In this document: piece by piece, positions 1 through 64,000 of the stretch
Layout: each line of letters starts with the position of its first letter
Position numbering within the stretch: position 1 is the stretch's first letter
From: an uncultured Clostridia bacterium
GTDB taxonomy: Bacteria; Bacillota; Clostridia; Christensenellales; UBA1242
Assembly (NCBI GenBank): GCA_947382485.1
Contig: CANCYS010000002.1
Coordinates: 1 to 64,000, forward strand
DNA length: 64,000 nucleotides
Reading direction: 5' to 3'
Translations under genes and position numbers: made by a program
The notes under the pieces: model-generated
What the model saw: the letters and a program-made list of their open reading frames with translations, nothing else
Told to the model about the DNA's origin: nothing
Database searches by the model: none

Positions 1-14
1 CCCCACGTCTCGCA

Positions 15-47
15 ACACTCTTTCCCTACACGACGCTCTTCCGATCT
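15..47 (+). other. Illumina TruSeq adapter (assembly contamination)
   Basis: The 33 bases match the end of the Illumina universal/P5 adapter exactly, beginning ACACTCTTTCCC and ending GCTCTTCCGATCT. This is not biological sequence. The 14 bases before it (1-14) probably also belong to the library construct, possibly an i5 index, although I cannot identify the index. The real contig therefore begins at about base 48, and everything upstream of the first gene is missing. Confidence 0.97.
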
Positions 48-49
48 CA

Positions 50-3000
50 AATTTAGCACTTAGAAATGGTGAAATTGAAGAACAAATGAAAGCTGCTGGT
101 GTTGATACATCTAAGATTTCGCAAGTTAGAGCTTGGCTTGATAAGAACCAAGATGTTAAAGACAACTTAGAAGTTGCTGCATCAAAAATGACTTATTTAG
201 AACTTAAAGGTATGCTTAATGGAGAATCTAATGCAGATATTTATGCAAAAGTTCAAGAAAGAGCTGCTCACAATAAGAAAGTTGATGCTTTGATGCGTGC
301 AGAGGGTGATAGCGTTACTGCTGAGCAAGCACAAGGTATGCTTGAAGGTGCTGATAAAGCTACACAAGATGCATTTATTAGTGAATATGTTGATAAAGCA
401 AATGTTATTGATCAGTCAGAACAAGAAAAACTTAGAAAAGATGCAGTTGCTACATACTTGAAGAATAAGAATGGAAAAGATGCTACTCCGGAAGAAATTG
501 CAGATGCACTTGCAAATGACGTTTCTGCTCAAAATGCTGCTGATGAGGCAATTGTTGCCGAAGCAAAGAAACGCCTTGCATCTGGTCTTGGTGGAAGAAA
601 TGCATTCGTTGTTGAAGAAATTGAAAAAAATAAAACCTTAATGAAAAAGATTGAGCAAGATTTCAGAAGAGAATTTGCTGGAATGGAGCTTGGTGAAGCA
701 GATGAACTTACAAGAAATGCATTTATTGCTAAGTATGAAAACAGGCTTAATTCTGAACTTAGTGGAAACATAAACACAGCTTACATTAATGATTTAGTAA
801 TGAAAGGTGTTATTAGTGAGGATATTAGTGGCGATCAAGATAGAATGCAAAAACTTCTTAGTGGTGCAAGTGGTTTGTCTGGTAGCGAACTTGATGCTTA
901 TCTTTTAGGAAAAGACAAACATGGAAATAATAGAATAAATGCAATTGATGAAAAAGATATTGATAAAAATCTTATTAGTCAACTTTCACAAAATGCAGGA
1001 GCATTTGGTTCTGTTTATGATTCAATGAATAAAAATCATGGTCAAGAAGGTGTTGATCTTGTTAATGGGTTAAAACGTAAATATCTTGAAAAACAACTTT
1101 CTGCTGATCATGATGCTGCACAAGATAAATATACTAAGGATCTTATTAAGAAGGAAGTTGAGAGTGATTCTACACTTAAACAGAAAGCTGATGAATTATA
1201 TAGGCTTAATCAAATTGATAATGCTGTTATGAGTGATGATAATCTTAAAGAAGATGCACAAGAACAATATTTAATTGATTTATTCAATAAAGATTTAAAT
1301 AGACATAATGGCACAGCTAAGGAAAAGAGTTTCAAAGCAACCAGAGAAAAACAACTCAAAGATTATTATCAAAAACATAGTAATGACTTTGGTCCTGGTG
1401 GATTTAAGGCTAATAGAGATGCTGTTATTGCTGCATTCATGCAAACAGGTATTGGAGAGAGCATACAAAAAGGAAACAAAGACTTTAAAGATTTAACTGT
1501 TGAGGAAAGAGCTAAATATGCAAAAGCTGCTTTGGCTAAGAATGATGCAGCAAAACTTAGTGCTATCAATAGTTCCTCACTTTTAGATGCTGGTGTTGAT
1601 GAAAATGTTAAGAACGCTGCATATGAGCAAGTCATGAAAGATGCAGGTAAGTTAGATGCTATTAAGAATATGAATATTGATGATGCAGATGCTGCAACAA
1701 AGAGTAAATATCTAAGTAATATTAGAGATATTGATATTGTTCCTGATACTGGCGAAATGTCTGCTAAGGATAAGAGAGATTTTGATTATAATAAAGGCAT
1801 GCTTACAAAACAAGTTCTTCAAGAAGGTAGAATTGATTTACTCAAAAATGTATTTGATAATACAAACATTTTAAACAAAGCAGAAATTGAAAAGAAGATT
1901 TCTGATGAGATGGCTAAGGGATTATCAAGTGAAGATGCATTTGAAAAAGTTGTAAGAGAAACTAAGGGATTACAAGATAAACTTTTATCTCTTGGAGCAC
2001 AAGATATCACTCGTTCACTTGATAAGAACACACAAGAACAGAAGAATGTTGAAGCTGTTAAGGCTTCTGCTGGATTAAAGAATGAATTGCTTGAATATAT
2101 TAAAAATCAACTTAAAAATGCAAAAGATGATAAAGAGCGTGAAAAGATACTTGATAAATACAATATTAGTAATGGTATTGGAGAAAATGATTTAACTAAA
2201 CTTGCTAATATAGATAAACTTGATATAAAGAGTTTAGATACAAAGTGGGCATATGGACAAAAACAAAATCAAGGTATGATAAATGCCATTGAAGAAATGA
2301 GCAAAAATTCTGACACATTTAAGAAATCTGTTCATGACAATGTTGTTTCAAAAGTGTCATATGCAGGCAATGCTAGTGAAGAAGAAAAACAAAGATTCTT
2401 TGAAACTGAGGCAATGAACCTATCTCCTTCAAAGGTTGAAGGCGTTCGTAAGAAAGCTAAGAATATGAAAGAAGCAATTGAACTCTTTGCACTTGAAAAT
2501 GGTGGTGGAGTTGGTGGCGTTGCTCTTGGTGCAGCAAAAGGTGTTGGACGTGGATTTAAGGCACTTGGAAAAGGTATCAAAGAAGGAACAGCACATGCAT
2601 TTAAAGGTGTATTATTCAAAGTTACTAAGAAAGCTCCTAAATATTCAACTGCTTATGATAACTGGAATAGAGAACTTCAAAAACAAATTAAAGACGTTGA
2701 AAATAACCACTTACTAACAAGAGCAGAGAAAGATGCTCAAATTAAAATTATTGAAGCTAAGAAAGTAAGATATAATGACACCGAAGCCTATGCTAAGATG
2801 TCTCCTGAGGAACAACAAGCATACAAGAAACAACAAGCTCAGAACAGACAAGAAGCTTTCCAAGCTGGAAACTTTAACTTTATTAAGAAAGTTGGTGGTG
2901 CTGTTAAGTCAGTTAAAGATGCTCATGTTCTTAAATCAGTGGCAGATAACATTGGTTATAGTATGAGATTTGCTCCATTCCAAACCGAAGATTCAAAAGT

Positions 3001-5080
3001 TAGACGTAAACAAGATATGACTAATGCAAAGGCAGATATTGATAGGTATCTTGCTGGTAAGCAAATGAGAAGCTCAGATACATTTGCAGATGATGATAAA
3101 TTTAGAAAATTTGCAGCTTCTTACGGCATGAGTCAAAAGAAGATTGAAAAGTTATTAAGTTCAGGTGGTGGAAATGCAAGACAAGATGCATTTGAACATG
3201 AACTTAACAAACGTTATCGTGTAACTTCTAAGAAGGTTGCAAAAGATAACAAAATTAATCCAAAATCATACTTTGATGGTCATGGAATTGGTGAAGAGAA
3301 TGTTAGATATAGAGAAGCTAACAAGAAATATCTTGAAGTTAAATCAACTATTCATACTCCAACTGCTCTTAAAATTTTACTTCCAGGTGTATCTCAGGCT
3401 GCATTTGCAATTGCTAGAAAAGCAACAACAGATAGCCGAATGAGAGCTATCAAAAAATATGAGTCTGATCCAGAAAAAGCATCTGAAAGACTTGCTAAAC
3501 GTTATGACAAGATTTATGGTAAGAGAACAGATGAGAGCGTAATCAGAGCACAAAATGATGTTATTAATGCTAAAAATATGATGGCTGAAATGCAGAAGTT
3601 CAACACAACATTCAAAGGATCTCAAAAAGATTATATGAATCAACTTTATGCTGAACTTTCAAAGAAATTTGGTCAAGAACTTACTAATCGAATGATGAAG
3701 AAAATCAGAAATTCTGATGGAAGCTTTGGAATTACAAATGGTTCATCACTTAAAACAAAGAGAGGTTGGGTTGGAACTGGCGATGTAACAGATTTATCAA
3801 CATATGCCATTTCAATTCAAAAGAGAGAAGTTGAAAAGATTTTGATGGATCAACTTAACCAAAACAAGAGAAGAACTCAACTTGGAAGCCGTGCAATTCC
3901 TGCTCCTGCAAGTTCTGCTGGTGAATTTATTGGTAAGACAATGACAAACGCTAAAACACAAACAGAGCTTAATAGAGATAAAATTAATGCAGAACACTTG
4001 AATAAGATGCTTAGTCAAATTTCAAGTCAAAAGAATTTAGTTTCATATAATACTGCAACAAGGTCTTCTAATAGTTCAATTGATAGTGCAACACTTCAAC
4101 AATTTGAAAGAAAATACGCTAAAAAACTTGCTAATGCAGATGATCCTACAAAAATGGAACTTCTTCAACAGTTCTTACGCAAAGAGCTTGAAAAAGCTAA
4201 TAACAGAGTTCACAATAATGGCTTTGCAAAGAGCAGAAAGAGTGAGCTTGAAAAACTTAATGGTATTTATATTGATAGAAAAGAAATTAACCATAGCGGA
4301 CTTTCTGCATCAATGATGACTGCCATTAAGACTCAAAATAGTGAAGTTTACAAGAACCTCACAAAACAATACAATTCTGCTAATGCTAAACATTTAACAG
4401 AACAAATTAACTATAATCAACTTGCAGCTTCGCTTAAAAACTTACAAGGCTTACCAGCAAGTCCTGAAATTAGAAAAGAAATTGCAAAAACTAAGAGAGC
4501 AATTGCTGAATCTGAAATTAAACTTAAAAACTTAAAGACTTTGGTTGACCAAACCAGAGCTCGTAAAGTTGACTACGAAAAGGCATTCGCTGATAAGCAA
4601 ATTAAGCAATCAAAAGTTGAAAATAGAAATGTTGGATATAACACTTCAACCAAGATTACTGATAGATACACAGTTCCATATAGACGTGATGGTGTTCAAG
4701 GACAAGTTATTCCAGGAAGTCAACTCGAAAAAGAAGTTAACAGACTTATGTCTCAATTCATTCAATCTCATAAGAGTGAACTTCAAAAACTTAGAACTCA
4801 AAATATTGATGCCCAAGATATTAAGAGAATTGTTGATAATGCTTCTTACAGGTTATCAAATGACTTCAAACAAAATCTTTACAACAATAAGAACCTTATC
4901 AAGTCTATTGAAAGAAAACTTAAATCAGATATTGAAAAGGGTGTTTCAAAGAATCGTAAGACCAATGAAAATCTTAACGATACTAGAAAGAAACTTATTC
5001 AAATGGAAGATCAGTTAAAGCTTGAGCTCAGAAAACTCGGCATTGAACTCGACGACATTAAACTTAAAACAGATAAATAA
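50..5080 (+). CDS. Giant lysine-rich coiled-coil protein, 5'-truncated, T4SS-like locus
   Basis: The reading frame is open from the adapter junction. The codons before the first in-frame ATG (86) also read as plausible protein (NLALRNGEIEEQ), so the N-terminus is lost and at least 1676 residues remain. I recognise no catalytic family. The protein is highly charged (K, E, D, N, Q), predicted almost entirely helical, and has no convincing membrane segment. A short Gly/Ala-rich stretch lies near residues 810-835 counted from base 86 (GGGVGGVALGAAKGVGRG). It is the first gene of a same-strand set with a VirB4-type ATPase and two VirB6-like proteins, so a structural or cytoplasmic role in that apparatus is inferred. 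It could be the cytoplasmic tail of a third VirB6-like protein, since the two downstream VirB6-like proteins also end in basic, charged tails, or it could be a secreted substrate. The function is unknown. Confidence 0.85.
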   Translation, partial: NLALRNGEIEEQMKAAGVDTSKISQVRAWLDKNQDVKDNLEVAASKMTYLELKGMLNGESNADIYAKVQERAAHNKKVDALMRAEGDSVTAEQAQGMLEGADKATQDAFISEYVDKANVIDQSEQEKLRKDAVATYLKNKNGKDATPEEIADALANDVSAQNAADEAIVAEAKKRLASGLGGRNAFVVEEIEKNKTLMKKIEQDFRREFAGMELGEADELTRNAFIAKYENRLNSELSGNINTAYINDLVMKGVISEDISGDQDRMQKLLSGASGLSGSELDAYLLGKDKHGNNRINAIDEKDIDKNLISQLSQNAGAFGSVYDSMNKNHGQEGVDLVNGLKRKYLEKQLSADHDAAQDKYTKDLIKKEVESDSTLKQKADELYRLNQIDNAVMSDDNLKEDAQEQYLIDLFNKDLNRHNGTAKEKSFKATREKQLKDYYQKHSNDFGPGGFKANRDAVIAAFMQTGIGESIQKGNKDFKDLTVEERAKYAKAALAKNDAAKLSAINSSSLLDAGVDENVKNAAYEQVMKDAGKLDAIKNMNIDDADAATKSKYLSNIRDIDIVPDTGEMSAKDKRDFDYNKGMLTKQVLQEGRIDLLKNVFDNTNILNKAEIEKKISDEMAKGLSSEDAFEKVVRETKGLQDKLLSLGAQDITRSLDKNTQEQKNVEAVKASAGLKNELLEYIKNQLKNAKDDKEREKILDKYNISNGIGENDLTKLANIDKLDIKSLDTKWAYGQKQNQGMINAIEEMSKNSDTFKKSVHDNVVSKVSYAGNASEEEKQRFFETEAMNLSPSKVEGVRKKAKNMKEAIELFALENGGGVGGVALGAAKGVGRGFKALGKGIKEGTAHAFKGVLFKVTKKAPKYSTAYDNWNRELQKQIKDVENNHLLTRAEKDAQIKIIEAKKVRYNDTEAYAKMSPEEQQAYKKQQAQNRQEAFQAGNFNFIKKVGGAVKSVKDAHVLKSVADNIGYSMRFAPFQTEDSKVRRKQDMTNAKADIDRYLAGKQMRSSDTFADDDKFRKFAASYGMSQKKIEKLLSSGGGNARQDAFEHELNKRYRVTSKKVAKDNKINPKSYFDGHGIGEENVRYREANKKYLEVKSTIHTPTALKILLPGVSQAAFAIARKATTDSRMRAIKKYESDPEKASERLAKRYDKIYGKRTDESVIRAQNDVINAKNMMAEMQKFNTTFKGSQKDYMNQLYAELSKKFGQELTNRMMKKIRNSDGSFGITNGSSLKTKRGWVGTGDVTDLSTYAISIQKREVEKILMDQLNQNKRRTQLGSRAIPAPASSAGEFIGKTMTNAKTQTELNRDKINAEHLNKMLSQISSQKNLVSYNTATRSSNSSIDSATLQQFERKYAKKLANADDPTKMELLQQFLRKELEKANNRVHNNGFAKSRKSELEKLNGIYIDRKEINHSGLSASMMTAIKTQNSEVYKNLTKQYNSANAKHLTEQINYNQLAASLKNLQGLPASPEIRKEIAKTKRAIAESEIKLKNLKTLVDQTRARKVDYEKAFADKQIKQSKVENRNVGYNTSTKITDRYTVPYRRDGVQGQVIPGSQLEKEVNRLMSQFIQSHKSELQKLRTQNIDAQDIKRIVDNASYRLSNDFKQNLYNNKNLIKSIERKLKSDIEKGVSKNRKTNENLNDTRKKLIQMEDQLKLELRKLGIELDDIKLKTDK

Positions 5081-5095
5081 TATTAATTTAGTTTA

Positions 5096-5124
5096 GCTTT
5101 TGCCGTGAATTTCACGGCAAAAGC
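5096..5124 (+). other. Perfect intercistronic hairpin before the VirB4-like gene
   Basis: GCTTTTGCCGTGA (5096-5108), a 3-base loop and TCACGGCAAAAGC (5112-5124) form a perfect 13-bp stem. A flanking TTTAGT...ACTAAA pair (about 5089-5130) can extend it. It lies between the stop at 5080 and the ribosome site of the next gene. No T-tract follows, so it is not a classic terminator. An mRNA processing or stabilising element, or a protein-binding site that adjusts the ratio of the two proteins, is more likely. Confidence 0.8.
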
Positions 5125-5171
5125 ACACTAAATTGTGTTATGTGAAATTACTGAAAAGGAGAAATTAATTT

Positions 5172-7856
5172 ATGTCAAGAATGATTCCAAAATCCACAAA
5201 AGTCAAAACGCAATTATTTAAAGGTTTGAACTTTTCGGATATATTTGTAGTCCTATTTGCATTGATTATTATTGCACTTGCTATGACAAGTGGTTTTGCG
5301 TTGATTCCAAAACTTGTAATTTCAGGTATAACCTTATTTATAACTGTTGCAATGTTTATGAGTTTTGAACCAGGCGTAAGACTTTATATGCAAGTTGGAG
5401 ACTTGTTTAAATATTTGTTTGGCATAAATACATACAAAAAGACAAAAGGTAATTCTAAAAAAAGTGTTGCTAATTTGATGCCATACAATGGTATTTTAGA
5501 ACAAGATTACGATGAGAAGCGTCAAATTGGTATTATTGATTATAAGGATTATTTTGGTGCAGCAATTGAAATTAATAGTATTCAATTTTATATGCTTTCT
5601 GAATCAAGACAAAATACTTATGTAGAAACATTAGAAAGTGCCTTTAAAACAATTTCTCCTGAAGATCTTGGTGCTCTTTATAAATTTGCCAGACCAATGG
5701 TTTTCGATAATTATATTGACAACGAATGTAAAAAAAGAGAGGAAATTTTAAATTCTGTTCGTAATGGTTCAACAAATATTAATGAAGCAAGACCTCGTCT
5801 TGAAATTGCAGAAGCTAGAATTGCAAATCTTGAATCTATGAACGTTGATAGTGAATTTCCTGTTTATAAAGATCATATATATCTTGCGTTTTATTGTGCG
5901 AACATTAGAAACTTACTTCAAGTTGTAAACTTTGTTGCAAGTACAATTGAAAGTGGTTCTGGTGGTTCAATGCAATGTAAAATTCTTGATAGAAAAGATA
6001 CAGCAGTATTCTTGAAAAGTTATTATTCAAGTAATTTTGATGAAAGAGAAGTAAAATCGATTGATCCAAAAGATTTAATGAAATGGATTATGCCAGAAAA
6101 GGTAAGTTTTGGTTTAAACAAAGTTGCGATTGATGGAAGATCATTCTCATATTTTCAACTTTCAGAATATCCAATTGCAGTTCCAAATGCTTGGGGAAGA
6201 GTATTTTTCTCAGTTCCTGGTGCTAGAATTTGTGTAAAATTTAAACCAATTGATCAGGCAGTTGCAGAAAAACGACTTGACAGATCAATTATGGACGTTA
6301 GAATTCAGGCTTCAAGTGGAAGTGGAAAAGCATCTGCACAACTTGAAGTTCAAACACACCTTCAAACACTCACTGAACTTTTACAATATGTTAAACAAGG
6401 TTCAGAAGTTTTGATGGATACAAACATCTATATGATGGTTGAACAAGAACAAAAGAAAGCGTTTAGAACACAAATTATGAGAGCAGGTTTTAGAGCGTAT
6501 GACTTGTTTGGAAAGCAAAAAGAGGCTTTCACAAACTGTAATGTTTCAAGACGTATGACTCTTAAAAAGTTTGAAAGAGGTATAAACTCTTCATCTCTCG
6601 CTGCAATTTTCCCATTCGTTTCTGATGCTATTCAAGACCCTAAGGGATTTTATGTTGGTATGAATAGTGAACCTGTATTTTTGGATTTCTTCCAAAGAGA
6701 TACAGAAAGAATTAACTCAAACATGGTTATTATTGGTAAGTCTGGTTGTGGTAAGTCATTCTGTACAAAATCACTTCTTGCAAACCTTGCTGCTGATAAT
6801 AGTAAAATTTTCATTCTTGACCCTGAAAAAGAATACGACATCATTGCTCGAAATATGTATGGTAAAGTTATTGATGTAGGTTCTGCTAGGGAAGGTCGTA
6901 TTAACCCACTTCAAGTTAATGCATCACAAGATGATGAAGATAGTGCTAGTGGAAATGTTTCTCTTGCTATGCACATGCAGTTCCTTGAAACATTCTTTGG
7001 AATGATTTTGGAAGGCATTACAATGGACGGAATGGAACTTTTGAATGAAGCATTAAAAGAACTTTATGCTAAATTTGGTATTAATAATTCTACTCAAATT
7101 GAAAATGTTAAACCAGAGCAGTTCCCAATCATGCAAGACCTTTACAATTATATTTGTGAAAAACATGATAATGCTACTGATGATTATAATAGGAATAATT
7201 ATAAGATTCTTAAAATTTATCTTAATAAATTCGCAGAAGGTGGACGTAATGCTGTTCTTTGGAATGGACCATCAACAATATCTTCTGCCGAAAACTTCAT
7301 TGTATTTAACTTCCAGTCACTTCTTGCAAATAATGCTGGTGCTGTCGCTAATGCACAAATGTTGCTTATCATGAGATGGCTTAATAATGAAGTTATTAAT
7401 AACAAAGACTACAATGCTAGATTCCATTGTAAGAGAAAAGTTATTGTAGTTATCGATGAGGCTCACGTATTTATTGACCCTAAACAAACAATTGCGCTTG
7501 ACTTTATGCAACAGATGGCTAAACGTATCAGAAAGTATGAAGGTATGCAAGTTGTTATTACACAAAATATTAAAGACTTTACTGGTTCGCCTGAAATTGC
7601 TAGAAAATCAACTGCGATTATTAATGCTTGTCAATATTCACTTATATTCTCACTTGCCCCACAAGACATTTCAGACCTTGTTCTTCTTTATGAAAAAGCA
7701 GGTAAGATTAATGAAAAAGAGCAAGACACAATTGTAACTAACCCAAGAGGACGTGCATTCATTATGACAAGTTCTTATTCAAGAACTAATGTAGATATCT
7801 TGGTTAATGACAGAATTCGTAATTTATTTGAAAAATTGCGTGATGACGTTAAATAA
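5172..7856 (+). CDS. VirB3/PrgI-VirB4 fusion ATPase of a type IV secretion-like system
   Basis: An 894-residue protein. Residues 15-70 hold two hydrophobic segments and resemble the small PrgI/VirB3 inner-membrane component. The rest is a VirB4/TraE/PrgJ-type AAA ATPase. The Walker A is GKSGCGKS at about residues 522-529, and the Walker B is VIVVIDEAH with Asp762-Glu763. VirB4 ATPases energise assembly of and transport through type IV secretion machines at the cytoplasmic membrane, and natural VirB3-VirB4 fusions are known in other systems. The gene has a good ribosome site (AAGGAG at 5156-5161) and lies between a giant charged protein and two VirB6-like membrane proteins, with a 46-base gap to the next gene. 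No coupling ATPase (VirD4) or relaxase is visible in the window, so a DNA-conjugation role is not supported here. Base composition matches the neighbouring core genes. Confidence 0.9.
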   Translation: MSRMIPKSTKVKTQLFKGLNFSDIFVVLFALIIIALAMTSGFALIPKLVISGITLFITVAMFMSFEPGVRLYMQVGDLFKYLFGINTYKKTKGNSKKSVANLMPYNGILEQDYDEKRQIGIIDYKDYFGAAIEINSIQFYMLSESRQNTYVETLESAFKTISPEDLGALYKFARPMVFDNYIDNECKKREEILNSVRNGSTNINEARPRLEIAEARIANLESMNVDSEFPVYKDHIYLAFYCANIRNLLQVVNFVASTIESGSGGSMQCKILDRKDTAVFLKSYYSSNFDEREVKSIDPKDLMKWIMPEKVSFGLNKVAIDGRSFSYFQLSEYPIAVPNAWGRVFFSVPGARICVKFKPIDQAVAEKRLDRSIMDVRIQASSGSGKASAQLEVQTHLQTLTELLQYVKQGSEVLMDTNIYMMVEQEQKKAFRTQIMRAGFRAYDLFGKQKEAFTNCNVSRRMTLKKFERGINSSSLAAIFPFVSDAIQDPKGFYVGMNSEPVFLDFFQRDTERINSNMVIIGKSGCGKSFCTKSLLANLAADNSKIFILDPEKEYDIIARNMYGKVIDVGSAREGRINPLQVNASQDDEDSASGNVSLAMHMQFLETFFGMILEGITMDGMELLNEALKELYAKFGINNSTQIENVKPEQFPIMQDLYNYICEKHDNATDDYNRNNYKILKIYLNKFAEGGRNAVLWNGPSTISSAENFIVFNFQSLLANNAGAVANAQMLLIMRWLNNEVINNKDYNARFHCKRKVIVVIDEAHVFIDPKQTIALDFMQQMAKRIRKYEGMQVVITQNIKDFTGSPEIARKSTAIINACQYSLIFSLAPQDISDLVLLYEKAGKINEKEQDTIVTNPRGRAFIMTSSYSRTNVDILVNDRIRNLFEKLRDDVK

Positions 7857-7902
7857 CAAAAGAAAATTAAAGTAAAAAAACAACATAGGAGAAAAACTAG
7901 AT

Positions 7903-10900
7903 ATGTTTAATTTGTTTTCAAATTTAACAAATATAGTATCAACTGGAACAGTTTCTAGTTTTTTGTCTGCGTCATTTATTTTTAAGTTTATTGGAACTTT
8001 CATTACTAATATTTTCAATATAGTTCTTGATTTCTTAATGCGAGTTATATGGTATATCATTTCATTTATTTTTGGAATTATGGAAGCATTTGAATATATT
8101 ATCAATAGTTTTCTTGGAATAGGAACGACCCTTAATGATGCATACACATTTATTAATCAAAACAATTCAAAATGGGTAAATAGTCTTATAGATGTGTTTA
8201 AGGCTATTGTTGCTGTTGCAATTGTTCTTCTTATCATATTCACAATTTATGCAATTATTAAGCAAGAAATGGATAATGCTTTTAAAGAAGGTCAATCAAA
8301 CGGTGTTGGAAATAGTAAGAAAAATATTCTTTTAAAAGCTTTTAGAAATATTATGTCTATCATTTTACTTCCTGTAACAATGGTTTTCATTATTTCTGGT
8401 GTAAACTCAATTTTGACTGCATTTTCAAATGCACTAAAAGGTGGCTCAAATGTAACAGTTGCGGGTCAAGTTTTAATATCTTCAACTTACGACGCAAATA
8501 GATATAGGAGTTATGCTAATACAAATAAAAGAATTCCTATTGTTATATCTGCTTATGATGTAAATGATTATGGTTCTGACCAAAACGATTTATTAAAATT
8601 GGATATTCAATCTATTGAAGTTCAAAATAAACTAATCAATACAGCAACAATGATGTCTAAGGGTTCATATTTAACATTTAATCAAAGTTTGCTTTATAAA
8701 AACAACAAGCTGATTAATAATGTGAATTTTGGTGACTATTATGAAAACTTTGTTTGTACAGCAGAACAATATCAAGTTATGGCAGACTTTATTGATTATG
8801 CTCAAAAGAATAATATAAATTTCTATATCAAAGCTCTTGATGAGGTTGACATTGAATGGAAATATGTTGATAGTACAGTGTTTGAACCATCTTCAAATTC
8901 ATTAACAATCAGTTATAGAGATGCAAGTGATTTGGATAATGATGGAAATACAAACGATAACTATTCAATAACATATTCAATGAGTTATAATGTTACATCT
9001 CCAATTTCAGACTCATTAAAATCTATCTTGGCTCTTCTTGGAGTTGGAGAATATAGTGATAACTTATACAAAGTTATGGAACGTGATGAAAATTTCACAA
9101 ACGTTGTTCAATGGGCTAATGAAAAAGTTTGGTTACAACTTTCAGAAAAATTTAATTATAATGATTTATCTTCGTGGACAGATACAGATCAAATTATTAT
9201 GTTTGAATATTATAGACCAAATTCAGATTTGTCAAAATATACAGTAGATAATTTGAAAGAAGGCATTGAACTTGATGCTTATCAAATTGTTTATCAAAAG
9301 TTTTCAAATGGTCTTTATGTTGGCGAAGAAACAATAAATTCTGTGTTATTAAACGGAAATTATTATAGAGTTGAAAAATCTAAAACTTTAAGTGATGCTT
9401 ATGGCAATCTTTATTACTTGCTTTCTTCTATTGATGGTGGTAATTTCTTAGAAAACGCCTACACCACTATCACAAAGACAGCAAATTCAACTGAATTAAA
9501 AACATCAAAAGATTTTGATATCAATGATGTTTCAACTTGGACATACTCAGATCAAGTTTTGATTTATGAATATTTTAAAAATACTTCATATGAAAATTCA
9601 CTTAGAAAATATGATTTCTTCTATTATACGCAAGATAATATTTCTAATATAAAACCATCATTTAAAATTTATAAAATTGAAAATTATACAAGAAACAAAA
9701 TTGGTGAAGATTTTGTTTGTAGTAGTGGAGATGATTGTTATTACGTACTTTTAAATGGAACATATTATCAAGTGACTGGCAGTGATAGCAATGCTACATT
9801 GTTTAATTCTAACACAGATACAAACTTTATGAATGTTGACAGTGGTTATATTGGACAAAGATATCTTTATACATTGTCAGGAAACCAAGCATTTACCGAC
9901 AAAGTTGGTATAAATCTTTCAGGAACAAATACTCTTGAAAGTAATTTTGTTATTGAAAATTTGGTTGAATCTTATTTTAATCTTGATATTGACACATATA
10001 TAAGAGAAAATTTTGGAGATGATGTTGATATTCAAGAATTTGATAAATATTTCAATTTCGAGTACAAATTCTCAAAGAACTTTAAGTTTAATGATGTTAA
10101 AACTTGGACTTATAGAGATTACTTTATTTTCTACTTAGTTGTTAAATATAGAAATTTAGCTGGGTCTGCTTCAATTGAAAGCATTAAGGAAATGAGCCTC
10201 TCAGGTAATGTTGGTGTAATTACAACAGGTGAGCATAAAGGAGAGTTTGTTTATAGAGTATCTTATACAGATGTATCTAATAATACAAAGTTTATTTATC
10301 TTAAAATTGATGATTTAAGACTTATTTCAGAAGAATTAATGACAATAAGTGTCGATTTTGAAAAAACATTTTCAAAAAATAATTTCACATCAAATAATGG
10401 TGATTTATTAATTAGCAATAATGGTAACACCTATGACACATTATATAATAACGAAGTGAATGCAAGACAATTTATCTTTTCAGAAGAATTTGATGAATAT
10501 AGAACACAAACTTGGACTGTTACAGATTTCTTGTTATATTATTTTAGTAAAATTAATAGAATAAATTCACTTTCAGATATTAAAAGCAATGGTTACAATG
10601 CCCTTGTTAGTGTGGTTACTGATACTACATATGGAACTCGTGAAGTTTTCAGATTTGGTAAAAATGATACTGCATTTTATGTAGACTCTGCAAAAGTTTT
10701 AAATATAACTGATGTTAATGGAAACAGTTTAACATTTAAGAATATTGATGAGTGGCTTAATATGAAACTCATAGATTTTATATGCAGAAAATTAAATTTA
10801 ACCGAAAAACAATTGATTGCAGATGAAACAGGCGTTATTGGTAATATATTTGATGATTATTCACAAAATGTTCTAAGTTCTGCTGAAATTATTTCAGAGA

Positions 10901-13900
10901 TATTAAAACAATCAGGTTTCCATTTAACTTCTGCAAATAAATTTGATATAAGTAAAAATCCTGAAATTTATAATTATGTAAATGAGAATTTTAAAGAAGC
11001 AGAATTAGATACTTGGAACTATATGGACTTCTTATTGTACAAAATTTTTAGTGAAAACAATAAAACATATAGAGGCAGTGCTAATGGTAATGTAATTATT
11101 CATGATAATAAAAAATATTTTATTGTTGATAACTTGGGAATAGATATTACTGATTGTACATTGAAATCTGATTATAGAATAACATCTGAAAAATTGGATA
11201 ATTTTGATATACAAAGCATAATTTTCACTGAACAAAATCTATTATCAAAAAATCTTGTTCTTTATATTGATCAAACATTTAGTTATACATATTTTTCTTC
11301 TAATAATACTGTTTTTGATAGAATTTTAAAAAAATACTTTTCTAATATGTCAAACAATGCTACTATTAAATTTAATGTTTATACAGATGGCAATGATAAT
11401 TATATTAGAGTTGTCTTAAAAGATGGAACTAGCATTTTTGTTAAAACAGATGATGGTAATGCTGTGCTATTAAATACTAATTTATCTAAACTTGAATTAA
11501 AAGGATTGTTAAGTACAGGGGCATTTGTTTCTAATGGAGAATATAAATCTTTCCAAGAAAATAAATATACAAAAGTTGACGCAATGATCTATAAATTGCT
11601 TGGAAAATCTAATGAAAATAAATTCCCAGAAAGTCAAAATTATAAAATTTATGTAGCAAGTGGCAAGAAATATATCTTGGTAGGCGAAGAATATATTGAA
11701 TGTGTAGACAATTTGACAATTTATAACAAAGAACAATTTGCAGCAATGATTGGTGCAAGTTTTGATGGATCATTAAATGAGGTACTTGTTGAGTATCTAT
11801 ATAAAAATATTTATAGTAAATATGTTTATAAAAATATAGAATTAACTAGAACAAACTATGACTTTTTAAATGTAAAATTAACCGAGTTTGAAATTGATGA
11901 TATAAATACTTGGAGTCCTTTAAACATCATTTTATATTATTTAGGTTTTACTGATAGTTATTTTTCTAACAGTGATCTTTATTATAGAGATGATAATTAT
12001 AATATTTATCAGTCTGTGAGAATATATGAACTAGATAGTGATGGAAATAAAATTGATGATAATTATACTGAATATTATATTCGTCTAGATGAAATATTAG
12101 TGGTTGACCAAGAAGAAAGCGATTATTGGAGTGGACCTGATAGTCCTGACCCTGAAAATGGTTATACTTGTTTAATGGATGATCCAAGTTCGCTTGCAAA
12201 TGCAGAACTTTTATACAATCTTTCATTAATTACTAAGTTAAGTGGTAAAATTGGAAGTGAAGAAGAATTCTATGCAAATATAGACACTTACAGAGAAAAA
12301 TATCTTACATTCCATAAATATATTGATAGTTTAAAAGCTGATTCAACAACATTATTGTTTGAGTCAAGAGTAAAAAATGTTTCTGATTTATATTCTAGAT
12401 ATGAAATAAACAATAATATGAGTTTATCTGATCCATCTACATGGAACTTTTTCACCATGCTTTACTATTATTACATGAAAACACCACTTTTGACTGATAA
12501 TAAATTTCTTGTTTATACAAATAGCCAAAATGCAAGATATTATGCTTTTTCAACAGATTTAGGTACATACTATATTAAAAATATTGAAAATGATGTTTTT
12601 AGTCAGGGAATTGATGAGGTTGTTGAATATAGTGGTAGCATATTAAATTTGACAACACTCGGAATTGTGGTTAATAATTTAACTCAACTTAAACAGGCAA
12701 CTATTAAGAAATTTACTATTGCTGGATTTACATTCTATTATTTAAAAGATAATCTTAATAATGATAAAATTATTTATGGACTTCCTGATAGGTCATTAGA
12801 CTATGCTGAATCAAATAATGAACTTAGTTATAGAACAGAAAATTCAGGTACGTTAGAAGATTGGTCAATTTTCGATTATATTCTTTATTATGTAAATGGT
12901 AACGCAGGCTTAAATAATTACAGTACAAAAATTTATTTAATTAATAATGATTATTATTTCAAACTGAACTCTCAGGATATTTATTTAAATATTACAAAAC
13001 TTATTGATACAAATAAGATTTCAAGAAATGATAAGGTTTTGACAATTAATAATATTTCTGGTAATAATTTTAAAAATCTTCTTGGAAGAAACAATGTAAA
13101 ACTTATAAAAAATATAGATGATTTATCTTACAACGATGCAGATAAGATTTTGGAATGGTCAAAAGTTTTCAAAGAGGTTGATGAATTAAGTAAGTATTAT
13201 CTTTCAGATAATTTTAATGTTAATGATTTTTCAACTTGGACATATTCAGATTTTATTATTTATTATTATTTCCACCAAGAAGGATATTTTGATGGAATTA
13301 TCAATTTCCAAGAAATTATTAATCAAGGTTATGTTGAAGTTTCAATTGGTTACATTATCACAGAAGATGAAATGGGTGTAATGAGATGTACAAAAGTTAT
13401 TAGTTTTGCTGGAAATATTGAAAATCAAACTAATGTTCCATTTTACATTCGTTATGATGTTTTAAACGATTTATCAAATAGAAAATTAAGTATAAATGAT
13501 ATTCATAGGATTGATAGTGGAATTGTTAATATTTCAATTAAAGAAAGTCATATTGATAGCAGCACTTTAAATGGTTCTAGCAATAGCGGACAGTACAACA
13601 AAGTAACAGATAATTTCAATTTTGAATATGTAACAATCACAAATTCTTCTGTAATTGATTTCAAATATTACAATAATTATTATTTTAAAATTTACACAGA
13701 ATTAGTTGATGGTAATGTTATTGCACCTGAATATGATAAGTTGTTTCCATCACTAAGTGGTAGTAACTTAAATGTTGTAAGCGAAGCATTTAAAGCTGAG
13801 ATTTTAAGTGGAAAAGCAAAACAATATGAAGAATTTCCTGAAATCAACATGAAACTTTCAGAAGGTTATAAAATTGATGACCCATCAACTTGGACAATTT

Positions 13901-16900
13901 TGGATCTTATTTTGATGTATGAATATCAAAGAAATTTAACAACTCCAAACTATTTTGCAGGAAAATTGTTTAGTGAACTTACATCTGATGATAATTTGCC
14001 TGTTTTTGCAAATGAAGATAAGTCTGAAATTGCATTTACTGTCAATGGTTCAGTATATAAATTGAATTATAAATTTGAAGATGAAAGTGTTGCAGAAGGT
14101 GACGAAAATAGATTTAAAATTATTGATGTTAATACTAAACTTAAAGATATAGATAAAAAGTATCTTGATTATGAAAAGATTTTTGTTAAATCAAATTCGA
14201 GTGATTCAAATTTGAAGATTTTGCATTCAACAACAGATTTTGTTTTAATTTCAAATGACAACTCATTTGTTGAACCAAATGGTCAAATGTCAATTTCAAT
14301 TACTGATAATGATAGAAATATTTTAATAAAGGTTGATAATAACATTTATACAAACTATCGTGTTATGTTCTATGCACTTGATAATTACACAATAAGCCCA
14401 CTTGTTCGTGAAGTTAACTGGCCACAGAAATTGATGAATGATATGCAAGTTATTTATCCGGATCTTAACTGGAATACACTTATTGCAACTGATGGTTGGC
14501 TTGACACTCTTGGAGATTTTTCATCTGCATATGCCTCAGGAGAATTTGAATCTGAGGGAAATTCATCAAACATAACAGCTGCTGGTTTAGTATTATCAGA
14601 ATTCTTCTTAACTATTGCAAGTGAATCAAATTCTGATTATGCAAAATATAATTACAACCCAATTTTTGATCAAGAAACAATCAAAGCATTGATTCTTGCA
14701 ATAATGGGTGAAGATGAATATGAAAATCTTGTTCTTCAATCAAAGATTTTCATTGATATGTTCAATTCAATGTTTTCAACAGTTCTTGATGATATTGCTC
14801 GTGAAAATGGATATCAAATTGTTGATGGAAAAGTTGATAATTTTACAATGTGTGTTTACAAATCATATCTTGCAACTGTGCTTTTGTCATCAGATATGGG
14901 CGAGTATTTCTATAAAATAGCAACCAGAGTTTATGCACAATATACAATCTATGAATCTCTTGCTGCTGCAAGTGGTGATTATGCAATGTATTATGCATAC
15001 ATCAATGGACTAACTGATGAATTTGGAAATGTTGTTGACACATTCACATATTCAACATTTAAAGATTTAGTAATTTATGAAAACAAAAAAGCTGGAAAAA
15101 TTGTTCCAACTTTCACATTCAACTATAATAATGTTTATCAATATTTCAAATCAAATGGAACATTGCAAAGAGAAACTGGTATAACAGTATTACCAAATGA
15201 AGATACAAACTATGAATATTATAACTCAGTCTTGAAACTTCTTGATAAAGAATATAATAGAATTTATCTTGAAGGTAACAGGTCTAGTGTTTCTGACAAT
15301 AGTTCAATTTATTGTTACTTGCTTGATGCTTATTATTCAATGGTTCAATCAGCAGGAAGACCAACTACTTACATGAGTATTTACCATGATTATATTATGG
15401 GTAAAATTGCAAGATGGAGCATTGTTGATGGCGTAAGTGTTACAAATGGTTCAAGCTTAATTAAAAATTATAACAAATTTTTAACACAAAGAACTATTAT
15501 TAAATTCTTGATTATCCCAGCATATTTAAGATTATTTGTTCCTGATGATATTGATGTTGAATATAATGGCGATTCTGACCAATATGAAAAAGATATGAAT
15601 GCTGCAATTGGTGATTTACAAATTGGTATTGGAACAAACTATGCTTTAATGGAACAAGTGTTTGGAAGCAGTTTATATAGAGATACATTCAATAATGCTT
15701 TCGGAAATGGCGGATTTAGTGCTATTAAAGATATTTTTGAACTTATTCTTGGAACAATAAACAAATCTGAAAATGGCGATGCTGTTGCTTGGGAAAAACT
15801 TAATAAATTGGTAAAAGATATTTCAACATTACAAAATGAATTTAGTAATGTTATGAAATTGAGTACTGGTGCAATTACTGAAAATGGTTCAATTAAAGTT
15901 AATGCAGAAGATGAATATTATAAAAATGTTTATAGCAATCTTGAATCATTAAGTAATTTCATTAACACTTATGTTGGATTACAAAACAAATTGGATATAA
16001 TAACAAAAACTAGCATAACATATTCACTTGCACAATTTAGTCATAATTATATTCCAGATGGTTATGTGTTCCATATGGAAAATAGAACATATACACTTAG
16101 TTCATATCTTTCAACTACACGTATTGCAGAATATGTTTATGGTGGAAGTTTCCTTGAAAGTTTTGGTGTTGGTGCAGAATTCACTAGCCCAGACTTTGAT
16201 GGATTTATTCAAAGAACAAAAACTTATGATAGCAAAGATAACATGGTTAAATCAAAACTTTATATCTGGGAAGGTATGAGAACTTTTGCTTCAAAACTTG
16301 CAAATTATACCGCTAGAATGTACTATTTAACCAACTTTAATGACCTATCTGGAAATGTTAGTGATTCAGTTTATTTGTCAGATGTTATAGGAGTTGTTGG
16401 AAGCACAAATCTAACAACAATTGAATATCAAATTTTAAAATATTTGATGAATGCAGAAGATATTGCTTTTTCAACAGACACACTTATTGCTTTACTTTAT
16501 AAAGATACAGTTAATAGTTTAAGTAACTTATTTAGTATTGCGGGTGATAATTTAAGTAAAGATAATCGTGATTTAATGATGAAATTAGCAAGGTATCTTG
16601 AAGGTAAAGACTCTATAACAGAAGAGGAAAAAAGACAAGCCCTTGAAACTTATATTAATTTCGTAGTTTCAGATCTATATAATTCATCAGGAAAGTATAT
16701 CAGTAACTCTTGGTCTGGAAGAATTCATGAAATGTTTAAGAATATGATTTCATATCTTCTTATAAATGAAGAAACAGACGAATCAAAGCCAGCACAAACT
16801 GTTGACCTTGATAACATAACCATGAAAGAATTTAAACTTTTATTGATGGACAGAATTGTGGATTATGAACAAAATCCATCTGAAACTTCAAAAGAAAATA

Positions 16901-18726
16901 CATCTAGATATATTGCAATGTTTAACCTTATTAGTGGACATGTAAATTACACTTATAAAGAAAGTTCAACAAAATTTAATGATATCGGAAGAACGGTTGG
17001 TTCGGCTTATTTAAGAAGAATCATATCTGAGGGTGTAGCAACTGCTAAGTATAGATACAAAAATTCGGATTATGATTTATTTGGTGAATTTGTAATTGAT
17101 AAGGCAACAAGAAATTTAGTTATTGAACTTGCTGGAATTTCTAATAGACCACTTGAAGAACTTGTTGGTTTGGAGTATGGTAGTATCTATGATACAAATG
17201 GAAATTATGACGAGGCACTTGGTGATACATTTGTATTATGTTCTTTTGATGAAATTACTGGAAAGTATGTTCCATTTATGGCTGCAAGTTCATCTGCTTC
17301 ATTTGCCGAAGGTAGTGGTTATAATCAATATGTAAGACAATATGGTTCAACTCTTCATGTTAAAGATTTACATACTGAATATTATGCAAATGAAAGAGGT
17401 GAAGCGGTTGCATATCCAATTGTTGCAAAAGGTTTAATTTCTGCAACTGGACTTCCAACAGCAATCAGAATTGTTGATTATAATGTTCAATTTTATAGAA
17501 CAAACATCACAGCAACAACATCTCTTGATGAAGGTGCAATGAAAACAGCAAGATTAACATCTGAAAGCAAAACTATTGGTTATACAAAGTTTGTTGAAAC
17601 AACATCAAAATCAGATATTACAGATAGAAAGAAAGCTAGATTTATTGGTAGTTCAGATATTTCATTCTTCTTGAATTCTGGGGCATCAGTGTACTATATG
17701 CAATATGGAACAAGTTACAATATAACAGGTGAAGATAGTTCAATTTCTGTACTTGATGGTATTGAAAACTTCTATAAAATTGGTATGATGGAATATTTCA
17801 TGATTGCACTTGGTATAGCAGTTACAATGCCTATATTGTTTAAAGTTACGGCACTGGTTATGAGGCGTATACTTGATCTTATATTCTTGACGCTTGCAGG
17901 TCCATTGATGATTTCAATGAATACGCTGAATTATGAAGGTCAAACATCTGCTTCAAACAAAGCATTTGAGCAATGGAAAACATATTTGACACAAACACTC
18001 TTATTTGTATTTGGTTACATAATGGGTATTAATATTTATTATATATTGATTTCAACCATAACAAATATGACGTTTGTTTCTGCATCAACTGTTTCAAAAA
18101 TATCTGCAATTGGTGGACTTAGCTTTGTAAATGCATCATCACTTAATATGATTGTTAAATTTATATTCATTGCTGTTGCTGCTGGTACAATCAAAGTTTC
18201 TGCCGATATGCTTGCGTCAATCATTACAACAGGCAAAGTTAGCAAGGCATTTGAATCACCAATGGGTGGTGACGTTATGGGTGGAGTTAAAGGTGTCATT
18301 GACTCAGTTAAAGACACTGGCAAAAAGGCAAGAGATGCTATTAGTGGAAAAACTCTTCTCGAAGCAAAAGATGCCGCAGTTGCAGGTGCTAAAAACATGA
18401 TTCCTGGTTCTGCAATAATACAGAAAGGTGTTGATATAAAGAACAAGGTTCAAACCGCAGCAAAGGCGAAAGCACTTGAAAAAGGTTTAGAGGCATATGG
18501 AGTTCCTCCTGAGGTTGCGAAAAAAGCTGCTCAAATGTACAAAAAGAATGAAAATGATCAACGTGAAGCAAAGAAGAGAAGACAAAGAGAAAATGTTAAA
18601 AACTTTGCTGAAAAACACAATTTAAAAGAACTTGTTAGCGACGATTCAAAAAGCAAAAAGAGTAAAAAAGAAAAGAAAAACAAAAAACCTAAGAAGAAAA
18701 AACAAAAGAAAGATAAGAAAAAATAA
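7903..18726 (+). CDS. Giant VirB6/TrbL-like membrane protein with ~2,900-residue insertion
   Basis: A 3607-residue protein starting at an ATG behind AGGAG. Layout: hydrophobic segments at about residues 15-75, 92-125 and 148-180; the motif YRSYANTNKRIPIV at 201; YQVMADFIDYA at about 289; a very long Asn/Tyr/Asp/Ser-rich region to about 3170; ISATG followed by PTAIR at about 3178; a C-terminal membrane bundle at about 3294-3445 containing RRILDLIFLTLAGPLMISM; and a basic cytoplasmic tail of about 160 residues ending in poly-Lys. The bundle resembles VirB6/TrbL channel subunits. The flanking motifs recur in the next gene, which shows that the middle is an insertion in one loop, most likely outside the cell. 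Ten Trp-centred repeats occupy residues about 425-2000. Extended VirB6 proteins are known in Rickettsiales type IV systems; homology to those extensions is not claimed. Role inferred: channel subunit with a large surface-exposed domain for contact or substrate guidance. Confidence 0.85.
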   Translation: MFNLFSNLTNIVSTGTVSSFLSASFIFKFIGTFITNIFNIVLDFLMRVIWYIISFIFGIMEAFEYIINSFLGIGTTLNDAYTFINQNNSKWVNSLIDVFKAIVAVAIVLLIIFTIYAIIKQEMDNAFKEGQSNGVGNSKKNILLKAFRNIMSIILLPVTMVFIISGVNSILTAFSNALKGGSNVTVAGQVLISSTYDANRYRSYANTNKRIPIVISAYDVNDYGSDQNDLLKLDIQSIEVQNKLINTATMMSKGSYLTFNQSLLYKNNKLINNVNFGDYYENFVCTAEQYQVMADFIDYAQKNNINFYIKALDEVDIEWKYVDSTVFEPSSNSLTISYRDASDLDNDGNTNDNYSITYSMSYNVTSPISDSLKSILALLGVGEYSDNLYKVMERDENFTNVVQWANEKVWLQLSEKFNYNDLSSWTDTDQIIMFEYYRPNSDLSKYTVDNLKEGIELDAYQIVYQKFSNGLYVGEETINSVLLNGNYYRVEKSKTLSDAYGNLYYLLSSIDGGNFLENAYTTITKTANSTELKTSKDFDINDVSTWTYSDQVLIYEYFKNTSYENSLRKYDFFYYTQDNISNIKPSFKIYKIENYTRNKIGEDFVCSSGDDCYYVLLNGTYYQVTGSDSNATLFNSNTDTNFMNVDSGYIGQRYLYTLSGNQAFTDKVGINLSGTNTLESNFVIENLVESYFNLDIDTYIRENFGDDVDIQEFDKYFNFEYKFSKNFKFNDVKTWTYRDYFIFYLVVKYRNLAGSASIESIKEMSLSGNVGVITTGEHKGEFVYRVSYTDVSNNTKFIYLKIDDLRLISEELMTISVDFEKTFSKNNFTSNNGDLLISNNGNTYDTLYNNEVNARQFIFSEEFDEYRTQTWTVTDFLLYYFSKINRINSLSDIKSNGYNALVSVVTDTTYGTREVFRFGKNDTAFYVDSAKVLNITDVNGNSLTFKNIDEWLNMKLIDFICRKLNLTEKQLIADETGVIGNIFDDYSQNVLSSAEIISEILKQSGFHLTSANKFDISKNPEIYNYVNENFKEAELDTWNYMDFLLYKIFSENNKTYRGSANGNVIIHDNKKYFIVDNLGIDITDCTLKSDYRITSEKLDNFDIQSIIFTEQNLLSKNLVLYIDQTFSYTYFSSNNTVFDRILKKYFSNMSNNATIKFNVYTDGNDNYIRVVLKDGTSIFVKTDDGNAVLLNTNLSKLELKGLLSTGAFVSNGEYKSFQENKYTKVDAMIYKLLGKSNENKFPESQNYKIYVASGKKYILVGEEYIECVDNLTIYNKEQFAAMIGASFDGSLNEVLVEYLYKNIYSKYVYKNIELTRTNYDFLNVKLTEFEIDDINTWSPLNIILYYLGFTDSYFSNSDLYYRDDNYNIYQSVRIYELDSDGNKIDDNYTEYYIRLDEILVVDQEESDYWSGPDSPDPENGYTCLMDDPSSLANAELLYNLSLITKLSGKIGSEEEFYANIDTYREKYLTFHKYIDSLKADSTTLLFESRVKNVSDLYSRYEINNNMSLSDPSTWNFFTMLYYYYMKTPLLTDNKFLVYTNSQNARYYAFSTDLGTYYIKNIENDVFSQGIDEVVEYSGSILNLTTLGIVVNNLTQLKQATIKKFTIAGFTFYYLKDNLNNDKIIYGLPDRSLDYAESNNELSYRTENSGTLEDWSIFDYILYYVNGNAGLNNYSTKIYLINNDYYFKLNSQDIYLNITKLIDTNKISRNDKVLTINNISGNNFKNLLGRNNVKLIKNIDDLSYNDADKILEWSKVFKEVDELSKYYLSDNFNVNDFSTWTYSDFIIYYYFHQEGYFDGIINFQEIINQGYVEVSIGYIITEDEMGVMRCTKVISFAGNIENQTNVPFYIRYDVLNDLSNRKLSINDIHRIDSGIVNISIKESHIDSSTLNGSSNSGQYNKVTDNFNFEYVTITNSSVIDFKYYNNYYFKIYTELVDGNVIAPEYDKLFPSLSGSNLNVVSEAFKAEILSGKAKQYEEFPEINMKLSEGYKIDDPSTWTILDLILMYEYQRNLTTPNYFAGKLFSELTSDDNLPVFANEDKSEIAFTVNGSVYKLNYKFEDESVAEGDENRFKIIDVNTKLKDIDKKYLDYEKIFVKSNSSDSNLKILHSTTDFVLISNDNSFVEPNGQMSISITDNDRNILIKVDNNIYTNYRVMFYALDNYTISPLVREVNWPQKLMNDMQVIYPDLNWNTLIATDGWLDTLGDFSSAYASGEFESEGNSSNITAAGLVLSEFFLTIASESNSDYAKYNYNPIFDQETIKALILAIMGEDEYENLVLQSKIFIDMFNSMFSTVLDDIARENGYQIVDGKVDNFTMCVYKSYLATVLLSSDMGEYFYKIATRVYAQYTIYESLAAASGDYAMYYAYINGLTDEFGNVVDTFTYSTFKDLVIYENKKAGKIVPTFTFNYNNVYQYFKSNGTLQRETGITVLPNEDTNYEYYNSVLKLLDKEYNRIYLEGNRSSVSDNSSIYCYLLDAYYSMVQSAGRPTTYMSIYHDYIMGKIARWSIVDGVSVTNGSSLIKNYNKFLTQRTIIKFLIIPAYLRLFVPDDIDVEYNGDSDQYEKDMNAAIGDLQIGIGTNYALMEQVFGSSLYRDTFNNAFGNGGFSAIKDIFELILGTINKSENGDAVAWEKLNKLVKDISTLQNEFSNVMKLSTGAITENGSIKVNAEDEYYKNVYSNLESLSNFINTYVGLQNKLDIITKTSITYSLAQFSHNYIPDGYVFHMENRTYTLSSYLSTTRIAEYVYGGSFLESFGVGAEFTSPDFDGFIQRTKTYDSKDNMVKSKLYIWEGMRTFASKLANYTARMYYLTNFNDLSGNVSDSVYLSDVIGVVGSTNLTTIEYQILKYLMNAEDIAFSTDTLIALLYKDTVNSLSNLFSIAGDNLSKDNRDLMMKLARYLEGKDSITEEEKRQALETYINFVVSDLYNSSGKYISNSWSGRIHEMFKNMISYLLINEETDESKPAQTVDLDNITMKEFKLLLMDRIVDYEQNPSETSKENTSRYIAMFNLISGHVNYTYKESSTKFNDIGRTVGSAYLRRIISEGVATAKYRYKNSDYDLFGEFVIDKATRNLVIELAGISNRPLEELVGLEYGSIYDTNGNYDEALGDTFVLCSFDEITGKYVPFMAASSSASFAEGSGYNQYVRQYGSTLHVKDLHTEYYANERGEAVAYPIVAKGLISATGLPTAIRIVDYNVQFYRTNITATTSLDEGAMKTARLTSESKTIGYTKFVETTSKSDITDRKKARFIGSSDISFFLNSGASVYYMQYGTSYNITGEDSSISVLDGIENFYKIGMMEYFMIALGIAVTMPILFKVTALVMRRILDLIFLTLAGPLMISMNTLNYEGQTSASNKAFEQWKTYLTQTLLFVFGYIMGINIYYILISTITNMTFVSASTVSKISAIGGLSFVNASSLNMIVKFIFIAVAAGTIKVSADMLASIITTGKVSKAFESPMGGDVMGGVKGVIDSVKDTGKKARDAISGKTLLEAKDAAVAGAKNMIPGSAIIQKGVDIKNKVQTAAKAKALEKGLEAYGVPPEVAKKAAQMYKKNENDQREAKKRRQRENVKNFAEKHNLKELVSDDSKSKKSKKEKKNKKPKKKKQKKDKKK
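9157..13930 (+). repeat. Ten divergent TWT-x2-D-F/Y-hydrophobic-YY repeats within the giant protein
   Basis: A motif of the form D-x-S-TWT-x2-D-x3-hydrophobic-YY recurs with its Trp at residues 425, 546, 735, 871, 1038, 1337, 1514, 1654, 1779 and 1997. Examples are VSTWTYSDQVLIYEYF, FSTWTYSDFIIYYYFH and PSTWTILDLILMYEY. A Trp-less relative lies near residue 1225 (KVDAMIYKLLGK). Spacing is mostly 120-220 residues. DNA copies are not alike, so these are old, diverged protein-domain repeats and not recent tandem duplications. I know of no named family with this motif. Confidence 0.85.
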
Positions 18727-18755
18727 AATATAAACATCACACAGGAGAAAAATAG

Positions 18756-21700
18756 ATGGTAGTAAATATGATAAATAATATGCCACAAGCGTTTATGAAC
18801 TTTGTTTCATCTATTTTTCCTGTGGGTGCTAATGCTTCAAACTATGTTGGAGCCGCAAGTGTTGCAACAGGTTTTAGCAAATTTATAAATATCTTAGCGG
18901 AAATTTTCTATTTTGTATGTAAATGGATGCTTTATGTAGTAGATGTTCTGTTTTCATACATACAACAACTTGCAGGTCTTGACATGAAATATGATTCTCT
19001 TGAAAGTCTTGTTTCAGAAGATTCAGACATGGTGTTTAATTTATTGTTATCTAATAAATCAAATTTGGTAATAATAATAAAAAATCTGCTCGCACTTGCA
19101 GTTGTTTTGATTATATTATTCTCAATTATTGCTGTTATAAAAGGACAGTTTGAAGCTGTTCACAGTGGAAAAGCAACATCTGTTTCATCAGTTTTGAAAA
19201 ACACTTTAAAATCATTTGCTTTATTATTAGTTACACCAATGATTGCAATTGTTGGTATAATTGCTTCAAATTTAATATTGCAGTCACTTTATGCTGCGAC
19301 AAATACTTCTGGTGCATTTTCACTTAGCACGCAGATATTCTATGCATCGTCCACAACGGCGAATTGTTATCGAAATTATGCTGATAATGGAAAAAGAATA
19401 CCAATTGTGTTTAATACGACAGTTGAAGATGAAATAAAAAAGTATTATGATTCTAATGGTTTAACGCAAGAGTATATAGATTATATAAAAAATGCGAACA
19501 ACTATATTTATTATTCATCACATTTAATGTTTGAAACAGGAAACTTTGTTACTTATGATTCACTTGATACATTAAGTGGAATGAATCCAGATGCTTCACA
19601 GGCTCAAACAGCTTATTATGTTGCTTATGACATTGATGGCACTTCATCTTCTAAGTATAAAAGAATCGAAAACTATGCTGTTGAATATTATGTTATGGCA
19701 GATGTAATTGAATTTTGTATCAATTCATCTAGACCAGCATATTTTAAAACAATAGAAGAAGTTTTAGAAAGTATCGCTGATTATGCAAAATATAATCCTG
19801 ATGCAGGAACAGAGTTGTTTTATCAAGTAACTCAAATGTTTAATATCCAATTTTTGGACGATAATGAAATTGCAATTCCAGCGGTAGGAAAATATAAGTC
19901 TATGCTAGATGTATTCAATAGTAGAGACTGGAATATAATTAGATTTAGTTCAATTTATCTTGCACCTGATAATGCAGGTGATCCAGTGGTTAGAATGCAA
20001 ATTCAATATAATCACTTAAAAGGTCAAACTGATGAACTTAGTGGTGCAAAATATATTATGGCCGTTGAAAAATCAATGGGTAATTTCCAGTATTTTTATC
20101 CTTTAACAAATGGTGAAGCTGGAACAAGTAGCATGAATTTTGATTCAAGCAATCTTTATAGTGGTATGATTTCTGCAAAGGGTGTTTTTGATGAATCTGT
20201 TTACCCAACAGCAATCAGACAAGATGCATATTCCAATATTGAGTTTTATAGAGAAAAAATTCAGGCTTCATTAATTGGTGATACTAGTGGATTGTTATCT
20301 TTTGATTTTAAACAAGAAGATAGTGATGAAGGTGCTTCAAGCATTGTTTCAATTATTAAATCAATAATAGACCCATCGTCAATGGTACCTAACTTCCAGT
20401 TTGACTCATCTGCTGTTCAACTTGATTATGCAAAAGAAGTAAAAACAGTTACTACATTAACTGGTGGAAGATTACATATTGGATATTTATTTTCAGATGT
20501 ATTGACTTCTGCTGTAAATAAATCATTATATACAATGGAATTAGGGCATTTGTATAATCCATATAGCTTGAATTTCCTAATTTTAGTTGTAGGTACAATA
20601 TTAATTTTAAAGACATGTCTATTTTCAATATTCTCTTTGGTTCAAAGAGCGTATGATTTATTCTTGGTAATTTTAGTTTATCCGACGGCCTGTGCAACAA
20701 TACCATTAGATAATGGTGGTTACAATTCTTGGGTGAAAACGTATTTTTCTAAATTATTCTCAACTTATGGCTTAATTCTGGGATTAAATTTCGTTTTGAT
20801 GTTATTCCCAGTTATTCAAAATATAAGTTTCTTCTCACCGCAAGATATTGCAACAAATAAATCAATAAGAAGACTTGGTTCCATTTTGTTTGGATTTTTA
20901 ACTGTGAATCAGGTTACTAATATGCTTAACTTAGTTGTATGTATATTATTTGAACTTGTTGCATTCACACTCATAAAAACTATTCCAGAAACAATTTCAA
21001 AGATAGTTGGTGCAAATGATGTGAATCAAACAAATGTACTTCAAGATATTGTTAAGACTGCAAAAACAACTATGAAAGTAATGAGAACAATCATTCCAAC
21101 AAATCTCGTAAGATTACCTTTAAAATTTGCAACAAATAAAAAGTTTAGAAATGAAGCAATTGCTAAGGTGACGGGTAAGGTTGGTTCTTTGAAAGATTTG
21201 ATTCCTGGAAGTGCATTATATACAGCTGTATTAGACAAAAAGAATCTTAATAACAAAAAGAGAGAACAGAAAGAAAAATATAATGACTTAAAAGAATCAT
21301 TAGATAGTGGTTCTGCATCAAAGGAAGAAGTTGAAGAAAAATTAAAGGCTTTTCAATCTGCACAACAAAGTTATACAAATGCGATGAATGATCCAACTGC
21401 AGATAGGAAAGCAGAACATCAAAAGAAAAAGAAAGAAGACGAAACTGGTTTAAGTTCTAGAGAAGATGATGATCTTGATGAGAACAAAATTGATGAGTCA
21501 GCAAAAACAACAAGACAAATCAAAAAAGATCAGAAGAAGTCAAAAAAGATTTTGAAAAAACTCAAAAAGAAAGAAAAGAAAGAAGGTTTAACAGAAGAAG
21601 AAAAGAAATCTCAGCAAACTTACACCAAGTTAAAAGAAGCCGCAGATGAAGAAAGAGAAAATAGAAAAGGCGAAAAGAAAGGTGTTAAGAGTGCGAAGAA

Positions 21701-22700
21701 AGATGTTAAAAAGTTAAATAGAAAACTTAATCGTGGAGATTATCTTACTGATGAAGAAGAACAAAAGCTTCATGCAAGTGAGAAAGTTCTTGAAAATCAA
21801 GGTGCTCAAAAAGTTGAAAGAAAGGAAAAAATAAAAGAGCAAAAATTAAGACTTAAAGAACAAAGAAAAGATAAAAAACAAAAATTGGAAGAAGAACAAG
21901 ATAAACAAGACGATTATAAACTTTTTAGACACACTGGAAACAAAAAGGCTCAAAGACTAAGGCTTGAAGAAATAGATAGAGATCGTTCAAGATTAAGCAA
22001 AAGATTGCAAAAAATGGGATTTAGCCAAGATATTTCACATATGAGTGGCGAAGAAATTGAAAAACTTTTAGATAATCCAGAAGCAAATGGTCTTAATTCT
22101 GAACAAGTTAAGTTAATAAATGAATATCAAAAAATTGATAAACATAAAAATGAATTAATAAATATAAACGCATTAGAATATGAAAATAAAGCAAAAAGAA
22201 AGCAAGAAGTTAAAAATGCTAAAAATGATAAGATTGCGGGTTATCGTGGTATTAATTTCATTAAACATATACAGAAACATAATTTAAACAAAAAAGCTGT
22301 AAAAGCAGAAAAACAACAAGAACAACTTGCTATCTTAGATGAAAAAATTGATCAAATGCAACAATCTGGAACTAATACATATACTGGATTTAATCCTGCT
22401 AAAAACATTGCTAGTATGATTCAGTACAAAAAGTATAAGAGTTTACAAAGAAAGCGTTCAAAACTTAGTACAAATATAAATACTTCACAAAATTGGATTA
22501 GCCATAACAATTCTGAGTATAGAAAAGAATATAAGGCGGGTGCAAAAGATAGATCAAACGAAAACAAGTGGAGAAAACAGGCAATTAAATATTTGGAAGA
22601 TAATGGAATAGAAGTTAATTCTGCAAATATTGAAAGGGCAATGCAATCAAAAAGGGCATTTGAAAATAAAAAAAATCAAGATAACCAAGACAAGAAATAG
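18756..22700 (+). CDS. VirB6/TrbL-like membrane protein with long coiled-coil tail
   Basis: A 1314-residue protein behind AGGAG (18743-18747), 29 bases after the giant gene. Hydrophobic segments lie at about residues 45-75, 105-130 and 145-175, then an outside loop of about 400 residues, then a second membrane bundle at about 600-755 containing RAYDLFLVILVYPTACATIP, followed by a Lys/Glu-rich cytoplasmic coiled coil of about 550 residues. It is a paralogue of the preceding gene: YRNYADNGKRIPIV (205), YYVMADVIEFC (311) and GMISAKG followed by PTAIR and FYREKIQA (about 470-500) all have counterparts there in the same order. Both tails also share an IPGSA motif just inside the membrane. It ends the operon, before the terminator at 22740. 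Predicted role: inner-membrane channel component. Confidence 0.85.
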   Translation: MVVNMINNMPQAFMNFVSSIFPVGANASNYVGAASVATGFSKFINILAEIFYFVCKWMLYVVDVLFSYIQQLAGLDMKYDSLESLVSEDSDMVFNLLLSNKSNLVIIIKNLLALAVVLIILFSIIAVIKGQFEAVHSGKATSVSSVLKNTLKSFALLLVTPMIAIVGIIASNLILQSLYAATNTSGAFSLSTQIFYASSTTANCYRNYADNGKRIPIVFNTTVEDEIKKYYDSNGLTQEYIDYIKNANNYIYYSSHLMFETGNFVTYDSLDTLSGMNPDASQAQTAYYVAYDIDGTSSSKYKRIENYAVEYYVMADVIEFCINSSRPAYFKTIEEVLESIADYAKYNPDAGTELFYQVTQMFNIQFLDDNEIAIPAVGKYKSMLDVFNSRDWNIIRFSSIYLAPDNAGDPVVRMQIQYNHLKGQTDELSGAKYIMAVEKSMGNFQYFYPLTNGEAGTSSMNFDSSNLYSGMISAKGVFDESVYPTAIRQDAYSNIEFYREKIQASLIGDTSGLLSFDFKQEDSDEGASSIVSIIKSIIDPSSMVPNFQFDSSAVQLDYAKEVKTVTTLTGGRLHIGYLFSDVLTSAVNKSLYTMELGHLYNPYSLNFLILVVGTILILKTCLFSIFSLVQRAYDLFLVILVYPTACATIPLDNGGYNSWVKTYFSKLFSTYGLILGLNFVLMLFPVIQNISFFSPQDIATNKSIRRLGSILFGFLTVNQVTNMLNLVVCILFELVAFTLIKTIPETISKIVGANDVNQTNVLQDIVKTAKTTMKVMRTIIPTNLVRLPLKFATNKKFRNEAIAKVTGKVGSLKDLIPGSALYTAVLDKKNLNNKKREQKEKYNDLKESLDSGSASKEEVEEKLKAFQSAQQSYTNAMNDPTADRKAEHQKKKKEDETGLSSREDDDLDENKIDESAKTTRQIKKDQKKSKKILKKLKKKEKKEGLTEEEKKSQQTYTKLKEAADEERENRKGEKKGVKSAKKDVKKLNRKLNRGDYLTDEEEQKLHASEKVLENQGAQKVERKEKIKEQKLRLKEQRKDKKQKLEEEQDKQDDYKLFRHTGNKKAQRLRLEEIDRDRSRLSKRLQKMGFSQDISHMSGEEIEKLLDNPEANGLNSEQVKLINEYQKIDKHKNELININALEYENKAKRKQEVKNAKNDKIAGYRGINFIKHIQKHNLNKKAVKAEKQQEQLAILDEKIDQMQQSGTNTYTGFNPAKNIASMIQYKKYKSLQRKRSKLSTNINTSQNWISHNNSEYRKEYKAGAKDRSNENKWRKQAIKYLEDNGIEVNSANIERAMQSKRAFENKKNQDNQDKK

Positions 22701-22739
22701 AAACGAGATTTGATAAATAAAACAAATTTTAATGCAAAT

Positions 22740-22772
22740 AAAGACAGGGTTTTAACCTTGTCTTTTATTTTT
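22740..22772 (+). terminator. Intrinsic terminator of the T4SS-like operon
   Basis: AAAGACAGGG and CCTTGTCTTT form a 10-bp stem with one G-U pair and a TTTTAA loop, followed by a T-rich tail (TATTTTT). It lies 40 bases after the last gene of the operon and separates it from lspA. Confidence 0.85.
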
Positions 22773-22821
22773 GTATGTGATAAAATAAAATTGTTAATAG
22801 GCTTTTGTTTTAGGAGCGTTT

Positions 22822-23289
22822 ATGATTTTAGGTTTAATATGTGCAATTTTGACTATTGGTGTTGATCAACTTACAAAATTTTTAGCTTATGGAAAAGCAA
22901 CAAAGTCAATTTTAGGTAATTTATTATGGTTTGACAGTACACTTAATACTGGTATTGGTTTTAGTATGTTTGAGGGTATGAGTTATATTTTTATTTTCAC
23001 TTCTCTTATTGCATCTGGAATTTTCATTTGGCTTATTATTTCTAAAAAATATTTTAATTCTAAACTTGAAAAAATATGCTTAGGAGTAATTTTGGGTGGA
23101 ACATTCTCAAATGCATTAGACAGAATAATTTTTGGTGGTGTAAGGGATTTTATTTCTTTAAGATTTATTAATTTTCCAATTTTTAATATTGCTGATGTAG
23201 CGATTGTTGTTGGAGCAATAATATTGTGTATGTATCTATTTATTACAAACATTCTTAAAAATAAGAAAAAAGAGAAAAAGGAACAGTAA
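22822..23289 (+). CDS. lspA: Lipoprotein signal peptidase
   Basis: A 155-residue, four-helix membrane aspartic protease that removes signal peptides from prolipoproteins after diacylglycerol attachment. Recognisable family blocks are VDQLTK near the N-terminus, NTGIGFS, NALDRIIFGGVRDFI and FNIADVAI; the last two carry the two catalytic aspartates. Usual family length. AGGAG precedes the ATG. The stop overlaps the start of the next gene (TAATG), so the two are translationally coupled, the common lspA-rluD arrangement. A lipoprotein substrate occurs in the window at 61778-62380. Confidence 0.96.
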   Translation: MILGLICAILTIGVDQLTKFLAYGKATKSILGNLLWFDSTLNTGIGFSMFEGMSYIFIFTSLIASGIFIWLIISKKYFNSKLEKICLGVILGGTFSNALDRIIFGGVRDFISLRFINFPIFNIADVAIVVGAIILCMYLFITNILKNKKKEKKEQ

Positions 23290-24215
23290 TGTTAGAATTA
23301 AACTTAGAGTTGGTTGTTGAAGATATTTCTGAAAAAATAAGGTTGGATATATTTTTGTCAAATGAAACTGGTTGGACAAGGTCACAGGTTAAATATCAAA
23401 TAGATAATGAAAGAGTACTTGTTAATGGAATTTGTAGGAAAGCAGGGTTTTTAATAAAAAATGGTGATGTGATAAAAATTTCATTCACAAAAGAAATTTT
23501 AGAAATCAATGCAGAAGCCGAAGATATAAAACTTGATATAATATATGAAGATGAAGATTTTGCGATTATAAACAAACCTCAGGGAATGGTTGTTCATCCT
23601 GCACCTGGTTCATATAATCATACACTTGTTAATGCACTTTTATATTATTTTGACAAACTCAGTAAGAATGGTGATAGTATAAGACCAGGGATTGTTCATC
23701 GTATTGACAAAGATACATCAGGATTGTTAGTTGTTGCAAAGAATGATAAGTCACATGAAAGTTTAGCAAAACAGATTGCAGAACATTCATGTTTTAGGCA
23801 TTATCTTGCACTTGTTGAGGGTAATATAAAAGAAGATAATGGCCGTATAGAAACATATATTTCACGAAGCAAACAAGATAGAAAAATGATGGCAGTTTCA
23901 GATGACGGAAAGATTGCTATAACAAATTTCTTTGTTAAAGAGAGATTTGGTGATTATTCATTAGTTGAATTTGTCCTTGAAACAGGTAGAACACATCAAA
24001 TTAGGGTTCATTCAAAGTATATCGGGCATCCTATTGTCGGAGATAAAACTTATGGAATTAAAAATCAAAAGTTTAATTTAAATGGTCAACTTTTACATGC
24101 TTACAAACTAGAACTTACACATCCAACAACTAGCAAACGCATGACATTTGAGTGCGAACTGCCAGAATATTTCAAAAAGATACTTGTTAAACTTAAAAAT
24201 TCCAACAACAACTAA
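23289..24215 (+). CDS. Ribosomal large-subunit pseudouridine synthase, RluD type
   Basis: 308 residues. An N-terminal S4 RNA-binding domain (about residues 14-70) is followed by the RluA-type catalytic domain with HRIDKDTSGLLVVAK, whose Asp is the nucleophile that isomerises uridine in 23S rRNA. The C-terminal part has the conserved GRTHQIRVH. The start overlaps the lspA stop by one base. The family is certain, but the exact target uridine cannot be read from the sequence. A second RluA-family gene lies at 51547. Confidence 0.92.
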   Translation: MLELNLELVVEDISEKIRLDIFLSNETGWTRSQVKYQIDNERVLVNGICRKAGFLIKNGDVIKISFTKEILEINAEAEDIKLDIIYEDEDFAIINKPQGMVVHPAPGSYNHTLVNALLYYFDKLSKNGDSIRPGIVHRIDKDTSGLLVVAKNDKSHESLAKQIAEHSCFRHYLALVEGNIKEDNGRIETYISRSKQDRKMMAVSDDGKIAITNFFVKERFGDYSLVEFVLETGRTHQIRVHSKYIGHPIVGDKTYGIKNQKFNLNGQLLHAYKLELTHPTTSKRMTFECELPEYFKKILVKLKNSNNN

Positions 24216-24244
24216 TTGACATAATTTTTTGTGTAACATATAAT
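24216..24244 (+). promoter_or_regulatory. Perfect sigma-A promoter
   Basis: TTGACA (24216-24221), a 17-base spacer and TATAAT (24239-24244): both boxes match the consensus exactly. It begins right after the stop of the pseudouridine synthase and drives the small membrane protein at 24277. It is the strongest-looking promoter in the window. Confidence 0.92.
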
Positions 24245-24276
24245 TAATTTAGTATTTATTAATGGGGGAAATTATA

Positions 24277-24612
24277 ATGGCAACTAAAAAAAATAGTAGT
24301 AGTTCAAGTTCTTCATCAAGCACAACAACATCTGCTCCAAAAAGAAGTGGATTTAGTTACGTTATGAGCATTTTGTCATACGTTGCAGTTTGCGTTGGTG
24401 GTGTGGCATTGTTTGTTGCTTTCATTTTAGGAAAGTGTGGAATGAGTGCATCATTTCTAGGTGTTTTGCAAGCAATCGCAAATGCAATTGGTTGGGCAGT
24501 TTTGTGTGTAATGTCATTCAACTACATCAGAAGAAGAAGGAAAATTTGGATGTGGGTTGTTTGGGTTATTGCAGTTGTAATGATTGTAATAGGTATTATT
24601 TTTGCAATTTAA
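24277..24612 (+). CDS. Small Ser-rich-N-terminus membrane protein, unknown
   Basis: 111 residues from the ATG at 24277. An in-frame ATG at 24262 exists, but GGGGGAA (24264-24270) is the ribosome site and lies between them, so the later start is preferred. The N-terminus is a low-complexity Ser/Thr stretch after MATKKN, followed by three predicted membrane helices and an RRRRK patch between the last two. I do not recognise the family. A perfect sigma-A promoter suggests high constitutive expression. The next gene is also a small membrane protein, and the two probably share a transcript ending at 24970. Confidence 0.8.
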   Translation: MATKKNSSSSSSSSSTTTSAPKRSGFSYVMSILSYVAVCVGGVALFVAFILGKCGMSASFLGVLQAIANAIGWAVLCVMSFNYIRRRRKIWMWVVWVIAVVMIVIGIIFAI

Positions 24613-24632
24613 ATCTAAATTTGTGAGTTAAT

Positions 24633-24947
24633 ATGAATAAGAAAGAGTTATTTAAAATATTTGATTTAGCGAGTTTTATTTCGCTTATTATTGCGACAAT
24701 TTCGGTTATTATATTTGAAATTATTGGTACATATTTTTATATAAAATTTGCACTTATAATGTATACAGCAGCACTTTTAACACTTAGTGTGCTTTTTGCA
24801 ATGAAACTTTATTTTTCAACAAAAAAAGATGAAAATAAAGATGAAATGTTTGTTTTAGACAAAAAACAACTTGGTTTATTAATTGCAAAACTAGTAATAA
24901 GTGTAATTGTATTCATATTTACATTGGTTGTTTTAATAATATTTTAA
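24633..24947 (+). CDS. Small three-helix membrane protein, unknown
   Basis: 104 residues. Hydrophobic segments lie at about 13-33, 35-60 and 80-104, with a charged loop containing KKDENKDE. No ribosome site of normal strength is seen before the ATG (GTGAG only), so translation may depend on the upstream gene, which ends 20 bases before. No family recognised. A terminator follows immediately. Confidence 0.7.
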   Translation: MNKKELFKIFDLASFISLIIATISVIIFEIIGTYFYIKFALIMYTAALLTLSVLFAMKLYFSTKKDENKDEMFVLDKKQLGLLIAKLVISVIVFIFTLVVLIIF

Positions 24948-24970
24948 AAGACTAGCAATAGTCTTTTTTT
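24947..24970 (+). terminator. Intrinsic terminator
   Basis: AAAGACTA, loop GCAA, TAGTCTTT, then a run of T. It overlaps the stop codon of the small membrane protein and closes that transcript. Confidence 0.92.
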
Positions 24971-25001
24971 ATCGGTGCTAATCAAAACCATATTGTTTAT
25001 C

Positions 25002-25030
25002 TTGACAAATATAATACATTAAATTAAAAT
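25002..25030 (+). promoter_or_regulatory. Sigma-A promoter of the tig-clpP-clpX genes
   Basis: TTGACA (25002-25007), a 17-base spacer and TAAAAT (25025-25030), 33 bases before the tig start. I see no CtsR-type heptad repeat next to it. Confidence 0.85.
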
Positions 25031-25062
25031 AGTTATGTTAGAAAATTTTAAGGAGAAATGTA

Positions 25063-26349
25063 ATGACATATAAAATTGGCGAAAAGAAAGATGGTGTGCT
25101 TACCGTTGAATTTAAACTTAATAAAGAAGAATGGGAAGCAGAAATTGAAAAAGCCTATCAAAAAAATAAAGGAAAATATAAACTTGATGGATTTAGACAA
25201 GGAAAAATCCCAAGAAAGGTATTAGAAAAAACTTATGGGGAATATTTATTTTATGAAGATGCTTTAAACACAGTTTGTGATAGAAGTTTCTTTGAATTCC
25301 TTGATAAGGAACAAGATATTCAAGCAGTTGACTATCCAAATATTTCTGTTAAAAATATGAGTGCAGAAGGTGTTGAATGGGTTGCAACAATCACTTGCAT
25401 GCCAGAAGTTGAACTTGGCGAATATACAGGGCTTTCTGTTGAAAAATCAAAAGTTTCTGTATCTGAAAAAGAAGTTGATGCAAAAATTAAAGAACTTCAA
25501 GAAAAGCAAGCAAGATATGTAGATGTTACTGATAGACCTGCAAAAATGGGTGATCTCGTAAATATTGATTTTGTTGGTTCAATGAATGGTGTTGCTTTTG
25601 AAGGTGGAAGTGCTAAGGACTTTGAACTTGAACTTGGTTCTCATCAATTCATTGCTGGATTTGAAGAACAAGTTGTTGGAATGAGCATTAACGAGAGCAA
25701 AGATGTAAATGTAACATTCCCAAAAGAATATCATGCAAAAGAACTTGCTGATAAACCAGCAGTTTTTGCTGTTAAACTTCTTGCAATTCGTGAAAAACAA
25801 ATGCCAGAAATTGATGATAAGTTTGCAGCAGATGTAAGTGAATTTAGTACACTTGCTGAACTTAAAAAAGATACAAAAGAAAAAATTAAGAAAGAAAAAG
25901 AAGATGCTTCTGAAAGAGAACTTGATAATAAACTTGTTGAAGCAGTAGTTGCTAAGGCAAATGTGAATATTCCTGAATGTATGGTTAATAATCAAATTAA
26001 TCGTGCAATCGAAGATACAAGTGCATCATTAAAGGCACAAGGTATGAGTTATGAAATGTATCTTGCTTATATTGGCATGACAGATGCTCAACTTAGAGAA
26101 TCAAGAAAAGCAGACACAGAAAAACAAATAAAAACAAGTCTTGTTCTTTCTGAAATAATAAAAAAAGAAAATATTTCTGCTTCTGATGAAGAAGTTGAAG
26201 CAAAGGTTGCTGAACTTGCAGAAAAAATGAAAAAGAAACCAGCAGAACTTAAAAAGACAATGACTCCTTCTCAAAGAGATGTGATTATCAATAACATTGT
26301 TTCTGATAAAGTGATTAATTTGCTTAAAGAGAAGAATAATATTAAGTAG
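25063..26349 (+). CDS. tig: Trigger factor, ribosome-bound chaperone
   Basis: 428 residues, the usual length. The N-terminal ribosome-binding domain has the FRQGKIPRKVLEK signature at about residues 43-55 (GFRxGKxP). The FKBP-type prolyl isomerase domain (about 155-240) contains GDLVNIDFVG and FIAGFEEQVVGM. The C-terminal helical cradle is Lys/Glu-rich. It protects nascent chains at the ribosome exit tunnel. It is followed 19 bases later by clpP and then clpX, the common Bacillota order linking folding with protein degradation. Confidence 0.97.
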   Translation: MTYKIGEKKDGVLTVEFKLNKEEWEAEIEKAYQKNKGKYKLDGFRQGKIPRKVLEKTYGEYLFYEDALNTVCDRSFFEFLDKEQDIQAVDYPNISVKNMSAEGVEWVATITCMPEVELGEYTGLSVEKSKVSVSEKEVDAKIKELQEKQARYVDVTDRPAKMGDLVNIDFVGSMNGVAFEGGSAKDFELELGSHQFIAGFEEQVVGMSINESKDVNVTFPKEYHAKELADKPAVFAVKLLAIREKQMPEIDDKFAADVSEFSTLAELKKDTKEKIKKEKEDASERELDNKLVEAVVAKANVNIPECMVNNQINRAIEDTSASLKAQGMSYEMYLAYIGMTDAQLRESRKADTEKQIKTSLVLSEIIKKENISASDEEVEAKVAELAEKMKKKPAELKKTMTPSQRDVIINNIVSDKVINLLKEKNNIK

Positions 26350-26367
26350 AATTTCTAGGAGAATTTT

Positions 26368-26961
26368 ATGTTAGAAAAAGATATGCTTATACCAATGGTT
26401 GTTGAGCAAACAAACAGAGGAGAAAGGTCATATGACATATATTCAAGATTGCTTGAAGATAGAATAGTGTTCTTAAATGGTGAAATTGATGACCAGAGTG
26501 CAAATTTAGTTATTGCACAGCTAATTTATCTTGAAGGCAAAGACCCAGACAAAGATATTATGATGTATATCAATAGTCCAGGTGGAAGTGTTGTTGCAGG
26601 CATGGCGATTTATGATACAATGAATTACATTAAATGTGATGTTTGTACTATTTGTGTTGGACTCGCAGCTAGCATGGCTGCCATACTTCTTTCAAGTGGT
26701 TCAAAAGGAAAGAGATTTGCACTTCCAAATTCAGAGGTAATGATTCATCAGCCTCTCGGTGGTTTTCAAGGACAGGCTAGTGATATTAAAATACATGCAG
26801 AGCATATGATGAGAACACGAAAACTTATCAATAAAATTTTGGCAGAAAACACAGGCACAAGCATTGATACCATTGAAAAGGATACTGATAGAGACAATTT
26901 CATGTCAGCGGAAGAAGCTAAGAAATATGGTTTAATTGATAAAATTTATGCAAAAAGATAA
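26368..26961 (+). CDS. clpP: ATP-dependent Clp protease proteolytic subunit
   Basis: 197 residues, normal length. The catalytic serine lies in [11 protein letters not shown], the histidine in MIHQPLGG and the aspartate in [10 protein letters not shown]. It forms a barrel-shaped serine protease that works with ClpX. AGGAG precedes the ATG. The gene lies between tig and clpX. The gap to clpX holds an inverted repeat with a T-rich tail, so clpX expression may be set separately. Confidence 0.97.
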
Positions 26962-26969
26962 TGCCATTG

Positions 26970-27018
26970 TCAAGATATACAAAAGATAGTCTATTTTTTG
27001 CATATCTTGATTTTATTT
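26970..27018 (+). other. Terminator-like inverted repeat between clpP and clpX
   Basis: TCAAGATAT (26970-26978) and ATATCTTGA (27002-27010) pair perfectly across a 23-base loop and are followed by TTTTATTT. It probably gives partial termination, so that clpP is expressed above clpX. The clpX ribosome site begins just after the tail. Confidence 0.6.
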
Positions 27019-27029
27019 AAGGAGATTTT

Positions 27030-28346
27030 ATGGAAGATAATCAAATACCAAATCAGCCAAAGAATAATAATTGTTCATTTTGTGGAAGACCTCGTGGTGC
27101 ATTTAAAGAAATTGTTGAAAATCCAACTGGAACAGTTGGTATTTGTAATGATTGTATTAGAATATGTAAACAAATTCTTGATGCAGAGGAAAAGAAAAGA
27201 CAAAAAGAACAACTGTTATTTTTGCCAAATCCAGAAAAAATTAAAAAAGAACTTGATGAATATATAATTGGTCAAGATAAAGCAAAAGAGGTTTTATCTG
27301 TTGCAGTATACAATCACTATAAAAGAATAAACTACATCATATCTAAAAGACAGAAACAGGAAGAAAGTGGAGATTCAAAAACAAAAGTATTTGACGATGT
27401 TGACCTTGAAAAAAGTAACATTTTGATGCTTGGTCCAACAGGTTGTGGAAAAACACTTATTGCAAAAACTCTTGCAAAAATTTTAGATGTTCCATTTGCA
27501 TCTGCTGATGCAACAACTCTCACTGAGGCAGGTTATGTGGGTGATGACGTTGAAAATATTTTGCTTAAACTTATTCAAGCAGCAGACTACAATATCAAGA
27601 AAGCAGAAAAAGGTATTATTTATATTGACGAAATTGATAAAATTGCAAAGAAAGGCGAAAACATGTCAATAACACGTGATGTTTCAGGTGAAGGTGTACA
27701 ACAAGCACTTCTTAAAATTTTGGAAAGTACTGTTGCTAGTGTGCCTCCACAAGGCGGAAGAAAACATCCAAATCAAGAATGTTTGCAAATTGATACAACA
27801 AATATTCTATTCATCTTGGGTGGTGCATTTGTAGGTATTGAAGATATAATCAAAAAGAGAACAGAAAACACAACACTTGGATTTGGTGGAAATGTAAAAA
27901 CAAAAGCACAACTTAAAAATGATGAACTTCTTACAAAAGTTGAACCACATGATCTTATTAAATTTGGCTTGATACCAGAATTTATTGGTCGTGTTCCAAT
28001 CACTGTTACATTAAATGAACTTGATGAGAAAGCACTTAAAAAGATTTTAACAGAACCAAAGAATGCTTTAATTAAACAGTATAAAAAATTATTTGACATG
28101 GATGGCATTAAACTTGAATTTACAAATGATGCAATATCAGTTTTTGCAAAGAAGGCTATTGCACTTAACACTGGTGCAAGGGGACTTAGGACTATTGTTG
28201 AATCAGCAATGCTTCCAGTGATGTATACTGCTCCTAGCAATTCAAAAATCAAAAAGATTGTCATGGATGTTTCTGAAAAATCTGCCACAGAGATTGAACC
28301 AACTATAATTGAAAAAGTTGATAGTAGTGAAGAGGCATCAGCATAA
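27030..28346 (+). CDS. clpX: ATP-dependent Clp protease ATP-binding subunit ClpX
   Basis: 438 residues. The N-terminal C4 zinc-binding domain has CSFCGRP and [11 protein letters not shown]. The AAA+ domain has Walker A GPTGCGKT and Walker [12 protein letters not shown], and the segment GFGGNVK matches the conserved region before the ClpP-docking loop. It unfolds substrates and feeds them into ClpP. AAGGAG precedes the ATG. It is the last gene before the terminator at 28374. Confidence 0.97.
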
Positions 28347-28373
28347 AAACAACAAAACTTATTAATTTAATTT

Positions 28374-28427
28374 AAAATATCATACAATTAGCATAAAATT
28401 TTGCTAAAAAAGTATGATATTTTTTTT
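28374..28427 (+). terminator. Intrinsic terminator after clpX
   Basis: AAAATATCATAC (28374-28385) and GTATGATATTTT (28412-28423) form a 12-bp stem around a smaller inner AGCA...TGCT hairpin, followed by a T-tract. Confidence 0.88.
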
Positions 28428-28557
28428 GAGTTATTGCTTTTTTTATTTTTTGGTGATAATATAATATTTAGTATTAATATGTGTTGTTGTAATTGAAAAT
28501 TAATTATAAAAACGCAGTTCAGTAATAATTTTTGTTAAAATCGAGGTGTATTTTAGT

Positions 28558-29148
28558 ATGAAAATAATAAAAAGTGCAGTTTTTTTGAAATCTGAACAAG
28601 ATTTTAAAGGATTTAAAGGATTTGATAAACCTGAAATTTTACTTCTTGGAAGAAGCAATGTTGGAAAATCTAGTTTGATAAATATGCTTACTAATAATTC
28701 AAAACTTGCAAAGGTTTCATCTACACAAGGAAAGACAAGACTCGTTAACTTTTTTATGTGTAATGATGAATTTATTCTTGTTGATCTTCCAGGATATGGA
28801 TATGCTGAAACTAGCAAAGTTGAGCAACAAAAATGGGGAAAGATGATAGATGAATATTTGAAAAAATCTAAGAATTTAAAATCTGCGATTTTACTTGTTG
28901 ATGTTCGTCATGTTCCAACAGCACAAGATATTCAAATGTTTGAATACTTAACTTATCACAATATTCCAGCCACAATTGTTGCAACAAAATATGATAAAAT
29001 CAAAAAATCTGAACGTATTAAAAAGTTAACAGTTATTGCTGAAAAACTTAAAATAGGAATTGAAAATATTTATTTAATTAGTTCTGAAACCGCTTATGGT
29101 AAATCTAATTTGATTAATAGAATTTATCAATTTGTTGATGGGGTATAG
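28558..29148 (+). CDS. ysxC: Ribosome-biogenesis GTP-binding protein EngB/YsxC
   Basis: 196 residues from the ATG at 28558. A GTG at 28546 lies inside the ribosome site GAGGTG (28543-28548), so it is not the start. Single G domain: G1 GRSNVGKSS, G3 DLPGYGY, G4 TKYDKI and G5 SSETAYG. An essential GTPase for late assembly of the large ribosomal subunit. It often follows the clp genes in Bacillota, as here. A TATAAT-like box is visible around 28457-28465, with TTGCTT upstream as a weak -35. The stop is one base before the start of the phosphoesterase. Confidence 0.95.
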   Translation: MKIIKSAVFLKSEQDFKGFKGFDKPEILLLGRSNVGKSSLINMLTNNSKLAKVSSTQGKTRLVNFFMCNDEFILVDLPGYGYAETSKVEQQKWGKMIDEYLKKSKNLKSAILLVDVRHVPTAQDIQMFEYLTYHNIPATIVATKYDKIKKSERIKKLTVIAEKLKIGIENIYLISSETAYGKSNLINRIYQFVDGV

Positions 29149-29149
29149 A

Positions 29150-29851
29150 ATGAAAATTTTTGCGATAAGCGATTTACATCTCAGTTTCAATTGTGATAAA
29201 CCAATGGATATTTTTGGTGGCAATTGGGAAAATTATACTGATAAGATAAGGAATAATTGGATTGAAACTGTTGATGATGAAGATATAGTTTTGATTGCAG
29301 GAGATATTAGTTGGGCAATGAAACTTGATGAAGCAACTAGTGACCTTGAATGGGTTGATAAACTTCCTGGAAAAAAAATTATAATCAAAGGTAATCATGA
29401 ATATTGGTGGAAATCTATATCTGCTGTGAGAAGTGTTCTTCCAAATTCAATTTCGGCAATTCAAAATGACTGCATCAAGGTTGGTAGTTATATTATTTGT
29501 GGAACTCGTGGTTGGACAGTTCCTGAAACGAATAAACCACTTTCTGATGAAGATAATAAAATATATAAAAGAGAAGTTGAAAGACTAAAACTAACTCTTG
29601 CATCAATGCAAAGTATTAGAGATGGTGATGATAAAGTAATTGTTATGATTCATTATCCACCATACACATTTGATAAACAAGAAACAGAATTTACAAAACT
29701 TTTTGAAGAATTTAATGTTGATAAAGTTGTTTTTGGACATTTGCATGGTAGAGTTAAATGTGATAAATTTGTAAATTTAAATGGTATTGATTATTATTTT
29801 ACTTCTTGTGACCATATAGATATGAAGCCAGTTTTGTTATATGAAGATTAA
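29150..29851 (+). CDS. Calcineurin-like metallophosphoesterase
   Basis: 233 residues from the ATG at 29150, one base after the ysxC stop; GGGGT at 29140-29144 is the ribosome site. The metal-binding motifs are in order: SDLHLSF (residues 6-12), AGDISWAM, KGNHEYWW, and GHLHGRV near the C-terminus. The Asp, His and Asn ligands of a di-metal centre are all present. The substrate cannot be deduced. Coupled with ysxC; a terminator overlaps its stop. Confidence 0.88.
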   Translation: MKIFAISDLHLSFNCDKPMDIFGGNWENYTDKIRNNWIETVDDEDIVLIAGDISWAMKLDEATSDLEWVDKLPGKKIIIKGNHEYWWKSISAVRSVLPNSISAIQNDCIKVGSYIICGTRGWTVPETNKPLSDEDNKIYKREVERLKLTLASMQSIRDGDDKVIVMIHYPPYTFDKQETEFTKLFEEFNVDKVVFGHLHGRVKCDKFVNLNGIDYYFTSCDHIDMKPVLLYED

Positions 29852-29875
29852 ACACCTTTATTAAGGTGTTTTTTT
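29851..29875 (+). terminator. Intrinsic terminator
   Basis: AACACCTT, loop TATT, AAGGTGTT and a T-run, starting within the stop codon of the phosphoesterase gene. Confidence 0.92.
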
Positions 29876-29936
29876 GTAATCAAAATTTATATTATGCATA
29901 TATTAAATTATACAATTAACTTTATTGCTTTACTTT

Positions 29937-29987
29937 AATAACCAATGAAAATGACAGATAAAAATGTTGTTTTTATTGGTTATTTTT
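29937..29987 (+). terminator. Orphan terminator-like hairpin
   Basis: AATAACCAAT (29937-29946) and ATTGGTTATT (29975-29984) form a perfect 10-bp stem, and TTTTT runs over the 3' edge. A terminator already ends the previous gene 60 bases earlier, so this is either a backup or the end of a short unseen RNA. Confidence 0.6.
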
Positions 29988-30064
29988 CATAAAAATTTAA
30001 TTTTTGTTTAAATTAGACAAATTTTAACCACCTTTGTAAAACCTTATTTTATCGCTATTTATAG

Positions 30065-30090
30065 AGTTATTAACAAAATTGTTAATAACT
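30065..30090 (+). promoter_or_regulatory. 26-base palindrome upstream of the mraZ promoter
   Basis: AGTTATTAACAA, AA, TTGTTAATAACT: a perfect inverted repeat, 7 bases before the MraZ-type repeats. It is not followed by a T-tract that would make it a terminator. Probably an operator for a dimeric regulator; the regulator is unknown. Confidence 0.6.
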
Positions 30091-30097
30091 TTGTTAA

Positions 30098-30117
30098 AAA
30101 AGTGGTCAAAAGTGGTT
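30098..30117 (+). promoter_or_regulatory. MraZ operator: two 10-base direct repeats
   Basis: AAAAGTGGTC and AAAAGTGGTT sit head to tail with an exact 10-base period, immediately upstream of the mraZ -35 box. They fit the AAAGTGK-type direct repeats reported for MraZ of Mollicutes. A further copy with one mismatch lies inverted at 30026-30035. Autoregulation of the dcw cluster by MraZ is inferred. Confidence 0.8.
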
Positions 30118-30125
30118 ATTTTCTA

Positions 30126-30153
30126 TTGCAATTTTTTTGAAAATAAATATAAT
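30126..30153 (+). promoter_or_regulatory. Sigma-A promoter of the dcw cluster
   Basis: TTGCAA (30126-30131), a 16-base spacer and TATAAT (30148-30153), 32 bases before the mraZ start and directly downstream of the MraZ repeats. Confidence 0.82.
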
Positions 30154-30185
30154 GTATTTATAGACTTTAAAAGGAGGGGTATACC

Positions 30186-30602
30186 ATGTTTATTGGAACT
30201 TATAGACATTCTATTGATGAAAAAAATCGTATGCGTGTGCCTCCAAAATTTAAAGTTAGCCTTGGTTCAACTTTTATAATAACAAAAGGCACTGGTAAAA
30301 ACTTATACGCATTTTCAAAAGAACAATTTGATGTGCTATATAACAAACTTACAAATTTGCCGCTTTTCGATGAAGAAGCACAAAAACCAATTAGAAAATT
30401 TTTATCATCTGCATTTGAAGCAGAAGAAGATGGACAGGGAAGAATACTTCTTCCAAAAGAACTTTTGTCTTATGCTGGAATTAACAAAAATCTTGTTTCT
30501 GTTGGTGTTGGTTCACGTATTGAAATTTGGGCAGAAGAAGTTTGGGAAAATAACTCAAATGAAGAAGTTGATTTCAATATTTTAGGAAAACTTGGGGTTT
30601 AA
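30186..30602 (+). CDS. mraZ: Transcriptional regulator MraZ
   Basis: 138 residues, close to the usual length, with two SpoVT/AbrB-like swapped-hairpin halves. MFIGTYRHSIDEKNRMRVPPKF is the typical N-terminal half, whose Asp-Xaa-Lys-Asn-Arg segment forms the DNA-contacting loop; the second half has EEDGQGRILLPKEL. It binds the repeats before its own promoter and controls the division and wall cluster. Strong AAGGAGG site. Three bases separate it from rsmH. Confidence 0.96.
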   Translation: MFIGTYRHSIDEKNRMRVPPKFKVSLGSTFIITKGTGKNLYAFSKEQFDVLYNKLTNLPLFDEEAQKPIRKFLSSAFEAEEDGQGRILLPKELLSYAGINKNLVSVGVGSRIEIWAEEVWENNSNEEVDFNILGKLGV

Positions 30603-30604
30603 TT

Positions 30605-31537
30605 GTGGCAGAATTTAAACATATTCCAGTTCTTAAAAATGAAACAATCAATCTTTTAAATGTTAAAGAAGATGGCATTTATGTTGATGGCACGATTGGT
30701 GGTGCTGGTCACTCAAAAGAAATTGAAAATAAAGCAAGAATAAAAATGCTTATTGGAATTGACCAAGATGAAGAGGCACTTGCCAAGGCGAAAGATACAT
30801 TAAAAGAATATAACAATGTTACTTTGATTCATGATAATTTCAAAAACATTAATAAGGTTTTAAATGAACTTGGTGTTAGTGAAGTTGATGGAATTTTAGT
30901 TGATATAGGTGTTAGTTCATATCAAATTGACACCGCTGAGAGAGGTTTTTCTTTTAGATTAGAAAGTAAGCTTGATATGCGAATGGATAAATCAAAATCC
31001 TTTTCGGCATATAATCTTGTTAATGAATATTCTGAAAGTGAAATTGCTCGAATAATAAAAGATTATGGCGAGGATAAATTTGCAAAAAGTATTGCAAGAC
31101 ATATTGTTAAAGCGAGAGAAAAAAATTTAATAGAAACTACAAAGCAGTTAGAAGAAATTATTCTATCGGCTGTTCCTAGATATAAAGGGCAAGATGGCAG
31201 AAGCAATGTTCAAAGAACATTTCAAGCAATTAGAATTGAAGTGAATGGAGAACTCGATGCACTATCTGAATTTCTTGATAAAGCAGTAAGTTTTTTAAAA
31301 CCTAATGGAAGACTTGCAGTAATCACATTTCATTCTCTTGAAGATAGAATTGTGAAACAAAAATTTAGAGAACTTGCCACAGGTTGCATTTGTCCACCAG
31401 ATTTCCCAATTTGCGTTTGCGGGCATAAGGCAATAGTTAAAATAGTTACAAAACATCCTGTTGAAGCATCTGACGAAGAAATAAATTTAAATTCAAGGTC
31501 GGCATGTGCAAAACTTAGGGTGATAGAAAAAATCTAA
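30605..31537 (+). CDS. rsmH: 16S rRNA m4C1402 methyltransferase RsmH
   Basis: 310 residues, starting at GTG 30605 (VAEFKHIPVL) two bases after the mraZ stop, with GGGGT inside mraZ as the ribosome site. Family blocks: VDGTIGGAGHSKEI (SAM binding), LVDIGVSSYQID, ERGFSFR, DMRMDKS and ITFHSLEDRIVK. It methylates N4 of C1402 in 16S rRNA. A Cys-rich stretch near the C-terminus (CICPPDFPICVCG) is also typical. Confidence 0.97.
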   Translation: MAEFKHIPVLKNETINLLNVKEDGIYVDGTIGGAGHSKEIENKARIKMLIGIDQDEEALAKAKDTLKEYNNVTLIHDNFKNINKVLNELGVSEVDGILVDIGVSSYQIDTAERGFSFRLESKLDMRMDKSKSFSAYNLVNEYSESEIARIIKDYGEDKFAKSIARHIVKAREKNLIETTKQLEEIILSAVPRYKGQDGRSNVQRTFQAIRIEVNGELDALSEFLDKAVSFLKPNGRLAVITFHSLEDRIVKQKFRELATGCICPPDFPICVCGHKAIVKIVTKHPVEASDEEINLNSRSACAKLRVIEKI

Positions 31538-31561
31538 AATTCACAAAGGAGGGGTTAAATT

Positions 31562-32239
31562 ATGTATGATAATGATATGTATAATATATTAAATTCATCA
31601 AGTTCAACCTCAACGGAAACGGAAGAACAAGTAGGATTTAATCAGAGTTCAACTGGCTATCAAACAAGTCAGGATTATTCTTATGGTGTTCAAGAAGAAA
31701 CACCATATAGAGATGACTATTCAGTAACTCCAAACTATGAAGAACAACAATCTTATCAAACAAACACGACAAATGTTGTTGAAGAAAGCACAGAACAAGA
31801 TGTTAGATTTATGTCTGCACCTGTTATAAAAAAACAGGAACAAGAAGCAGTTGTTTTAACAAAAACCGTTCAAAAAATTCAATTTTCTGCAAGAATGAAA
31901 CTTGTAGCGTCAATGTTTGCTGTCATAATGGTTTCTCTTATTTTTGCAATTGTTTGGAACTTTGTAAGTGCAAATAAAATAAATGCAACTATTGCTGAAA
32001 AACAAATTATAGCACAAGAATTAGAGTTAAGCATAAAGAACTTAACTGACGAATATAATTTTGTTAGTGGTGAAGAACAAATCGCTGATAGGGCAGAACA
32101 AGCTGGATTTGTTCAATCTGATGACACCAACACAGTTCATGTAGAACTTGGTGAGATGTTTGAAGAACAAGTTGTTAAAGATTTGCCATCAAATTGGTTT
32201 AATGATATTTGCAATTTTTTCAGTAATTTATTTAGTTAA
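31562..32239 (+). CDS. FtsL-like division protein with long disordered N-terminus
   Basis: 225 residues. The first 100 or so are polar and low in complexity (Ser, Gln, Tyr, Glu, Thr). A single membrane helix at about 115-136 is followed by a short coiled coil (about 138-165), the bitopic topology of FtsL. Position between rsmH and the PBP gene supports the assignment, since sequence alone would be weak. FtsL partners DivIB/FtsQ and DivIC to activate FtsW and the division PBP. The cytoplasmic part is far longer than in ordinary FtsL (about 100-120 residues in total). Strong AAGGAGGGG site. Confidence 0.75.
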   Translation: MYDNDMYNILNSSSSTSTETEEQVGFNQSSTGYQTSQDYSYGVQEETPYRDDYSVTPNYEEQQSYQTNTTNVVEESTEQDVRFMSAPVIKKQEQEAVVLTKTVQKIQFSARMKLVASMFAVIMVSLIFAIVWNFVSANKINATIAEKQIIAQELELSIKNLTDEYNFVSGEEQIADRAEQAGFVQSDDTNTVHVELGEMFEEQVVKDLPSNWFNDICNFFSNLFS

Positions 32240-32247
32240 ATAAACAT

Positions 32248-32286
32248 CTCAAACTATTACTAATGATAATTTATTAGTAGTTTGAG
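32248..32286 (+). promoter_or_regulatory. Hairpin overlapping the PBP ribosome site
   Basis: CTCAAACTA (32248-32256) pairs with TAGTTTGAG (32278-32286), and CTAAT (32260-32264) with ATTAG (32273-32277), leaving only a TTA bulge. The last three stem bases are part of the ribosome site GAGGTGG (32284-32290) of the PBP gene, so the fold should reduce translation of that gene. Confidence 0.65.
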
Positions 32287-32294
32287 GTGGAATT

Positions 32295-34196
32295 ATGGCA
32301 ATTAAATATAGTTCATATTCAATGTTTAAAAGGTTACTAGCACTGGTTGTGCTAGTAACCTTTTTAGCGTCAGGAATTTTAATTAGATTATTTTATTTAC
32401 AAGTTACAGGAAATTATAAATTTGTTTCAAAAGGATTAACAGAGTGGCTCAGAGATTTGCCACTCACGGCTCTTCGTGGAAAAATAACAGACAGAAATGG
32501 AGTTGTTTTAGCAAGCAGTTACACTACTTATGATGTTTATGTTAGACCTGCTGATGTAAAAGATAGTGAAGGTGTTGCAGAACTTCTTTCAAGTGCTCTT
32601 GGAATTGATTATGAAACATGTTATCAAAAAGTTACGAAAAAAGGATATAGCGAAGTTAAAATTGAAAGTGATATAGAAAAACCAATAGTTCAAAATATTT
32701 TAAAGAACTTTAAAGATGGAATATTCTTCACAACCAACACGGAAAGAAACTATGCTTATGACAATATGCTTAGTCAAATTTTAGGATTTGTTGGAAGTGA
32801 TAACAGTGGACAAACGGGATTAGAGGCATATTATAATACATTTTTAAAGGGTGTTGATGGTGTAAGTTTGGTGGAGTCTGACCTTAAAGGAACAACTCTC
32901 AGCGATTCAGTTGGATACTATGAAGATGCAATTAATGGTTTAAATTTAAAATTAACAATAGATTTCAGATTGCAGTATGCAGTTGAAGAAATAATTGCAA
33001 ATGCAATGAATACAACAGGTGCAAAGTCAATTTCATGTATGGTCACAAATCCAAAAACAGGTGAAATTTTATCAGTCTGCACTTTGCCTTCGTATGACCT
33101 TAATAATATTCCGAGAGATGATATGGAACAGTTAAATACTTTATCAAGAGCCACAACTATTGTTGATACATTTGAGCCTGGTTCAACTTTTAAGGCAATT
33201 GTTTCAGCTATTGCTTTGGAAGAAGGATTAACTCATCAGCATGACTATTTTTATTGCAGTGGTTTTAGAATTGTTAATGGTGTTAAAATAAATTGTTCAA
33301 GGCGTTCAGGTCACGGAAGTCAAACCTTAGAGCAAGGATTGATGAACAGTTGCAACTGTGTTTTCATGGACTTGATAAAAAGGATAGGACTTACTAAATT
33401 TTATGATTACCTTGAAAGATTTGGAATTTCAACAAAACTAGGCATTGATTATCCAGGTGAAGTTTCGGCAGTGTTGATGCCACAATCTTTGGTTACCGAT
33501 GCAGATTTGGCAAGAATGGGATTTGGACAAACAATAGCACTTTCTTCACTTGAAATGATGGTTGCTGTTGGAGCAGTTATAAATGGTGGTCATGTTTACC
33601 AACCACATTTCGTAAGCGATATTTCAACTGAAACAAACAAAGTTGTTTACACCAGAAGTAAAACTGAAATTGATAGGGTAATAAGCGATAAAACCAGTGA
33701 AGCGATGAGAAATATGCTTTTTAAGGTTGTTGATCAAGGTGGTGGAAAATATGCGAAGGTTGAGGGATATCCAATCATAGGCGGAAAAACTGGAACTGCA
33801 CAAAAATATGAAAATGGTGGAATCGCACAAGGCAAATATATTGCTTCATTTATAGGTTTTGCACCTTATTATGATCCAGACTATTTAGTTTATGTAGTGG
33901 TTGATGAACCACAAGGAGCCTATTATGGTGGAGTTGTAGCAGCACCAATTGCTCAAAGTATATTTGATAAAATTATAAAGATGAATGAGTATAAGCCTGA
34001 TGATGAAAAAGAAGAATTGAAATCATTTGAACTACCAACTTTTATCGGAATGACAATTTCCGAAGCAAGCAGTCTTGCGGCTTCTCTTGGTTTGCAATAT
34101 TTGATTCAAGGCGATGGTGATTATGTAACAAATCAAATTTCTGCACCAGGCACAGTTGCGTATGAAAATGATATTGTGTTATTAATTTTCGATTGA
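32295..34196 (+). CDS. Class B penicillin-binding protein with PASTA domain (FtsI/SpoVD type)
   Basis: 633 residues: N-terminal membrane anchor (about 14-36), dimerisation domain, transpeptidase domain and one C-terminal PASTA domain (about 570-633). Catalytic motifs: Ser297-x-x-Lys300 in GSTFK, Ser352-Cys-Asn354 and Lys498-Thr-Gly500. It cross-links septal peptidoglycan as partner of FtsW. Sporulating Bacillota may have a division version (PbpB) and a spore-cortex version (SpoVD), both with PASTA domains. Only one is in this cluster, so which job it does, or whether it does both, is not decidable here. The 5' end of the gene carries a terminator-like hairpin at 32328-32365. Confidence 0.93.
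   Translation: MAIKYSSYSMFKRLLALVVLVTFLASGILIRLFYLQVTGNYKFVSKGLTEWLRDLPLTALRGKITDRNGVVLASSYTTYDVYVRPADVKDSEGVAELLSSALGIDYETCYQKVTKKGYSEVKIESDIEKPIVQNILKNFKDGIFFTTNTERNYAYDNMLSQILGFVGSDNSGQTGLEAYYNTFLKGVDGVSLVESDLKGTTLSDSVGYYEDAINGLNLKLTIDFRLQYAVEEIIANAMNTTGAKSISCMVTNPKTGEILSVCTLPSYDLNNIPRDDMEQLNTLSRATTIVDTFEPGSTFKAIVSAIALEEGLTHQHDYFYCSGFRIVNGVKINCSRRSGHGSQTLEQGLMNSCNCVFMDLIKRIGLTKFYDYLERFGISTKLGIDYPGEVSAVLMPQSLVTDADLARMGFGQTIALSSLEMMVAVGAVINGGHVYQPHFVSDISTETNKVVYTRSKTEIDRVISDKTSEAMRNMLFKVVDQGGGKYAKVEGYPIIGGKTGTAQKYENGGIAQGKYIASFIGFAPYYDPDYLVYVVVDEPQGAYYGGVVAAPIAQSIFDKIIKMNEYKPDDEKEELKSFELPTFIGMTISEASSLAASLGLQYLIQGDGDYVTNQISAPGTVAYENDIVLLIFD
32328..32365 (+). other. Perfect terminator-like hairpin inside the PBP coding sequence
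   Basis: AAAAGGTTACTAGCAC (32328-32343), loop TGGTT, GTGCTAGTAACCTTTT (32349-32364): a perfect 16-bp stem followed by a run of T (32361-32365), starting 33 bases after the ATG and encoding part of the membrane anchor. Structurally it is an intrinsic terminator inside a gene. It could act as an attenuator controlled by ribosome occupancy. Confidence 0.85.
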
Positions 34197-34204
34197 GGTG
34201 AACT

Positions 34205-35632
34205 ATGAAACTTTATTACTTATTAAAAAATATAAATTGTAGAGTTGTTGGCAATACAATTTTAGATATAAAAGGACTTTATCATAAAGACACAGAAGTA
34301 AAAGAAGGCGGAATGTTTTTCAGTTTAAGAGGAACAAGAGTTGATGGAAGTTCATATGTTTTAAGTGCTGTTAAAAACGGAGCAGTTGCCGTTGTCACAG
34401 AACAAGAAATTCAAAATCTTTCAGGAGTAACACAAATTATCGTTCGTGATGCAAGAGAAACAATGAGCCTAATTGCCTGCAAATTTTTTGGAAATCCTGC
34501 TAATAAATTAAAAATTATTGGAGTTACAGGAACAAATGGAAAAACCACTGTAACAAGTATAATTTCACATATTATAAACTTTTCAGGCAAAAAATGTGCA
34601 TTAATTGGTACTAATGGTGTGGTTATAAATGGAGTAAAATATGACACTGGAATGACAACACCAGACCCGATTGAACTGCAACAATATTTTGCTCAAATGG
34701 TTAAACTTAAACAAGAATATGTTTGTATGGAAGTTTCCGCTCATGCAATAGAATTTCATAAAATTGATGGATTTACTTTTGAGGCTGTTGTCTTTACAAA
34801 TTTAACAGAAGACCATTTAGATTATTTCAAAAATATGAAACGATATTTTGAAACAAAATGTAAATTATTTTCAAAAAAATATACAAATTTTGCAGTAATT
34901 AATCTTGATGATTCATATGGAATTGAAATTGCAAAACGCATAAATATAAACTATAAAGCGTATTCTATTATTAATAAAGCAGACTATTTTGCTAACAATA
35001 TCCAACTTGTTGGTGCAGGACAAAAATTTATAGTTAACAGAAACTTTGAAGTAAGTTTAAATTTTGCAGGAAATTTCAATGTTAGCAATGCACTTTCAGC
35101 AATAGCAGTTTTAGAATATATAGGTCTTGATGAAAAAACAATTTTAGATGGTTTTGCAAGTATGAAACCAGTAGAAGGCAGATTCAACACATGTCTTGTG
35201 AATGAAAAATTAGTCATAGTTGATTATGCACACACACCAGATGGACTTAAAAATATACTATTAACTGCTAAGGATATTGCTGGTAAAAATAGACTTATAT
35301 CAGTGTTTGGTTGTGGTGGAAACCGTGATGTTTTAAAAAGACCTTTGATGGGTGAAATTTCAACAAGCATTGCAGATTTCACAATAATAACATCTGATAA
35401 TCCAAGATTTGAAAAACGTGAAGATATAGCGAAAGATATTTTGAAAGGTATAAAAAGCAATAATTATACAATTGAACTTGATAGAACAAAAGCAATAAAA
35501 AAAGCAGTTGAAATAGCAAAAAAGGGTGATGTTATTGTGATTGCTGGAAAAGGTTCAGAACCATACATTGATGAAAATGGTGTAAAAATGCCATATAGTG
35601 ATATGGCAGAAATTGAAAAGTTAAGGAGATAA
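34205..35632 (+). CDS. murE: UDP-MurNAc-tripeptide synthetase (probably meso-DAP-adding)
   Basis: 475 residues. Mur ligase with the ATP-binding loop GVTGTNGKTT at about residues 105-114, a central domain with HAIEFHKIDG, and the C-terminal motif Asp398-Asn-Pro-Arg401. DNPR is the motif that contacts meso-diaminopimelate in DAP-type MurE, which argues for DAP rather than Lys at position 3 of the stem peptide. A GAGGTGA ribosome site overlaps the PBP stop. murF, often the next gene, is absent. Confidence 0.95.
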   Translation: MKLYYLLKNINCRVVGNTILDIKGLYHKDTEVKEGGMFFSLRGTRVDGSSYVLSAVKNGAVAVVTEQEIQNLSGVTQIIVRDARETMSLIACKFFGNPANKLKIIGVTGTNGKTTVTSIISHIINFSGKKCALIGTNGVVINGVKYDTGMTTPDPIELQQYFAQMVKLKQEYVCMEVSAHAIEFHKIDGFTFEAVVFTNLTEDHLDYFKNMKRYFETKCKLFSKKYTNFAVINLDDSYGIEIAKRININYKAYSIINKADYFANNIQLVGAGQKFIVNRNFEVSLNFAGNFNVSNALSAIAVLEYIGLDEKTILDGFASMKPVEGRFNTCLVNEKLVIVDYAHTPDGLKNILLTAKDIAGKNRLISVFGCGGNRDVLKRPLMGEISTSIADFTIITSDNPRFEKREDIAKDILKGIKSNNYTIELDRTKAIKKAVEIAKKGDVIVIAGKGSEPYIDENGVKMPYSDMAEIEKLRR

Positions 35633-35634
35633 AA

Positions 35635-36642
35635 ATGAAGTTTGCAAGTCTAATAATTGAATGTTTAGTTTGGGGATTTTTTGTGACATTAGTCATATCA
35701 CCATTTGTGATTTCTCTTATTAGGCGTGAAAAAGTAAAACAAGTAATTTTAACTTATGTTGAAGAACATAAACTCAAATCAGGCACTCCAACAATGGGTG
35801 GTATAATATTTTTAATATCAATTAGTATTGTAGCACTCATTTGTACAAAAGGTTCAAACACTCTTGCAATAGCAACAATAATAATTTTTCTTGCATATGG
35901 ACTTGTTGGTTTTTTAGATGACTTTATTAAGTTCAAATTTAAAAGAAATCTTGGACTTAGAGCGTATCAAAAAATTATATTTCAATTCGCAATTTCAATT
36001 GCAATAGGATTTTTTGCATATTATTCAGAATTTGTGAGTGGAATTTGCGTTATTCCATTCACAAAATATACAGTTGATTTAGGGTATGGAATAATTCCAC
36101 TTGTAGCAATAATTTATCTTGCGACAACAAATTCTGTAAATTTGACAGATGGTTTAGACGGACTTGCTGGTTCAACAACACTTTCATATATGATTTCATT
36201 TGGTGGACTAATGCTTGTTTTACTTAACACTGTATTTTTAGGTTCAAATGAAATGCAACTTCAAGAATATAAAAGTTTAGTATTGGTTGCAAGTGTGGTT
36301 TGTGGTGCAATGCTAAGTTTCCTTGCTTTTAACTGTTTTCCTGCAAAAATATTCATGGGTGACACAGGTTCACTTGCATTAGGTAGTTTGGTTGCGAGTG
36401 TTGCAGTTTTTTCAAGAATGAGTTTATATATCCCAATTTTAGGATTAATGTTTGTGCTTAGTTCGGTGTCAGTTATTCTTCAAGTTTCATATTATAAACT
36501 AACAAAAAAGAGAATATTTTTAATGGCACCATTGCATCATCATTTTGAAAAGAAAGGTGTTCATGAAGTGCGAATTACAATGTGTTACGCTTTGGTGACA
36601 CTGCTTATTGGGGCAATTACGATAATTATCAATATTCTCTGA
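35635..36642 (+). CDS. mraY: Phospho-MurNAc-pentapeptide transferase
   Basis: 335 residues with about ten membrane helices. Family blocks: GTPTMGG (about 50-56), FLDDFIKFK (the acidic pair that binds Mg), NLTDGLDGLA, and the C-terminal APLHHHFEKKG with the HHH motif. It makes lipid I from UDP-MurNAc-pentapeptide and undecaprenyl phosphate at the membrane. Starts two bases after the murE stop with AAGGAG. Confidence 0.97.
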   Translation: MKFASLIIECLVWGFFVTLVISPFVISLIRREKVKQVILTYVEEHKLKSGTPTMGGIIFLISISIVALICTKGSNTLAIATIIIFLAYGLVGFLDDFIKFKFKRNLGLRAYQKIIFQFAISIAIGFFAYYSEFVSGICVIPFTKYTVDLGYGIIPLVAIIYLATTNSVNLTDGLDGLAGSTTLSYMISFGGLMLVLLNTVFLGSNEMQLQEYKSLVLVASVVCGAMLSFLAFNCFPAKIFMGDTGSLALGSLVASVAVFSRMSLYIPILGLMFVLSSVSVILQVSYYKLTKKRIFLMAPLHHHFEKKGVHEVRITMCYALVTLLIGAITIIINIL

Positions 36643-36652
36643 TAGGAGAGAT

Positions 36653-37999
36653 ATGAAAGCATTAATTATTGGTAGTGGACTCAGTGGTCAAAGTGCATAT
36701 GATTATTTGATTAAAAATGGTTTTGAAGTAGAATATGCTAAAAGTGAAGATATAAACTCAGGAGAAAATTTAAAAAATATGGAATATCAAGACAGACTTT
36801 TTTCTGGTCTGTCTTTTATTGTGACAAGTCCAGGAATAAGCCTTGATTTGCCAATCATAAAACTTGCAATGAAAAAGAAAATAAAAATTATTGGCGAATT
36901 TGAACTTGGTACATATAAAATAAAATCAAACATTATTTCAGTAACTGGAACAAATGGAAAAACAACGACGGTTTCACTTATAAATTTTATTTTGAAAGAT
37001 TATAATCAAAATATATTTTTAGGTGGAAACATTGGAGTTCCTGTTACAAGTTTTTGTGATAAAGTGAAAAAAAATGATGTTGTTATTTTGGAATGTTCAA
37101 GTTATCAACTTGAAACAACTAAGAAATTTCATTCTCACATTTCTGCAATTTTAAATATCACGCCAGATCATTTAAATAGGCATAAAACAATGGAAAATTA
37201 TGTAAAGTGTAAGCAAAAGATAACTAAAAACCAAACAGATAAAGACTTTTTGCTTATAAATGCAGATGATGATTTTTTAATGCAAAATATTCCAAAAACC
37301 AAAGCAAAAATATATTATTTTAGTACAAAAAATAAAGTACAAGGTTGTTATATAAAAAGGGGAAGCATATATTTTAATGATAATCTTTCTGAAAAAAGAT
37401 TAGTCTCTCTTAGTGGAATAAAACTTCTTGGTGAACACAATAAATCAAACATTTTGTGTGCATGTCTTGCAGTCTATCTTCAAACTGGCGATGAAAAATT
37501 ACTTAAAAATATAAAAGATTTTTATGGTGTAGAGCATAGAATTGAATATGTAAAAACACATGAGGGTATTGCATTTTACAATGACAGTAAGGCAACAAAT
37601 ATTCAAAGTACTTTGGTCGCAACTTCAAGTTTTAAACAAAAAATAAATTTAATTTTGGGTGGAAGTGACAAAGGTTATAGTTTTGATGAATTGTTTGAAA
37701 ACCTGCCAAAGAATGTAAAAAACATTGCAGTTTGTGGTGACACAAAACAAAAGATTTTAGATTCTGCAAAAAAGTTTAAATACAAAAATATTTTTGTTTG
37801 TGACTCATTAAAATCATCAGTAAAATTATTGTATGATAAAGCATTGCCAAATGAAATAATATTGCTTTCACCTGCATGTGCAAGTTTTGATTTTTTCAAA
37901 AATTATGAAGAGAGAGGTTGTGTCTTTAAAAAGATTGTCAAGGAGATGACTGAAAATGAAATTACTCTCTTTGAACATAAAAAAGAAATCGAAATTTAA
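36653..37999 (+). CDS. murD: UDP-MurNAc-L-alanine:D-glutamate ligase
   Basis: 448 residues. Rossmann-like UDP-binding N-terminus, ATP loop VTGTNGKTT at about 102-110, central NITPDHLNRH, and C-terminal NDSKATN plus LLSPACASFDFF. It adds D-Glu to UDP-MurNAc-L-Ala in the cytoplasm. The last 44 bases overlap ftsW in another frame, which gives translational coupling. A terminator-like hairpin lies inside the gene at 36789-36817. Confidence 0.96.
   Translation: MKALIIGSGLSGQSAYDYLIKNGFEVEYAKSEDINSGENLKNMEYQDRLFSGLSFIVTSPGISLDLPIIKLAMKKKIKIIGEFELGTYKIKSNIISVTGTNGKTTTVSLINFILKDYNQNIFLGGNIGVPVTSFCDKVKKNDVVILECSSYQLETTKKFHSHISAILNITPDHLNRHKTMENYVKCKQKITKNQTDKDFLLINADDDFLMQNIPKTKAKIYYFSTKNKVQGCYIKRGSIYFNDNLSEKRLVSLSGIKLLGEHNKSNILCACLAVYLQTGDEKLLKNIKDFYGVEHRIEYVKTHEGIAFYNDSKATNIQSTLVATSSFKQKINLILGGSDKGYSFDELFENLPKNVKNIAVCGDTKQKILDSAKKFKYKNIFVCDSLKSSVKLLYDKALPNEIILLSPACASFDFFKNYEERGCVFKKIVKEMTENEITLFEHKKEIEI
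36789..36817 (+). other. Terminator-like hairpin inside murD
   Basis: AAGACAGAC (36789-36797), a 9-base loop and GTCTGTCTT (36807-36815) form a perfect 9-bp stem that runs into TTTT (36814-36817). It lies about 46 codons into murD and resembles the one inside the PBP gene. Confidence 0.6.
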
Positions 38000-39092
38000 T
38001 GTAGCACTTTTTTTATTGATGGTTTGTTTACTTGCTATTGGTTGCATTTTTGTTTATAGTGCTAGTTTTTATTCAGCAGAAATAACTTATGGAGATAAAT
38101 TTTTCTTTTTAAAAAAACAAGTAATGGGCATAGCAGTTGGATTTGCGTGTTACATTTTCTTTTCACTTGTAAATTATTCTAAGTTAAATAAACTTAGATG
38201 GATTTTATTTGTTTTATCAGTCATATTACTTGCAGCAGTTTTTGTTCCTGGAATAGGACTTACGAATTATGGTGCAACAAGATGGATAAATTTAAGATTT
38301 ATAACTTTTCAGCCTTCTGAAATTGCAAAGTTTTCGTTTATAGTTCTTTCAGCAAGCATACTTGCTAAAAGTGCAGATAAAGTAAAATCTTTCAAAGGAA
38401 TACTTCCAATTCTTTTGGTTGGTGCATTATACTGTGCACTTATTATATTAGAACCTAACATGTCAATCACAATCTGTATGGCACTTCTTGTGGTTGTTAT
38501 GTTGTTTGTTGGTGGGGCAAAACTTAAACATTTTATGATTTTGGCAGTTCCTGCTGTTGCTATGGTTGTAGTTTTAATTGCAATTGAACCTTATAGATTA
38601 AAAAGATTAATTGCTTTTATTGACCCATTTGCATCAAGCCAAAATGAAGGTTTTCAGCTAGTTCAATCAATTCTTGGAATTGCACTTGGTGGAATGTTTG
38701 GAACAGGAATTTTTAATTCAAGACAAAAATATTTGTTTTTACCATTTTCAGAATCGGATTTTATATTTTCTATAATAGCAGAAGAAACAGGTTTTGTGGG
38801 TTCATTGTTTGTAATATTACTTTTCGTTTTATTGTTTGTTTGCATTATAAAAGTAGCAAGAGGAGCAAAAGATAAATTTGGTTTTCTTTTGAGTATGGGT
38901 ATTGGAGCATTAATTATAATTCAAGTTTTATTAAATATTGCAGTTGTAACAGGACTTGTTCCACCAACAGGGCTTCCACTTCCGTTTATTAGTGCAGGTA
39001 GCACATCAATAATGATTTTCATGAGCATGATTGGAATTGTTCAAAATATTTATAAAAATGGAATAAATAGTGAGAGTTTTTTTAAAAAATGA
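37956..39092 (+). CDS. ftsW: Septal peptidoglycan glycosyltransferase FtsW (SEDS family)
   Basis: 378 residues, about ten membrane helices. SEDS signatures: GATRWINL (about 106-113), FQPSEIAKF, and near the C-terminus TGLPLPFISAGSTS. SEDS proteins polymerise lipid II together with a class B PBP, here the gene at 32295. AAGGAGATG inside murD is the ribosome site, and the genes overlap by 44 bases. RodA is the alternative name for this family; the dcw context favours FtsW. Confidence 0.95.
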   Translation: MKLLSLNIKKKSKFNVALFLLMVCLLAIGCIFVYSASFYSAEITYGDKFFFLKKQVMGIAVGFACYIFFSLVNYSKLNKLRWILFVLSVILLAAVFVPGIGLTNYGATRWINLRFITFQPSEIAKFSFIVLSASILAKSADKVKSFKGILPILLVGALYCALIILEPNMSITICMALLVVVMLFVGGAKLKHFMILAVPAVAMVVVLIAIEPYRLKRLIAFIDPFASSQNEGFQLVQSILGIALGGMFGTGIFNSRQKYLFLPFSESDFIFSIIAEETGFVGSLFVILLFVLLFVCIIKVARGAKDKFGFLLSMGIGALIIIQVLLNIAVVTGLVPPTGLPLPFISAGSTSIMIFMSMIGIVQNIYKNGINSESFFKK

Positions 39093-39125
39093 ATATTTTG
39101 ATAGTAGAAAGGTAAAGAGGTGAAT

Positions 39126-40376
39126 ATGAAATACATAGTTAATGGTGGAAACAAATTGTTTGGAAAACTTGAAGTGGATTCTGCAAAAAACGCAATTCTT
39201 CCAATAATAGCCGCCACAATAATGTGTGATGATGAATGCGTTATTGAGGATATTCCATTGTATCTTGATGTCATTGAGATGTGTGCCATAATGGAAAAAT
39301 TGGGAAAGAATATTACAATTAGTAATGGAAACTTAGTAATATCTGGAACTCTTTCAAGCACTTCCGTCATCATGGCAGAAACAAAAACATTAAGATCCAG
39401 CATTTTCATGATGGGTTCAATTTTATCAAAATATCGCAAAGCAATATTCACACACCCAGGTGGTTGTGATATTGGCAAAAGACCAATAGACATTCATCTT
39501 GATGGTCTTGAAAAACTTGGGTTAAAGTATTCAATTGCAAATGATTTAATATATTGTGATGCAAGCAAAGTTTGTGGTTCTGTGATTGAATTATCATATC
39601 CAAGTGTTGGTGCAACTGAAAATATTATGATGGCAAGCACACTCATTGAAGGTGAGATGACTGTAATAAAAAATTGTGCAAGAGAACCAGAAATTGTGGA
39701 ACTTGCAAGATTTATAAATTCAATGGGCGGAAAGGTTTTTGGTGCAGGCTACGAAACAATAGTTGTTTATGGTGTAAAAAGTTTGCATGGAACAAAATTT
39801 AAGTGTATTGCAGATAGAATTGCTTGCGGAACATATTTAATTGCTGGTGCAATGTGTGGTGGAAGAATTGAAATGGATAATGTTGACCCCAACTTTTTGT
39901 TGCCATTAATTGTATTTTTACGCAATTCTGGTTGCAACATAGATTTGTTTAGTGATAAAATAATTTTAGAGAACTTTTCAAGACTCAAATCAATAGAAAA
40001 AATAGAAACGGAAACTTATCCAGGTTTTCCAACAGATTTGCAATCACCTATGCTTGTTATGCAAACAGTTTCAAAGGGCATATCAATAATTCATGAAACA
40101 GTTTTTGAAGCCAGATTTAAAGTTGTGAATGAACTTATTAAAATGGGCGCAAAAGTAAATGTTAGCGAGAGATATGCAACTGTTGTTGGAGTAAGTAAAC
40201 TTAAACCTGCGAAAGTTAAATGTCCAGATCTTCGTGGTGGAGCAGGACTTGTGCTTGCAGGACTTGTTGCAAAAGGAAAATCTGAAATCGATGAAATTTT
40301 TCATGTTGAAAGGGGATACTATAATTTAGAGACAAATTTGAAGAGTTTGGGAGCAAATATCGAAAAGGTAGAATAA
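39126..40376 (+). CDS. murA: UDP-GlcNAc 1-carboxyvinyltransferase
   Basis: 416 residues from the ATG at 39126, with AGAGGTG just upstream. A GTG at 39120 is inside that ribosome site and is unlikely to be used. EPSP-synthase fold; the N-terminal GGNKLFGKLEVDSAKNA is typical, with the KN substrate-binding pair (Lys-Asn). The usual catalytic Cys of the loop falls in HPGGCDIGKRPID, as in family members of the G-C-x-I-G-x-R-P-x-D type, which predicts fosfomycin sensitivity. It begins peptidoglycan precursor synthesis. It occupies the place between ftsW and divIB where murG or murB often sit. Confidence 0.95.
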   Translation: MKYIVNGGNKLFGKLEVDSAKNAILPIIAATIMCDDECVIEDIPLYLDVIEMCAIMEKLGKNITISNGNLVISGTLSSTSVIMAETKTLRSSIFMMGSILSKYRKAIFTHPGGCDIGKRPIDIHLDGLEKLGLKYSIANDLIYCDASKVCGSVIELSYPSVGATENIMMASTLIEGEMTVIKNCAREPEIVELARFINSMGGKVFGAGYETIVVYGVKSLHGTKFKCIADRIACGTYLIAGAMCGGRIEMDNVDPNFLLPLIVFLRNSGCNIDLFSDKIILENFSRLKSIEKIETETYPGFPTDLQSPMLVMQTVSKGISIIHETVFEARFKVVNELIKMGAKVNVSERYATVVGVSKLKPAKVKCPDLRGGAGLVLAGLVAKGKSEIDEIFHVERGYYNLETNLKSLGANIEKVE

Positions 40377-40380
40377 AGTT

Positions 40381-41211
40381 ATGCAAATGATGCGAAAGAG
40401 ATTTTGGGTCATATTTGGAATTATTTGTGGATGCGTAGTTGTTTTGTGCTCAGTGTTTGCATTGGTTTTTAGATTAAAAACCATAGATGTTGAATTTAGA
40501 ACAAGGGTGAGTGAAGAAACAAACTTACCACTTGGAGTGCAAAATCAAATCATTGAAAGCGGTGAATTTTCATATGGCAAAAATATAGTTTTTATGAATT
40601 TTAATAAAAACATTGCAAAAATCGAAAAATCAAATCCTTTTATTAAAGTTGAACAAGTGATTAGGCACTTCCCAAATGTGGCAAGAGTATACATTTCAGA
40701 AAGGATTCCAAAATATAGGGTTCAAGATGAAAATAACACAGAAAGCTGGTATATCTTAGATGATGAATTTAAGATTTTGGATAAGGTTTCGACTGGTGAA
40801 CTAAAACTTAATAATGTATTTAACGGAAAAGCAAATTATTTTGATAGAACAATTGAAATAACCCCTGAAAGTTTTAAAGTTTCAGCATATATTGGTGATT
40901 TTGTAAGTAACAATGCAAATATGAATCTTTTGGCAGACGTTTTGAGTGGAATATATGGTGCAACGACAGACTATTTTGTTGCTAGTAAAATTTCTTTCAC
41001 GAGTGCAGGTTCGCTTGAAGTTACAATTCGTGCAAGTGGTTGTCGAATTATTATTGATGAATTTACGAGTGTAAAAGAAAAAATTTATGCAGGAGTATTT
41101 TGTTATTACCAAGAAATAAAGGAAGATGCAGGTCTTGACCTTTCAAGTTCATATGTAAGGGTCGAAAAACTTAGTGATGGAAGATTTCTTGGGCACTTAA
41201 TTCAAGAATAA
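40381..41211 (+). CDS. divIB: Cell-division protein FtsQ/DivIB
   Basis: 276 residues: a short basic N-terminus, one membrane helix at about 10-30, then a POTRA-like domain (about 32-105, including FPNVARVYISERIPKYRV) and a beta domain. It fits FtsQ/DivIB, which bridges FtsL and the septal synthase outside the membrane. Sequence similarity within this family is low, so the call leans on topology, the RVYISERIP segment and position after murA. A terminator follows. Confidence 0.88.
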   Translation: MQMMRKRFWVIFGIICGCVVVLCSVFALVFRLKTIDVEFRTRVSEETNLPLGVQNQIIESGEFSYGKNIVFMNFNKNIAKIEKSNPFIKVEQVIRHFPNVARVYISERIPKYRVQDENNTESWYILDDEFKILDKVSTGELKLNNVFNGKANYFDRTIEITPESFKVSAYIGDFVSNNANMNLLADVLSGIYGATTDYFVASKISFTSAGSLEVTIRASGCRIIIDEFTSVKEKIYAGVFCYYQEIKEDAGLDLSSSYVRVEKLSDGRFLGHLIQE

Positions 41212-41230
41212 TTTATTGATATTTAAATAA

Positions 41231-41257
41231 AAAGCAAAGAATTTCTTTGCTTTTTTT
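41231..41257 (+). terminator. Intrinsic terminator after divIB
   Basis: AAAGCAAAG (41231-41239), loop AATTT, CTTTGCTTT (41245-41253), then a T-run. It ends the mraZ-divIB transcript; ftsA has its own promoter. Confidence 0.9.
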
Positions 41258-41313
41258 GTAAGTTTAATAATGCACGAAATCGCACATAATTTAATAATTA
41301 GCAAGTTTTTTAT

Positions 41314-41342
41314 TTGACACAAAATTGTTATGCGAATATACT
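41314..41342 (+). promoter_or_regulatory. Sigma-A promoter of ftsA-ftsZ
   Basis: TTGACA (41314-41319), a 17-base spacer and TATACT (41337-41342), 33 bases before ftsA. Confidence 0.87.
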
Positions 41343-41375
41343 TAAAATATATAATTATTTTGGAAAAGGAATGTA

Positions 41376-42521
41376 ATGAGAGAAAGTAGTGCAATCATAG
41401 ATATCGGTTCAGCACAAATCGTTACGCTTGTTGGTGAAAATGGTGTAAATAATACATTAAACATCACAGGACGTGGCGATGTTTCTTATGCAGGTTTTCA
41501 AAGAGGAGAATTTTTGGAACCAGAAAATTTGAAGTTTGTTTTTGCAACTTCAATTTCAAATGCAGAAATGACATCTGACACCAAAATAACAGATGTATAT
41601 CTTGGTGTGCCAGGCGAGTTTTGTATGGTTGTAACAAAATCAATCGAACTATCTTTTCCAAGACATAAAAGAATAACTCATTCAGATATAAATAACATTT
41701 TTAAATCTGGTGATAATTTTGCAGAATATAAAGATTATTGTTTGATCAATCATTCAGCAGTATACTATGAACTTGATGGTTCAAAACGAGTAATAAATCC
41801 GCTTTTCATGAAAGCGAAAAAAATTAGAGGTCAAATTTCCTATATTTTAGCTTTTAAATCTTTCATTAGTATAATGAAATCAACATTTGAAGATCTTGGA
41901 GTTAGAATAAATGGTTATGTAAGTTCAATGCTTGCAGAATGTTTGCATTTGTTTGATCCAAGCATTCGTGATAAATATGCAATTTTAGTTGATTGTGGTT
42001 ACATCACAACAAGTGTAGTTCTTTCAAGAGGGAATGCACTCCTTGCAATGAATAGTTTTTCACTTGGTGGAGGATATATAACATCTGACTTATCACAATG
42101 TTTAAAAATTAGTTTCGATGAAGCAGAAAGATTAAAACATAAGGTTCTTTTAAACTGGAATGCTTCACCATCAGACACATATGAAATTGATGGTGATGAA
42201 TATAAACTTACTTATTCAGCAAAAGCAACAAATGAAATAGTAATCGATAGAATTGAAATGATTTGTGAATATATTCAGAAGTGTATTGATAATTTTGTTT
42301 ATGAGTTGCCAGAATTTTTGCCAATTTATGTGACTGGTGGTGGATTAAACTTTATTTGTGGAATTAAAAACATCATATCAAAGAAACTGAAAAGAAATGT
42401 CGAACTTATTTCAGTAAAAAGCATGCATGTTGCAAGGCCAAATGATACATCAGAAGAAAGTATGCTCAGCATGATGCTAAACTACCAAGATATTCTTGGA
42501 AATTTAATAGTAAATGTTTAA
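41376..42521 (+). CDS. ftsA: Cell-division protein FtsA-like (actin fold)
   Basis: 381 residues. Actin-fold phosphate loops: AIIDIGSAQI at the N-terminus, AILVDCGYITTSVV centrally, and VTGGG near residue 310. The SHS2/1C-like domain lies between about 85 and 165. FtsA tethers FtsZ filaments to the membrane. It ends in QDILGNLIVNV, with no obvious separate amphipathic membrane-targeting helix after a linker, and it is shorter than most FtsA proteins (about 420 or more). Eleven bases separate it from ftsZ, which fixes the assignment. AAAGGA ribosome site. Confidence 0.88.
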   Translation: MRESSAIIDIGSAQIVTLVGENGVNNTLNITGRGDVSYAGFQRGEFLEPENLKFVFATSISNAEMTSDTKITDVYLGVPGEFCMVVTKSIELSFPRHKRITHSDINNIFKSGDNFAEYKDYCLINHSAVYYELDGSKRVINPLFMKAKKIRGQISYILAFKSFISIMKSTFEDLGVRINGYVSSMLAECLHLFDPSIRDKYAILVDCGYITTSVVLSRGNALLAMNSFSLGGGYITSDLSQCLKISFDEAERLKHKVLLNWNASPSDTYEIDGDEYKLTYSAKATNEIVIDRIEMICEYIQKCIDNFVYELPEFLPIYVTGGGLNFICGIKNIISKKLKRNVELISVKSMHVARPNDTSEESMLSMMLNYQDILGNLIVNV

Positions 42522-42532
42522 AGGGGTAGAAT

Positions 42533-44011
42533 ATGGAAATTAGTAATATCACACCTGTATGTAAAATTTTAGTTGTTGGTGTTGGTGGCGGTGGCTGTAA
42601 TGCTGTCAATCGTATGATTGCAGCTGGTCTCAAAAGTGCATCTTTTGTGGCAACAAACACTGATAAACAAGCACTCATGATGAGTAAAGCATCTGTGCAA
42701 ATTCAACTTGGTGAAAAACTAACAAAAGGTCTTGGAGCTGGTGCTGATCCAGAAATTGGAAGAAAGGCAGCAGAAGAAAGTCGTGCACAAATAACAGAAA
42801 AACTTAGAGGTGTGGATCTTGTGTTCATAACTGCTGGTATGGGTGGTGGAACAGGAACAGGTGCTGCACCTGTAATTGCAAGCATTGCAAGAGAAATGGG
42901 CATTTTAACAATTGCAGTTGTAACCAAACCTTTTGAGTTTGAAGGTAGAACAAGAGCAACAAATGCAGAACTTGGTATCAAAAATTTAAGCAAGTGCGTT
43001 GACACACTTGTTGTTATTCCAAATGACAGACTTTTATCAATTGCACCAAAGGGAACATCGATTGTTGATGCTTTTAAATATGCGGATGAAGTTTTAAGAC
43101 AAGGTATTCAAGGTATTTCAGACTTAATTGCAACACCATCACTAATCAATCTTGACTTTGCAGATGTTAGAACTGTAATGAAAAATAGAGGCTTAGCACA
43201 CATGGGCATTGGTGAGGGTAAAGGCGAAAAGAGAAATGAAATGGCTGTTCGTCAAGCAATTGCAAGTCCACTTCTTGAAACCTCAATCAATGGTGCAAAA
43301 GCAGTTATTATCAATGTAAAAGGCGGTTTTGATTTAACTTTGGAAGAAGTTAATGACGCTGTTAATTTAGTTAAAGAAGTTGTTTCACCTGATGCAAACA
43401 CAATATTTGGTGCAACTATTGATGAAACATTTAATGATAGAATGATAGTTACAATTGTTGCAACAGGATTTGAAGGAAGCAAATTTGAAAATGCAACAAG
43501 ACAAAGTGCTCAAAATCCAAGTTTCATGCAACAACAATCTGCGTCAAGACTTGCACAAATTTCAAAACCACAAGACACTGGAAATTTCGATAGAAGTAGA
43601 TTCAATGAATTTGTAACAGGAAAACCAGCACCATCTTCATTATTTGATAAAAATTTTGGTGGAGCACCTGTTCAAAATCAAAATCAAATGCCACAACAAG
43701 GTTTTGAAAATCGTTCAGGCGAACAAAGAAAAGAAGCATACACAGATGTTGATTTATGGAATAAACTTAGTAAATCAAATCAACCTCCAATGGGACAACC
43801 TCCAATGGGTGGACAAGAGAATGTTCGTGCACAAGGCTATCCACAAGAGCAACCACAACAATACAGCAGTCCAAATGTTAGAACAACTCCAAATCAATCA
43901 ATAAATGGTAATTATGGACAAAATGCACAAGCAGGTTCAAACCTTGGTGCAAACCTAAAAATTGATGATCCAGATATCCCACCATTTTTGAGAAGAAAAT
44001 TTAATAAATAA
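42533..44011 (+). CDS. ftsZ: Cell-division tubulin homologue FtsZ
   Basis: 492 residues, longer than usual (about 350-400) because of a Gln/Asn/Pro-rich linker at about 330-475. GTP-binding motifs [14 protein letters not shown] (about 15-28) and [12 protein letters not shown] (about 104-115). The C-terminal peptide [15 protein letters not shown] matches the conserved FtsA/SepF-binding tail (IPxFLR). It polymerises into the division ring. Co-transcribed with ftsA; a terminator follows directly. Confidence 0.98.
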
Positions 44012-44013
44012 TT

Positions 44014-44040
44014 AAAAGCAAGATAAATTCTTGCTTTTTT
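44014..44040 (+). terminator. Intrinsic terminator after ftsZ
   Basis: AAAAGCAAGA (44014-44023), loop TAAAT, TCTTGCTTTT (44029-44038) and a T-run. Confidence 0.92.
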
Positions 44041-44095
44041 ATTATGCAAATTTCATAATTTATATTATACTAAGTGTAGTAAAAAACGGAGGTAA

Positions 44096-44119
44096 CTTTA
44101 TAATTTAATTATTATAAAG
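44096..44119 (+). promoter_or_regulatory. AU-rich hairpin at the mutase ribosome site
   Basis: CTTTATAAT (44096-44104), loop TTAATT, ATTATAAAG (44111-44119). The 3' arm contains most of the ribosome site AAAGGA (44116-44121) for the ATG at 44128. A second, unused GGAGG lies just upstream at 44088-44092. All pairs except two are A-U, so the fold would be weak and perhaps temperature-sensitive. Confidence 0.45.
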
Positions 44120-44127
44120 GAAAAGAA

Positions 44128-45831
44128 ATGAGTTATTTAGATAGTTTTAATTTTTGGAAAAATAATGAATTTTTTGATGCAAAAACAAGAGAAGAGTTAA
44201 GTCTTTTAGATGAAGAAAAAGATAAGAAAGAAATTGAAGATAGATTTTATCAAGATCTTGAATTTGGAACAGCAGGTCTTAGAGGAATCATGGGTGCTGG
44301 AACAAATCGCATGAATAATTATACAGTTGGAAAAGCATCATCTGGACTCGGAAAATTTTTGCTTGATGTTTATGGCTCTGAGGTGTGTAGGGAAAGAGGT
44401 GTTGCTATTGCTTATGACACAAGAAATAATAGTCATGAGTTTGCAAGTGTTGCAGCAAATGTTTTAAGTCATCTTGGAGTAAAAGTATATTTGCATGATA
44501 GTGCAAGACCAATACCAGTACTTAGTTTTTCAATTCTTCATTTTAATGCACTTGCAGGAATTGTAATCACTGCAAGTCATAATCCAAAAGATTATAATGG
44601 ATTTAAGGTTTATGATGAGCATGGTTGTCAGTTTGTTTCAGAAATGGCAAATAAAGTTGTTTCTTATGTAAACGCAATCACAGATTTAACAACAATTAAT
44701 TTTACAGGTAATGATAATTTAATTCAACATATTGATATAACTGATAAATATATATCTGCAATTTTAGAACAGAGTAGATTTTCAAATAAGCAAGCAAAAG
44801 AAAAACTTAAAATAGTTTACACTCCAATCCATGGTTCAGGTTATGTTCCTGTGTGTAAGGCACTTTCAATGGACGGTTTTACAAATGTTGACATTGTTTC
44901 AAGTCAGGCAAGTCCAAATGGGAATTTTCCAACGGTTGTTTCACCAAATCCAGAAGATAGAAGAGCACTTGAATTAGGTATAAAACAAGCCGAAGAAAAC
45001 GGGGCAGACATAGTTCTTGGAACTGATCCAGATTCAGATAGAGTTGGTGCAGCAGTTAAAACAGATAATGGATATGTCCTTATTTCTGGAAATCAAATGG
45101 GTGCACTTTTAGTAGATTTTGTACTAAATAACACAAAACTTTCAGATTACAAAAATCCAGCAGTAATAAAGAGTATTGTAACATCAGAACTTGGTGCGGA
45201 AATCGCCAGGAAAAAGGGTGTTATGGTGTTTTCAACACTTACAGGGTTCAAATATATTGGTGAGAAAATGGTGCAGTTTGAACAGGCAAAAAGCACTAAT
45301 GATAATATTCATGATTATGATTTTCTCATGGGTTGGGAAGAATCATATGGTTATTTAGTTGGTAATCATTCAAGAGATAAAGATGCAGTTGTTTCTTGTA
45401 TGTTAATTTCAGAAATGGCTGCAAAATTGAAATCACAAGGAAAAACAGTTGTAGATAAATTAAATGAACTATATGCAGAATTTGGTTATTATCTTGAATC
45501 ACAAGATAGCTTTACATTGAAAGGTAAAGAAGGTTTAGAAAAAATATCTTCAATGATGGTTGATTTAAGAAATAGTAAGTCACCGTTCGCAAAAACAAAG
45601 CAAGTGATTGATTATATGCAAGATGTTTCAGCAGAAGAAGGTTTTGGACTTCAACCAAAGGCAAATGTTTTAATGTATATTTTAGATGATGGTTCATGGG
45701 TGGCTGTTAGACCTTCTGGAACAGAGCCAAAAATTAAAATTTATTATAGCTTAAAATCAGAAAGTAAAGAAAAAGTAGAAAAAAGACTTGTAACTATTCA
45801 AAAAACAATAAGAGAAAGACTTGGTTTATAA
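44128..45831 (+). CDS. Phosphoglucomutase/phosphomannomutase family protein
   Basis: 567 residues, the length of the large Bacillota alpha-D-phosphohexomutases (PgcA type). Phosphoserine loop TASHNPKDYNG at about residues 150-160, metal-binding GTDPDSDRVG at about 298-307, sugar-binding GWEESYGYL at about 405, and phosphate-binding RPSGTEPKIK at the C-terminus. It interconverts hexose 1- and 6-phosphates, feeding glycan and wall precursor synthesis. A candidate -10 TATACT is at 44066-44071, with only a poor -35. The specific sugar cannot be determined. Confidence 0.93.
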   Translation: MSYLDSFNFWKNNEFFDAKTREELSLLDEEKDKKEIEDRFYQDLEFGTAGLRGIMGAGTNRMNNYTVGKASSGLGKFLLDVYGSEVCRERGVAIAYDTRNNSHEFASVAANVLSHLGVKVYLHDSARPIPVLSFSILHFNALAGIVITASHNPKDYNGFKVYDEHGCQFVSEMANKVVSYVNAITDLTTINFTGNDNLIQHIDITDKYISAILEQSRFSNKQAKEKLKIVYTPIHGSGYVPVCKALSMDGFTNVDIVSSQASPNGNFPTVVSPNPEDRRALELGIKQAEENGADIVLGTDPDSDRVGAAVKTDNGYVLISGNQMGALLVDFVLNNTKLSDYKNPAVIKSIVTSELGAEIARKKGVMVFSTLTGFKYIGEKMVQFEQAKSTNDNIHDYDFLMGWEESYGYLVGNHSRDKDAVVSCMLISEMAAKLKSQGKTVVDKLNELYAEFGYYLESQDSFTLKGKEGLEKISSMMVDLRNSKSPFAKTKQVIDYMQDVSAEEGFGLQPKANVLMYILDDGSWVAVRPSGTEPKIKIYYSLKSESKEKVEKRLVTIQKTIRERLGL

Positions 45832-45843
45832 TAATGATAATAA

Positions 45844-45872
45844 AAAATGGGATTATTTATCCCATTTTTTTT
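45844..45872 (+). terminator. Intrinsic terminator
   Basis: AAAATGGGA (45844-45852), loop TTATTTA, TCCCATTTT (45860-45868), then T-run. Ends the mutase transcript. Confidence 0.92.
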
Positions 45873-45990
45873 ATGCAAAGAATTGGTATTGGACAAAAAA
45901 ATCAAGAAAAAGTAAAAAGCAGACTTTATATGAAATAAAAATCCATATTATTTTAATCTAATTTTAAATTATAAAATCTATAATGGTTTT

Positions 45991-46833
45991 ATGGAATTTT
46001 ATCTTAATTTTTTTATTTCTAATTTTATATTAGACATGTTAATAATGTATATTATGAAAAAGCATTTCAAGCTTTCTTCAAGTTTTGTCATGATTACTTT
46101 TATACAAATCTTAAATGTAATGACAAGTGCAGTGTATTTATTCTGCAATTTAAGTTTTATGTATTTTGTTTTAATAAAGTTGTCAGTGAATTTTATTGTT
46201 TGTTTGCTAATTATTGATAATTTTAGCTTAAAATCCATAATATGTTTTTATGGGTCATATATTCTTTTGTTTTTTTCAATTTTTGGATTTGCAGAGTTTA
46301 TGCTAATGTTTATTCGTGCGTCGTTTATTCAACTCTTCGAAATTAAAATACCTGTTTATTATAATTTTATTGTAATAATTTGTACTATTATGTATGTGTT
46401 TTTCATTGGTGGAATTGTTCGACTTTTGTCACACAGAAGGGTTTTAAAAAATTATTTAACAAAAGTGTCATTTTCTCTTTTTTGTCAGCATATAGAAATT
46501 GTAGGTTTGCTAGACAGTGGAAACTCATTAACCGATACAAAAACAGGAAAACCTGTTGTCATCATGAGTATAAAGAGTTTAAAAAAATACCTTCCTAAAC
46601 ACGATTATTTAAAAGTGGTGGCTGGTGACTATTCTCCGTTGCATGTTTCAAATTTTTTGGATTATGTAACAGTTGGTGGAAAAGGAACAAATATGCCAAT
46701 AGTTGAAATTGAAAACATTGTTGTGGAAAAGGGAGATAAGGTAAAAAAATTAGACTGTGTAATAGGTTTTGTTGACCAAAAATTTGGTGGTGATGATGGT
46801 TATGAATGTTTGCTTCACAGAGATTTTATATAA
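45991..46833 (+). CDS. spoIIGA: Sigma-E processing peptidase SpoIIGA
   Basis: 280 residues: five hydrophobic segments in the N-terminal half (about 1-145) and a cytoplasmic aspartic-protease half with GLLDSGNSLTD at about residue 172, the family's active-site motif. It cleaves pro-sigma-E after engulfment signalling in the mother cell. sigE follows after 9 bases. No ribosome site is visible; a TATAAT lies at 45979-45984, only 6 bases before the ATG, so the mRNA could be leaderless. TTGGACAAA at 45889-45897 is, on the other strand, one mismatch from a Spo0A box (TTTGTCRAA), which would fit Spo0A control; that site is weak evidence. Confidence 0.92.
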   Translation: MEFYLNFFISNFILDMLIMYIMKKHFKLSSSFVMITFIQILNVMTSAVYLFCNLSFMYFVLIKLSVNFIVCLLIIDNFSLKSIICFYGSYILLFFSIFGFAEFMLMFIRASFIQLFEIKIPVYYNFIVIICTIMYVFFIGGIVRLLSHRRVLKNYLTKVSFSLFCQHIEIVGLLDSGNSLTDTKTGKPVVIMSIKSLKKYLPKHDYLKVVAGDYSPLHVSNFLDYVTVGGKGTNMPIVEIENIVVEKGDKVKKLDCVIGFVDQKFGGDDGYECLLHRDFI

Positions 46834-46842
46834 GGAGAAGTT

Positions 46843-47532
46843 ATGTTTAAATTTTTAAAATCGCTATTTTGCAAAAAAAGAGAAATTCATTTTATTGCCA
46901 ATGGCAGTGAAATTTTGCCAGAGAAATTATCATCAGAAGAAGAATCAAAATTAGTTGAAGAATTTAAGGCAGGAAGCATGGAAGCAAAAAACCAACTCAT
47001 TGAAAGAAATTTGAGATTGGTTGTTTATACTGCTCAAAAATTTGAAAACACTAATGTTAATATAGAAGATTTAATTAGCATTGGAACAATAGGTTTAATA
47101 AAAGCAGTTTCTTCCTTTGATACTTCAAAAAATATTAAAGTTGCAACATACGCTTCAAGATGTATTGAAAATGAAATTTTAATGTACCTTAGAAAAGTTA
47201 CAAAACTCAAAAGAGAAGTATCACTTGATGAACCTCTCAACACTGATTCTGAGGGCAATGAACTCTGTATTTCTGATATTTTAAGTAGTGAAGATGATGA
47301 TGTATCAAAAAATGTTGACAAAGAAGATGAATCATCAAATCTCAAACTTGCACTTAGTGAACTCACAGAAAAAGAAAAGGAAATCATGTGCATGAGATAT
47401 GGTCTTTCAGGAAAGTCAGAAATGACTCAAAAAGAAGTTGCAGATTTTTTTGATATTTCACAATCATACATTTCAAGAATTGAGAAAAAGATTCTTGATA
47501 AAATGAAAGTTGAAATTTTAAAACTTGCATAA
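46843..47532 (+). CDS. sigE: Sporulation sigma factor sigma-E (pro-form)
   Basis: 229 residues. Starts with a basic-hydrophobic pro-sequence (MFKFLKSLFCKKREIHFI) that SpoIIGA removes, followed by GSEILP. Region 2 is nearly canonical: RNLRLVVYTAQKFE, EDLISIGTIGLIKAV and YASRCIENEILMYLR. Region 4 has the helix-turn-helix TQKEVADFFDISQSYISRIEKK. It directs early mother-cell transcription. AAGGAG site. The 3' neighbour sigG is convergent. Confidence 0.96.
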   Translation: MFKFLKSLFCKKREIHFIANGSEILPEKLSSEEESKLVEEFKAGSMEAKNQLIERNLRLVVYTAQKFENTNVNIEDLISIGTIGLIKAVSSFDTSKNIKVATYASRCIENEILMYLRKVTKLKREVSLDEPLNTDSEGNELCISDILSSEDDDVSKNVDKEDESSNLKLALSELTEKEKEIMCMRYGLSGKSEMTQKEVADFFDISQSYISRIEKKILDKMKVEILKLA

Positions 47533-47536
47533 AAAT

Positions 47537-47557
47537 AGATGTAATTAATTTACATCT
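47537..47557. terminator. Short hairpin shared by convergent sigE and sigG
   Basis: AGATGTAA (47537-47544), loop TTAAT, TTACATCT (47550-47557). The loop contains the sigG stop codon. The T-tract is weak on both strands, so termination is plausible but not certain. Confidence 0.5.
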
Positions 47558-48315
47558 TGTTTAATAATTTTTAATGCGTCTTTTTCAAGCCTCGAAACTT
47601 GGGCTTGACTAATCCCAATTGCATCAGAAATTTCCATTTGAGTTTTTCCGACATAATATCTTAAAAAAAGTATTTGTTGTTCTCTTTTTCCGAGTGATTT
47701 TAAAGATTGTTTTAAAACAGTTTTTTCAATAATTTTATCATCACAAGAATTATCTTTAATTTGGTCCATAATGAGCATAGAATCACCATCGTCATGAAAA
47801 ACAGTGTCATAAAGTGAAAGAGGTTCGCTGATGGCGTCCATTGCCTCAGCGATTTGTTTAACAGAAATTCCAGTTTCTTCGGCAATTTCTTCAATAGTGG
47901 CTTCTTTGCTGGTTGTGTTTAAAATCTTTTCTTTTGCTTGAAGTGCTTTGTATGCCACATCACGAATACTTCTTGTAATCTTAATGCTGTTGCTATCTCT
48001 TAAAAATTTTCTAATTTCACCAATAATCATAGGTACAGCATATGTTGAAAATTTAACGCCAACAGAAAGGTCAAAGTTATCAATAGATTTAATAAGTCCA
48101 ATTATGCCGACCTGAAAAATATCGTCTGCATTATTTTTACCAGCAGAAAATCTTTGAACAATGGACAAAACCAATCTCATATTGTAAATAACAAATTCAT
48201 CACGAGCTTCTTTGTCTCCATTTTTAATTTTCTGCATAAGTTCAGTTAATTTCTCTTGATTACATTTTGGAAGCATCGAAGTGTCAATACCACATATAAC
48301 AACTTTATTTGCCAT
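47545..48315 (-). CDS. sigG: Sporulation sigma factor sigma-G
   Basis: 256 residues. The N-terminus KVVICGIDTSMLPKCNQEKL is diagnostic for sigma-G. Region 2 has NMRLVLSIVQRF, DIFQVGIIGLIKSIDNFDLS and FSTYAVPMIIGEIRKFLRD; region 4 has GKTQMEISDAIGISQAQVSRLEKDA. It directs late forespore transcription. AGGTGG lies before the start. In Bacillus and most Clostridia, sigG follows sigE on the same strand. Here it is inverted and converges on sigE with 12 bases between the stops, so it cannot be read through from the spoIIG promoter. Its own promoter must lie in 48316-48404, where I see no clear match to the sigma-F or sigma-G consensus. Confidence 0.96.
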   Translation of the reverse strand: MANKVVICGIDTSMLPKCNQEKLTELMQKIKNGDKEARDEFVIYNMRLVLSIVQRFSAGKNNADDIFQVGIIGLIKSIDNFDLSVGVKFSTYAVPMIIGEIRKFLRDSNSIKITRSIRDVAYKALQAKEKILNTTSKEATIEEIAEETGISVKQIAEAMDAISEPLSLYDTVFHDDGDSMLIMDQIKDNSCDDKIIEKTVLKQSLKSLGKREQQILFLRYYVGKTQMEISDAIGISQAQVSRLEKDALKIIKQDVN

Positions 48316-48404
48316 AAAACCACCTATACATGTTATGGTTTGCTAAAAAATATTTTTTATTCAACAATGTGTTACAAGTTGTTATTTTTGAATATAATTG
48401 TAAT

Positions 48405-48791
48405 ATGGATATTTCATTCACAGATTTAAAAGAAAGAGAAATAGTAAATGTTTATGATGGAAAGAAACTTGGAAGAGTCATAGACATACTATTTGATTCA
48501 ACAAGTGGAAGTGTTAGGGGAATCATTGTTCCAGGTGATAAAAAGTTGTTTCATAAAAGTGATGATATTTTTGTACCGCTTGATAGACTTAAAAAAATCG
48601 GAGACGATGTAATTTTAGTAAGTCTGCAAACGAGAAGCAGTATGACATATTATGAACCTCGTGGTCAAAAAACTCCTGTAAGAGAAATGAATAACAACTA
48701 CGATAGGTATGTTTATAGAGAACCACAAATGACTAGCCTAGACAAGTCATATTTAAGATATAGACCAGTTTCTTCTAAAAAATATAAATAA
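48405..48791 (+). CDS. YlmC/YmxH-type PRC-barrel sporulation protein
   Basis: 128 residues from the ATG at 48405; an in-frame ATG at 48330 would add 25 residues unlike the family. The PRC-barrel core is SFTDLKEREIVNVYDGKKLGRVIDILFD, then GSVRGIIVPGD. The family is small, common in spore formers and of unknown mechanism. The C-terminal 50 residues are polar and Tyr/Arg-rich. No ribosome site; TATAAT at 48393-48398 ends 6 bases before the ATG, consistent with a leaderless mRNA. Divergent from sigG. Confidence 0.8.
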   Translation: MDISFTDLKEREIVNVYDGKKLGRVIDILFDSTSGSVRGIIVPGDKKLFHKSDDIFVPLDRLKKIGDDVILVSLQTRSSMTYYEPRGQKTPVREMNNNYDRYVYREPQMTSLDKSYLRYRPVSSKKYK

Positions 48792-48839
48792 GTTGCCAAA
48801 AGCAAAATAATCGTGTATCATATCATTAGAGGTATACAT

Positions 48840-49370
48840 ATGAAGTGTTTATATTGTGGCTCAGAAGAAAGTAAAGTTATTGATTCAAGAGCATTTGATG
48901 ACTCAAATTCAATCAGAAGAAGAAGAGAGTGTCTTGGTTGTGGCAAAAGATTTAACACATATGAAACCATAGAAATCACTCCAATCATGGTTGTTAAAAA
49001 CAATGGTGACAGAGAACGTTTTTCAACAACAAAAGTTAAGAATGGAATTGTTAAATCTTGTGAAAAACGACCAGTATCAATTGCAAGCATTGACAAACTT
49101 GTTTCAGATATTGAGAAAAAAGTTTACAGCAGTCTTGAAGAAGAAATTCCATCGCAAGTCATTGGTGAGTATGTCATGGAAGGACTAAAAAGCCTTGATG
49201 AAGTTTCGTATATCAGATTTGCATCAGTATATAAAAAGTTTTCAGATATCACAACATTTTTTGAATTTGTAAATAACTTTGAAAATATTTTAAAAACTCA
49301 ACATGATTCAGATATGATAAAAAAGAAAGTTATTGAAAAAACTGTGAAAGATAAAGTTAAGAAAAAATAA
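48840..49370 (+). CDS. nrdR: Transcriptional repressor NrdR
   Basis: 176 residues from the ATG at 48840 with AGAGG seven bases upstream; an earlier in-frame ATG at 48813 is not supported by a ribosome site. N-terminal zinc ribbon CLYCGSEESKVIDSR and CLGCGKRFNTYE, then an ATP-cone domain (about 46-136). It senses dATP/ATP and represses ribonucleotide reductase genes. The C-terminal tail (about 140-176) is Lys-rich. No NrdR box or nrd gene is seen in the window. Confidence 0.95.
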   Translation: MKCLYCGSEESKVIDSRAFDDSNSIRRRRECLGCGKRFNTYETIEITPIMVVKNNGDRERFSTTKVKNGIVKSCEKRPVSIASIDKLVSDIEKKVYSSLEEEIPSQVIGEYVMEGLKSLDEVSYIRFASVYKKFSDITTFFEFVNNFENILKTQHDSDMIKKKVIEKTVKDKVKKK

Positions 49371-49376
49371 AATAGA

Positions 49377-49400
49377 AAATAACCATTAATGGTTATTTTT
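49377..49400 (+). terminator. Intrinsic terminator after nrdR
   Basis: AAATAACCAT (49377-49386), TA, ATGGTTATTT (49389-49398), then T-run. Confidence 0.88.
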
Positions 49401-49426
49401 ATTTTGTAAAAATAATAAAATTTATT

Positions 49427-49663
49427 ATGACAAAAATAAAACTTTCTGAGTGCAAAACAAATAAAACATATCTAGTTTGTGATTTAAAAGAAGAAAATAA
49501 AGAAATAATTTTGCAGTTAAAAAATTTAGGTTTTTCAGTTGGGGAAAAAGTTGAATTAATAAAAAGTAACTATCGAAAAAAATCTTTTTTAGTAAAAGTT
49601 ATGGGGATTAATTACGCAATGGACAAGTCAATCTGTGATAAAATTTTAGTTAAATATGAATAA
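49427..49663 (+). CDS. feoA: Ferrous iron transport protein FeoA
   Basis: 78 residues with an SH3-like fold: MTKIKLSECKTNKTYLV, then ILQLKNLGFSVGEKVELIK and a C-terminal AMDKSICDKILVKYE. It supports FeoB at the cytoplasmic side. No ribosome site; TAAAAT at 49416-49421 lies 5 bases before the ATG, another possible leaderless start. The gene overlaps feoB by 8 bases. No Fur box recognised. Confidence 0.9.
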   Translation: MTKIKLSECKTNKTYLVCDLKEENKEIILQLKNLGFSVGEKVELIKSNYRKKSFLVKVMGINYAMDKSICDKILVKYE

Positions 49664-51566
49664 TGTAATTTTAGTTGGAAACCCAAATGTAGGAAAAACA
49701 ACATTGTATAACACTATGACAAAAAGCAATGAAAAAGCAAGTAATTGGCATGGTGTAACAGTTGATGCAAAATCGAAAAAATATAATTATAAAAATAAAG
49801 AATACACCGTAACTGATTTGCCAGGAATGTATTCGCTTTCAGGTTATTCAAACGAAGAGAAAATCGCAAATAAATATTTGTTTGAACATAAAAATGATGT
49901 AATTGTAAACATTTGCGATGCGAATAATTTGAAACGAAATTTACTGCTTACCATTGAACTTGTAAAAAATTGTTTTAATGTAATATTAGCTGTCAATATG
50001 TGCAAAGAGGCAAAATATGATTATGCTTCTCTTGCAAAAATATTCGGCATAAAAATTGTGGAAATTGATGCCCGAAAAAAGAAGAGTGTTAATGTTTTAA
50101 AAGATGTGATTTATGAAAATATTAATTATCGAAATTTAAATAAAAATGTATTATTTTTAAATAATAAAGAGAAAATTGTCAATTTAAATACTGTTTTTAG
50201 TATATTAGATAATTCCATAAATTCGTGCTATAAAAAATCAGATAAGATAGATAAAATAGTTCTTAATAAATTTTTGTTTTTACCAATATTTTTAATAATT
50301 TTATTTTCAATTTTTTATATAACATTTGGTGAAGTTGGAAGTTTTATTTCAGGTTGTTTTGGTTTTGTATTTGAAAAAATATTTTGGTGTATAGAATTTT
50401 TTATAACTAAACTAAATATTGCTCATCCAATAAAAATGTTTATTACAGAAGGTATTCTTGGTGCAATTTTAACTGTTGTTAATTTTGTTCCACAAATTGT
50501 ACTTTTAATGTTTTTCATAAATCTTCTTGAAGACACAGGTTACATGTCAAGAGTGGCATTCATGTTTGATGGTGTGCTAAAAAAAGTTGGTTTAACAGGA
50601 AAATCACTTTTCAGCATTTTAATGGGATATGGTTGTACAGCAAGTGCTGTGATGACAACAAGAAATTTAGAAAATAAAAATCTCAGAAAAAGAACAGCGT
50701 TACTTTTGCCGTTTGCATCATGTACTGCAAAATTACCAGTGTTTTTAGTTATTGCATCTTTATTTTTTGAAAGTTATAAATATTTATTTGTATTTTTATT
50801 GTATATTTTTGCGATTTTAATTTCTGTTATTTTTGCCTGTATATACAAAAAATTCATACCAGATAAATCTGATGTATTTATTTTAGAAATGCCTAAATAT
50901 AGAATGTGTAATTTAAAAAAGATTTCAATGGATACATTGGCAGTTATCAAAGACTTTTTAATTAAAGTTGGTACGATGATTCTACTATTTAGTTCAATCG
51001 TTTGGGTACTTCAAAATTTTTCAATTGGTTTTAAATATCTTGCAGGTGAGAATTTTAATCAATCAATCTTACATTTCTTTGCTAGTAAAATTTCTCCAAT
51101 TTTTGGAGTGATTGGACTTGGACAAGTTGGAATTGTTTCAGCACTTTTGCTTGGGATTGTTGCCAAGGAAATGGTTGTAGTTGGTCTTGCAATGATGAAT
51201 GGGGTTGGTGGTTCGATTGTTGCTCTCAAAGAATCCTTACTTGCAACAACATCTGTTTGTAGTTTCACACCAGTGTCTTCAATAGTTTTTCTAGTATTTA
51301 TTTTGCTCTATTCTCCATGTATATCTGCAATCTCAGCAATCAAAAATGAATTTGGAAGAAAAACTGCATTATATGTTTTTGTAGTTCAATTCTTAATAAG
51401 TTTTGTAATATGTTTTACAGTTTATAGATTACTTATAAATGTAAACTTTATCTATGTATTACTTTCTATAATAGTAGTTGATATAATTATTGGTTTTATG
51501 TTAAAATTGATGAAGAAAAAAAAGTTAAGGTGTTTGGGAAATTGCAATGCGTGTAGAAAAATTTAA
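49656..51566 (+). CDS. feoB: Ferrous iron transporter FeoB
   Basis: 636 residues. N-terminal G domain: G1 GNPNVGKTT (about 7-15), G2 WHGVTV, G3 DLPGMYSLS and an N-M-C-K variant of G4 (AVNMCKEAKYD). Membrane domain from about residue 205 with the Gate motifs FMGYGCTASAVM-like (MGYGCTASA) and PFASCTAKLPVF. It imports Fe(II). The protein ends in CLGNCNACRKI, a compact Cys cluster (CxxxCxxC) that may bind iron in place of the separate Cys-rich FeoC-like partner; that role is inference. Its last 20 bases overlap the next gene. Confidence 0.95.
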   Translation: MNNVILVGNPNVGKTTLYNTMTKSNEKASNWHGVTVDAKSKKYNYKNKEYTVTDLPGMYSLSGYSNEEKIANKYLFEHKNDVIVNICDANNLKRNLLLTIELVKNCFNVILAVNMCKEAKYDYASLAKIFGIKIVEIDARKKKSVNVLKDVIYENINYRNLNKNVLFLNNKEKIVNLNTVFSILDNSINSCYKKSDKIDKIVLNKFLFLPIFLIILFSIFYITFGEVGSFISGCFGFVFEKIFWCIEFFITKLNIAHPIKMFITEGILGAILTVVNFVPQIVLLMFFINLLEDTGYMSRVAFMFDGVLKKVGLTGKSLFSILMGYGCTASAVMTTRNLENKNLRKRTALLLPFASCTAKLPVFLVIASLFFESYKYLFVFLLYIFAILISVIFACIYKKFIPDKSDVFILEMPKYRMCNLKKISMDTLAVIKDFLIKVGTMILLFSSIVWVLQNFSIGFKYLAGENFNQSILHFFASKISPIFGVIGLGQVGIVSALLLGIVAKEMVVVGLAMMNGVGGSIVALKESLLATTSVCSFTPVSSIVFLVFILLYSPCISAISAIKNEFGRKTALYVFVVQFLISFVICFTVYRLLINVNFIYVLLSIIVVDIIIGFMLKLMKKKKLRCLGNCNACRKI

Positions 51567-52416
51567 TGCAAAAAAAAGTCAAAGATTATCTTTGCTCATT
51601 TTAGAACAATGTAATGGATTGTCATATAATGCTGTTCAAAAAATTATTAGAAACAAAGATGTAAAAGTAAATGGAGTTCGAGTAAACAAAGACATTTCTG
51701 TTCAGCAGGGTGATGAGATAATTTTCTATGTAAAAGAAAATCAAATTCCAAAGATTGATATATTGTTTGAAGATGAAAATATAATTGTTTGTCATAAACC
51801 ATTAAAATTAGAGACAGTTAGTGAAACAAATGACAATGATTTGGAAAAACAAATATCAAATCAAATAAATTCTCAATGTTATGCAGTTCATAGATTAGAT
51901 AGGAATACAGAAGGTTTAGTTGTTTTCGCAAAAAACATGGAAGCAAAGTTTGAACTTGATAATGCTTTTAAAAATAGAACTATAAAAAAATTATATTTGG
52001 CACTAGTTTTTGGGAAGCTTTCAAAGAGCGAAGACGACATGATTGCATATCTCAAAAAAGATTCAAAAAAATCGTTTGTTCAAATTTCAGACAATCCAAA
52101 ACAAAATTATGAAAAAATTGAGACAAAATATAAACTTTTAAAACAGTCAAAGTCACATGCACTTGTAGAAGTTGAACTTGTCACTGGCAAAACGCATCAA
52201 ATACGTGCACATTTTGCACATATTGGACATTTTGTTATTGGTGATGAAAAATATGGCGAAAGTGAAATTAATAAATTGTACAATAAAAAATTCCAGTGTC
52301 TTTGTGCTTATAAAATTATTTTTCATTTTGATAAATCTAGCATATTATCCTATCTTGATAATAAAGAAATAAAAATTGAAAATGATAAAATTAGTTTCAT
52401 TAAAGATATAAAATAA
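51547..52416 (+). CDS. RluA-family pseudouridine synthase
   Basis: 289 residues. N-terminal S4 domain (about 12-65, with VKVNGVRVNKD) and RluA catalytic domain with AVHRLDRNTEGLVVFAK, whose Asp is the nucleophile, and GKTHQIRAH. The start overlaps the feoB end by 20 bases, so expression is linked to feoB; the linkage looks positional, not functional. Nearest groups are RluC-like and the B. subtilis YjbO/YlyB/YhcT set; the target is not deducible. Confidence 0.9.
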   Translation: MRVEKFNAKKSQRLSLLILEQCNGLSYNAVQKIIRNKDVKVNGVRVNKDISVQQGDEIIFYVKENQIPKIDILFEDENIIVCHKPLKLETVSETNDNDLEKQISNQINSQCYAVHRLDRNTEGLVVFAKNMEAKFELDNAFKNRTIKKLYLALVFGKLSKSEDDMIAYLKKDSKKSFVQISDNPKQNYEKIETKYKLLKQSKSHALVEVELVTGKTHQIRAHFAHIGHFVIGDEKYGESEINKLYNKKFQCLCAYKIIFHFDKSSILSYLDNKEIKIENDKISFIKDIK

Positions 52417-52444
52417 AAATATTATTAAAAAAATAAATAAAATC

Positions 52445-52482
52445 AAATCTCTTTTACATACTAAAAGTAAAGGAGATTTTTT
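52445..52482 (+). promoter_or_regulatory. Terminator-like hairpin hiding a ribosome site
   Basis: AAATCTCTTTTAC (52445-52457) and GTAAAGGAGATTT (52467-52479) pair over 13 positions with one G-U, followed by TTT up to the ATG at 52483 (T-run 52477-52482). The 3' arm contains the whole ribosome site AAAGGAG of the next gene. It may end the feo transcript, sequester the ribosome site, or both. Confidence 0.75.
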
Positions 52483-53277
52483 ATGTCAGTAAGTTTAATA
52501 ATTTTATCAATAATAATTTTGCTGATAATGTTTGGTGTAGGTCAACGAATACTTGACAGTTTAAGATTAAGTGACAAACAAGCACTTGTCATATTGGTTG
52601 CCATCTGTATCGGCATTATTATCCCACCAATTTGGATTGGACCATATTTTTGTTTTTCCATTGGTGGATTCTTAATTCCACTTGGCGTTTCAATTTACAT
52701 GCTCATTTCATGTGGTTGGTCAAGAGATTTACTTAGGGCTTTTCTTGGAACAATTATTGTTGCGGGTTTAATATATGGCCTTGAATGGATTCTTCCAGCA
52801 GACCCAGAAGAAATGCTCATAGACAATATGTATATCTATGGAATAGTTGCTGGTCTTGTTGCATATGGGCTTGGCAGAAGTAGAAGAAATGCGTTTATTT
52901 CATGTTTGTTTGGAATCACATTATCTCAACTTGTTCAATGGATTGTAAATTTTGCAATGAAAACACCTTCAATACTTGGTCTTGGCGTTGGTGGAGCATT
53001 TAGCACATATATTGTAGCAATCATTATTGCAGTAGCACTCAGTGAGTTTATTGGAAGATGCTTTCAAATGGTTAATCCTGATAATGAGAAAAAAGAATAT
53101 AACTATGAAACACATACATATGATTCTGAAAAAAATGGAAAATTAGAAAATCAAAAACATACAGCTGAAAAAAGAAAGAAAGACATTAAAAAAGTAAAGA
53201 AAGAAACTGATTTTGAAAAATTATCAGAGAACAAGAAAAATTTGAGTGAAAAAATGTCGTCAGGAGGTAAGGCGTAA
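52483..53277 (+). CDS. Polytopic membrane protein, spoIIP neighbour, unknown
   Basis: 264 residues: about six hydrophobic segments over residues 1-195, then a 65-residue Lys/Glu/Asp-rich cytoplasmic tail. Conserved-looking motifs include SIGGFLIPLGVSIYML (about 66-81) and VAYGLGRSRRNAFIS. I do not recognise the family with certainty; it may belong to a conserved membrane family found beside spoIIP. Its stop overlaps the spoIIP start (TAATG), so the two proteins are translationally coupled, and a shared role in engulfment is inferred. Translation is probably controlled by the hairpin at 52445. Confidence 0.8.
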   Translation: MSVSLIILSIIILLIMFGVGQRILDSLRLSDKQALVILVAICIGIIIPPIWIGPYFCFSIGGFLIPLGVSIYMLISCGWSRDLLRAFLGTIIVAGLIYGLEWILPADPEEMLIDNMYIYGIVAGLVAYGLGRSRRNAFISCLFGITLSQLVQWIVNFAMKTPSILGLGVGGAFSTYIVAIIIAVALSEFIGRCFQMVNPDNEKKEYNYETHTYDSEKNGKLENQKHTAEKRKKDIKKVKKETDFEKLSENKKNLSEKMSSGGKA

Positions 53278-54425
53278 TGAAAAAAATTATTTCAGTCTTT
53301 GCCTTGATGATTTGTGTACTGAGTTTGTGTATTGGAATAGCTTCTCCAAAAATTTGTTGTCATGCAGATACAGCAAAAAATTATTACACAATTTATGATG
53401 GTGAAGATAAAAAGAAAGTTTTATTCACACGTGGTGGAGAAGTAAATGCTGGTGATAACTATCTTTCAAAAGATAATAAATTTTATGAAATCACAAGTGT
53501 TAATGACAGCGAAAAAACGGCAATAGCAAAATTTATTAGAGATGAAAAATTGCCAGAATTTGATGTAAAAAGAAAAACTAGCGAAAAAACAACAAGTGCA
53601 AAGAAAAATAAAAAAGTAGGTGTATATCACACTCATAATGATGAATGTTATTACACACCAGACGGAATTGATTCTGTATACGGAAAAGGTGGAATTCATG
53701 ACGTTGGTGCAGGATTAGTAAACAGTTTTGAAAAACTTGGCGTTTCAGTAATTTATAGAGAAGATTTGCATTTGCCACACAATTCAGGTGCATACACAAG
53801 AAGCCAAGTCACAGCATCTGCAATATTAAATGAAGGTGTTGATGGTTTATTTGATGTACATAGAGATTCAACTGCTAGAAGAGAATATTTAACAACTGTT
53901 GACGGAACACAAATGAGTGCAGTCAGACTTGTAGTTGGTAAATCAAGTGCAAACTATGAAGAAAATCGTGATTTTGCATACACAATTAAAGGATATGCAG
54001 ATAAAGTTTATCCAGGCTTAATTAAAGATATTTTCTTTGGAAAGGGTAACTATAACCAACAACTCACAACAAGAGCAATGCTTTTTGAAATGGGTTGTGA
54101 AAATATTGAAAAAGCATTAGTTTTAAAAACCACACCATATCTTGCAAAGGTGATTGATGTAGTTTTGTATGGAAGTGAAAATGCAAGTCCAGTTTCAACA
54201 GAAGATATTGAAATGAAAGATGGTTCAGTTTTAACTGGAATGGTTGATTCAAACAGCAAAGCAAATTCAAATGACACTTTATATGTTGTTTTGGGTGTAA
54301 TCGGAACAATCATTTTAATTATTTCTTTAATACTCATTTTCTCAAAAACAGCAAGATATAAAGTTGGAAGATTCTTCTCAGAAATGTTTGCAGGAATCTT
54401 TGGAAAAAAGAAAGTTAAAGAATAA
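53277..54425 (+). CDS. spoIIP: Stage II sporulation protein P (engulfment amidase/endopeptidase)
   Basis: 382 residues. N-terminal hydrophobic export segment (about 5-30), then the SpoIIP domain (about 115-310): VGVYHTHNDECYY, FDVHRDSTAR, KGNYNQQLTTRA and LFEMGCENIEKAL carry the zinc ligands and catalytic Glu expected for the family. It degrades peptidoglycan with SpoIID and SpoIIM during engulfment. Unusually, a second membrane helix lies near the C-terminus (about 340-360) followed by a basic tail; Bacillus SpoIIP has only the N-terminal anchor. AGGAGG site inside the upstream gene. Confidence 0.92.
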   Translation: MKKIISVFALMICVLSLCIGIASPKICCHADTAKNYYTIYDGEDKKKVLFTRGGEVNAGDNYLSKDNKFYEITSVNDSEKTAIAKFIRDEKLPEFDVKRKTSEKTTSAKKNKKVGVYHTHNDECYYTPDGIDSVYGKGGIHDVGAGLVNSFEKLGVSVIYREDLHLPHNSGAYTRSQVTASAILNEGVDGLFDVHRDSTARREYLTTVDGTQMSAVRLVVGKSSANYEENRDFAYTIKGYADKVYPGLIKDIFFGKGNYNQQLTTRAMLFEMGCENIEKALVLKTTPYLAKVIDVVLYGSENASPVSTEDIEMKDGSVLTGMVDSNSKANSNDTLYVVLGVIGTIILIISLILIFSKTARYKVGRFFSEMFAGIFGKKKVKE

Positions 54426-54430
54426 GTCAT

Positions 54431-54461
54431 AAAAAAGGAAACATTGTCGTTTCCTTTTTTT
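54431..54461 (+). terminator. Intrinsic terminator after spoIIP
   Basis: AAAAAAGGAAAC (54431-54442), loop ATTGTC, GTTTCCTTTTTT (54449-54460): perfect 12-bp stem and T-run. Confidence 0.93.
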
Positions 54462-54489
54462 CTTAATTTATTTTAAATAAATTTATTCC

Positions 54490-54518
54490 TTGCTAATTAT
54501 GAGTTTTTTGGTTATAAT
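54490..54518 (+). promoter_or_regulatory. Sigma-A promoter of der
   Basis: TTGCTA (54490-54495), a 17-base spacer and TATAAT (54513-54518), 20 bases before the der start. Confidence 0.82.
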
Positions 54519-54537
54519 ACACATGTAGGAGAGATTT

Positions 54538-55857
54538 ATGAGAGAACCGCTTGTTGCGATTGTTGGTAGACCAAATGTTGGAAAATCAACACTCTTTAAT
54601 AGAATTGTTGGAAAAAGAATTTCTATCGTAAACGATGAACCAGGTGTTACTCGTGATAGAATTTTTGCTCGTGGTGAATGGTTAAATAATTATTTTACAA
54701 TAGTAGATACAGGTGGTCTTGATTTTGAAAAAGATGATGAAATTTCCACAAACATTATAAAGCAAGCAAAACTTGCCATTGAAAATGCAGATGTAGTAAT
54801 GTTTGTTGTTGATGGCAAAGATGGTCTCACTGCAACAGATAGAGATGTTGTACAAGTTCTTAGAAAATCTAAAAAGAAAATTATATTAGTTGTTAATAAA
54901 ATTGACAGATATGACGAAAATTTAAAGTATGAATATTATGAACTAGGTCTTGGTGAACCATTTTTAATTTCTGCAACTCATGGAAGTGGAATGGGTGATT
55001 TGCTTGATGAAGTAATTTCTCATTTTGATAAAGATGAATTTTCAACTGAAAAAACAGACGCAACAAAAATTGCGATTGTAGGAAAACCAAATGCAGGAAA
55101 ATCAAGTTTAACAAACATGCTTCTTGGTGAAGAAAGAGTGATTGTTTCAAGCATAGCAGGAACAACTCGTGACTCAATTAATATTCCATTTAAGTATAAT
55201 GGTGCAAGTTATGAACTCATAGACACTGCTGGAATGAGAAGAAAGAGTAAAATTGAAGACGAAACTGTTGAAAGATATTCAATCATAAGAACATTAAATA
55301 CAATCAGAAACGCAGATATTGTTTTATTTTTGATTGATTCAACTACCGAAATTTCTGATCAAGATTTAAAAATTGCAAACTTTATTGATGAAGAAAAGAA
55401 GCCTTCAATTTTGGTTATGAATAAGTGGGATTTAATTGAAAAAGACACTTATACCATGAACGAATTTGAAGATAAAATTAATAGAAAATTTGTTTTCATG
55501 CCATATCATAAGTCTGTTTATTTGTCCGCAAAAACTGGGAAACGAGTTGAAAAACTTATGCCAATGGTTGAAACAGTGCTTGCAAATAGTAGAAGAAAGG
55601 TGAGTGCGGGTGACCTTAATGATGTGCTTCAAGATGCAATTTCAGTAAATTCACCACCGTTTAATAAAGGTAAAAAGTTGAAAGTATTTTATGCAACTCA
55701 AAGTGACCAAGTTCCGCCAACATTTGTTTTATTTGTAAATGACATAAATTTGATGACGGATAATTATTCGAGATATCTTGAAAATAGTATAAGAAAAGCA
55801 TATGACTTTTCAGGCACTCCAATAAGGTTAAATTTAAAGTGTAAAAAAGAAGATTAA
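54538..55857 (+). CDS. der: Ribosome-assembly GTPase Der (EngA)
   Basis: 439 residues with two G domains in tandem and a C-terminal KH-like domain (about 350-439). First domain: GRPNVGKST, DTGGL, NKID. Second: GKPNAGKSS, DTAGMRRKSKI, NKWD. The tandem layout is unique to Der, which is essential for 50S assembly. AGGAGAG site. plsY follows after 14 bases, the usual Bacillota pair. Confidence 0.97.
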   Translation: MREPLVAIVGRPNVGKSTLFNRIVGKRISIVNDEPGVTRDRIFARGEWLNNYFTIVDTGGLDFEKDDEISTNIIKQAKLAIENADVVMFVVDGKDGLTATDRDVVQVLRKSKKKIILVVNKIDRYDENLKYEYYELGLGEPFLISATHGSGMGDLLDEVISHFDKDEFSTEKTDATKIAIVGKPNAGKSSLTNMLLGEERVIVSSIAGTTRDSINIPFKYNGASYELIDTAGMRRKSKIEDETVERYSIIRTLNTIRNADIVLFLIDSTTEISDQDLKIANFIDEEKKPSILVMNKWDLIEKDTYTMNEFEDKINRKFVFMPYHKSVYLSAKTGKRVEKLMPMVETVLANSRRKVSAGDLNDVLQDAISVNSPPFNKGKKLKVFYATQSDQVPPTFVLFVNDINLMTDNYSRYLENSIRKAYDFSGTPIRLNLKCKKED

Positions 55858-55871
55858 TTTTAGGAGAAATT

Positions 55872-56537
55872 ATGGTTTGGTGGAAAATTGCACTAACAAT
55901 AATAATTTCATATTTCTGCGGAAATATTTCTTTTTCACGCATAATTTCAATGTCAAAACACGATGATATAACAAAAATGGGTAGTGGCAATCCAGGTTCA
56001 ACCAACGTACTTAGACATTATGGTTTTAAATTTGGTGCAATAAATCTTGCTCTTGACATGCTTAAATCTTTCATACCATGTATAATTGTGTTTTACATTT
56101 GTAATCAAAGTTATTTAATGCTATATATAGCAGGCATATCATGTATGCTTGGTCATATATATCCTGTTGTTTATGGATTTCGTGGAGGCAAGGGAATTGC
56201 CACAATGATGGGTATGTTCCTCGCTGCAAATCCAATAGCAACCCTCATTGTACTTGGAATTGGTTTTGTAATTTGGCTAGTTTTTGAATATGGTGCAATA
56301 GTAAGTTTTATTTGTATCACATCACTCACTTGCATTGAAGGAATTAGAGCAAGGGCAACACTTGAAGTTTTAGATAGAAAAATTGTTTGTGTAATTTTAT
56401 TTGCAATTTTCTTGTTCACTTGGTATGCTCATAGAAAGAATATCGAAAGATTGCTTCTTGGAAAAGAAAATAAAGCAAGCCTTATTAAAAAGACTAACAA
56501 AAGATTAAAAGCAAAAAAGAATAAGGAGAATGTATGA
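55872..56537 (+). CDS. plsY: Acyl-phosphate:glycerol-3-phosphate acyltransferase PlsY
   Basis: 221 residues, five or so membrane helices. Motifs GSGNPGSTNVLR (about 37-48), GHIYPVVYGFRGGKGIATMMG (about 95-115) and a third conserved segment with a Glu after the fourth helix. It makes lysophosphatidic acid, the first step of phospholipid synthesis. The C-terminus is a Lys-rich tail (about 195-221). Overlaps the next gene by 4 bases (ATGA). Confidence 0.95.
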   Translation: MVWWKIALTIIISYFCGNISFSRIISMSKHDDITKMGSGNPGSTNVLRHYGFKFGAINLALDMLKSFIPCIIVFYICNQSYLMLYIAGISCMLGHIYPVVYGFRGGKGIATMMGMFLAANPIATLIVLGIGFVIWLVFEYGAIVSFICITSLTCIEGIRARATLEVLDRKIVCVILFAIFLFTWYAHRKNIERLLLGKENKASLIKKTNKRLKAKKNKENV

Positions 56538-57040
56538 AAGCATCAAAGGTTATTTTAAATATCATGTCAGTTGTGTGTTTCATTTATGGCGCACTCTATG
56601 TTTTTTCACTTGTGTTTATACCAGTGGGAATATATTGTTTTATTGGTGGAAGAAAGTTCTCATATAAGGCAGAACATTTAGAAGATACATTCACCATTCC
56701 AAATAAAGTTTTTAAAACTTATGTAATTTTTTCATGTGTTTTATGCTTTCCATTTGGTTTGCTTTCATTAATTCCATATTTCCTTATTGCAAGCAATAAT
56801 GTCAAAGTCACAAATAAAGAAGAAAATAATTTCGCAAATGAAGAATATGCAAATCCAAAAGTTGAAACAATTATGAATGAAAATCAAGAAACAACATCTC
56901 AAACAGATAGTTCGCAAGAAACTGAACAAGAAAAGCAAGAAAAGTTCAGAAAGTTGCAAAACTTCCATGACAAGGGTTTAATAACAGATGATGAACTTGA
57001 AATGGCAAGAGAACAACTCTTTGGCAAAAAGGATAATTAA
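56534..57040 (+). CDS. Membrane protein with C-terminal SHOCT domain, unknown
   Basis: 168 residues: two hydrophobic segments (about 8-35 and 58-88), an acidic, Gln/Thr/Ser-rich linker (about 92-135), and a C-terminal SHOCT-type segment at about 136-165 (FRKLQNFHDKGLITDDELEMAREQLF), a short module found at the ends of many membrane proteins and thought to mediate oligomerisation. Coupled to plsY through a 4-base overlap. Function unknown. Confidence 0.82.
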   Translation: MKASKVILNIMSVVCFIYGALYVFSLVFIPVGIYCFIGGRKFSYKAEHLEDTFTIPNKVFKTYVIFSCVLCFPFGLLSLIPYFLIASNNVKVTNKEENNFANEEYANPKVETIMNENQETTSQTDSSQETEQEKQEKFRKLQNFHDKGLITDDELEMAREQLFGKKDN

Positions 57041-57049
57041 ATTAAAAAT

Positions 57050-57082
57050 ATAAGCAGTGAATTTCGCTGCTTATTTTTTTTT
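57050..57082 (+). terminator. Intrinsic terminator
   Basis: ATAAGCAG (57050-57057) pairs with CTGCTTAT (57067-57074), extended inward by a T-G and a G-C pair, followed by a long T-run. Confidence 0.9.
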
Positions 57083-57094
57083 GTTTAAAATTTA

Positions 57095-57123
57095 GCATAT
57101 TCAATTTTTTCCGTTCATATATA
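57095..57123 (+). promoter_or_regulatory. Candidate sigma-E promoter of spoIVA
   Basis: GCATATT (57095-57101) is a perfect match to the B. subtilis sigma-E -35 (KMATATT). After exactly 14 bases comes CATATATA (57116-57123), matching five of the seven fixed positions of CATACANT. It lies 30 bases before the spoIVA start. spoIVA is a known sigma-E gene in Bacillus, and sigE is in this window. Confidence 0.7.
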
Positions 57124-57153
57124 TTTTGTAGAAACAGAAAATTGGAGGAATCT

Positions 57154-58632
57154 ATGGAAGACTTTGAAATATATAATGATATTGCAAAGAGAACAAATGG
57201 CGATATATATGTTGGCGTAGTAGGACCTGTTAGAACAGGAAAGTCAACTTTCATTTCAAAATTTATGCAAAGTTCAATATTAAATAACATTACAAATGAA
57301 TATGAAAAACAAAGAACAATTGATGAAATGCCACAATCAGGTGCTGGTAAAACAATAATGACAATGCAACCAAAATTTGTACCAAGCGAGGCAGTTACTG
57401 TTAATTTCAGTAAAGAAGTTTCAGCAAAAGTTAGACTTGTTGATTGTGTTGGTTATGCCATTTCAGGTGCAAATGGATTTATGGAAAATGACACTCCACG
57501 TATGGTAAAAACTCCTTGGAGCGAAGAAGAAATGTCATTTGAAGATGCCGCAGAACTTGGAACTAAAAAAGTAATTTCAGAGCATTCGACAATTGCAGTT
57601 TTAGTAACAACAGATGGTTCAATCACAGATATTGAAAGAGAAAACTATGTTGCAGCAGAAGAAAGAGTAGTACGTGAACTCAAAGAAAATAACAAACCAT
57701 TTGTTATTGTTTTAAATAGCAGAGATCCAGAGAGTGATGAATGTTTGGCACTTGCTGAAAGTTTAAAAGAAAAATATAATGTTCCAGTAATGCCATTTGA
57801 TAACTCTGCTCTCACTGCAAATGATATCACAGAAATCATTAAAACAATTTTAATGGAATTTCCAATCAAACAATTGAATTTTAAACTTCCAAATTGGATT
57901 ATGGCACTTCCTTATGAAGATGAATTCATTCAAGAAATCATGAAAGGCGTAAAGGAAAAATGTGCTAGCGTATTCAAAATGAGTGACCATAAAAACTTAT
58001 TTGACATGTTTGCTGGTAGCAGTGATTTAAAAGAACTTGAACTTGCAAGTTTAAATATGTCAAGTGGTGAAGTTTGTTTCAATATTCCTGTTGATGAGAA
58101 TTTATATTATAAAACTCTCAGCAAAGAATGTGGAACTGAAATCAAAGATGACTTCCAATTAATGAAATACTTAAAGGAAGTTGCTGCAAATAAAAATGAA
58201 TATGACAAAATCAAAACAGCCCTTGACATGGTAAAACAAACTGGCTATGGTGTTGTTAGTCCAACCCTTGATGATTTAACCTTACAAGAGCCTGAAATTG
58301 TAACAAAAGGCGGAAGTTCAAGCATAAAACTTAAAGCAACAGCTCCAAGTTTGCACATCATGAGAGTAGATGTTGAATCAGAACTTTGTCCAGCAGTTGG
58401 AAGTGTTGAACAAAGTGGTTCTCTCGTCACATACATGATGAACGAATTTGAAAATAATAAGCAAGAAATTTGGAATAAAAATATGTTTGGAAAGCCAATG
58501 AACGAACTTATGAAAGATACAATCGACACAAAACTCGCTGGTCTTCCAGAAGAAGTTCAAGGAAAGATGAGAAAAACTCTCACAAAGATTGTAAATGAAA
58601 GAAAGGGTGGAGTAATCTGTATTCTTTTATAA
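57154..58632 (+). CDS. spoIVA: Stage IV sporulation protein A (coat morphogenetic ATPase)
   Basis: 492 residues from the ATG at 57154, the same length as Bacillus SpoIVA. An upstream TTG at 57142 overlaps the ribosome site GGAGGA and is rejected. Walker A GPVRTGKST (about 25-33), a G3-like VDCVGYAI segment, a middle domain, and the conserved C-terminus ending GGVICILL. SpoIVA hydrolyses ATP to polymerise on the forespore surface as the base of the coat. The preceding promoter looks sigma-E dependent. Confidence 0.97.
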   Translation: MEDFEIYNDIAKRTNGDIYVGVVGPVRTGKSTFISKFMQSSILNNITNEYEKQRTIDEMPQSGAGKTIMTMQPKFVPSEAVTVNFSKEVSAKVRLVDCVGYAISGANGFMENDTPRMVKTPWSEEEMSFEDAAELGTKKVISEHSTIAVLVTTDGSITDIERENYVAAEERVVRELKENNKPFVIVLNSRDPESDECLALAESLKEKYNVPVMPFDNSALTANDITEIIKTILMEFPIKQLNFKLPNWIMALPYEDEFIQEIMKGVKEKCASVFKMSDHKNLFDMFAGSSDLKELELASLNMSSGEVCFNIPVDENLYYKTLSKECGTEIKDDFQLMKYLKEVAANKNEYDKIKTALDMVKQTGYGVVSPTLDDLTLQEPEIVTKGGSSSIKLKATAPSLHIMRVDVESELCPAVGSVEQSGSLVTYMMNEFENNKQEIWNKNMFGKPMNELMKDTIDTKLAGLPEEVQGKMRKTLTKIVNERKGGVICILL

Positions 58633-58633
58633 T

Positions 58634-58665
58634 AAAAATAAAGGTGGATTTCCACCTTTATTTTT
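58634..58665. terminator. Bidirectional terminator between spoIVA and the GH18 gene
   Basis: AAAAATAAAGGTGGA (58634-58648), TT, TCCACCTTTATTTTT (58651-58665): a perfect 15-bp inverted repeat with A and T flanks, suited to ending both converging transcripts. Confidence 0.93.
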
Positions 58666-58666
58666 A

Positions 58667-59800
58667 TTAATGATTATCTTGACTGTATCTTTGAAGAATA
58701 TTTGTAAATGTATATTGTTTTGAAATAGCTTTGTTGCTTTCAAGAATAGCATCTCTGTTTACAGACCACATTGAAATTAGTCCATAGTTATGTTCAATTG
58801 CGTCGTTTACGATTGTATTTGCCATTTCAGTTGTGAAAATAGGGTATAGGTTGCTTTCATAACCAATTGAGAATGTTGCACCAGTTTTAAGATATGCTTG
58901 TTCGTCAGAAAGTTGGAAACCTAAGTTTGCATAAATGTGTTTGAGTTGTTTCACAGAATTTCTAATAGCACGGACAGATGCTGTACCATAGTCTTCATTT
59001 TCATAAACACCAGTTCCATAACACATTGTCATTGAGTTAATAATTGTAACATCAACACCTGCTTCAAGGTATGCTTTAATAATGTTGATTTGTTTCTGTT
59101 CCCAGCCACTAGGCATGATAGGAATAGTTAAAGTAATTTCAATTTTAGTTTTATCTTGAACATTTTTGATTGCTCTTGCATTCACAATATTTTGGTCTTG
59201 GTCTTGGTTAGATTCTTCAATATCAAGGTCAAGTCTTTTAATTTTATATGTATTAATAACATCTAAATAAAAGTCTTCAAGTGCAGTTTGGTTTTGAGTA
59301 ACTTTCCATGGTGCATCGCCAAGTTGTCCACCAATAGAAATTGTATAATCACCACCACGTTTTCTTAAATTTTCAAGTGAAGTGGCAATACCTTGATATT
59401 GGTAGCCATCATTTCCTTCCTCGCTAAGTGAATAATATCCACCCCAGCCCCAACGAATTTTTCCATTAGAATCAAGTGGCTTTTGCATATCAGGATTAAT
59501 GAATCCCAAGTTAAAATATTTAAAACCAGATTCATCAGAAAGTTTTCCAAGGTCAGGTGCACCATTTAAACTATATGCTTTTGAAGGGTCAACCCAAGAT
59601 GACATATCAATATAAGGTGCAGCAAGTCTAACAGGCCAACCACTTTTTTGTGTTTTATTTTCTGGGTCAGTTATCATTTGTTTTGTCATCATTGGATATG
59701 TAAAAATTAAAATGAGGGAAATAACAAATACAATGCCAATGCTTACAAAAATTGGAATATATCTTTTTTGAAAAGATGTTAAATTTCTAAAATCAATCAT
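58667..59800 (-). CDS. Membrane-anchored GH18 chitinase-like protein
   Basis: 377 residues from the ATG at 59800; AGAGGTACAT precedes it on this strand, so the longer 394-residue reading from 59851 is not preferred. N-terminal anchor at about residues 14-38, then a TIM-barrel GH18 domain: APYIDMSSW, FKYFNLGFI, GGDYTISIGGQLGDAPW, and the catalytic DxDxE as LDLDIEES. It would act outside the membrane on a GlcNAc-containing glycan such as chitin or wall material. A TATAAT at 59843-59848 (this strand) lies about 42 bases before the start, with no clear -35. It converges on spoIVA; a spore or wall role is only suggested by position. Confidence 0.87.
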   Translation of the reverse strand: MIDFRNLTSFQKRYIPIFVSIGIVFVISLILIFTYPMMTKQMITDPENKTQKSGWPVRLAAPYIDMSSWVDPSKAYSLNGAPDLGKLSDESGFKYFNLGFINPDMQKPLDSNGKIRWGWGGYYSLSEEGNDGYQYQGIATSLENLRKRGGDYTISIGGQLGDAPWKVTQNQTALEDFYLDVINTYKIKRLDLDIEESNQDQDQNIVNARAIKNVQDKTKIEITLTIPIMPSGWEQKQINIIKAYLEAGVDVTIINSMTMCYGTGVYENEDYGTASVRAIRNSVKQLKHIYANLGFQLSDEQAYLKTGATFSIGYESNLYPIFTTEMANTIVNDAIEHNYGLISMWSVNRDAILESNKAISKQYTFTNILQRYSQDNH

Positions 59801-59903
59801 ATGTACCTCTTTGATAATCCTAGTTTGCGACATATCGACAAAATTATACAAAAAATCAAAGTTTATTTATTTTTATCTTAAAACGATTAAACAATAATAA
59901 TGT

Positions 59904-59932
59904 TTGACATTAGATTTTGTTAAAGTTAGAAT
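59904..59932 (+). promoter_or_regulatory. Sigma-A promoter
   Basis: TTGACA (59904-59909), a 17-base spacer and TAGAAT (59927-59932), 21 bases before the histidine-phosphatase start. Confidence 0.82.
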
Positions 59933-59953
59933 TAAAACAACGAGGTATAATAT

Positions 59954-60475
59954 ATGATTATAATGTTTGTTAGACATGCAGAGTCAAAAAATGATAAGTT
60001 AACAAAGTTTGGCAAAATTCAATGTAAGTTGGCAATCAAACAAAAAGAATCAATTAGATTCAGTAAAATATATTGCTCGTCATCAAACAGGTGTTTGCAG
60101 ACAGCGAGATACTTTCAAAAGAAGTATAAACTTTCACTTGATGTGTGTGACACTTTGAAAGAAAGGGAATTATTAGAAAATAGCAAACCACAGAATGAAA
60201 AAGAACAAGAATGGTATGATAATTATATGAATCCAATGTATTCTTGTGAAAGACCAGAAGGTTGCAAGGAATATCTTTCAAGAAATTTCTTTGAGTTTAA
60301 AAAGATTATAAACGAACATTTTGATAAAAATGAAAATGTAATAATTGTTGCACACAGCAGCACTCTCTATGCTTTGTATTCATACATTCATGGTTTGAAT
60401 AAAGGTGAAGACCTTGTTTGGTCAAGAGCAGGAAATTGTAGTAAAGTCTATTTTGAAATAACAAGCAAGGTGTAG
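59954..60475 (+). CDS. Histidine phosphatase (phosphoglycerate-mutase-like) protein
   Basis: 173 residues. The phosphohistidine motif is MFVRHAESK at residues 4-12, and the second catalytic His lies in VIIVAHSSTLYAL at about 133-145. An Arg in the segment SSNRCLQTARYF completes the usual pocket. It is short for the superfamily and the substrate is unknown. CGAGG site before the ATG. One base separates it from the next gene, so they form an operon. Confidence 0.85.
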   Translation: MIIMFVRHAESKNDKLTKFGKIQCKLAIKQKESIRFSKIYCSSSNRCLQTARYFQKKYKLSLDVCDTLKERELLENSKPQNEKEQEWYDNYMNPMYSCERPEGCKEYLSRNFFEFKKIINEHFDKNENVIIVAHSSTLYALYSYIHGLNKGEDLVWSRAGNCSKVYFEITSKV

Positions 60476-60476
60476 A

Positions 60477-61757
60477 ATGCAAAAAATTTTTTATAATGCA
60501 AATGTTCACACTCTCAGTGAAAGTAAAAAAGTAGAAGCCTTTTTAATAAACAATGGTTCAATTGTTTTTGTTGGAACAAACAAAGAGGTTCTTGCAATGA
60601 AAACAAAAGATACCAAAATAGTTGATATGAAAAATCAGACAATCTTGCCTGCTTTTTTTGCTATGTTCACACAAGTTTTTCAAGTTATAGAAAACAGTTT
60701 AATAGAAAAAAATATAATAGATAAAAATCAAATTTCTGTTATTGATAATGATAAAGAAGATGGAGATTATGATAAGTTTGAAAACTTTGAAGCATATTTA
60801 AATGAGTTTTTAATTTTACAAGAAAACCTTTTAAAGTTAGGTATAACAACTTTGACAGAAATTAATTTGAATAAGAGAAGTTTTGTATTTTTTGAAAAAC
60901 TTTCAGAAAGTGAAAAATTAAAAATAGATGTCGTAGGTTATATAGACATCAAAAACGCAAAGTTTGTAATGGATGATAATTGTAAGTCGTTTAGAAAGTA
61001 TACAAATCATTTTAGACTTGGTGGTTATTATATAGAACTTGATGGAGATTTAACCAAGAAAACTGCGTGGCTAAAAAAACCATATAATCATGGATATGTT
61101 GGATATGGAAATTATTTTGACGAGCAATTAAAATTTATAATAAAGTCAGCTATTGATGAAAAAAAACAACTTCTTGTTCATGCAAGCGGAGATATGTCTG
61201 TAACACAATTTGTTAGATGTTACAGTGAAGCCGTTAACAGTGATGAGGTAGAAGACAATTATAGGCCAGTCATAATTAGTTGCAATTTAATAGGGAATAA
61301 AGAAATTGAATATTTAAAACAATTAAAAATTGCTTTAAGTTTTAATTTAGATGAAATTAGAGAAAACGATAAAAAACATTGGAAAATCATTGGACTAAGA
61401 AAATATAATTTAAAACCAGTAAAACTTGCTTATGAAAAGGGTATAGATGTTATTTTTCAAAGCGGAAATAGTATGAAAGTAAATCCAATAAAAATAATTC
61501 AAACAGCGTTGCAACGAAAAACAAAAGATGAATTAGTTCTTGGAAAAAAGCATAAGTTAACATTTTCAAATGCACTTGAAATTTTAATTTTAAATTCTTC
61601 AATATATTGTTTTGATGATTCATATAAAGGTAGTATTGAAAGCGGAAAGCAAGGCAATTTCGTTGTATTAAATCATTCTATTGATGATGATTTAGATATA
61701 AATTTTGATGAATTGTCGGTTTTAGAAACATATATTTGTGGTGAAAAAGTAAAATAA
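60477..61757 (+). CDS. Degenerate amidohydrolase-like protein, metal site apparently lost
   Basis: 426 residues. The overall plan is that of YtcJ-type amidohydrolases: an N-terminal beta segment (FYNANVHTLSESKKVEAFLINNGSI in pieces), DMKNQTILPAF at about 50-60, VHASGDMSV in the middle, and the closing segment with SGKQGNFVVLN. The canonical metal motif after LPGF (D-x-H-x-H) reads AMFTQ here (residues 62-66), so both histidines are missing. The late metal Asp position (normally GSD) reads FQSGNS. It is intact and in an operon, so it looks like a maintained non-enzymatic protein rather than a decaying gene. Function unknown. Confidence 0.75.
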   Translation: MQKIFYNANVHTLSESKKVEAFLINNGSIVFVGTNKEVLAMKTKDTKIVDMKNQTILPAFFAMFTQVFQVIENSLIEKNIIDKNQISVIDNDKEDGDYDKFENFEAYLNEFLILQENLLKLGITTLTEINLNKRSFVFFEKLSESEKLKIDVVGYIDIKNAKFVMDDNCKSFRKYTNHFRLGGYYIELDGDLTKKTAWLKKPYNHGYVGYGNYFDEQLKFIIKSAIDEKKQLLVHASGDMSVTQFVRCYSEAVNSDEVEDNYRPVIISCNLIGNKEIEYLKQLKIALSFNLDEIRENDKKHWKIIGLRKYNLKPVKLAYEKGIDVIFQSGNSMKVNPIKIIQTALQRKTKDELVLGKKHKLTFSNALEILILNSSIYCFDDSYKGSIESGKQGNFVVLNHSIDDDLDINFDELSVLETYICGEKVK

Positions 61758-61779
61758 AAGATGGCTTAGCCATCTTTTT
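61756..61779. terminator. Bidirectional terminator
   Basis: AAAAGATGGC (61756-61765), loop TTA, GCCATCTTTT (61769-61778). It serves the amidohydrolase-like gene and the convergent lipoprotein gene, whose stop touches it. Confidence 0.9.
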
Positions 61780-62380
61780 AATATGTTAAATTAGTACTCA
61801 AATCTTTGCATAAACGAATTTTTATTTGATTTATATCTTCTTTTAAGATAGGTGTACTAAACTCAAAATTAATATTCTTTGAGTTTTCTGTAAATTTACT
61901 AGTTCCAACTAGTTTAAAAATATAATTATTGTTATTATCAATGTAGATGACATATGCCAATACATCAGTTGTTTCAAAAATCACTTCAATGTCAAATTGC
62001 AAAATATTTTCATGTTTAGTGATAAAATATACTATATTCTCACTATTGTAAGATTGATTGCTTAGACTATTGCTATCATAAAAATAGACAATGCTCAAAA
62101 ATTCGCTTCCAAGAACAGAATTATTATTGATAGAATTTAAAACTTCATTTTTGTAAGAATCATTAGAATTAAATTCATAAAAGTAATCGTTGTATGGTGT
62201 GTTTTGATAGATTGCTATTCCTATAAATTTATATTTTGCATTAATGTTTATGTTTGAGTTTTCAGCAACAATATCTTCTTCATTACCTGTTGGCATATTT
62301 TTGTTTGTACCACAAGCAACAAATTGCAAACTAAAAACAAGTATCAAGCATAAAGCAAGTAACTTGCGTTTGAAATGCAT
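61778..62380 (-). CDS. Lipoprotein of unknown function
   Basis: 200 residues with a lipoprotein signal: a basic start, a hydrophobic core and the lipobox FVAC at about residues 20-23. The mature part is Asn/Ser/Tyr-rich and probably beta-rich (KYKFIGIAIYQNTPY, LQFDIEVIFETTDVLAYVIYI). No family recognised. AAAGGA precedes the ATG on this strand. Expected to be processed by LspA (22822). Confidence 0.85.
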   Translation of the reverse strand: MHFKRKLLALCLILVFSLQFVACGTNKNMPTGNEEDIVAENSNININAKYKFIGIAIYQNTPYNDYFYEFNSNDSYKNEVLNSINNNSVLGSEFLSIVYFYDSNSLSNQSYNSENIVYFITKHENILQFDIEVIFETTDVLAYVIYIDNNNNYIFKLVGTSKFTENSKNINFEFSTPILKEDINQIKIRLCKDLSTNLTY

Positions 62381-62437
62381 AAATTTATCCTTTGTAATAG
62401 TCTTTTGTAGGGTCGTTTTATAAAAAACAACTCAATC

Positions 62438-62467
62438 ATTATACAATAAAGACAATTAAAAAGTAAA
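62438..62467 (-). promoter_or_regulatory. Probable promoter of the lipoprotein gene
   Basis: On the minus strand, TTTACT (62467-62462), an 18-base spacer and TATAAT (62443-62438), about 57 bases before the lipoprotein start. The -35 is only a fair match. Confidence 0.45.
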
Positions 62468-62470
62468 CAA

Positions 62471-62507
62471 AAAAATGCGACATAAAAATACAAAATACGA
62501 CATTTTT
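62471..62507 (-). terminator. Weak terminator after the deoxyribosyltransferase-like gene
   Basis: On the minus strand AAAAATG and CATTTTT pair across a 23-base loop and are followed by more T. It lies 19 bases after the gene's stop. The stem is short, so the assignment is tentative. Confidence 0.4.
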
Positions 62508-62525
62508 GTAACTAACATTTTTAAA

Positions 62526-63002
62526 TTACTTATTCAAAAATTCAACAGTTTCAAACAATAGCTTGTTTAATGAGTTGTGAGGTTTTTTATTAGAAACTTT
62601 TTTATATAAAGCATCAAGATATCTGGTTTTATCAGCACCATCAGGTCTGCCATAAACTATTAATTTTTCACTATTAATATAAAATCCAAATTCAACATTT
62701 GTTGTAAGTGCAGGAAGTTCAGGAAATTTTCTTGGAACCCAAAATACAATAACTGATGAAGAGTGTAGGGCATTCCATTCCCATTCAAATTGTTTTTCAA
62801 ATTCTGTTATTGGCTGGTTGTTTTCATACTCAGGAACATAAACAACTCCGTCAAAATTTAATTCATTTAAAATTTTAATGGCTTCAACTCTCCAACTAAT
62901 TTTATCTTTATTTTCTGGAAATTCTCTACGGATTGTTGGGCCTGCTAAAAATATAGATTTATTACTTTTAATGACAGGTTTATCAGAAAAATTTACAACC
63001 AT
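62526..63002 (-). CDS. Nucleoside 2-deoxyribosyltransferase-like protein
   Basis: 158 residues. IFLAGPTIR at about residues 17-25 is the nucleotide-binding start of this family, followed by VVYVPEYENN, EWEWNALHSSSVIVFWVPR (an acidic residue followed by a beta-strand that hosts the catalytic Glu region) and TNVEFGFYINSEKLIVYGRPDGADKTRYLD in pieces, with the family's N-V-E-F-G. It probably acts on nucleosides or nucleoside-like signals. AAGGAG site. Same strand as, and 15 bases after, the HD gene. Confidence 0.82.
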   Translation of the reverse strand: MVVNFSDKPVIKSNKSIFLAGPTIRREFPENKDKISWRVEAIKILNELNFDGVVYVPEYENNQPITEFEKQFEWEWNALHSSSVIVFWVPRKFPELPALTTNVEFGFYINSEKLIVYGRPDGADKTRYLDALYKKVSNKKPHNSLNKLLFETVEFLNK

Positions 63003-63017
63003 AGTTTTCTCCTTAGT

Positions 63018-63632
63018 TTAACTAGAAATAAATTTTTTTAAAACATTAATTTGATTTTTTGCAAGAATTTTTGCTGTTTCTGTTTTAAGTTTGTTAGCAT
63101 GAGGAAGCATTGTGTTGAAAACATAATGCTTTGTAGAAATTGGGTGAGTGTTAGGCATATAACTTTCATCGTCCAATGCAATTTCGGGCTTTGACTTAGG
63201 AATGTTATGGGTCTTGCAATATGTTAAAGTTCTTTTGAGTCCACGTTTTCCAAGTGCATCTAAAATGTCTGCATCTTGCAAGATAATGAGTTCTTTATTG
63301 GTGCTATCAATTTCTTTTAACTCATGGTTTTCAATTACATATAAAATTTTATCAAGTTTTGATTTATCAACATTAAGATTAATAAGTGTTTCTTCAATAA
63401 ATGGCAAACTTTCTCTTGGGGTTACATATCGACCGATTTTTCCTTGCATAACTCTGTGCACATCATGAAATAGAGCAGAGATATAAAGAACATAGGTGTC
63501 AACATCACCTTCATATTTTTGAATTTTTTTACAAAAAGAAAGCACACGAAAAATATGACCAAAGTCATGTCCTGTATTTTCACCTTTATAAATTTCCTTT
63601 GCTTTTTTATAAAATCTTCTTAAATTCTCCAT
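63018..63632 (-). CDS. HD-domain phosphohydrolase
   Basis: 204 residues. HD-family metal ligands: GHDFGHIFRV (His at about residue 22 and 26) and ALFHDVHRV (the His-Asp pair at about 55-56), and a later Asp in LQDADILDALGKRG. The product is likely a phosphohydrolase for nucleotides or cyclic nucleotides; the substrate is not known. No ribosome site: the minus-strand TGCTATAAT ends 9 bases before the ATG, so the mRNA may be leaderless. It heads a two-gene unit with the deoxyribosyltransferase-like gene. Confidence 0.88.
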   Translation of the reverse strand: MENLRRFYKKAKEIYKGENTGHDFGHIFRVLSFCKKIQKYEGDVDTYVLYISALFHDVHRVMQGKIGRYVTPRESLPFIEETLINLNVDKSKLDKILYVIENHELKEIDSTNKELIILQDADILDALGKRGLKRTLTYCKTHNIPKSKPEIALDDESYMPNTHPISTKHYVFNTMLPHANKLKTETAKILAKNQINVLKKFISS

Positions 63633-63641
63633 ATTAATATA

Positions 63642-63650
63642 ATTATAGCA
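63642..63650 (-). promoter_or_regulatory. Extended -10 promoter of the HD gene
   Basis: On the minus strand TGCTATAAT (63650-63642) is an extended -10 element. No good -35 is present 17 bases upstream (TTTTAA). It lies so close to the ATG at 63632 that transcription would start at or next to the start codon. Confidence 0.6.
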
Positions 63651-63689
63651 TATAAATATGCGTTTTAAAATAAAATATATAATTTAATA

Positions 63690-63720
63690 AAAAATGCTAA
63701 GGCTTAACCTTAGCATTTTT
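63690..63720 (-). terminator. Terminator of the tRNA array
   Basis: AAAAATGCTAAGG (63690-63702), loop CTTAA, CCTTAGCATTTTT (63708-63720): a perfect 13-bp stem with a T-rich tail on the minus strand, directly after the tRNA-Lys 3' end. Confidence 0.92.
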
Positions 63721-63795
63721 GGTGGCTCGCCCGGGATTCGAACCCGGGACCCCTTGATTAAAAGTCAAGTGCTCTACCGACTGAGCTAGCGAACC
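63720..63795 (-). tRNA. tRNA-Lys (anticodon TTT)
   Basis: The minus strand gives a 76-base cloverleaf including an encoded CCA. The acceptor stem is GGTTCGC with GCGAGCC, discriminator A. The D arm has AGCTCAGTCGGTAGAGC, the anticodon stem-loop TTGACTTTTAATCAA gives TTT, and the T arm has GGTTCGAATCC. Confidence 0.95.
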
Positions 63796-63863
63796 ATATT
63801 TCGACATTATTATTATAAATATATTTCAAGATTTTGCAAGAGATTTTTAGTATTTTTTTTAAA

Positions 63864-63938
63864 TGGCTGGGGTGGAAGGTTTCGAACCCTCGAATGTGGG
63901 AGTCAGAGTCCCATGCCTTACCACTTGGCGACACCCCA
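63864..63938 (-). tRNA. tRNA-Gln (anticodon CTG)
   Basis: 75 bases on the minus strand with encoded CCA. Acceptor TGGGGTG with CACCCCA, discriminator G. The start TGGGGTGTCGCCAAGTGG is characteristic of tRNA-Gln. The anticodon stem-loop TGGGACTCTGACTCCCA places CTG at positions 34-36. The T loop is GGTTCGAAACC. Confidence 0.92.
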
Positions 63939-63987
63939 ATATCAATTAAGTTCAAATCCACATTCAAGAAACATTGATTAGTTAAAA

Positions 63988-64000
63988 TGGCTGGGGTGGC
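63988..64000 (-). tRNA. 3' end of a further tRNA, cut by the window edge
   Basis: The last 13 bases repeat the 3' end of the tRNA-Gln (acceptor strand CACCCCA, G, CCA) and then diverge by one base. A second tRNA with the same acceptor stem, probably tRNA-Gln with TTG, starts beyond the window. Confidence 0.7.

Follow-up and report, generated by a model that had tools for sequence, protein, structure and literature searches.

The window examined here, a 64,000-nucleotide stretch of DNA, carries the greater part of a type IV secretion (T4SS) locus between positions 48 and 22700, with open reading frames at the positions and on the strand given in an earlier note on this DNA. The features are the following:

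1 to 47, no strand: adapter-derived assembly artefact, with the TruSeq universal adapter at 15-47
48 to 5080, + strand: VirB6a, C-terminal cytoplasmic coiled-coil tail only (5' truncated ORF)
5172 to 7856, + strand: VirB4 ATPase of 894 aa, with Walker A/B residues and a putative N-terminal VirB3/PrgI-like membrane segment
7903 to 18726, + strand: VirB6b, 3607 aa
8485 to 17763, + strand: predicted exofacial domain of VirB6b, residues 195-3287, placed by comparison with ICE VirB6 and by hydropathy
9121 to 14322, + strand: about ten divergent repeats within this domain (motif D..TW[TS]..D.[IL][IL].Y)
18756 to 22700, + strand: VirB6c, 1314 aa (NF045848, 5e-21; modelled TM helices)
22740 to 22765, + strand: intrinsic terminator closing the operon (11-bp stem, T tail)
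22822 to 23289, strand not given: lspA, the downstream neighbour of the locus

The spurious N-terminal residues PTSRNTLSLHDALPIS of the first ORF derive from the adapter sequence. One terminator was found against 0.0 expected, and the GC content of the locus is 29.9% compared to 30.1% for the remainder, in line with the proper terminator and host-like base composition already noted. The adjacency to lspA holds in this genus but not beyond it, as gap/mnmA is the commoner neighbour in other family members.

The missing front of the locus is the end of contig C4 of the same genome (G000), which encodes a surface protein, the VirD4 coupling protein (G000:C4:88221-90188), two pilins, and the N-terminal part of VirB6a, with its TM core, exofacial domain and the start of the tail (G000:C4:91712 to about 97733). 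Because this contig end is capped by the opposite Illumina adapter, matching the TruSeq adapter of the window, the split is an assembly break. What the earlier note had described as a truncated giant coiled-coil protein belongs, in fact, to a third VirB6, of which it is the cytoplasmic tail, and its truncation is due to the same break. VirB6a is a continuous ORF upstream of VirB4 in four related genomes (G005, G002, G004 and G028), and the tail in the window shows 27% identity (E 9e-93) to that of the 4106-aa VirB6a of G005. Based on the adapters at both contig ends and on the complete locus carried by relatives, a truncated mobile element was rejected. The upstream sequence did hold remaining parts of the machine, as had been anticipated; as for the reported absence of relaxase, integrase and coupling protein, the upstream half likewise lacks the first two, but VirD4 is present there.

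Sequence comparison leaves no doubt about the VirB4 identity of the 5172-7856 product, residues 5-886 of which match positions 3-893 of NCBIfam NF045975 ("Mbov_0397 family ICE conjugal transfer ATPase"; E 3e-176) with 587.6 bits, a homologue just below the curated cut-off of 590; P-loop_TraG was matched as well (5e-20). The Walker A and B residues are invariant across 22 VirB4 homologues, and Walker A is intact in 150/150 VirB4 and 50/50 VirD4 sequences. The VirB3 half of the proposed VirB3-VirB4 fusion stands on less firm ground, as a VirB3-like N-terminus is plausible but only weakly supported by two hydrophobic segments in most homologues and by PrgI matches, all sub-threshold, in three of eight VirB4 N-termini. 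The gene order in the locus is pilin-VirB6-VirB4. The second pilin of this genome, upstream of VirB6, scored 47.0 bits against NF045849 (cut-off 40), and T4SS_pilin (PF18895) was matched by four pilins of family members with E values from 5e-4 to 2e-6, only one of them above the cut-off (28.3 vs 26.6). Neither a VirB1 peptidoglycan hydrolase nor VirB8 was identified among the part of the genus locus proteins that was scanned, and passage through the wall is hence unexplained.

Pfam alone gave nothing significant in the giant proteins, and Pfam TrbL (PF04610) did not detect the VirB6 proteins of this genome; they were recognised through NCBIfam ICE families and comparison with ICE VirB6. VirB6b and VirB6c, which the earlier note had rightly taken to be VirB6-like, match the Mbov_0396/MMCAP2_0566 VirB6-like family, each in two split stretches (NF045848/NF045889: 53.9/41.9 bits for VirB6b, 75.2/55.2 for VirB6c). 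These split matches fall below the cut-offs of 90/70, both of which are exceeded by the UBA1242 ICE VirB6 (161.1/120.5 bits). The HSPs between VirB6b and the 467-aa ICE VirB6 cover residues 33-194 and 3287-3570, so that its TM core is split by an insertion of about 3,090 aa, predicted to be exofacial, at ICE VirB6 position 155-187, and is followed by a K/R-rich cytoplasmic tail. The architecture of VirB6c is alike, with putative exofacial residues from about 191 to 595 and a tail from about 781. The giants are thus ordinary VirB6 proteins with one insertion each, of roughly 360-3,100 aa, at a common loop site. The exofacial side is an inference that draws on hydropathy, charge and composition. 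For VirB6c, AlphaFold2 gave an only moderately confident model (mean pLDDT 58; TM helices 70-86); a model of the repeat unit was poor (mean pLDDT 59). The VirB6c model had no significant match in the PDB, and R388 VirB6 (E 6.5) and Legionella DotA-IcmX (E 4.6), among five insignificant structure matches, were not counted as evidence. Within the genus the exofacial domains are 32-41% identical compared to 79-88% for the motors, which, as far as identities of VirB4 and exofacial domain can tell, points to a surface that diverges fast on an engine that is conserved. A VirB4 clade always paired with such giants, suggested earlier as a sign of a dedicated system, was not found: three giant VirB6s are limited to a sub-clade around this genus, and elsewhere in UBA1242 there are one or two VirB6s, about 750-1,600 aa in length, with 2,400 aa as the maximum in one small lineage. 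Across mobile and resident forms, VirB6 lengths make up a graded series that runs from 467 to 6,796 aa.

We surveyed 196 near-complete GTDB genomes of UBA1242, of about 1 Mb and belonging to 38 genera. VirB4 was present in 190 and VirD4 in 191 of them, with absences that do not overlap, so that every genome has at least one of the two and the machine is represented in 38/38 genera; the patchy presence that would have spoken against a resident system was therefore not seen. An ICE-type relaxase was found in 47 genomes, the window's own not among them, and 149 had no detectable MobP2-type relaxase; MobA_MobL and Rep_trans were absent from the UBA1242 genomes sampled, and the window's own genome showed no known relaxase. 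The resident loci contain neither a relaxase nor a Tyr or Ser recombinase of the reference types. A mobile version with relaxase, T4SS and recombinase also exists, separate from the resident machine and patchy in the family, and the two coexist within UBA1242 and sometimes within one genome. In a VirB4 tree, which took in no Patescibacteria VirB4, the resident sequences form one clade beside the relaxase-bearing ICE forms (support 83/95), and a single origin of this clade has good, albeit not decisive, sequence support. Two VirB4s initially labelled resident (L024, L109) fell in the ICE clade; their flanks are short, and they resemble ICE copies. The VirB4 tree follows the housekeeping protein Der (Mantel r 0.85, 0/5000 permutations), and within the genus VirB4 is 80-88% identical against 70-82% for Der. 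The view that the locus is resident and vertically inherited rather than a conjugative element is sustained by this agreement, by its near-universal presence and by an upstream half without relaxase or integrase.

The closest known counterpart is the ICE module of Mycoplasma and Spiroplasma (Mbov_0395 pilin-like, Mbov_0396 VirB6-like, Mbov_0397 VirB4; ICEA of M. agalactiae), which shares the three protein families, their order and VirD4, and whose VirB4 family is matched almost end to end by that of the window. The UBA1242 locus, however, is chromosomally fixed, lacks transposase, integrase and relaxase, and has three giant VirB6 copies. MobP-type ICEs of UBA1242 and sister families (G019:C7, G033:C2, G105 and others) have homologues of VirD4, the surface protein, the pilin, VirB6 and VirB4, but are patchy, carry relaxase and recombinase among genes that are all on one strand, and have a VirB6 of about 467 aa and their own VirB4 clade. 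The resident T4SS of Patescibacteria is likewise relaxase-less, chromosomal and near lineage-wide, traits that our survey and the resident loci show for UBA1242, with an MPF-FATA-like core, pilins of the PF18895 type, which in UBA1242 is only weakly indicated, and reduced, partner-dependent genomes (PMC12102498). It differs in that no VirB3-VirB4 fusion was found there, while the UBA1242 VirB4 bears its weakly PrgI-like membrane segment, and UBA1242 is an independent host lineage with the VirB6 trio and a near-universal VirD4, in the same locus in this genus. Rickettsiales also have several giant VirB6 paralogues beside VirB3-VirB4, with large surface-exposed parts, in a host-dependent lineage; Anaplasma VirB6-1 to -4, for instance, are extended paralogues of up to 9,935 aa (PMC7648143). 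These organisms, however, are diderm and extend VirB6 at an end, unlike the single loop insertion and cytoplasmic tail of these Clostridia. Our literature search on Christensenellales with T4SS found nothing relevant.

We consider it probable, with appreciable doubt remaining, that the locus is a domesticated conjugation T4SS, captured once and now serving contact-dependent translocation or exchange with partner cells, in analogy to the machine of Patescibacteria. A conjugation-type system related to Mycoplasma ICEs would have been captured at or near the root of UBA1242, would then have lost relaxase and integrase, and would have descended vertically ever since as a core function of the chromosome. 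VirB4 and VirD4 would power the machine, two pilins and three VirB6 proteins would form its membrane and envelope part, and the large exofacial domains, along with the surface protein whose gene lies next to that of VirD4, may serve to reach a partner cell, recognise it and keep hold of it. Protein would be the most likely cargo, though metabolites or DNA are possible. How the machine assembles, that it contacts a partner, what it carries and in which direction, as well as the protein-delivery or cell-contact function previously proposed, are all inferred; the analysis revealed neither a substrate nor an effector signal nor a partner.

Two of the alternatives involve DNA. It is possible, though unlikely, that the resident machine still acts as a conjugation pore in trans, with relaxases of IMEs or ICEs in one and the same cell, or unrecognised ones, supplying its VirD4 with DNA: transfer of DNA, chromosomal included, is known from Mycoplasma ICEs of this family (PMC12857230), and units of MobP relaxase, excisionase and integrase without T4SS occur in some UBA1242 (G005:C1 near 396-398 kb, G135, G196). 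Nearly all genomes without a detectable MobP2-type relaxase retain the machine, however, and the lack of MobA_MobL and Rep_trans in the genomes sampled also argues against this. Also rather unlikely, in our view, is a role in DNA uptake comparable to that of the ComB T4SS of H. pylori, with the machine feeding ComEC for nucleotides or recombination. UBA1242 lack nucleotide synthesis (PMC12306168), and ComEC is kept in all 22 genomes sampled, which makes DNA uptake possible and counts against our preferred explanation; in members of the genus it is separated from VirD4 by about 7-9 kb, and a full-length PilB/ComGA-type ATPase is found in just 2 of these 22. Sister families without a resident T4SS, however, also commonly have ComEC without a full T2SSE ATPase, a pattern thus too unspecific to prove T4SS-mediated uptake, and loss of comEC in Southlakia epibionticum ended competence but not viability (PMC12857230).

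A machine that injects competitors or animal cells with toxins or effectors, for antagonism or virulence rather than nutrition, would fit the fast-diverging exofacial domains, as expected of arms races. In many T4SSs the VirD4 coupling protein does recruit protein substrates, and S. suis 89K is a Gram-positive precedent (PMC12857230). Next to the locus in the genus, however, we recognised no gene for a toxin, an immunity protein or an effector, and we regard this reading as improbable. Least credible is an immobilised, decaying ICE without present role: in spite of its clear kinship to the ICE module and the missing relaxase and integrase, this reading is already contradicted by fixation and conservation, given giant ORFs that are intact, ATPase motifs that do not vary, retention in nearly all of these small genomes and a VirB4 more conserved within the genus than Der.

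Returning to the domesticated, contact-dependent machine, metabolic reconstruction has described UBA1242 as partner-dependent and suggested that metabolites are obtained "via intercellular connections", with no machine named (PMC12306168). Patescibacteria cannot grow as epibionts without their relaxase-less, pilin-bearing T4SS (PMC12102498, PMC12857230). A December 2025 review treated this T4SS as without parallel among monoderms, both in being required for growth on a host and in its potential to make pili, and gave the role of extended VirB6 proteins as unknown (PMC12857230). Only tentatively, and with more doubt than confidence, we suggest that the UBA1242 machine might be the physical link through which metabolites are obtained, a second and independent essential "feeding" T4SS, in which the giant VirB6 domains would be an extracellular channel or tether replacing separate adhesins. 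Be that as it may, an unrelated monoderm lineage, within Clostridia, now combines a relaxase-less, pilin-bearing, near-universal T4SS with predicted partner dependence, and a kind of machine normally carried by mobile elements is here a permanent, relaxase-free chromosomal fixture of a whole family. Since mobile and resident forms occur in one family along with the graded VirB6 series, domestication and VirB6 gigantism can be compared side by side. The T4SS is a concrete candidate for the unnamed connections and, with three giant VirB6 proteins predicted to be surface-exposed, a testable one for how UBA1242 contact and exploit other cells.

The window starts partway through a gene, where the assembly breaks, and its T4SS genes run from the C-terminal part of VirB6a through VirB4, VirB6b and VirB6c to a terminator; lspA and rluD come next. 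The terminator was seen and the GC content of the locus is 29.9% vs 30.1% in neighbouring core genes, which upholds the earlier description of a properly terminated locus of core-like composition beside lspA. The remaining half lies at the end of contig C4 of the same genome (G000):

G000 C4, 86113-88203, minus strand: surface protein
G000 C4, 88221-90188, minus strand: VirD4
G000 C4, 90411-90710, plus strand: pilin 1
G000 C4, 90945-91289, plus strand: pilin 2
G000 C4, 91712 to contig end: N-terminal part of VirB6a, cut by the opposite Illumina adapter
Window 15-47 (TruSeq universal adapter) and G000 C4 near 97734-97780: leftover Illumina adapters capping both broken ends of VirB6a

The adapters left in the assembly generate spurious ORF residues. 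The truncation of the giant coiled-coil protein beside VirB4 is a product of the assembly break: in four relatives (G005, G002, G004 and G028) with the region on one contig, VirB6a is a single unbroken ORF of 1,840-6,796 aa immediately 5' of VirB4. Because C4 supplies the other half and these relatives have an intact VirB6a, the locus of the genus, as reconstructed from sequence, consists of pilin-pilin-VirB6a-VirB4-VirB6b-VirB6c, with VirD4 and a surface protein transcribed divergently from it. All compared genomes are draft assemblies, and VirB6a of G000 lacks a middle stretch at the break.

The machine is related to that of Mycoplasma ICEs. VirB4 is a near end-to-end homologue of the Mbov_0397 ICE ATPase (3e-176; 587.6 bits, NCBIfam cut-off 590), VirB6b and VirB6c give split matches, below the cut-offs, to the Mbov_0396/MMCAP2_0566 VirB6 family (NCBIfam), and Mbov_0395 is the family of the second pilin (47.0 bits vs an NCBIfam cut-off of 40). 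VirD4 of G005, 87% identical to that of the window's genome, is a T4SS coupling protein of the standard type (8e-43). The nearest plasmid VirB4s, Spiroplasma first, are at most ~35% identical. Of the VirB3-VirB4 fusion proposed earlier, the VirB4 part stands; the fusion is likely but not proven, as in most homologues the VirB3-like N-terminal segment shows two hydrophobic stretches while its similarity to PrgI is weak. For VirB6c, structure prediction confirmed the helices and gave no fold match.

Among 196 UBA1242 genomes with a completeness of 90% or more, VirB4 was found in 190 and VirD4 in 191, each in 38/38 genera; the absences fall in different genomes and hence fit assembly gaps. An ICE-type relaxase, searched with a query from the family's own ICEs, occurs in 47/196 genomes and 13 genera, with no match in the window's genome, the C4 half included; the MobA_MobL and Rep_trans families gave no match in 22 sampled UBA1242 genomes. 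In 24 other families of the order, three sampled genomes had a full-length VirB4, and in each of the three the VirB4 locus also encodes a relaxase. These counts bear out the view of a resident machine rather than a conjugative element. A coupling protein does exist upstream, on C4; the earlier note named it as refuting that view in combination with a relaxase and an integrase with att sites, and the upstream part holds no relaxase or integrase.

Some UBA1242 genomes carry a second T4SS copy of classical ICE layout: a MobP-type relaxase (MobP2 match sub-threshold, 2e-26), VirD4, a surface protein of ~1,480 aa, a pilin, a VirB6 of ~467 aa and VirB4, followed in several cases by an integrase or serine recombinases. 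In the resident form VirD4 is divergently oriented, and the relaxase and these recombinases are missing; gap/mnmA is nearby in 14/23 resident loci with VirD4 close by vs 0/8 ICE loci. In some genera VirB4 is separated from the VirD4-pilin-VirB6 block. In a tree of 47 VirB4 sequences, rooted on two sister-family ICEs and without Patescibacteria, the 35 resident VirB4s form one clade beside the ICE copies (83/95), support that is good, though not decisive; a 128-row tree agrees. Resident VirB4 distances track those of the housekeeping protein Der, a GTPase: the Mantel r is 0.85, falling to 0.65 when a single genome stands for each genus (0/5000 permutations each). Well-supported Der groupings mostly reappear, consistent with the vertical inheritance suggested earlier.

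Every giant VirB6 aligns to the 467-aa ICE VirB6 in two blocks meeting at ICE positions ~135-200, with one insertion between them. In the genus it measures ~910-985 aa in VirB6a, ~3,070-3,400 in VirB6b and ~360-450 in VirB6c; most other residents have ~85-410 aa there and ICEs nearly none. By hydropathy, three TM segments precede the insert and three or four follow; N, S, T, Y and Q are abundant in the insert and K and R scarce, and the tails are charged, from which we infer an exofacial insert and a cytoplasmic tail. In VirB6b this domain holds repeats of no known family, clear copies having been found only in the window's genus:

Window 9121-14322: ~ten divergent tryptophan-motif repeats

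Within the genus, identity is 32-41% for the insert, 37-68% for the TM cores, 79-87% for VirD4, 80-88% for VirB4 and 70-82% for Der. Most other resident loci have a surface protein of ~2,500-2,900 aa beside VirD4, and often a lipoprotein of ~570-850 aa between pilin and VirB6. Since the giant clade has a surface protein of only ~560-725 aa and a lipoprotein of this kind was not detected there, it looks, in our interpretation, as if surface mass had shifted into VirB6. The larger surface protein, a single-pass one found in most resident loci examined (e.g. L230-L232, L042-L043, L236), is possibly an adhesin. In other genera, large proteins of ~730-1,940 aa, soluble and mostly without TM segments, lie directly 3' of VirB4 (L167, L159, L165, L162, L175, L176); they are possible substrates or accessory proteins.

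UBA1242, which includes Candidatus Caccopulliclostridium (PMC8035907), has genomes of ~1 Mb. According to a 2025 study, the family lacks amino acid, nucleotide and lipid pathways and standard uptake transporters, and is probably an obligate symbiont or parasite acquiring metabolites "via intercellular connections"; the text consulted makes no mention of a T4SS, and the study treats sporulation as unexpected (PMC12306168). The window carries SpoIIGA, sporulation-type sigma factors, SpoIIP and a full SpoIVA (45991-48315, 53277-54425, 57142-58632), in a ~1.1 Mb genome of a bacterium predicted to be partner-dependent.

DNA uptake is a possible role, ComEC being kept in 22/22 sampled UBA1242 genomes; however, ComEC without a full pilus ATPase is likewise retained by sister families that lack the machine, and viability of Southlakia is unaffected by comEC loss (PMC12857230). 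Relaxase units resembling IMEs, without a T4SS and with an integrase or serine recombinase nearby, were seen at L173/L174 (G005 C1, ~395-400 kb), L220 and L221, in genomes that also hold the resident T4SS. Such units might hijack it, so that in some genomes IMEs may employ the resident T4SS in trans. The reading we favor is a contact-dependent translocation machine, supported by known T4SS logic and by the precedent of Patescibacteria, whose epibiotic growth requires a relaxase-less, pilin-bearing T4SS (PMC12102498, PMC12857230); neither the material transferred nor the direction of transfer has been shown. Conserved motors combined with fast-diverging exofacial parts fit the recognition of varied partners.
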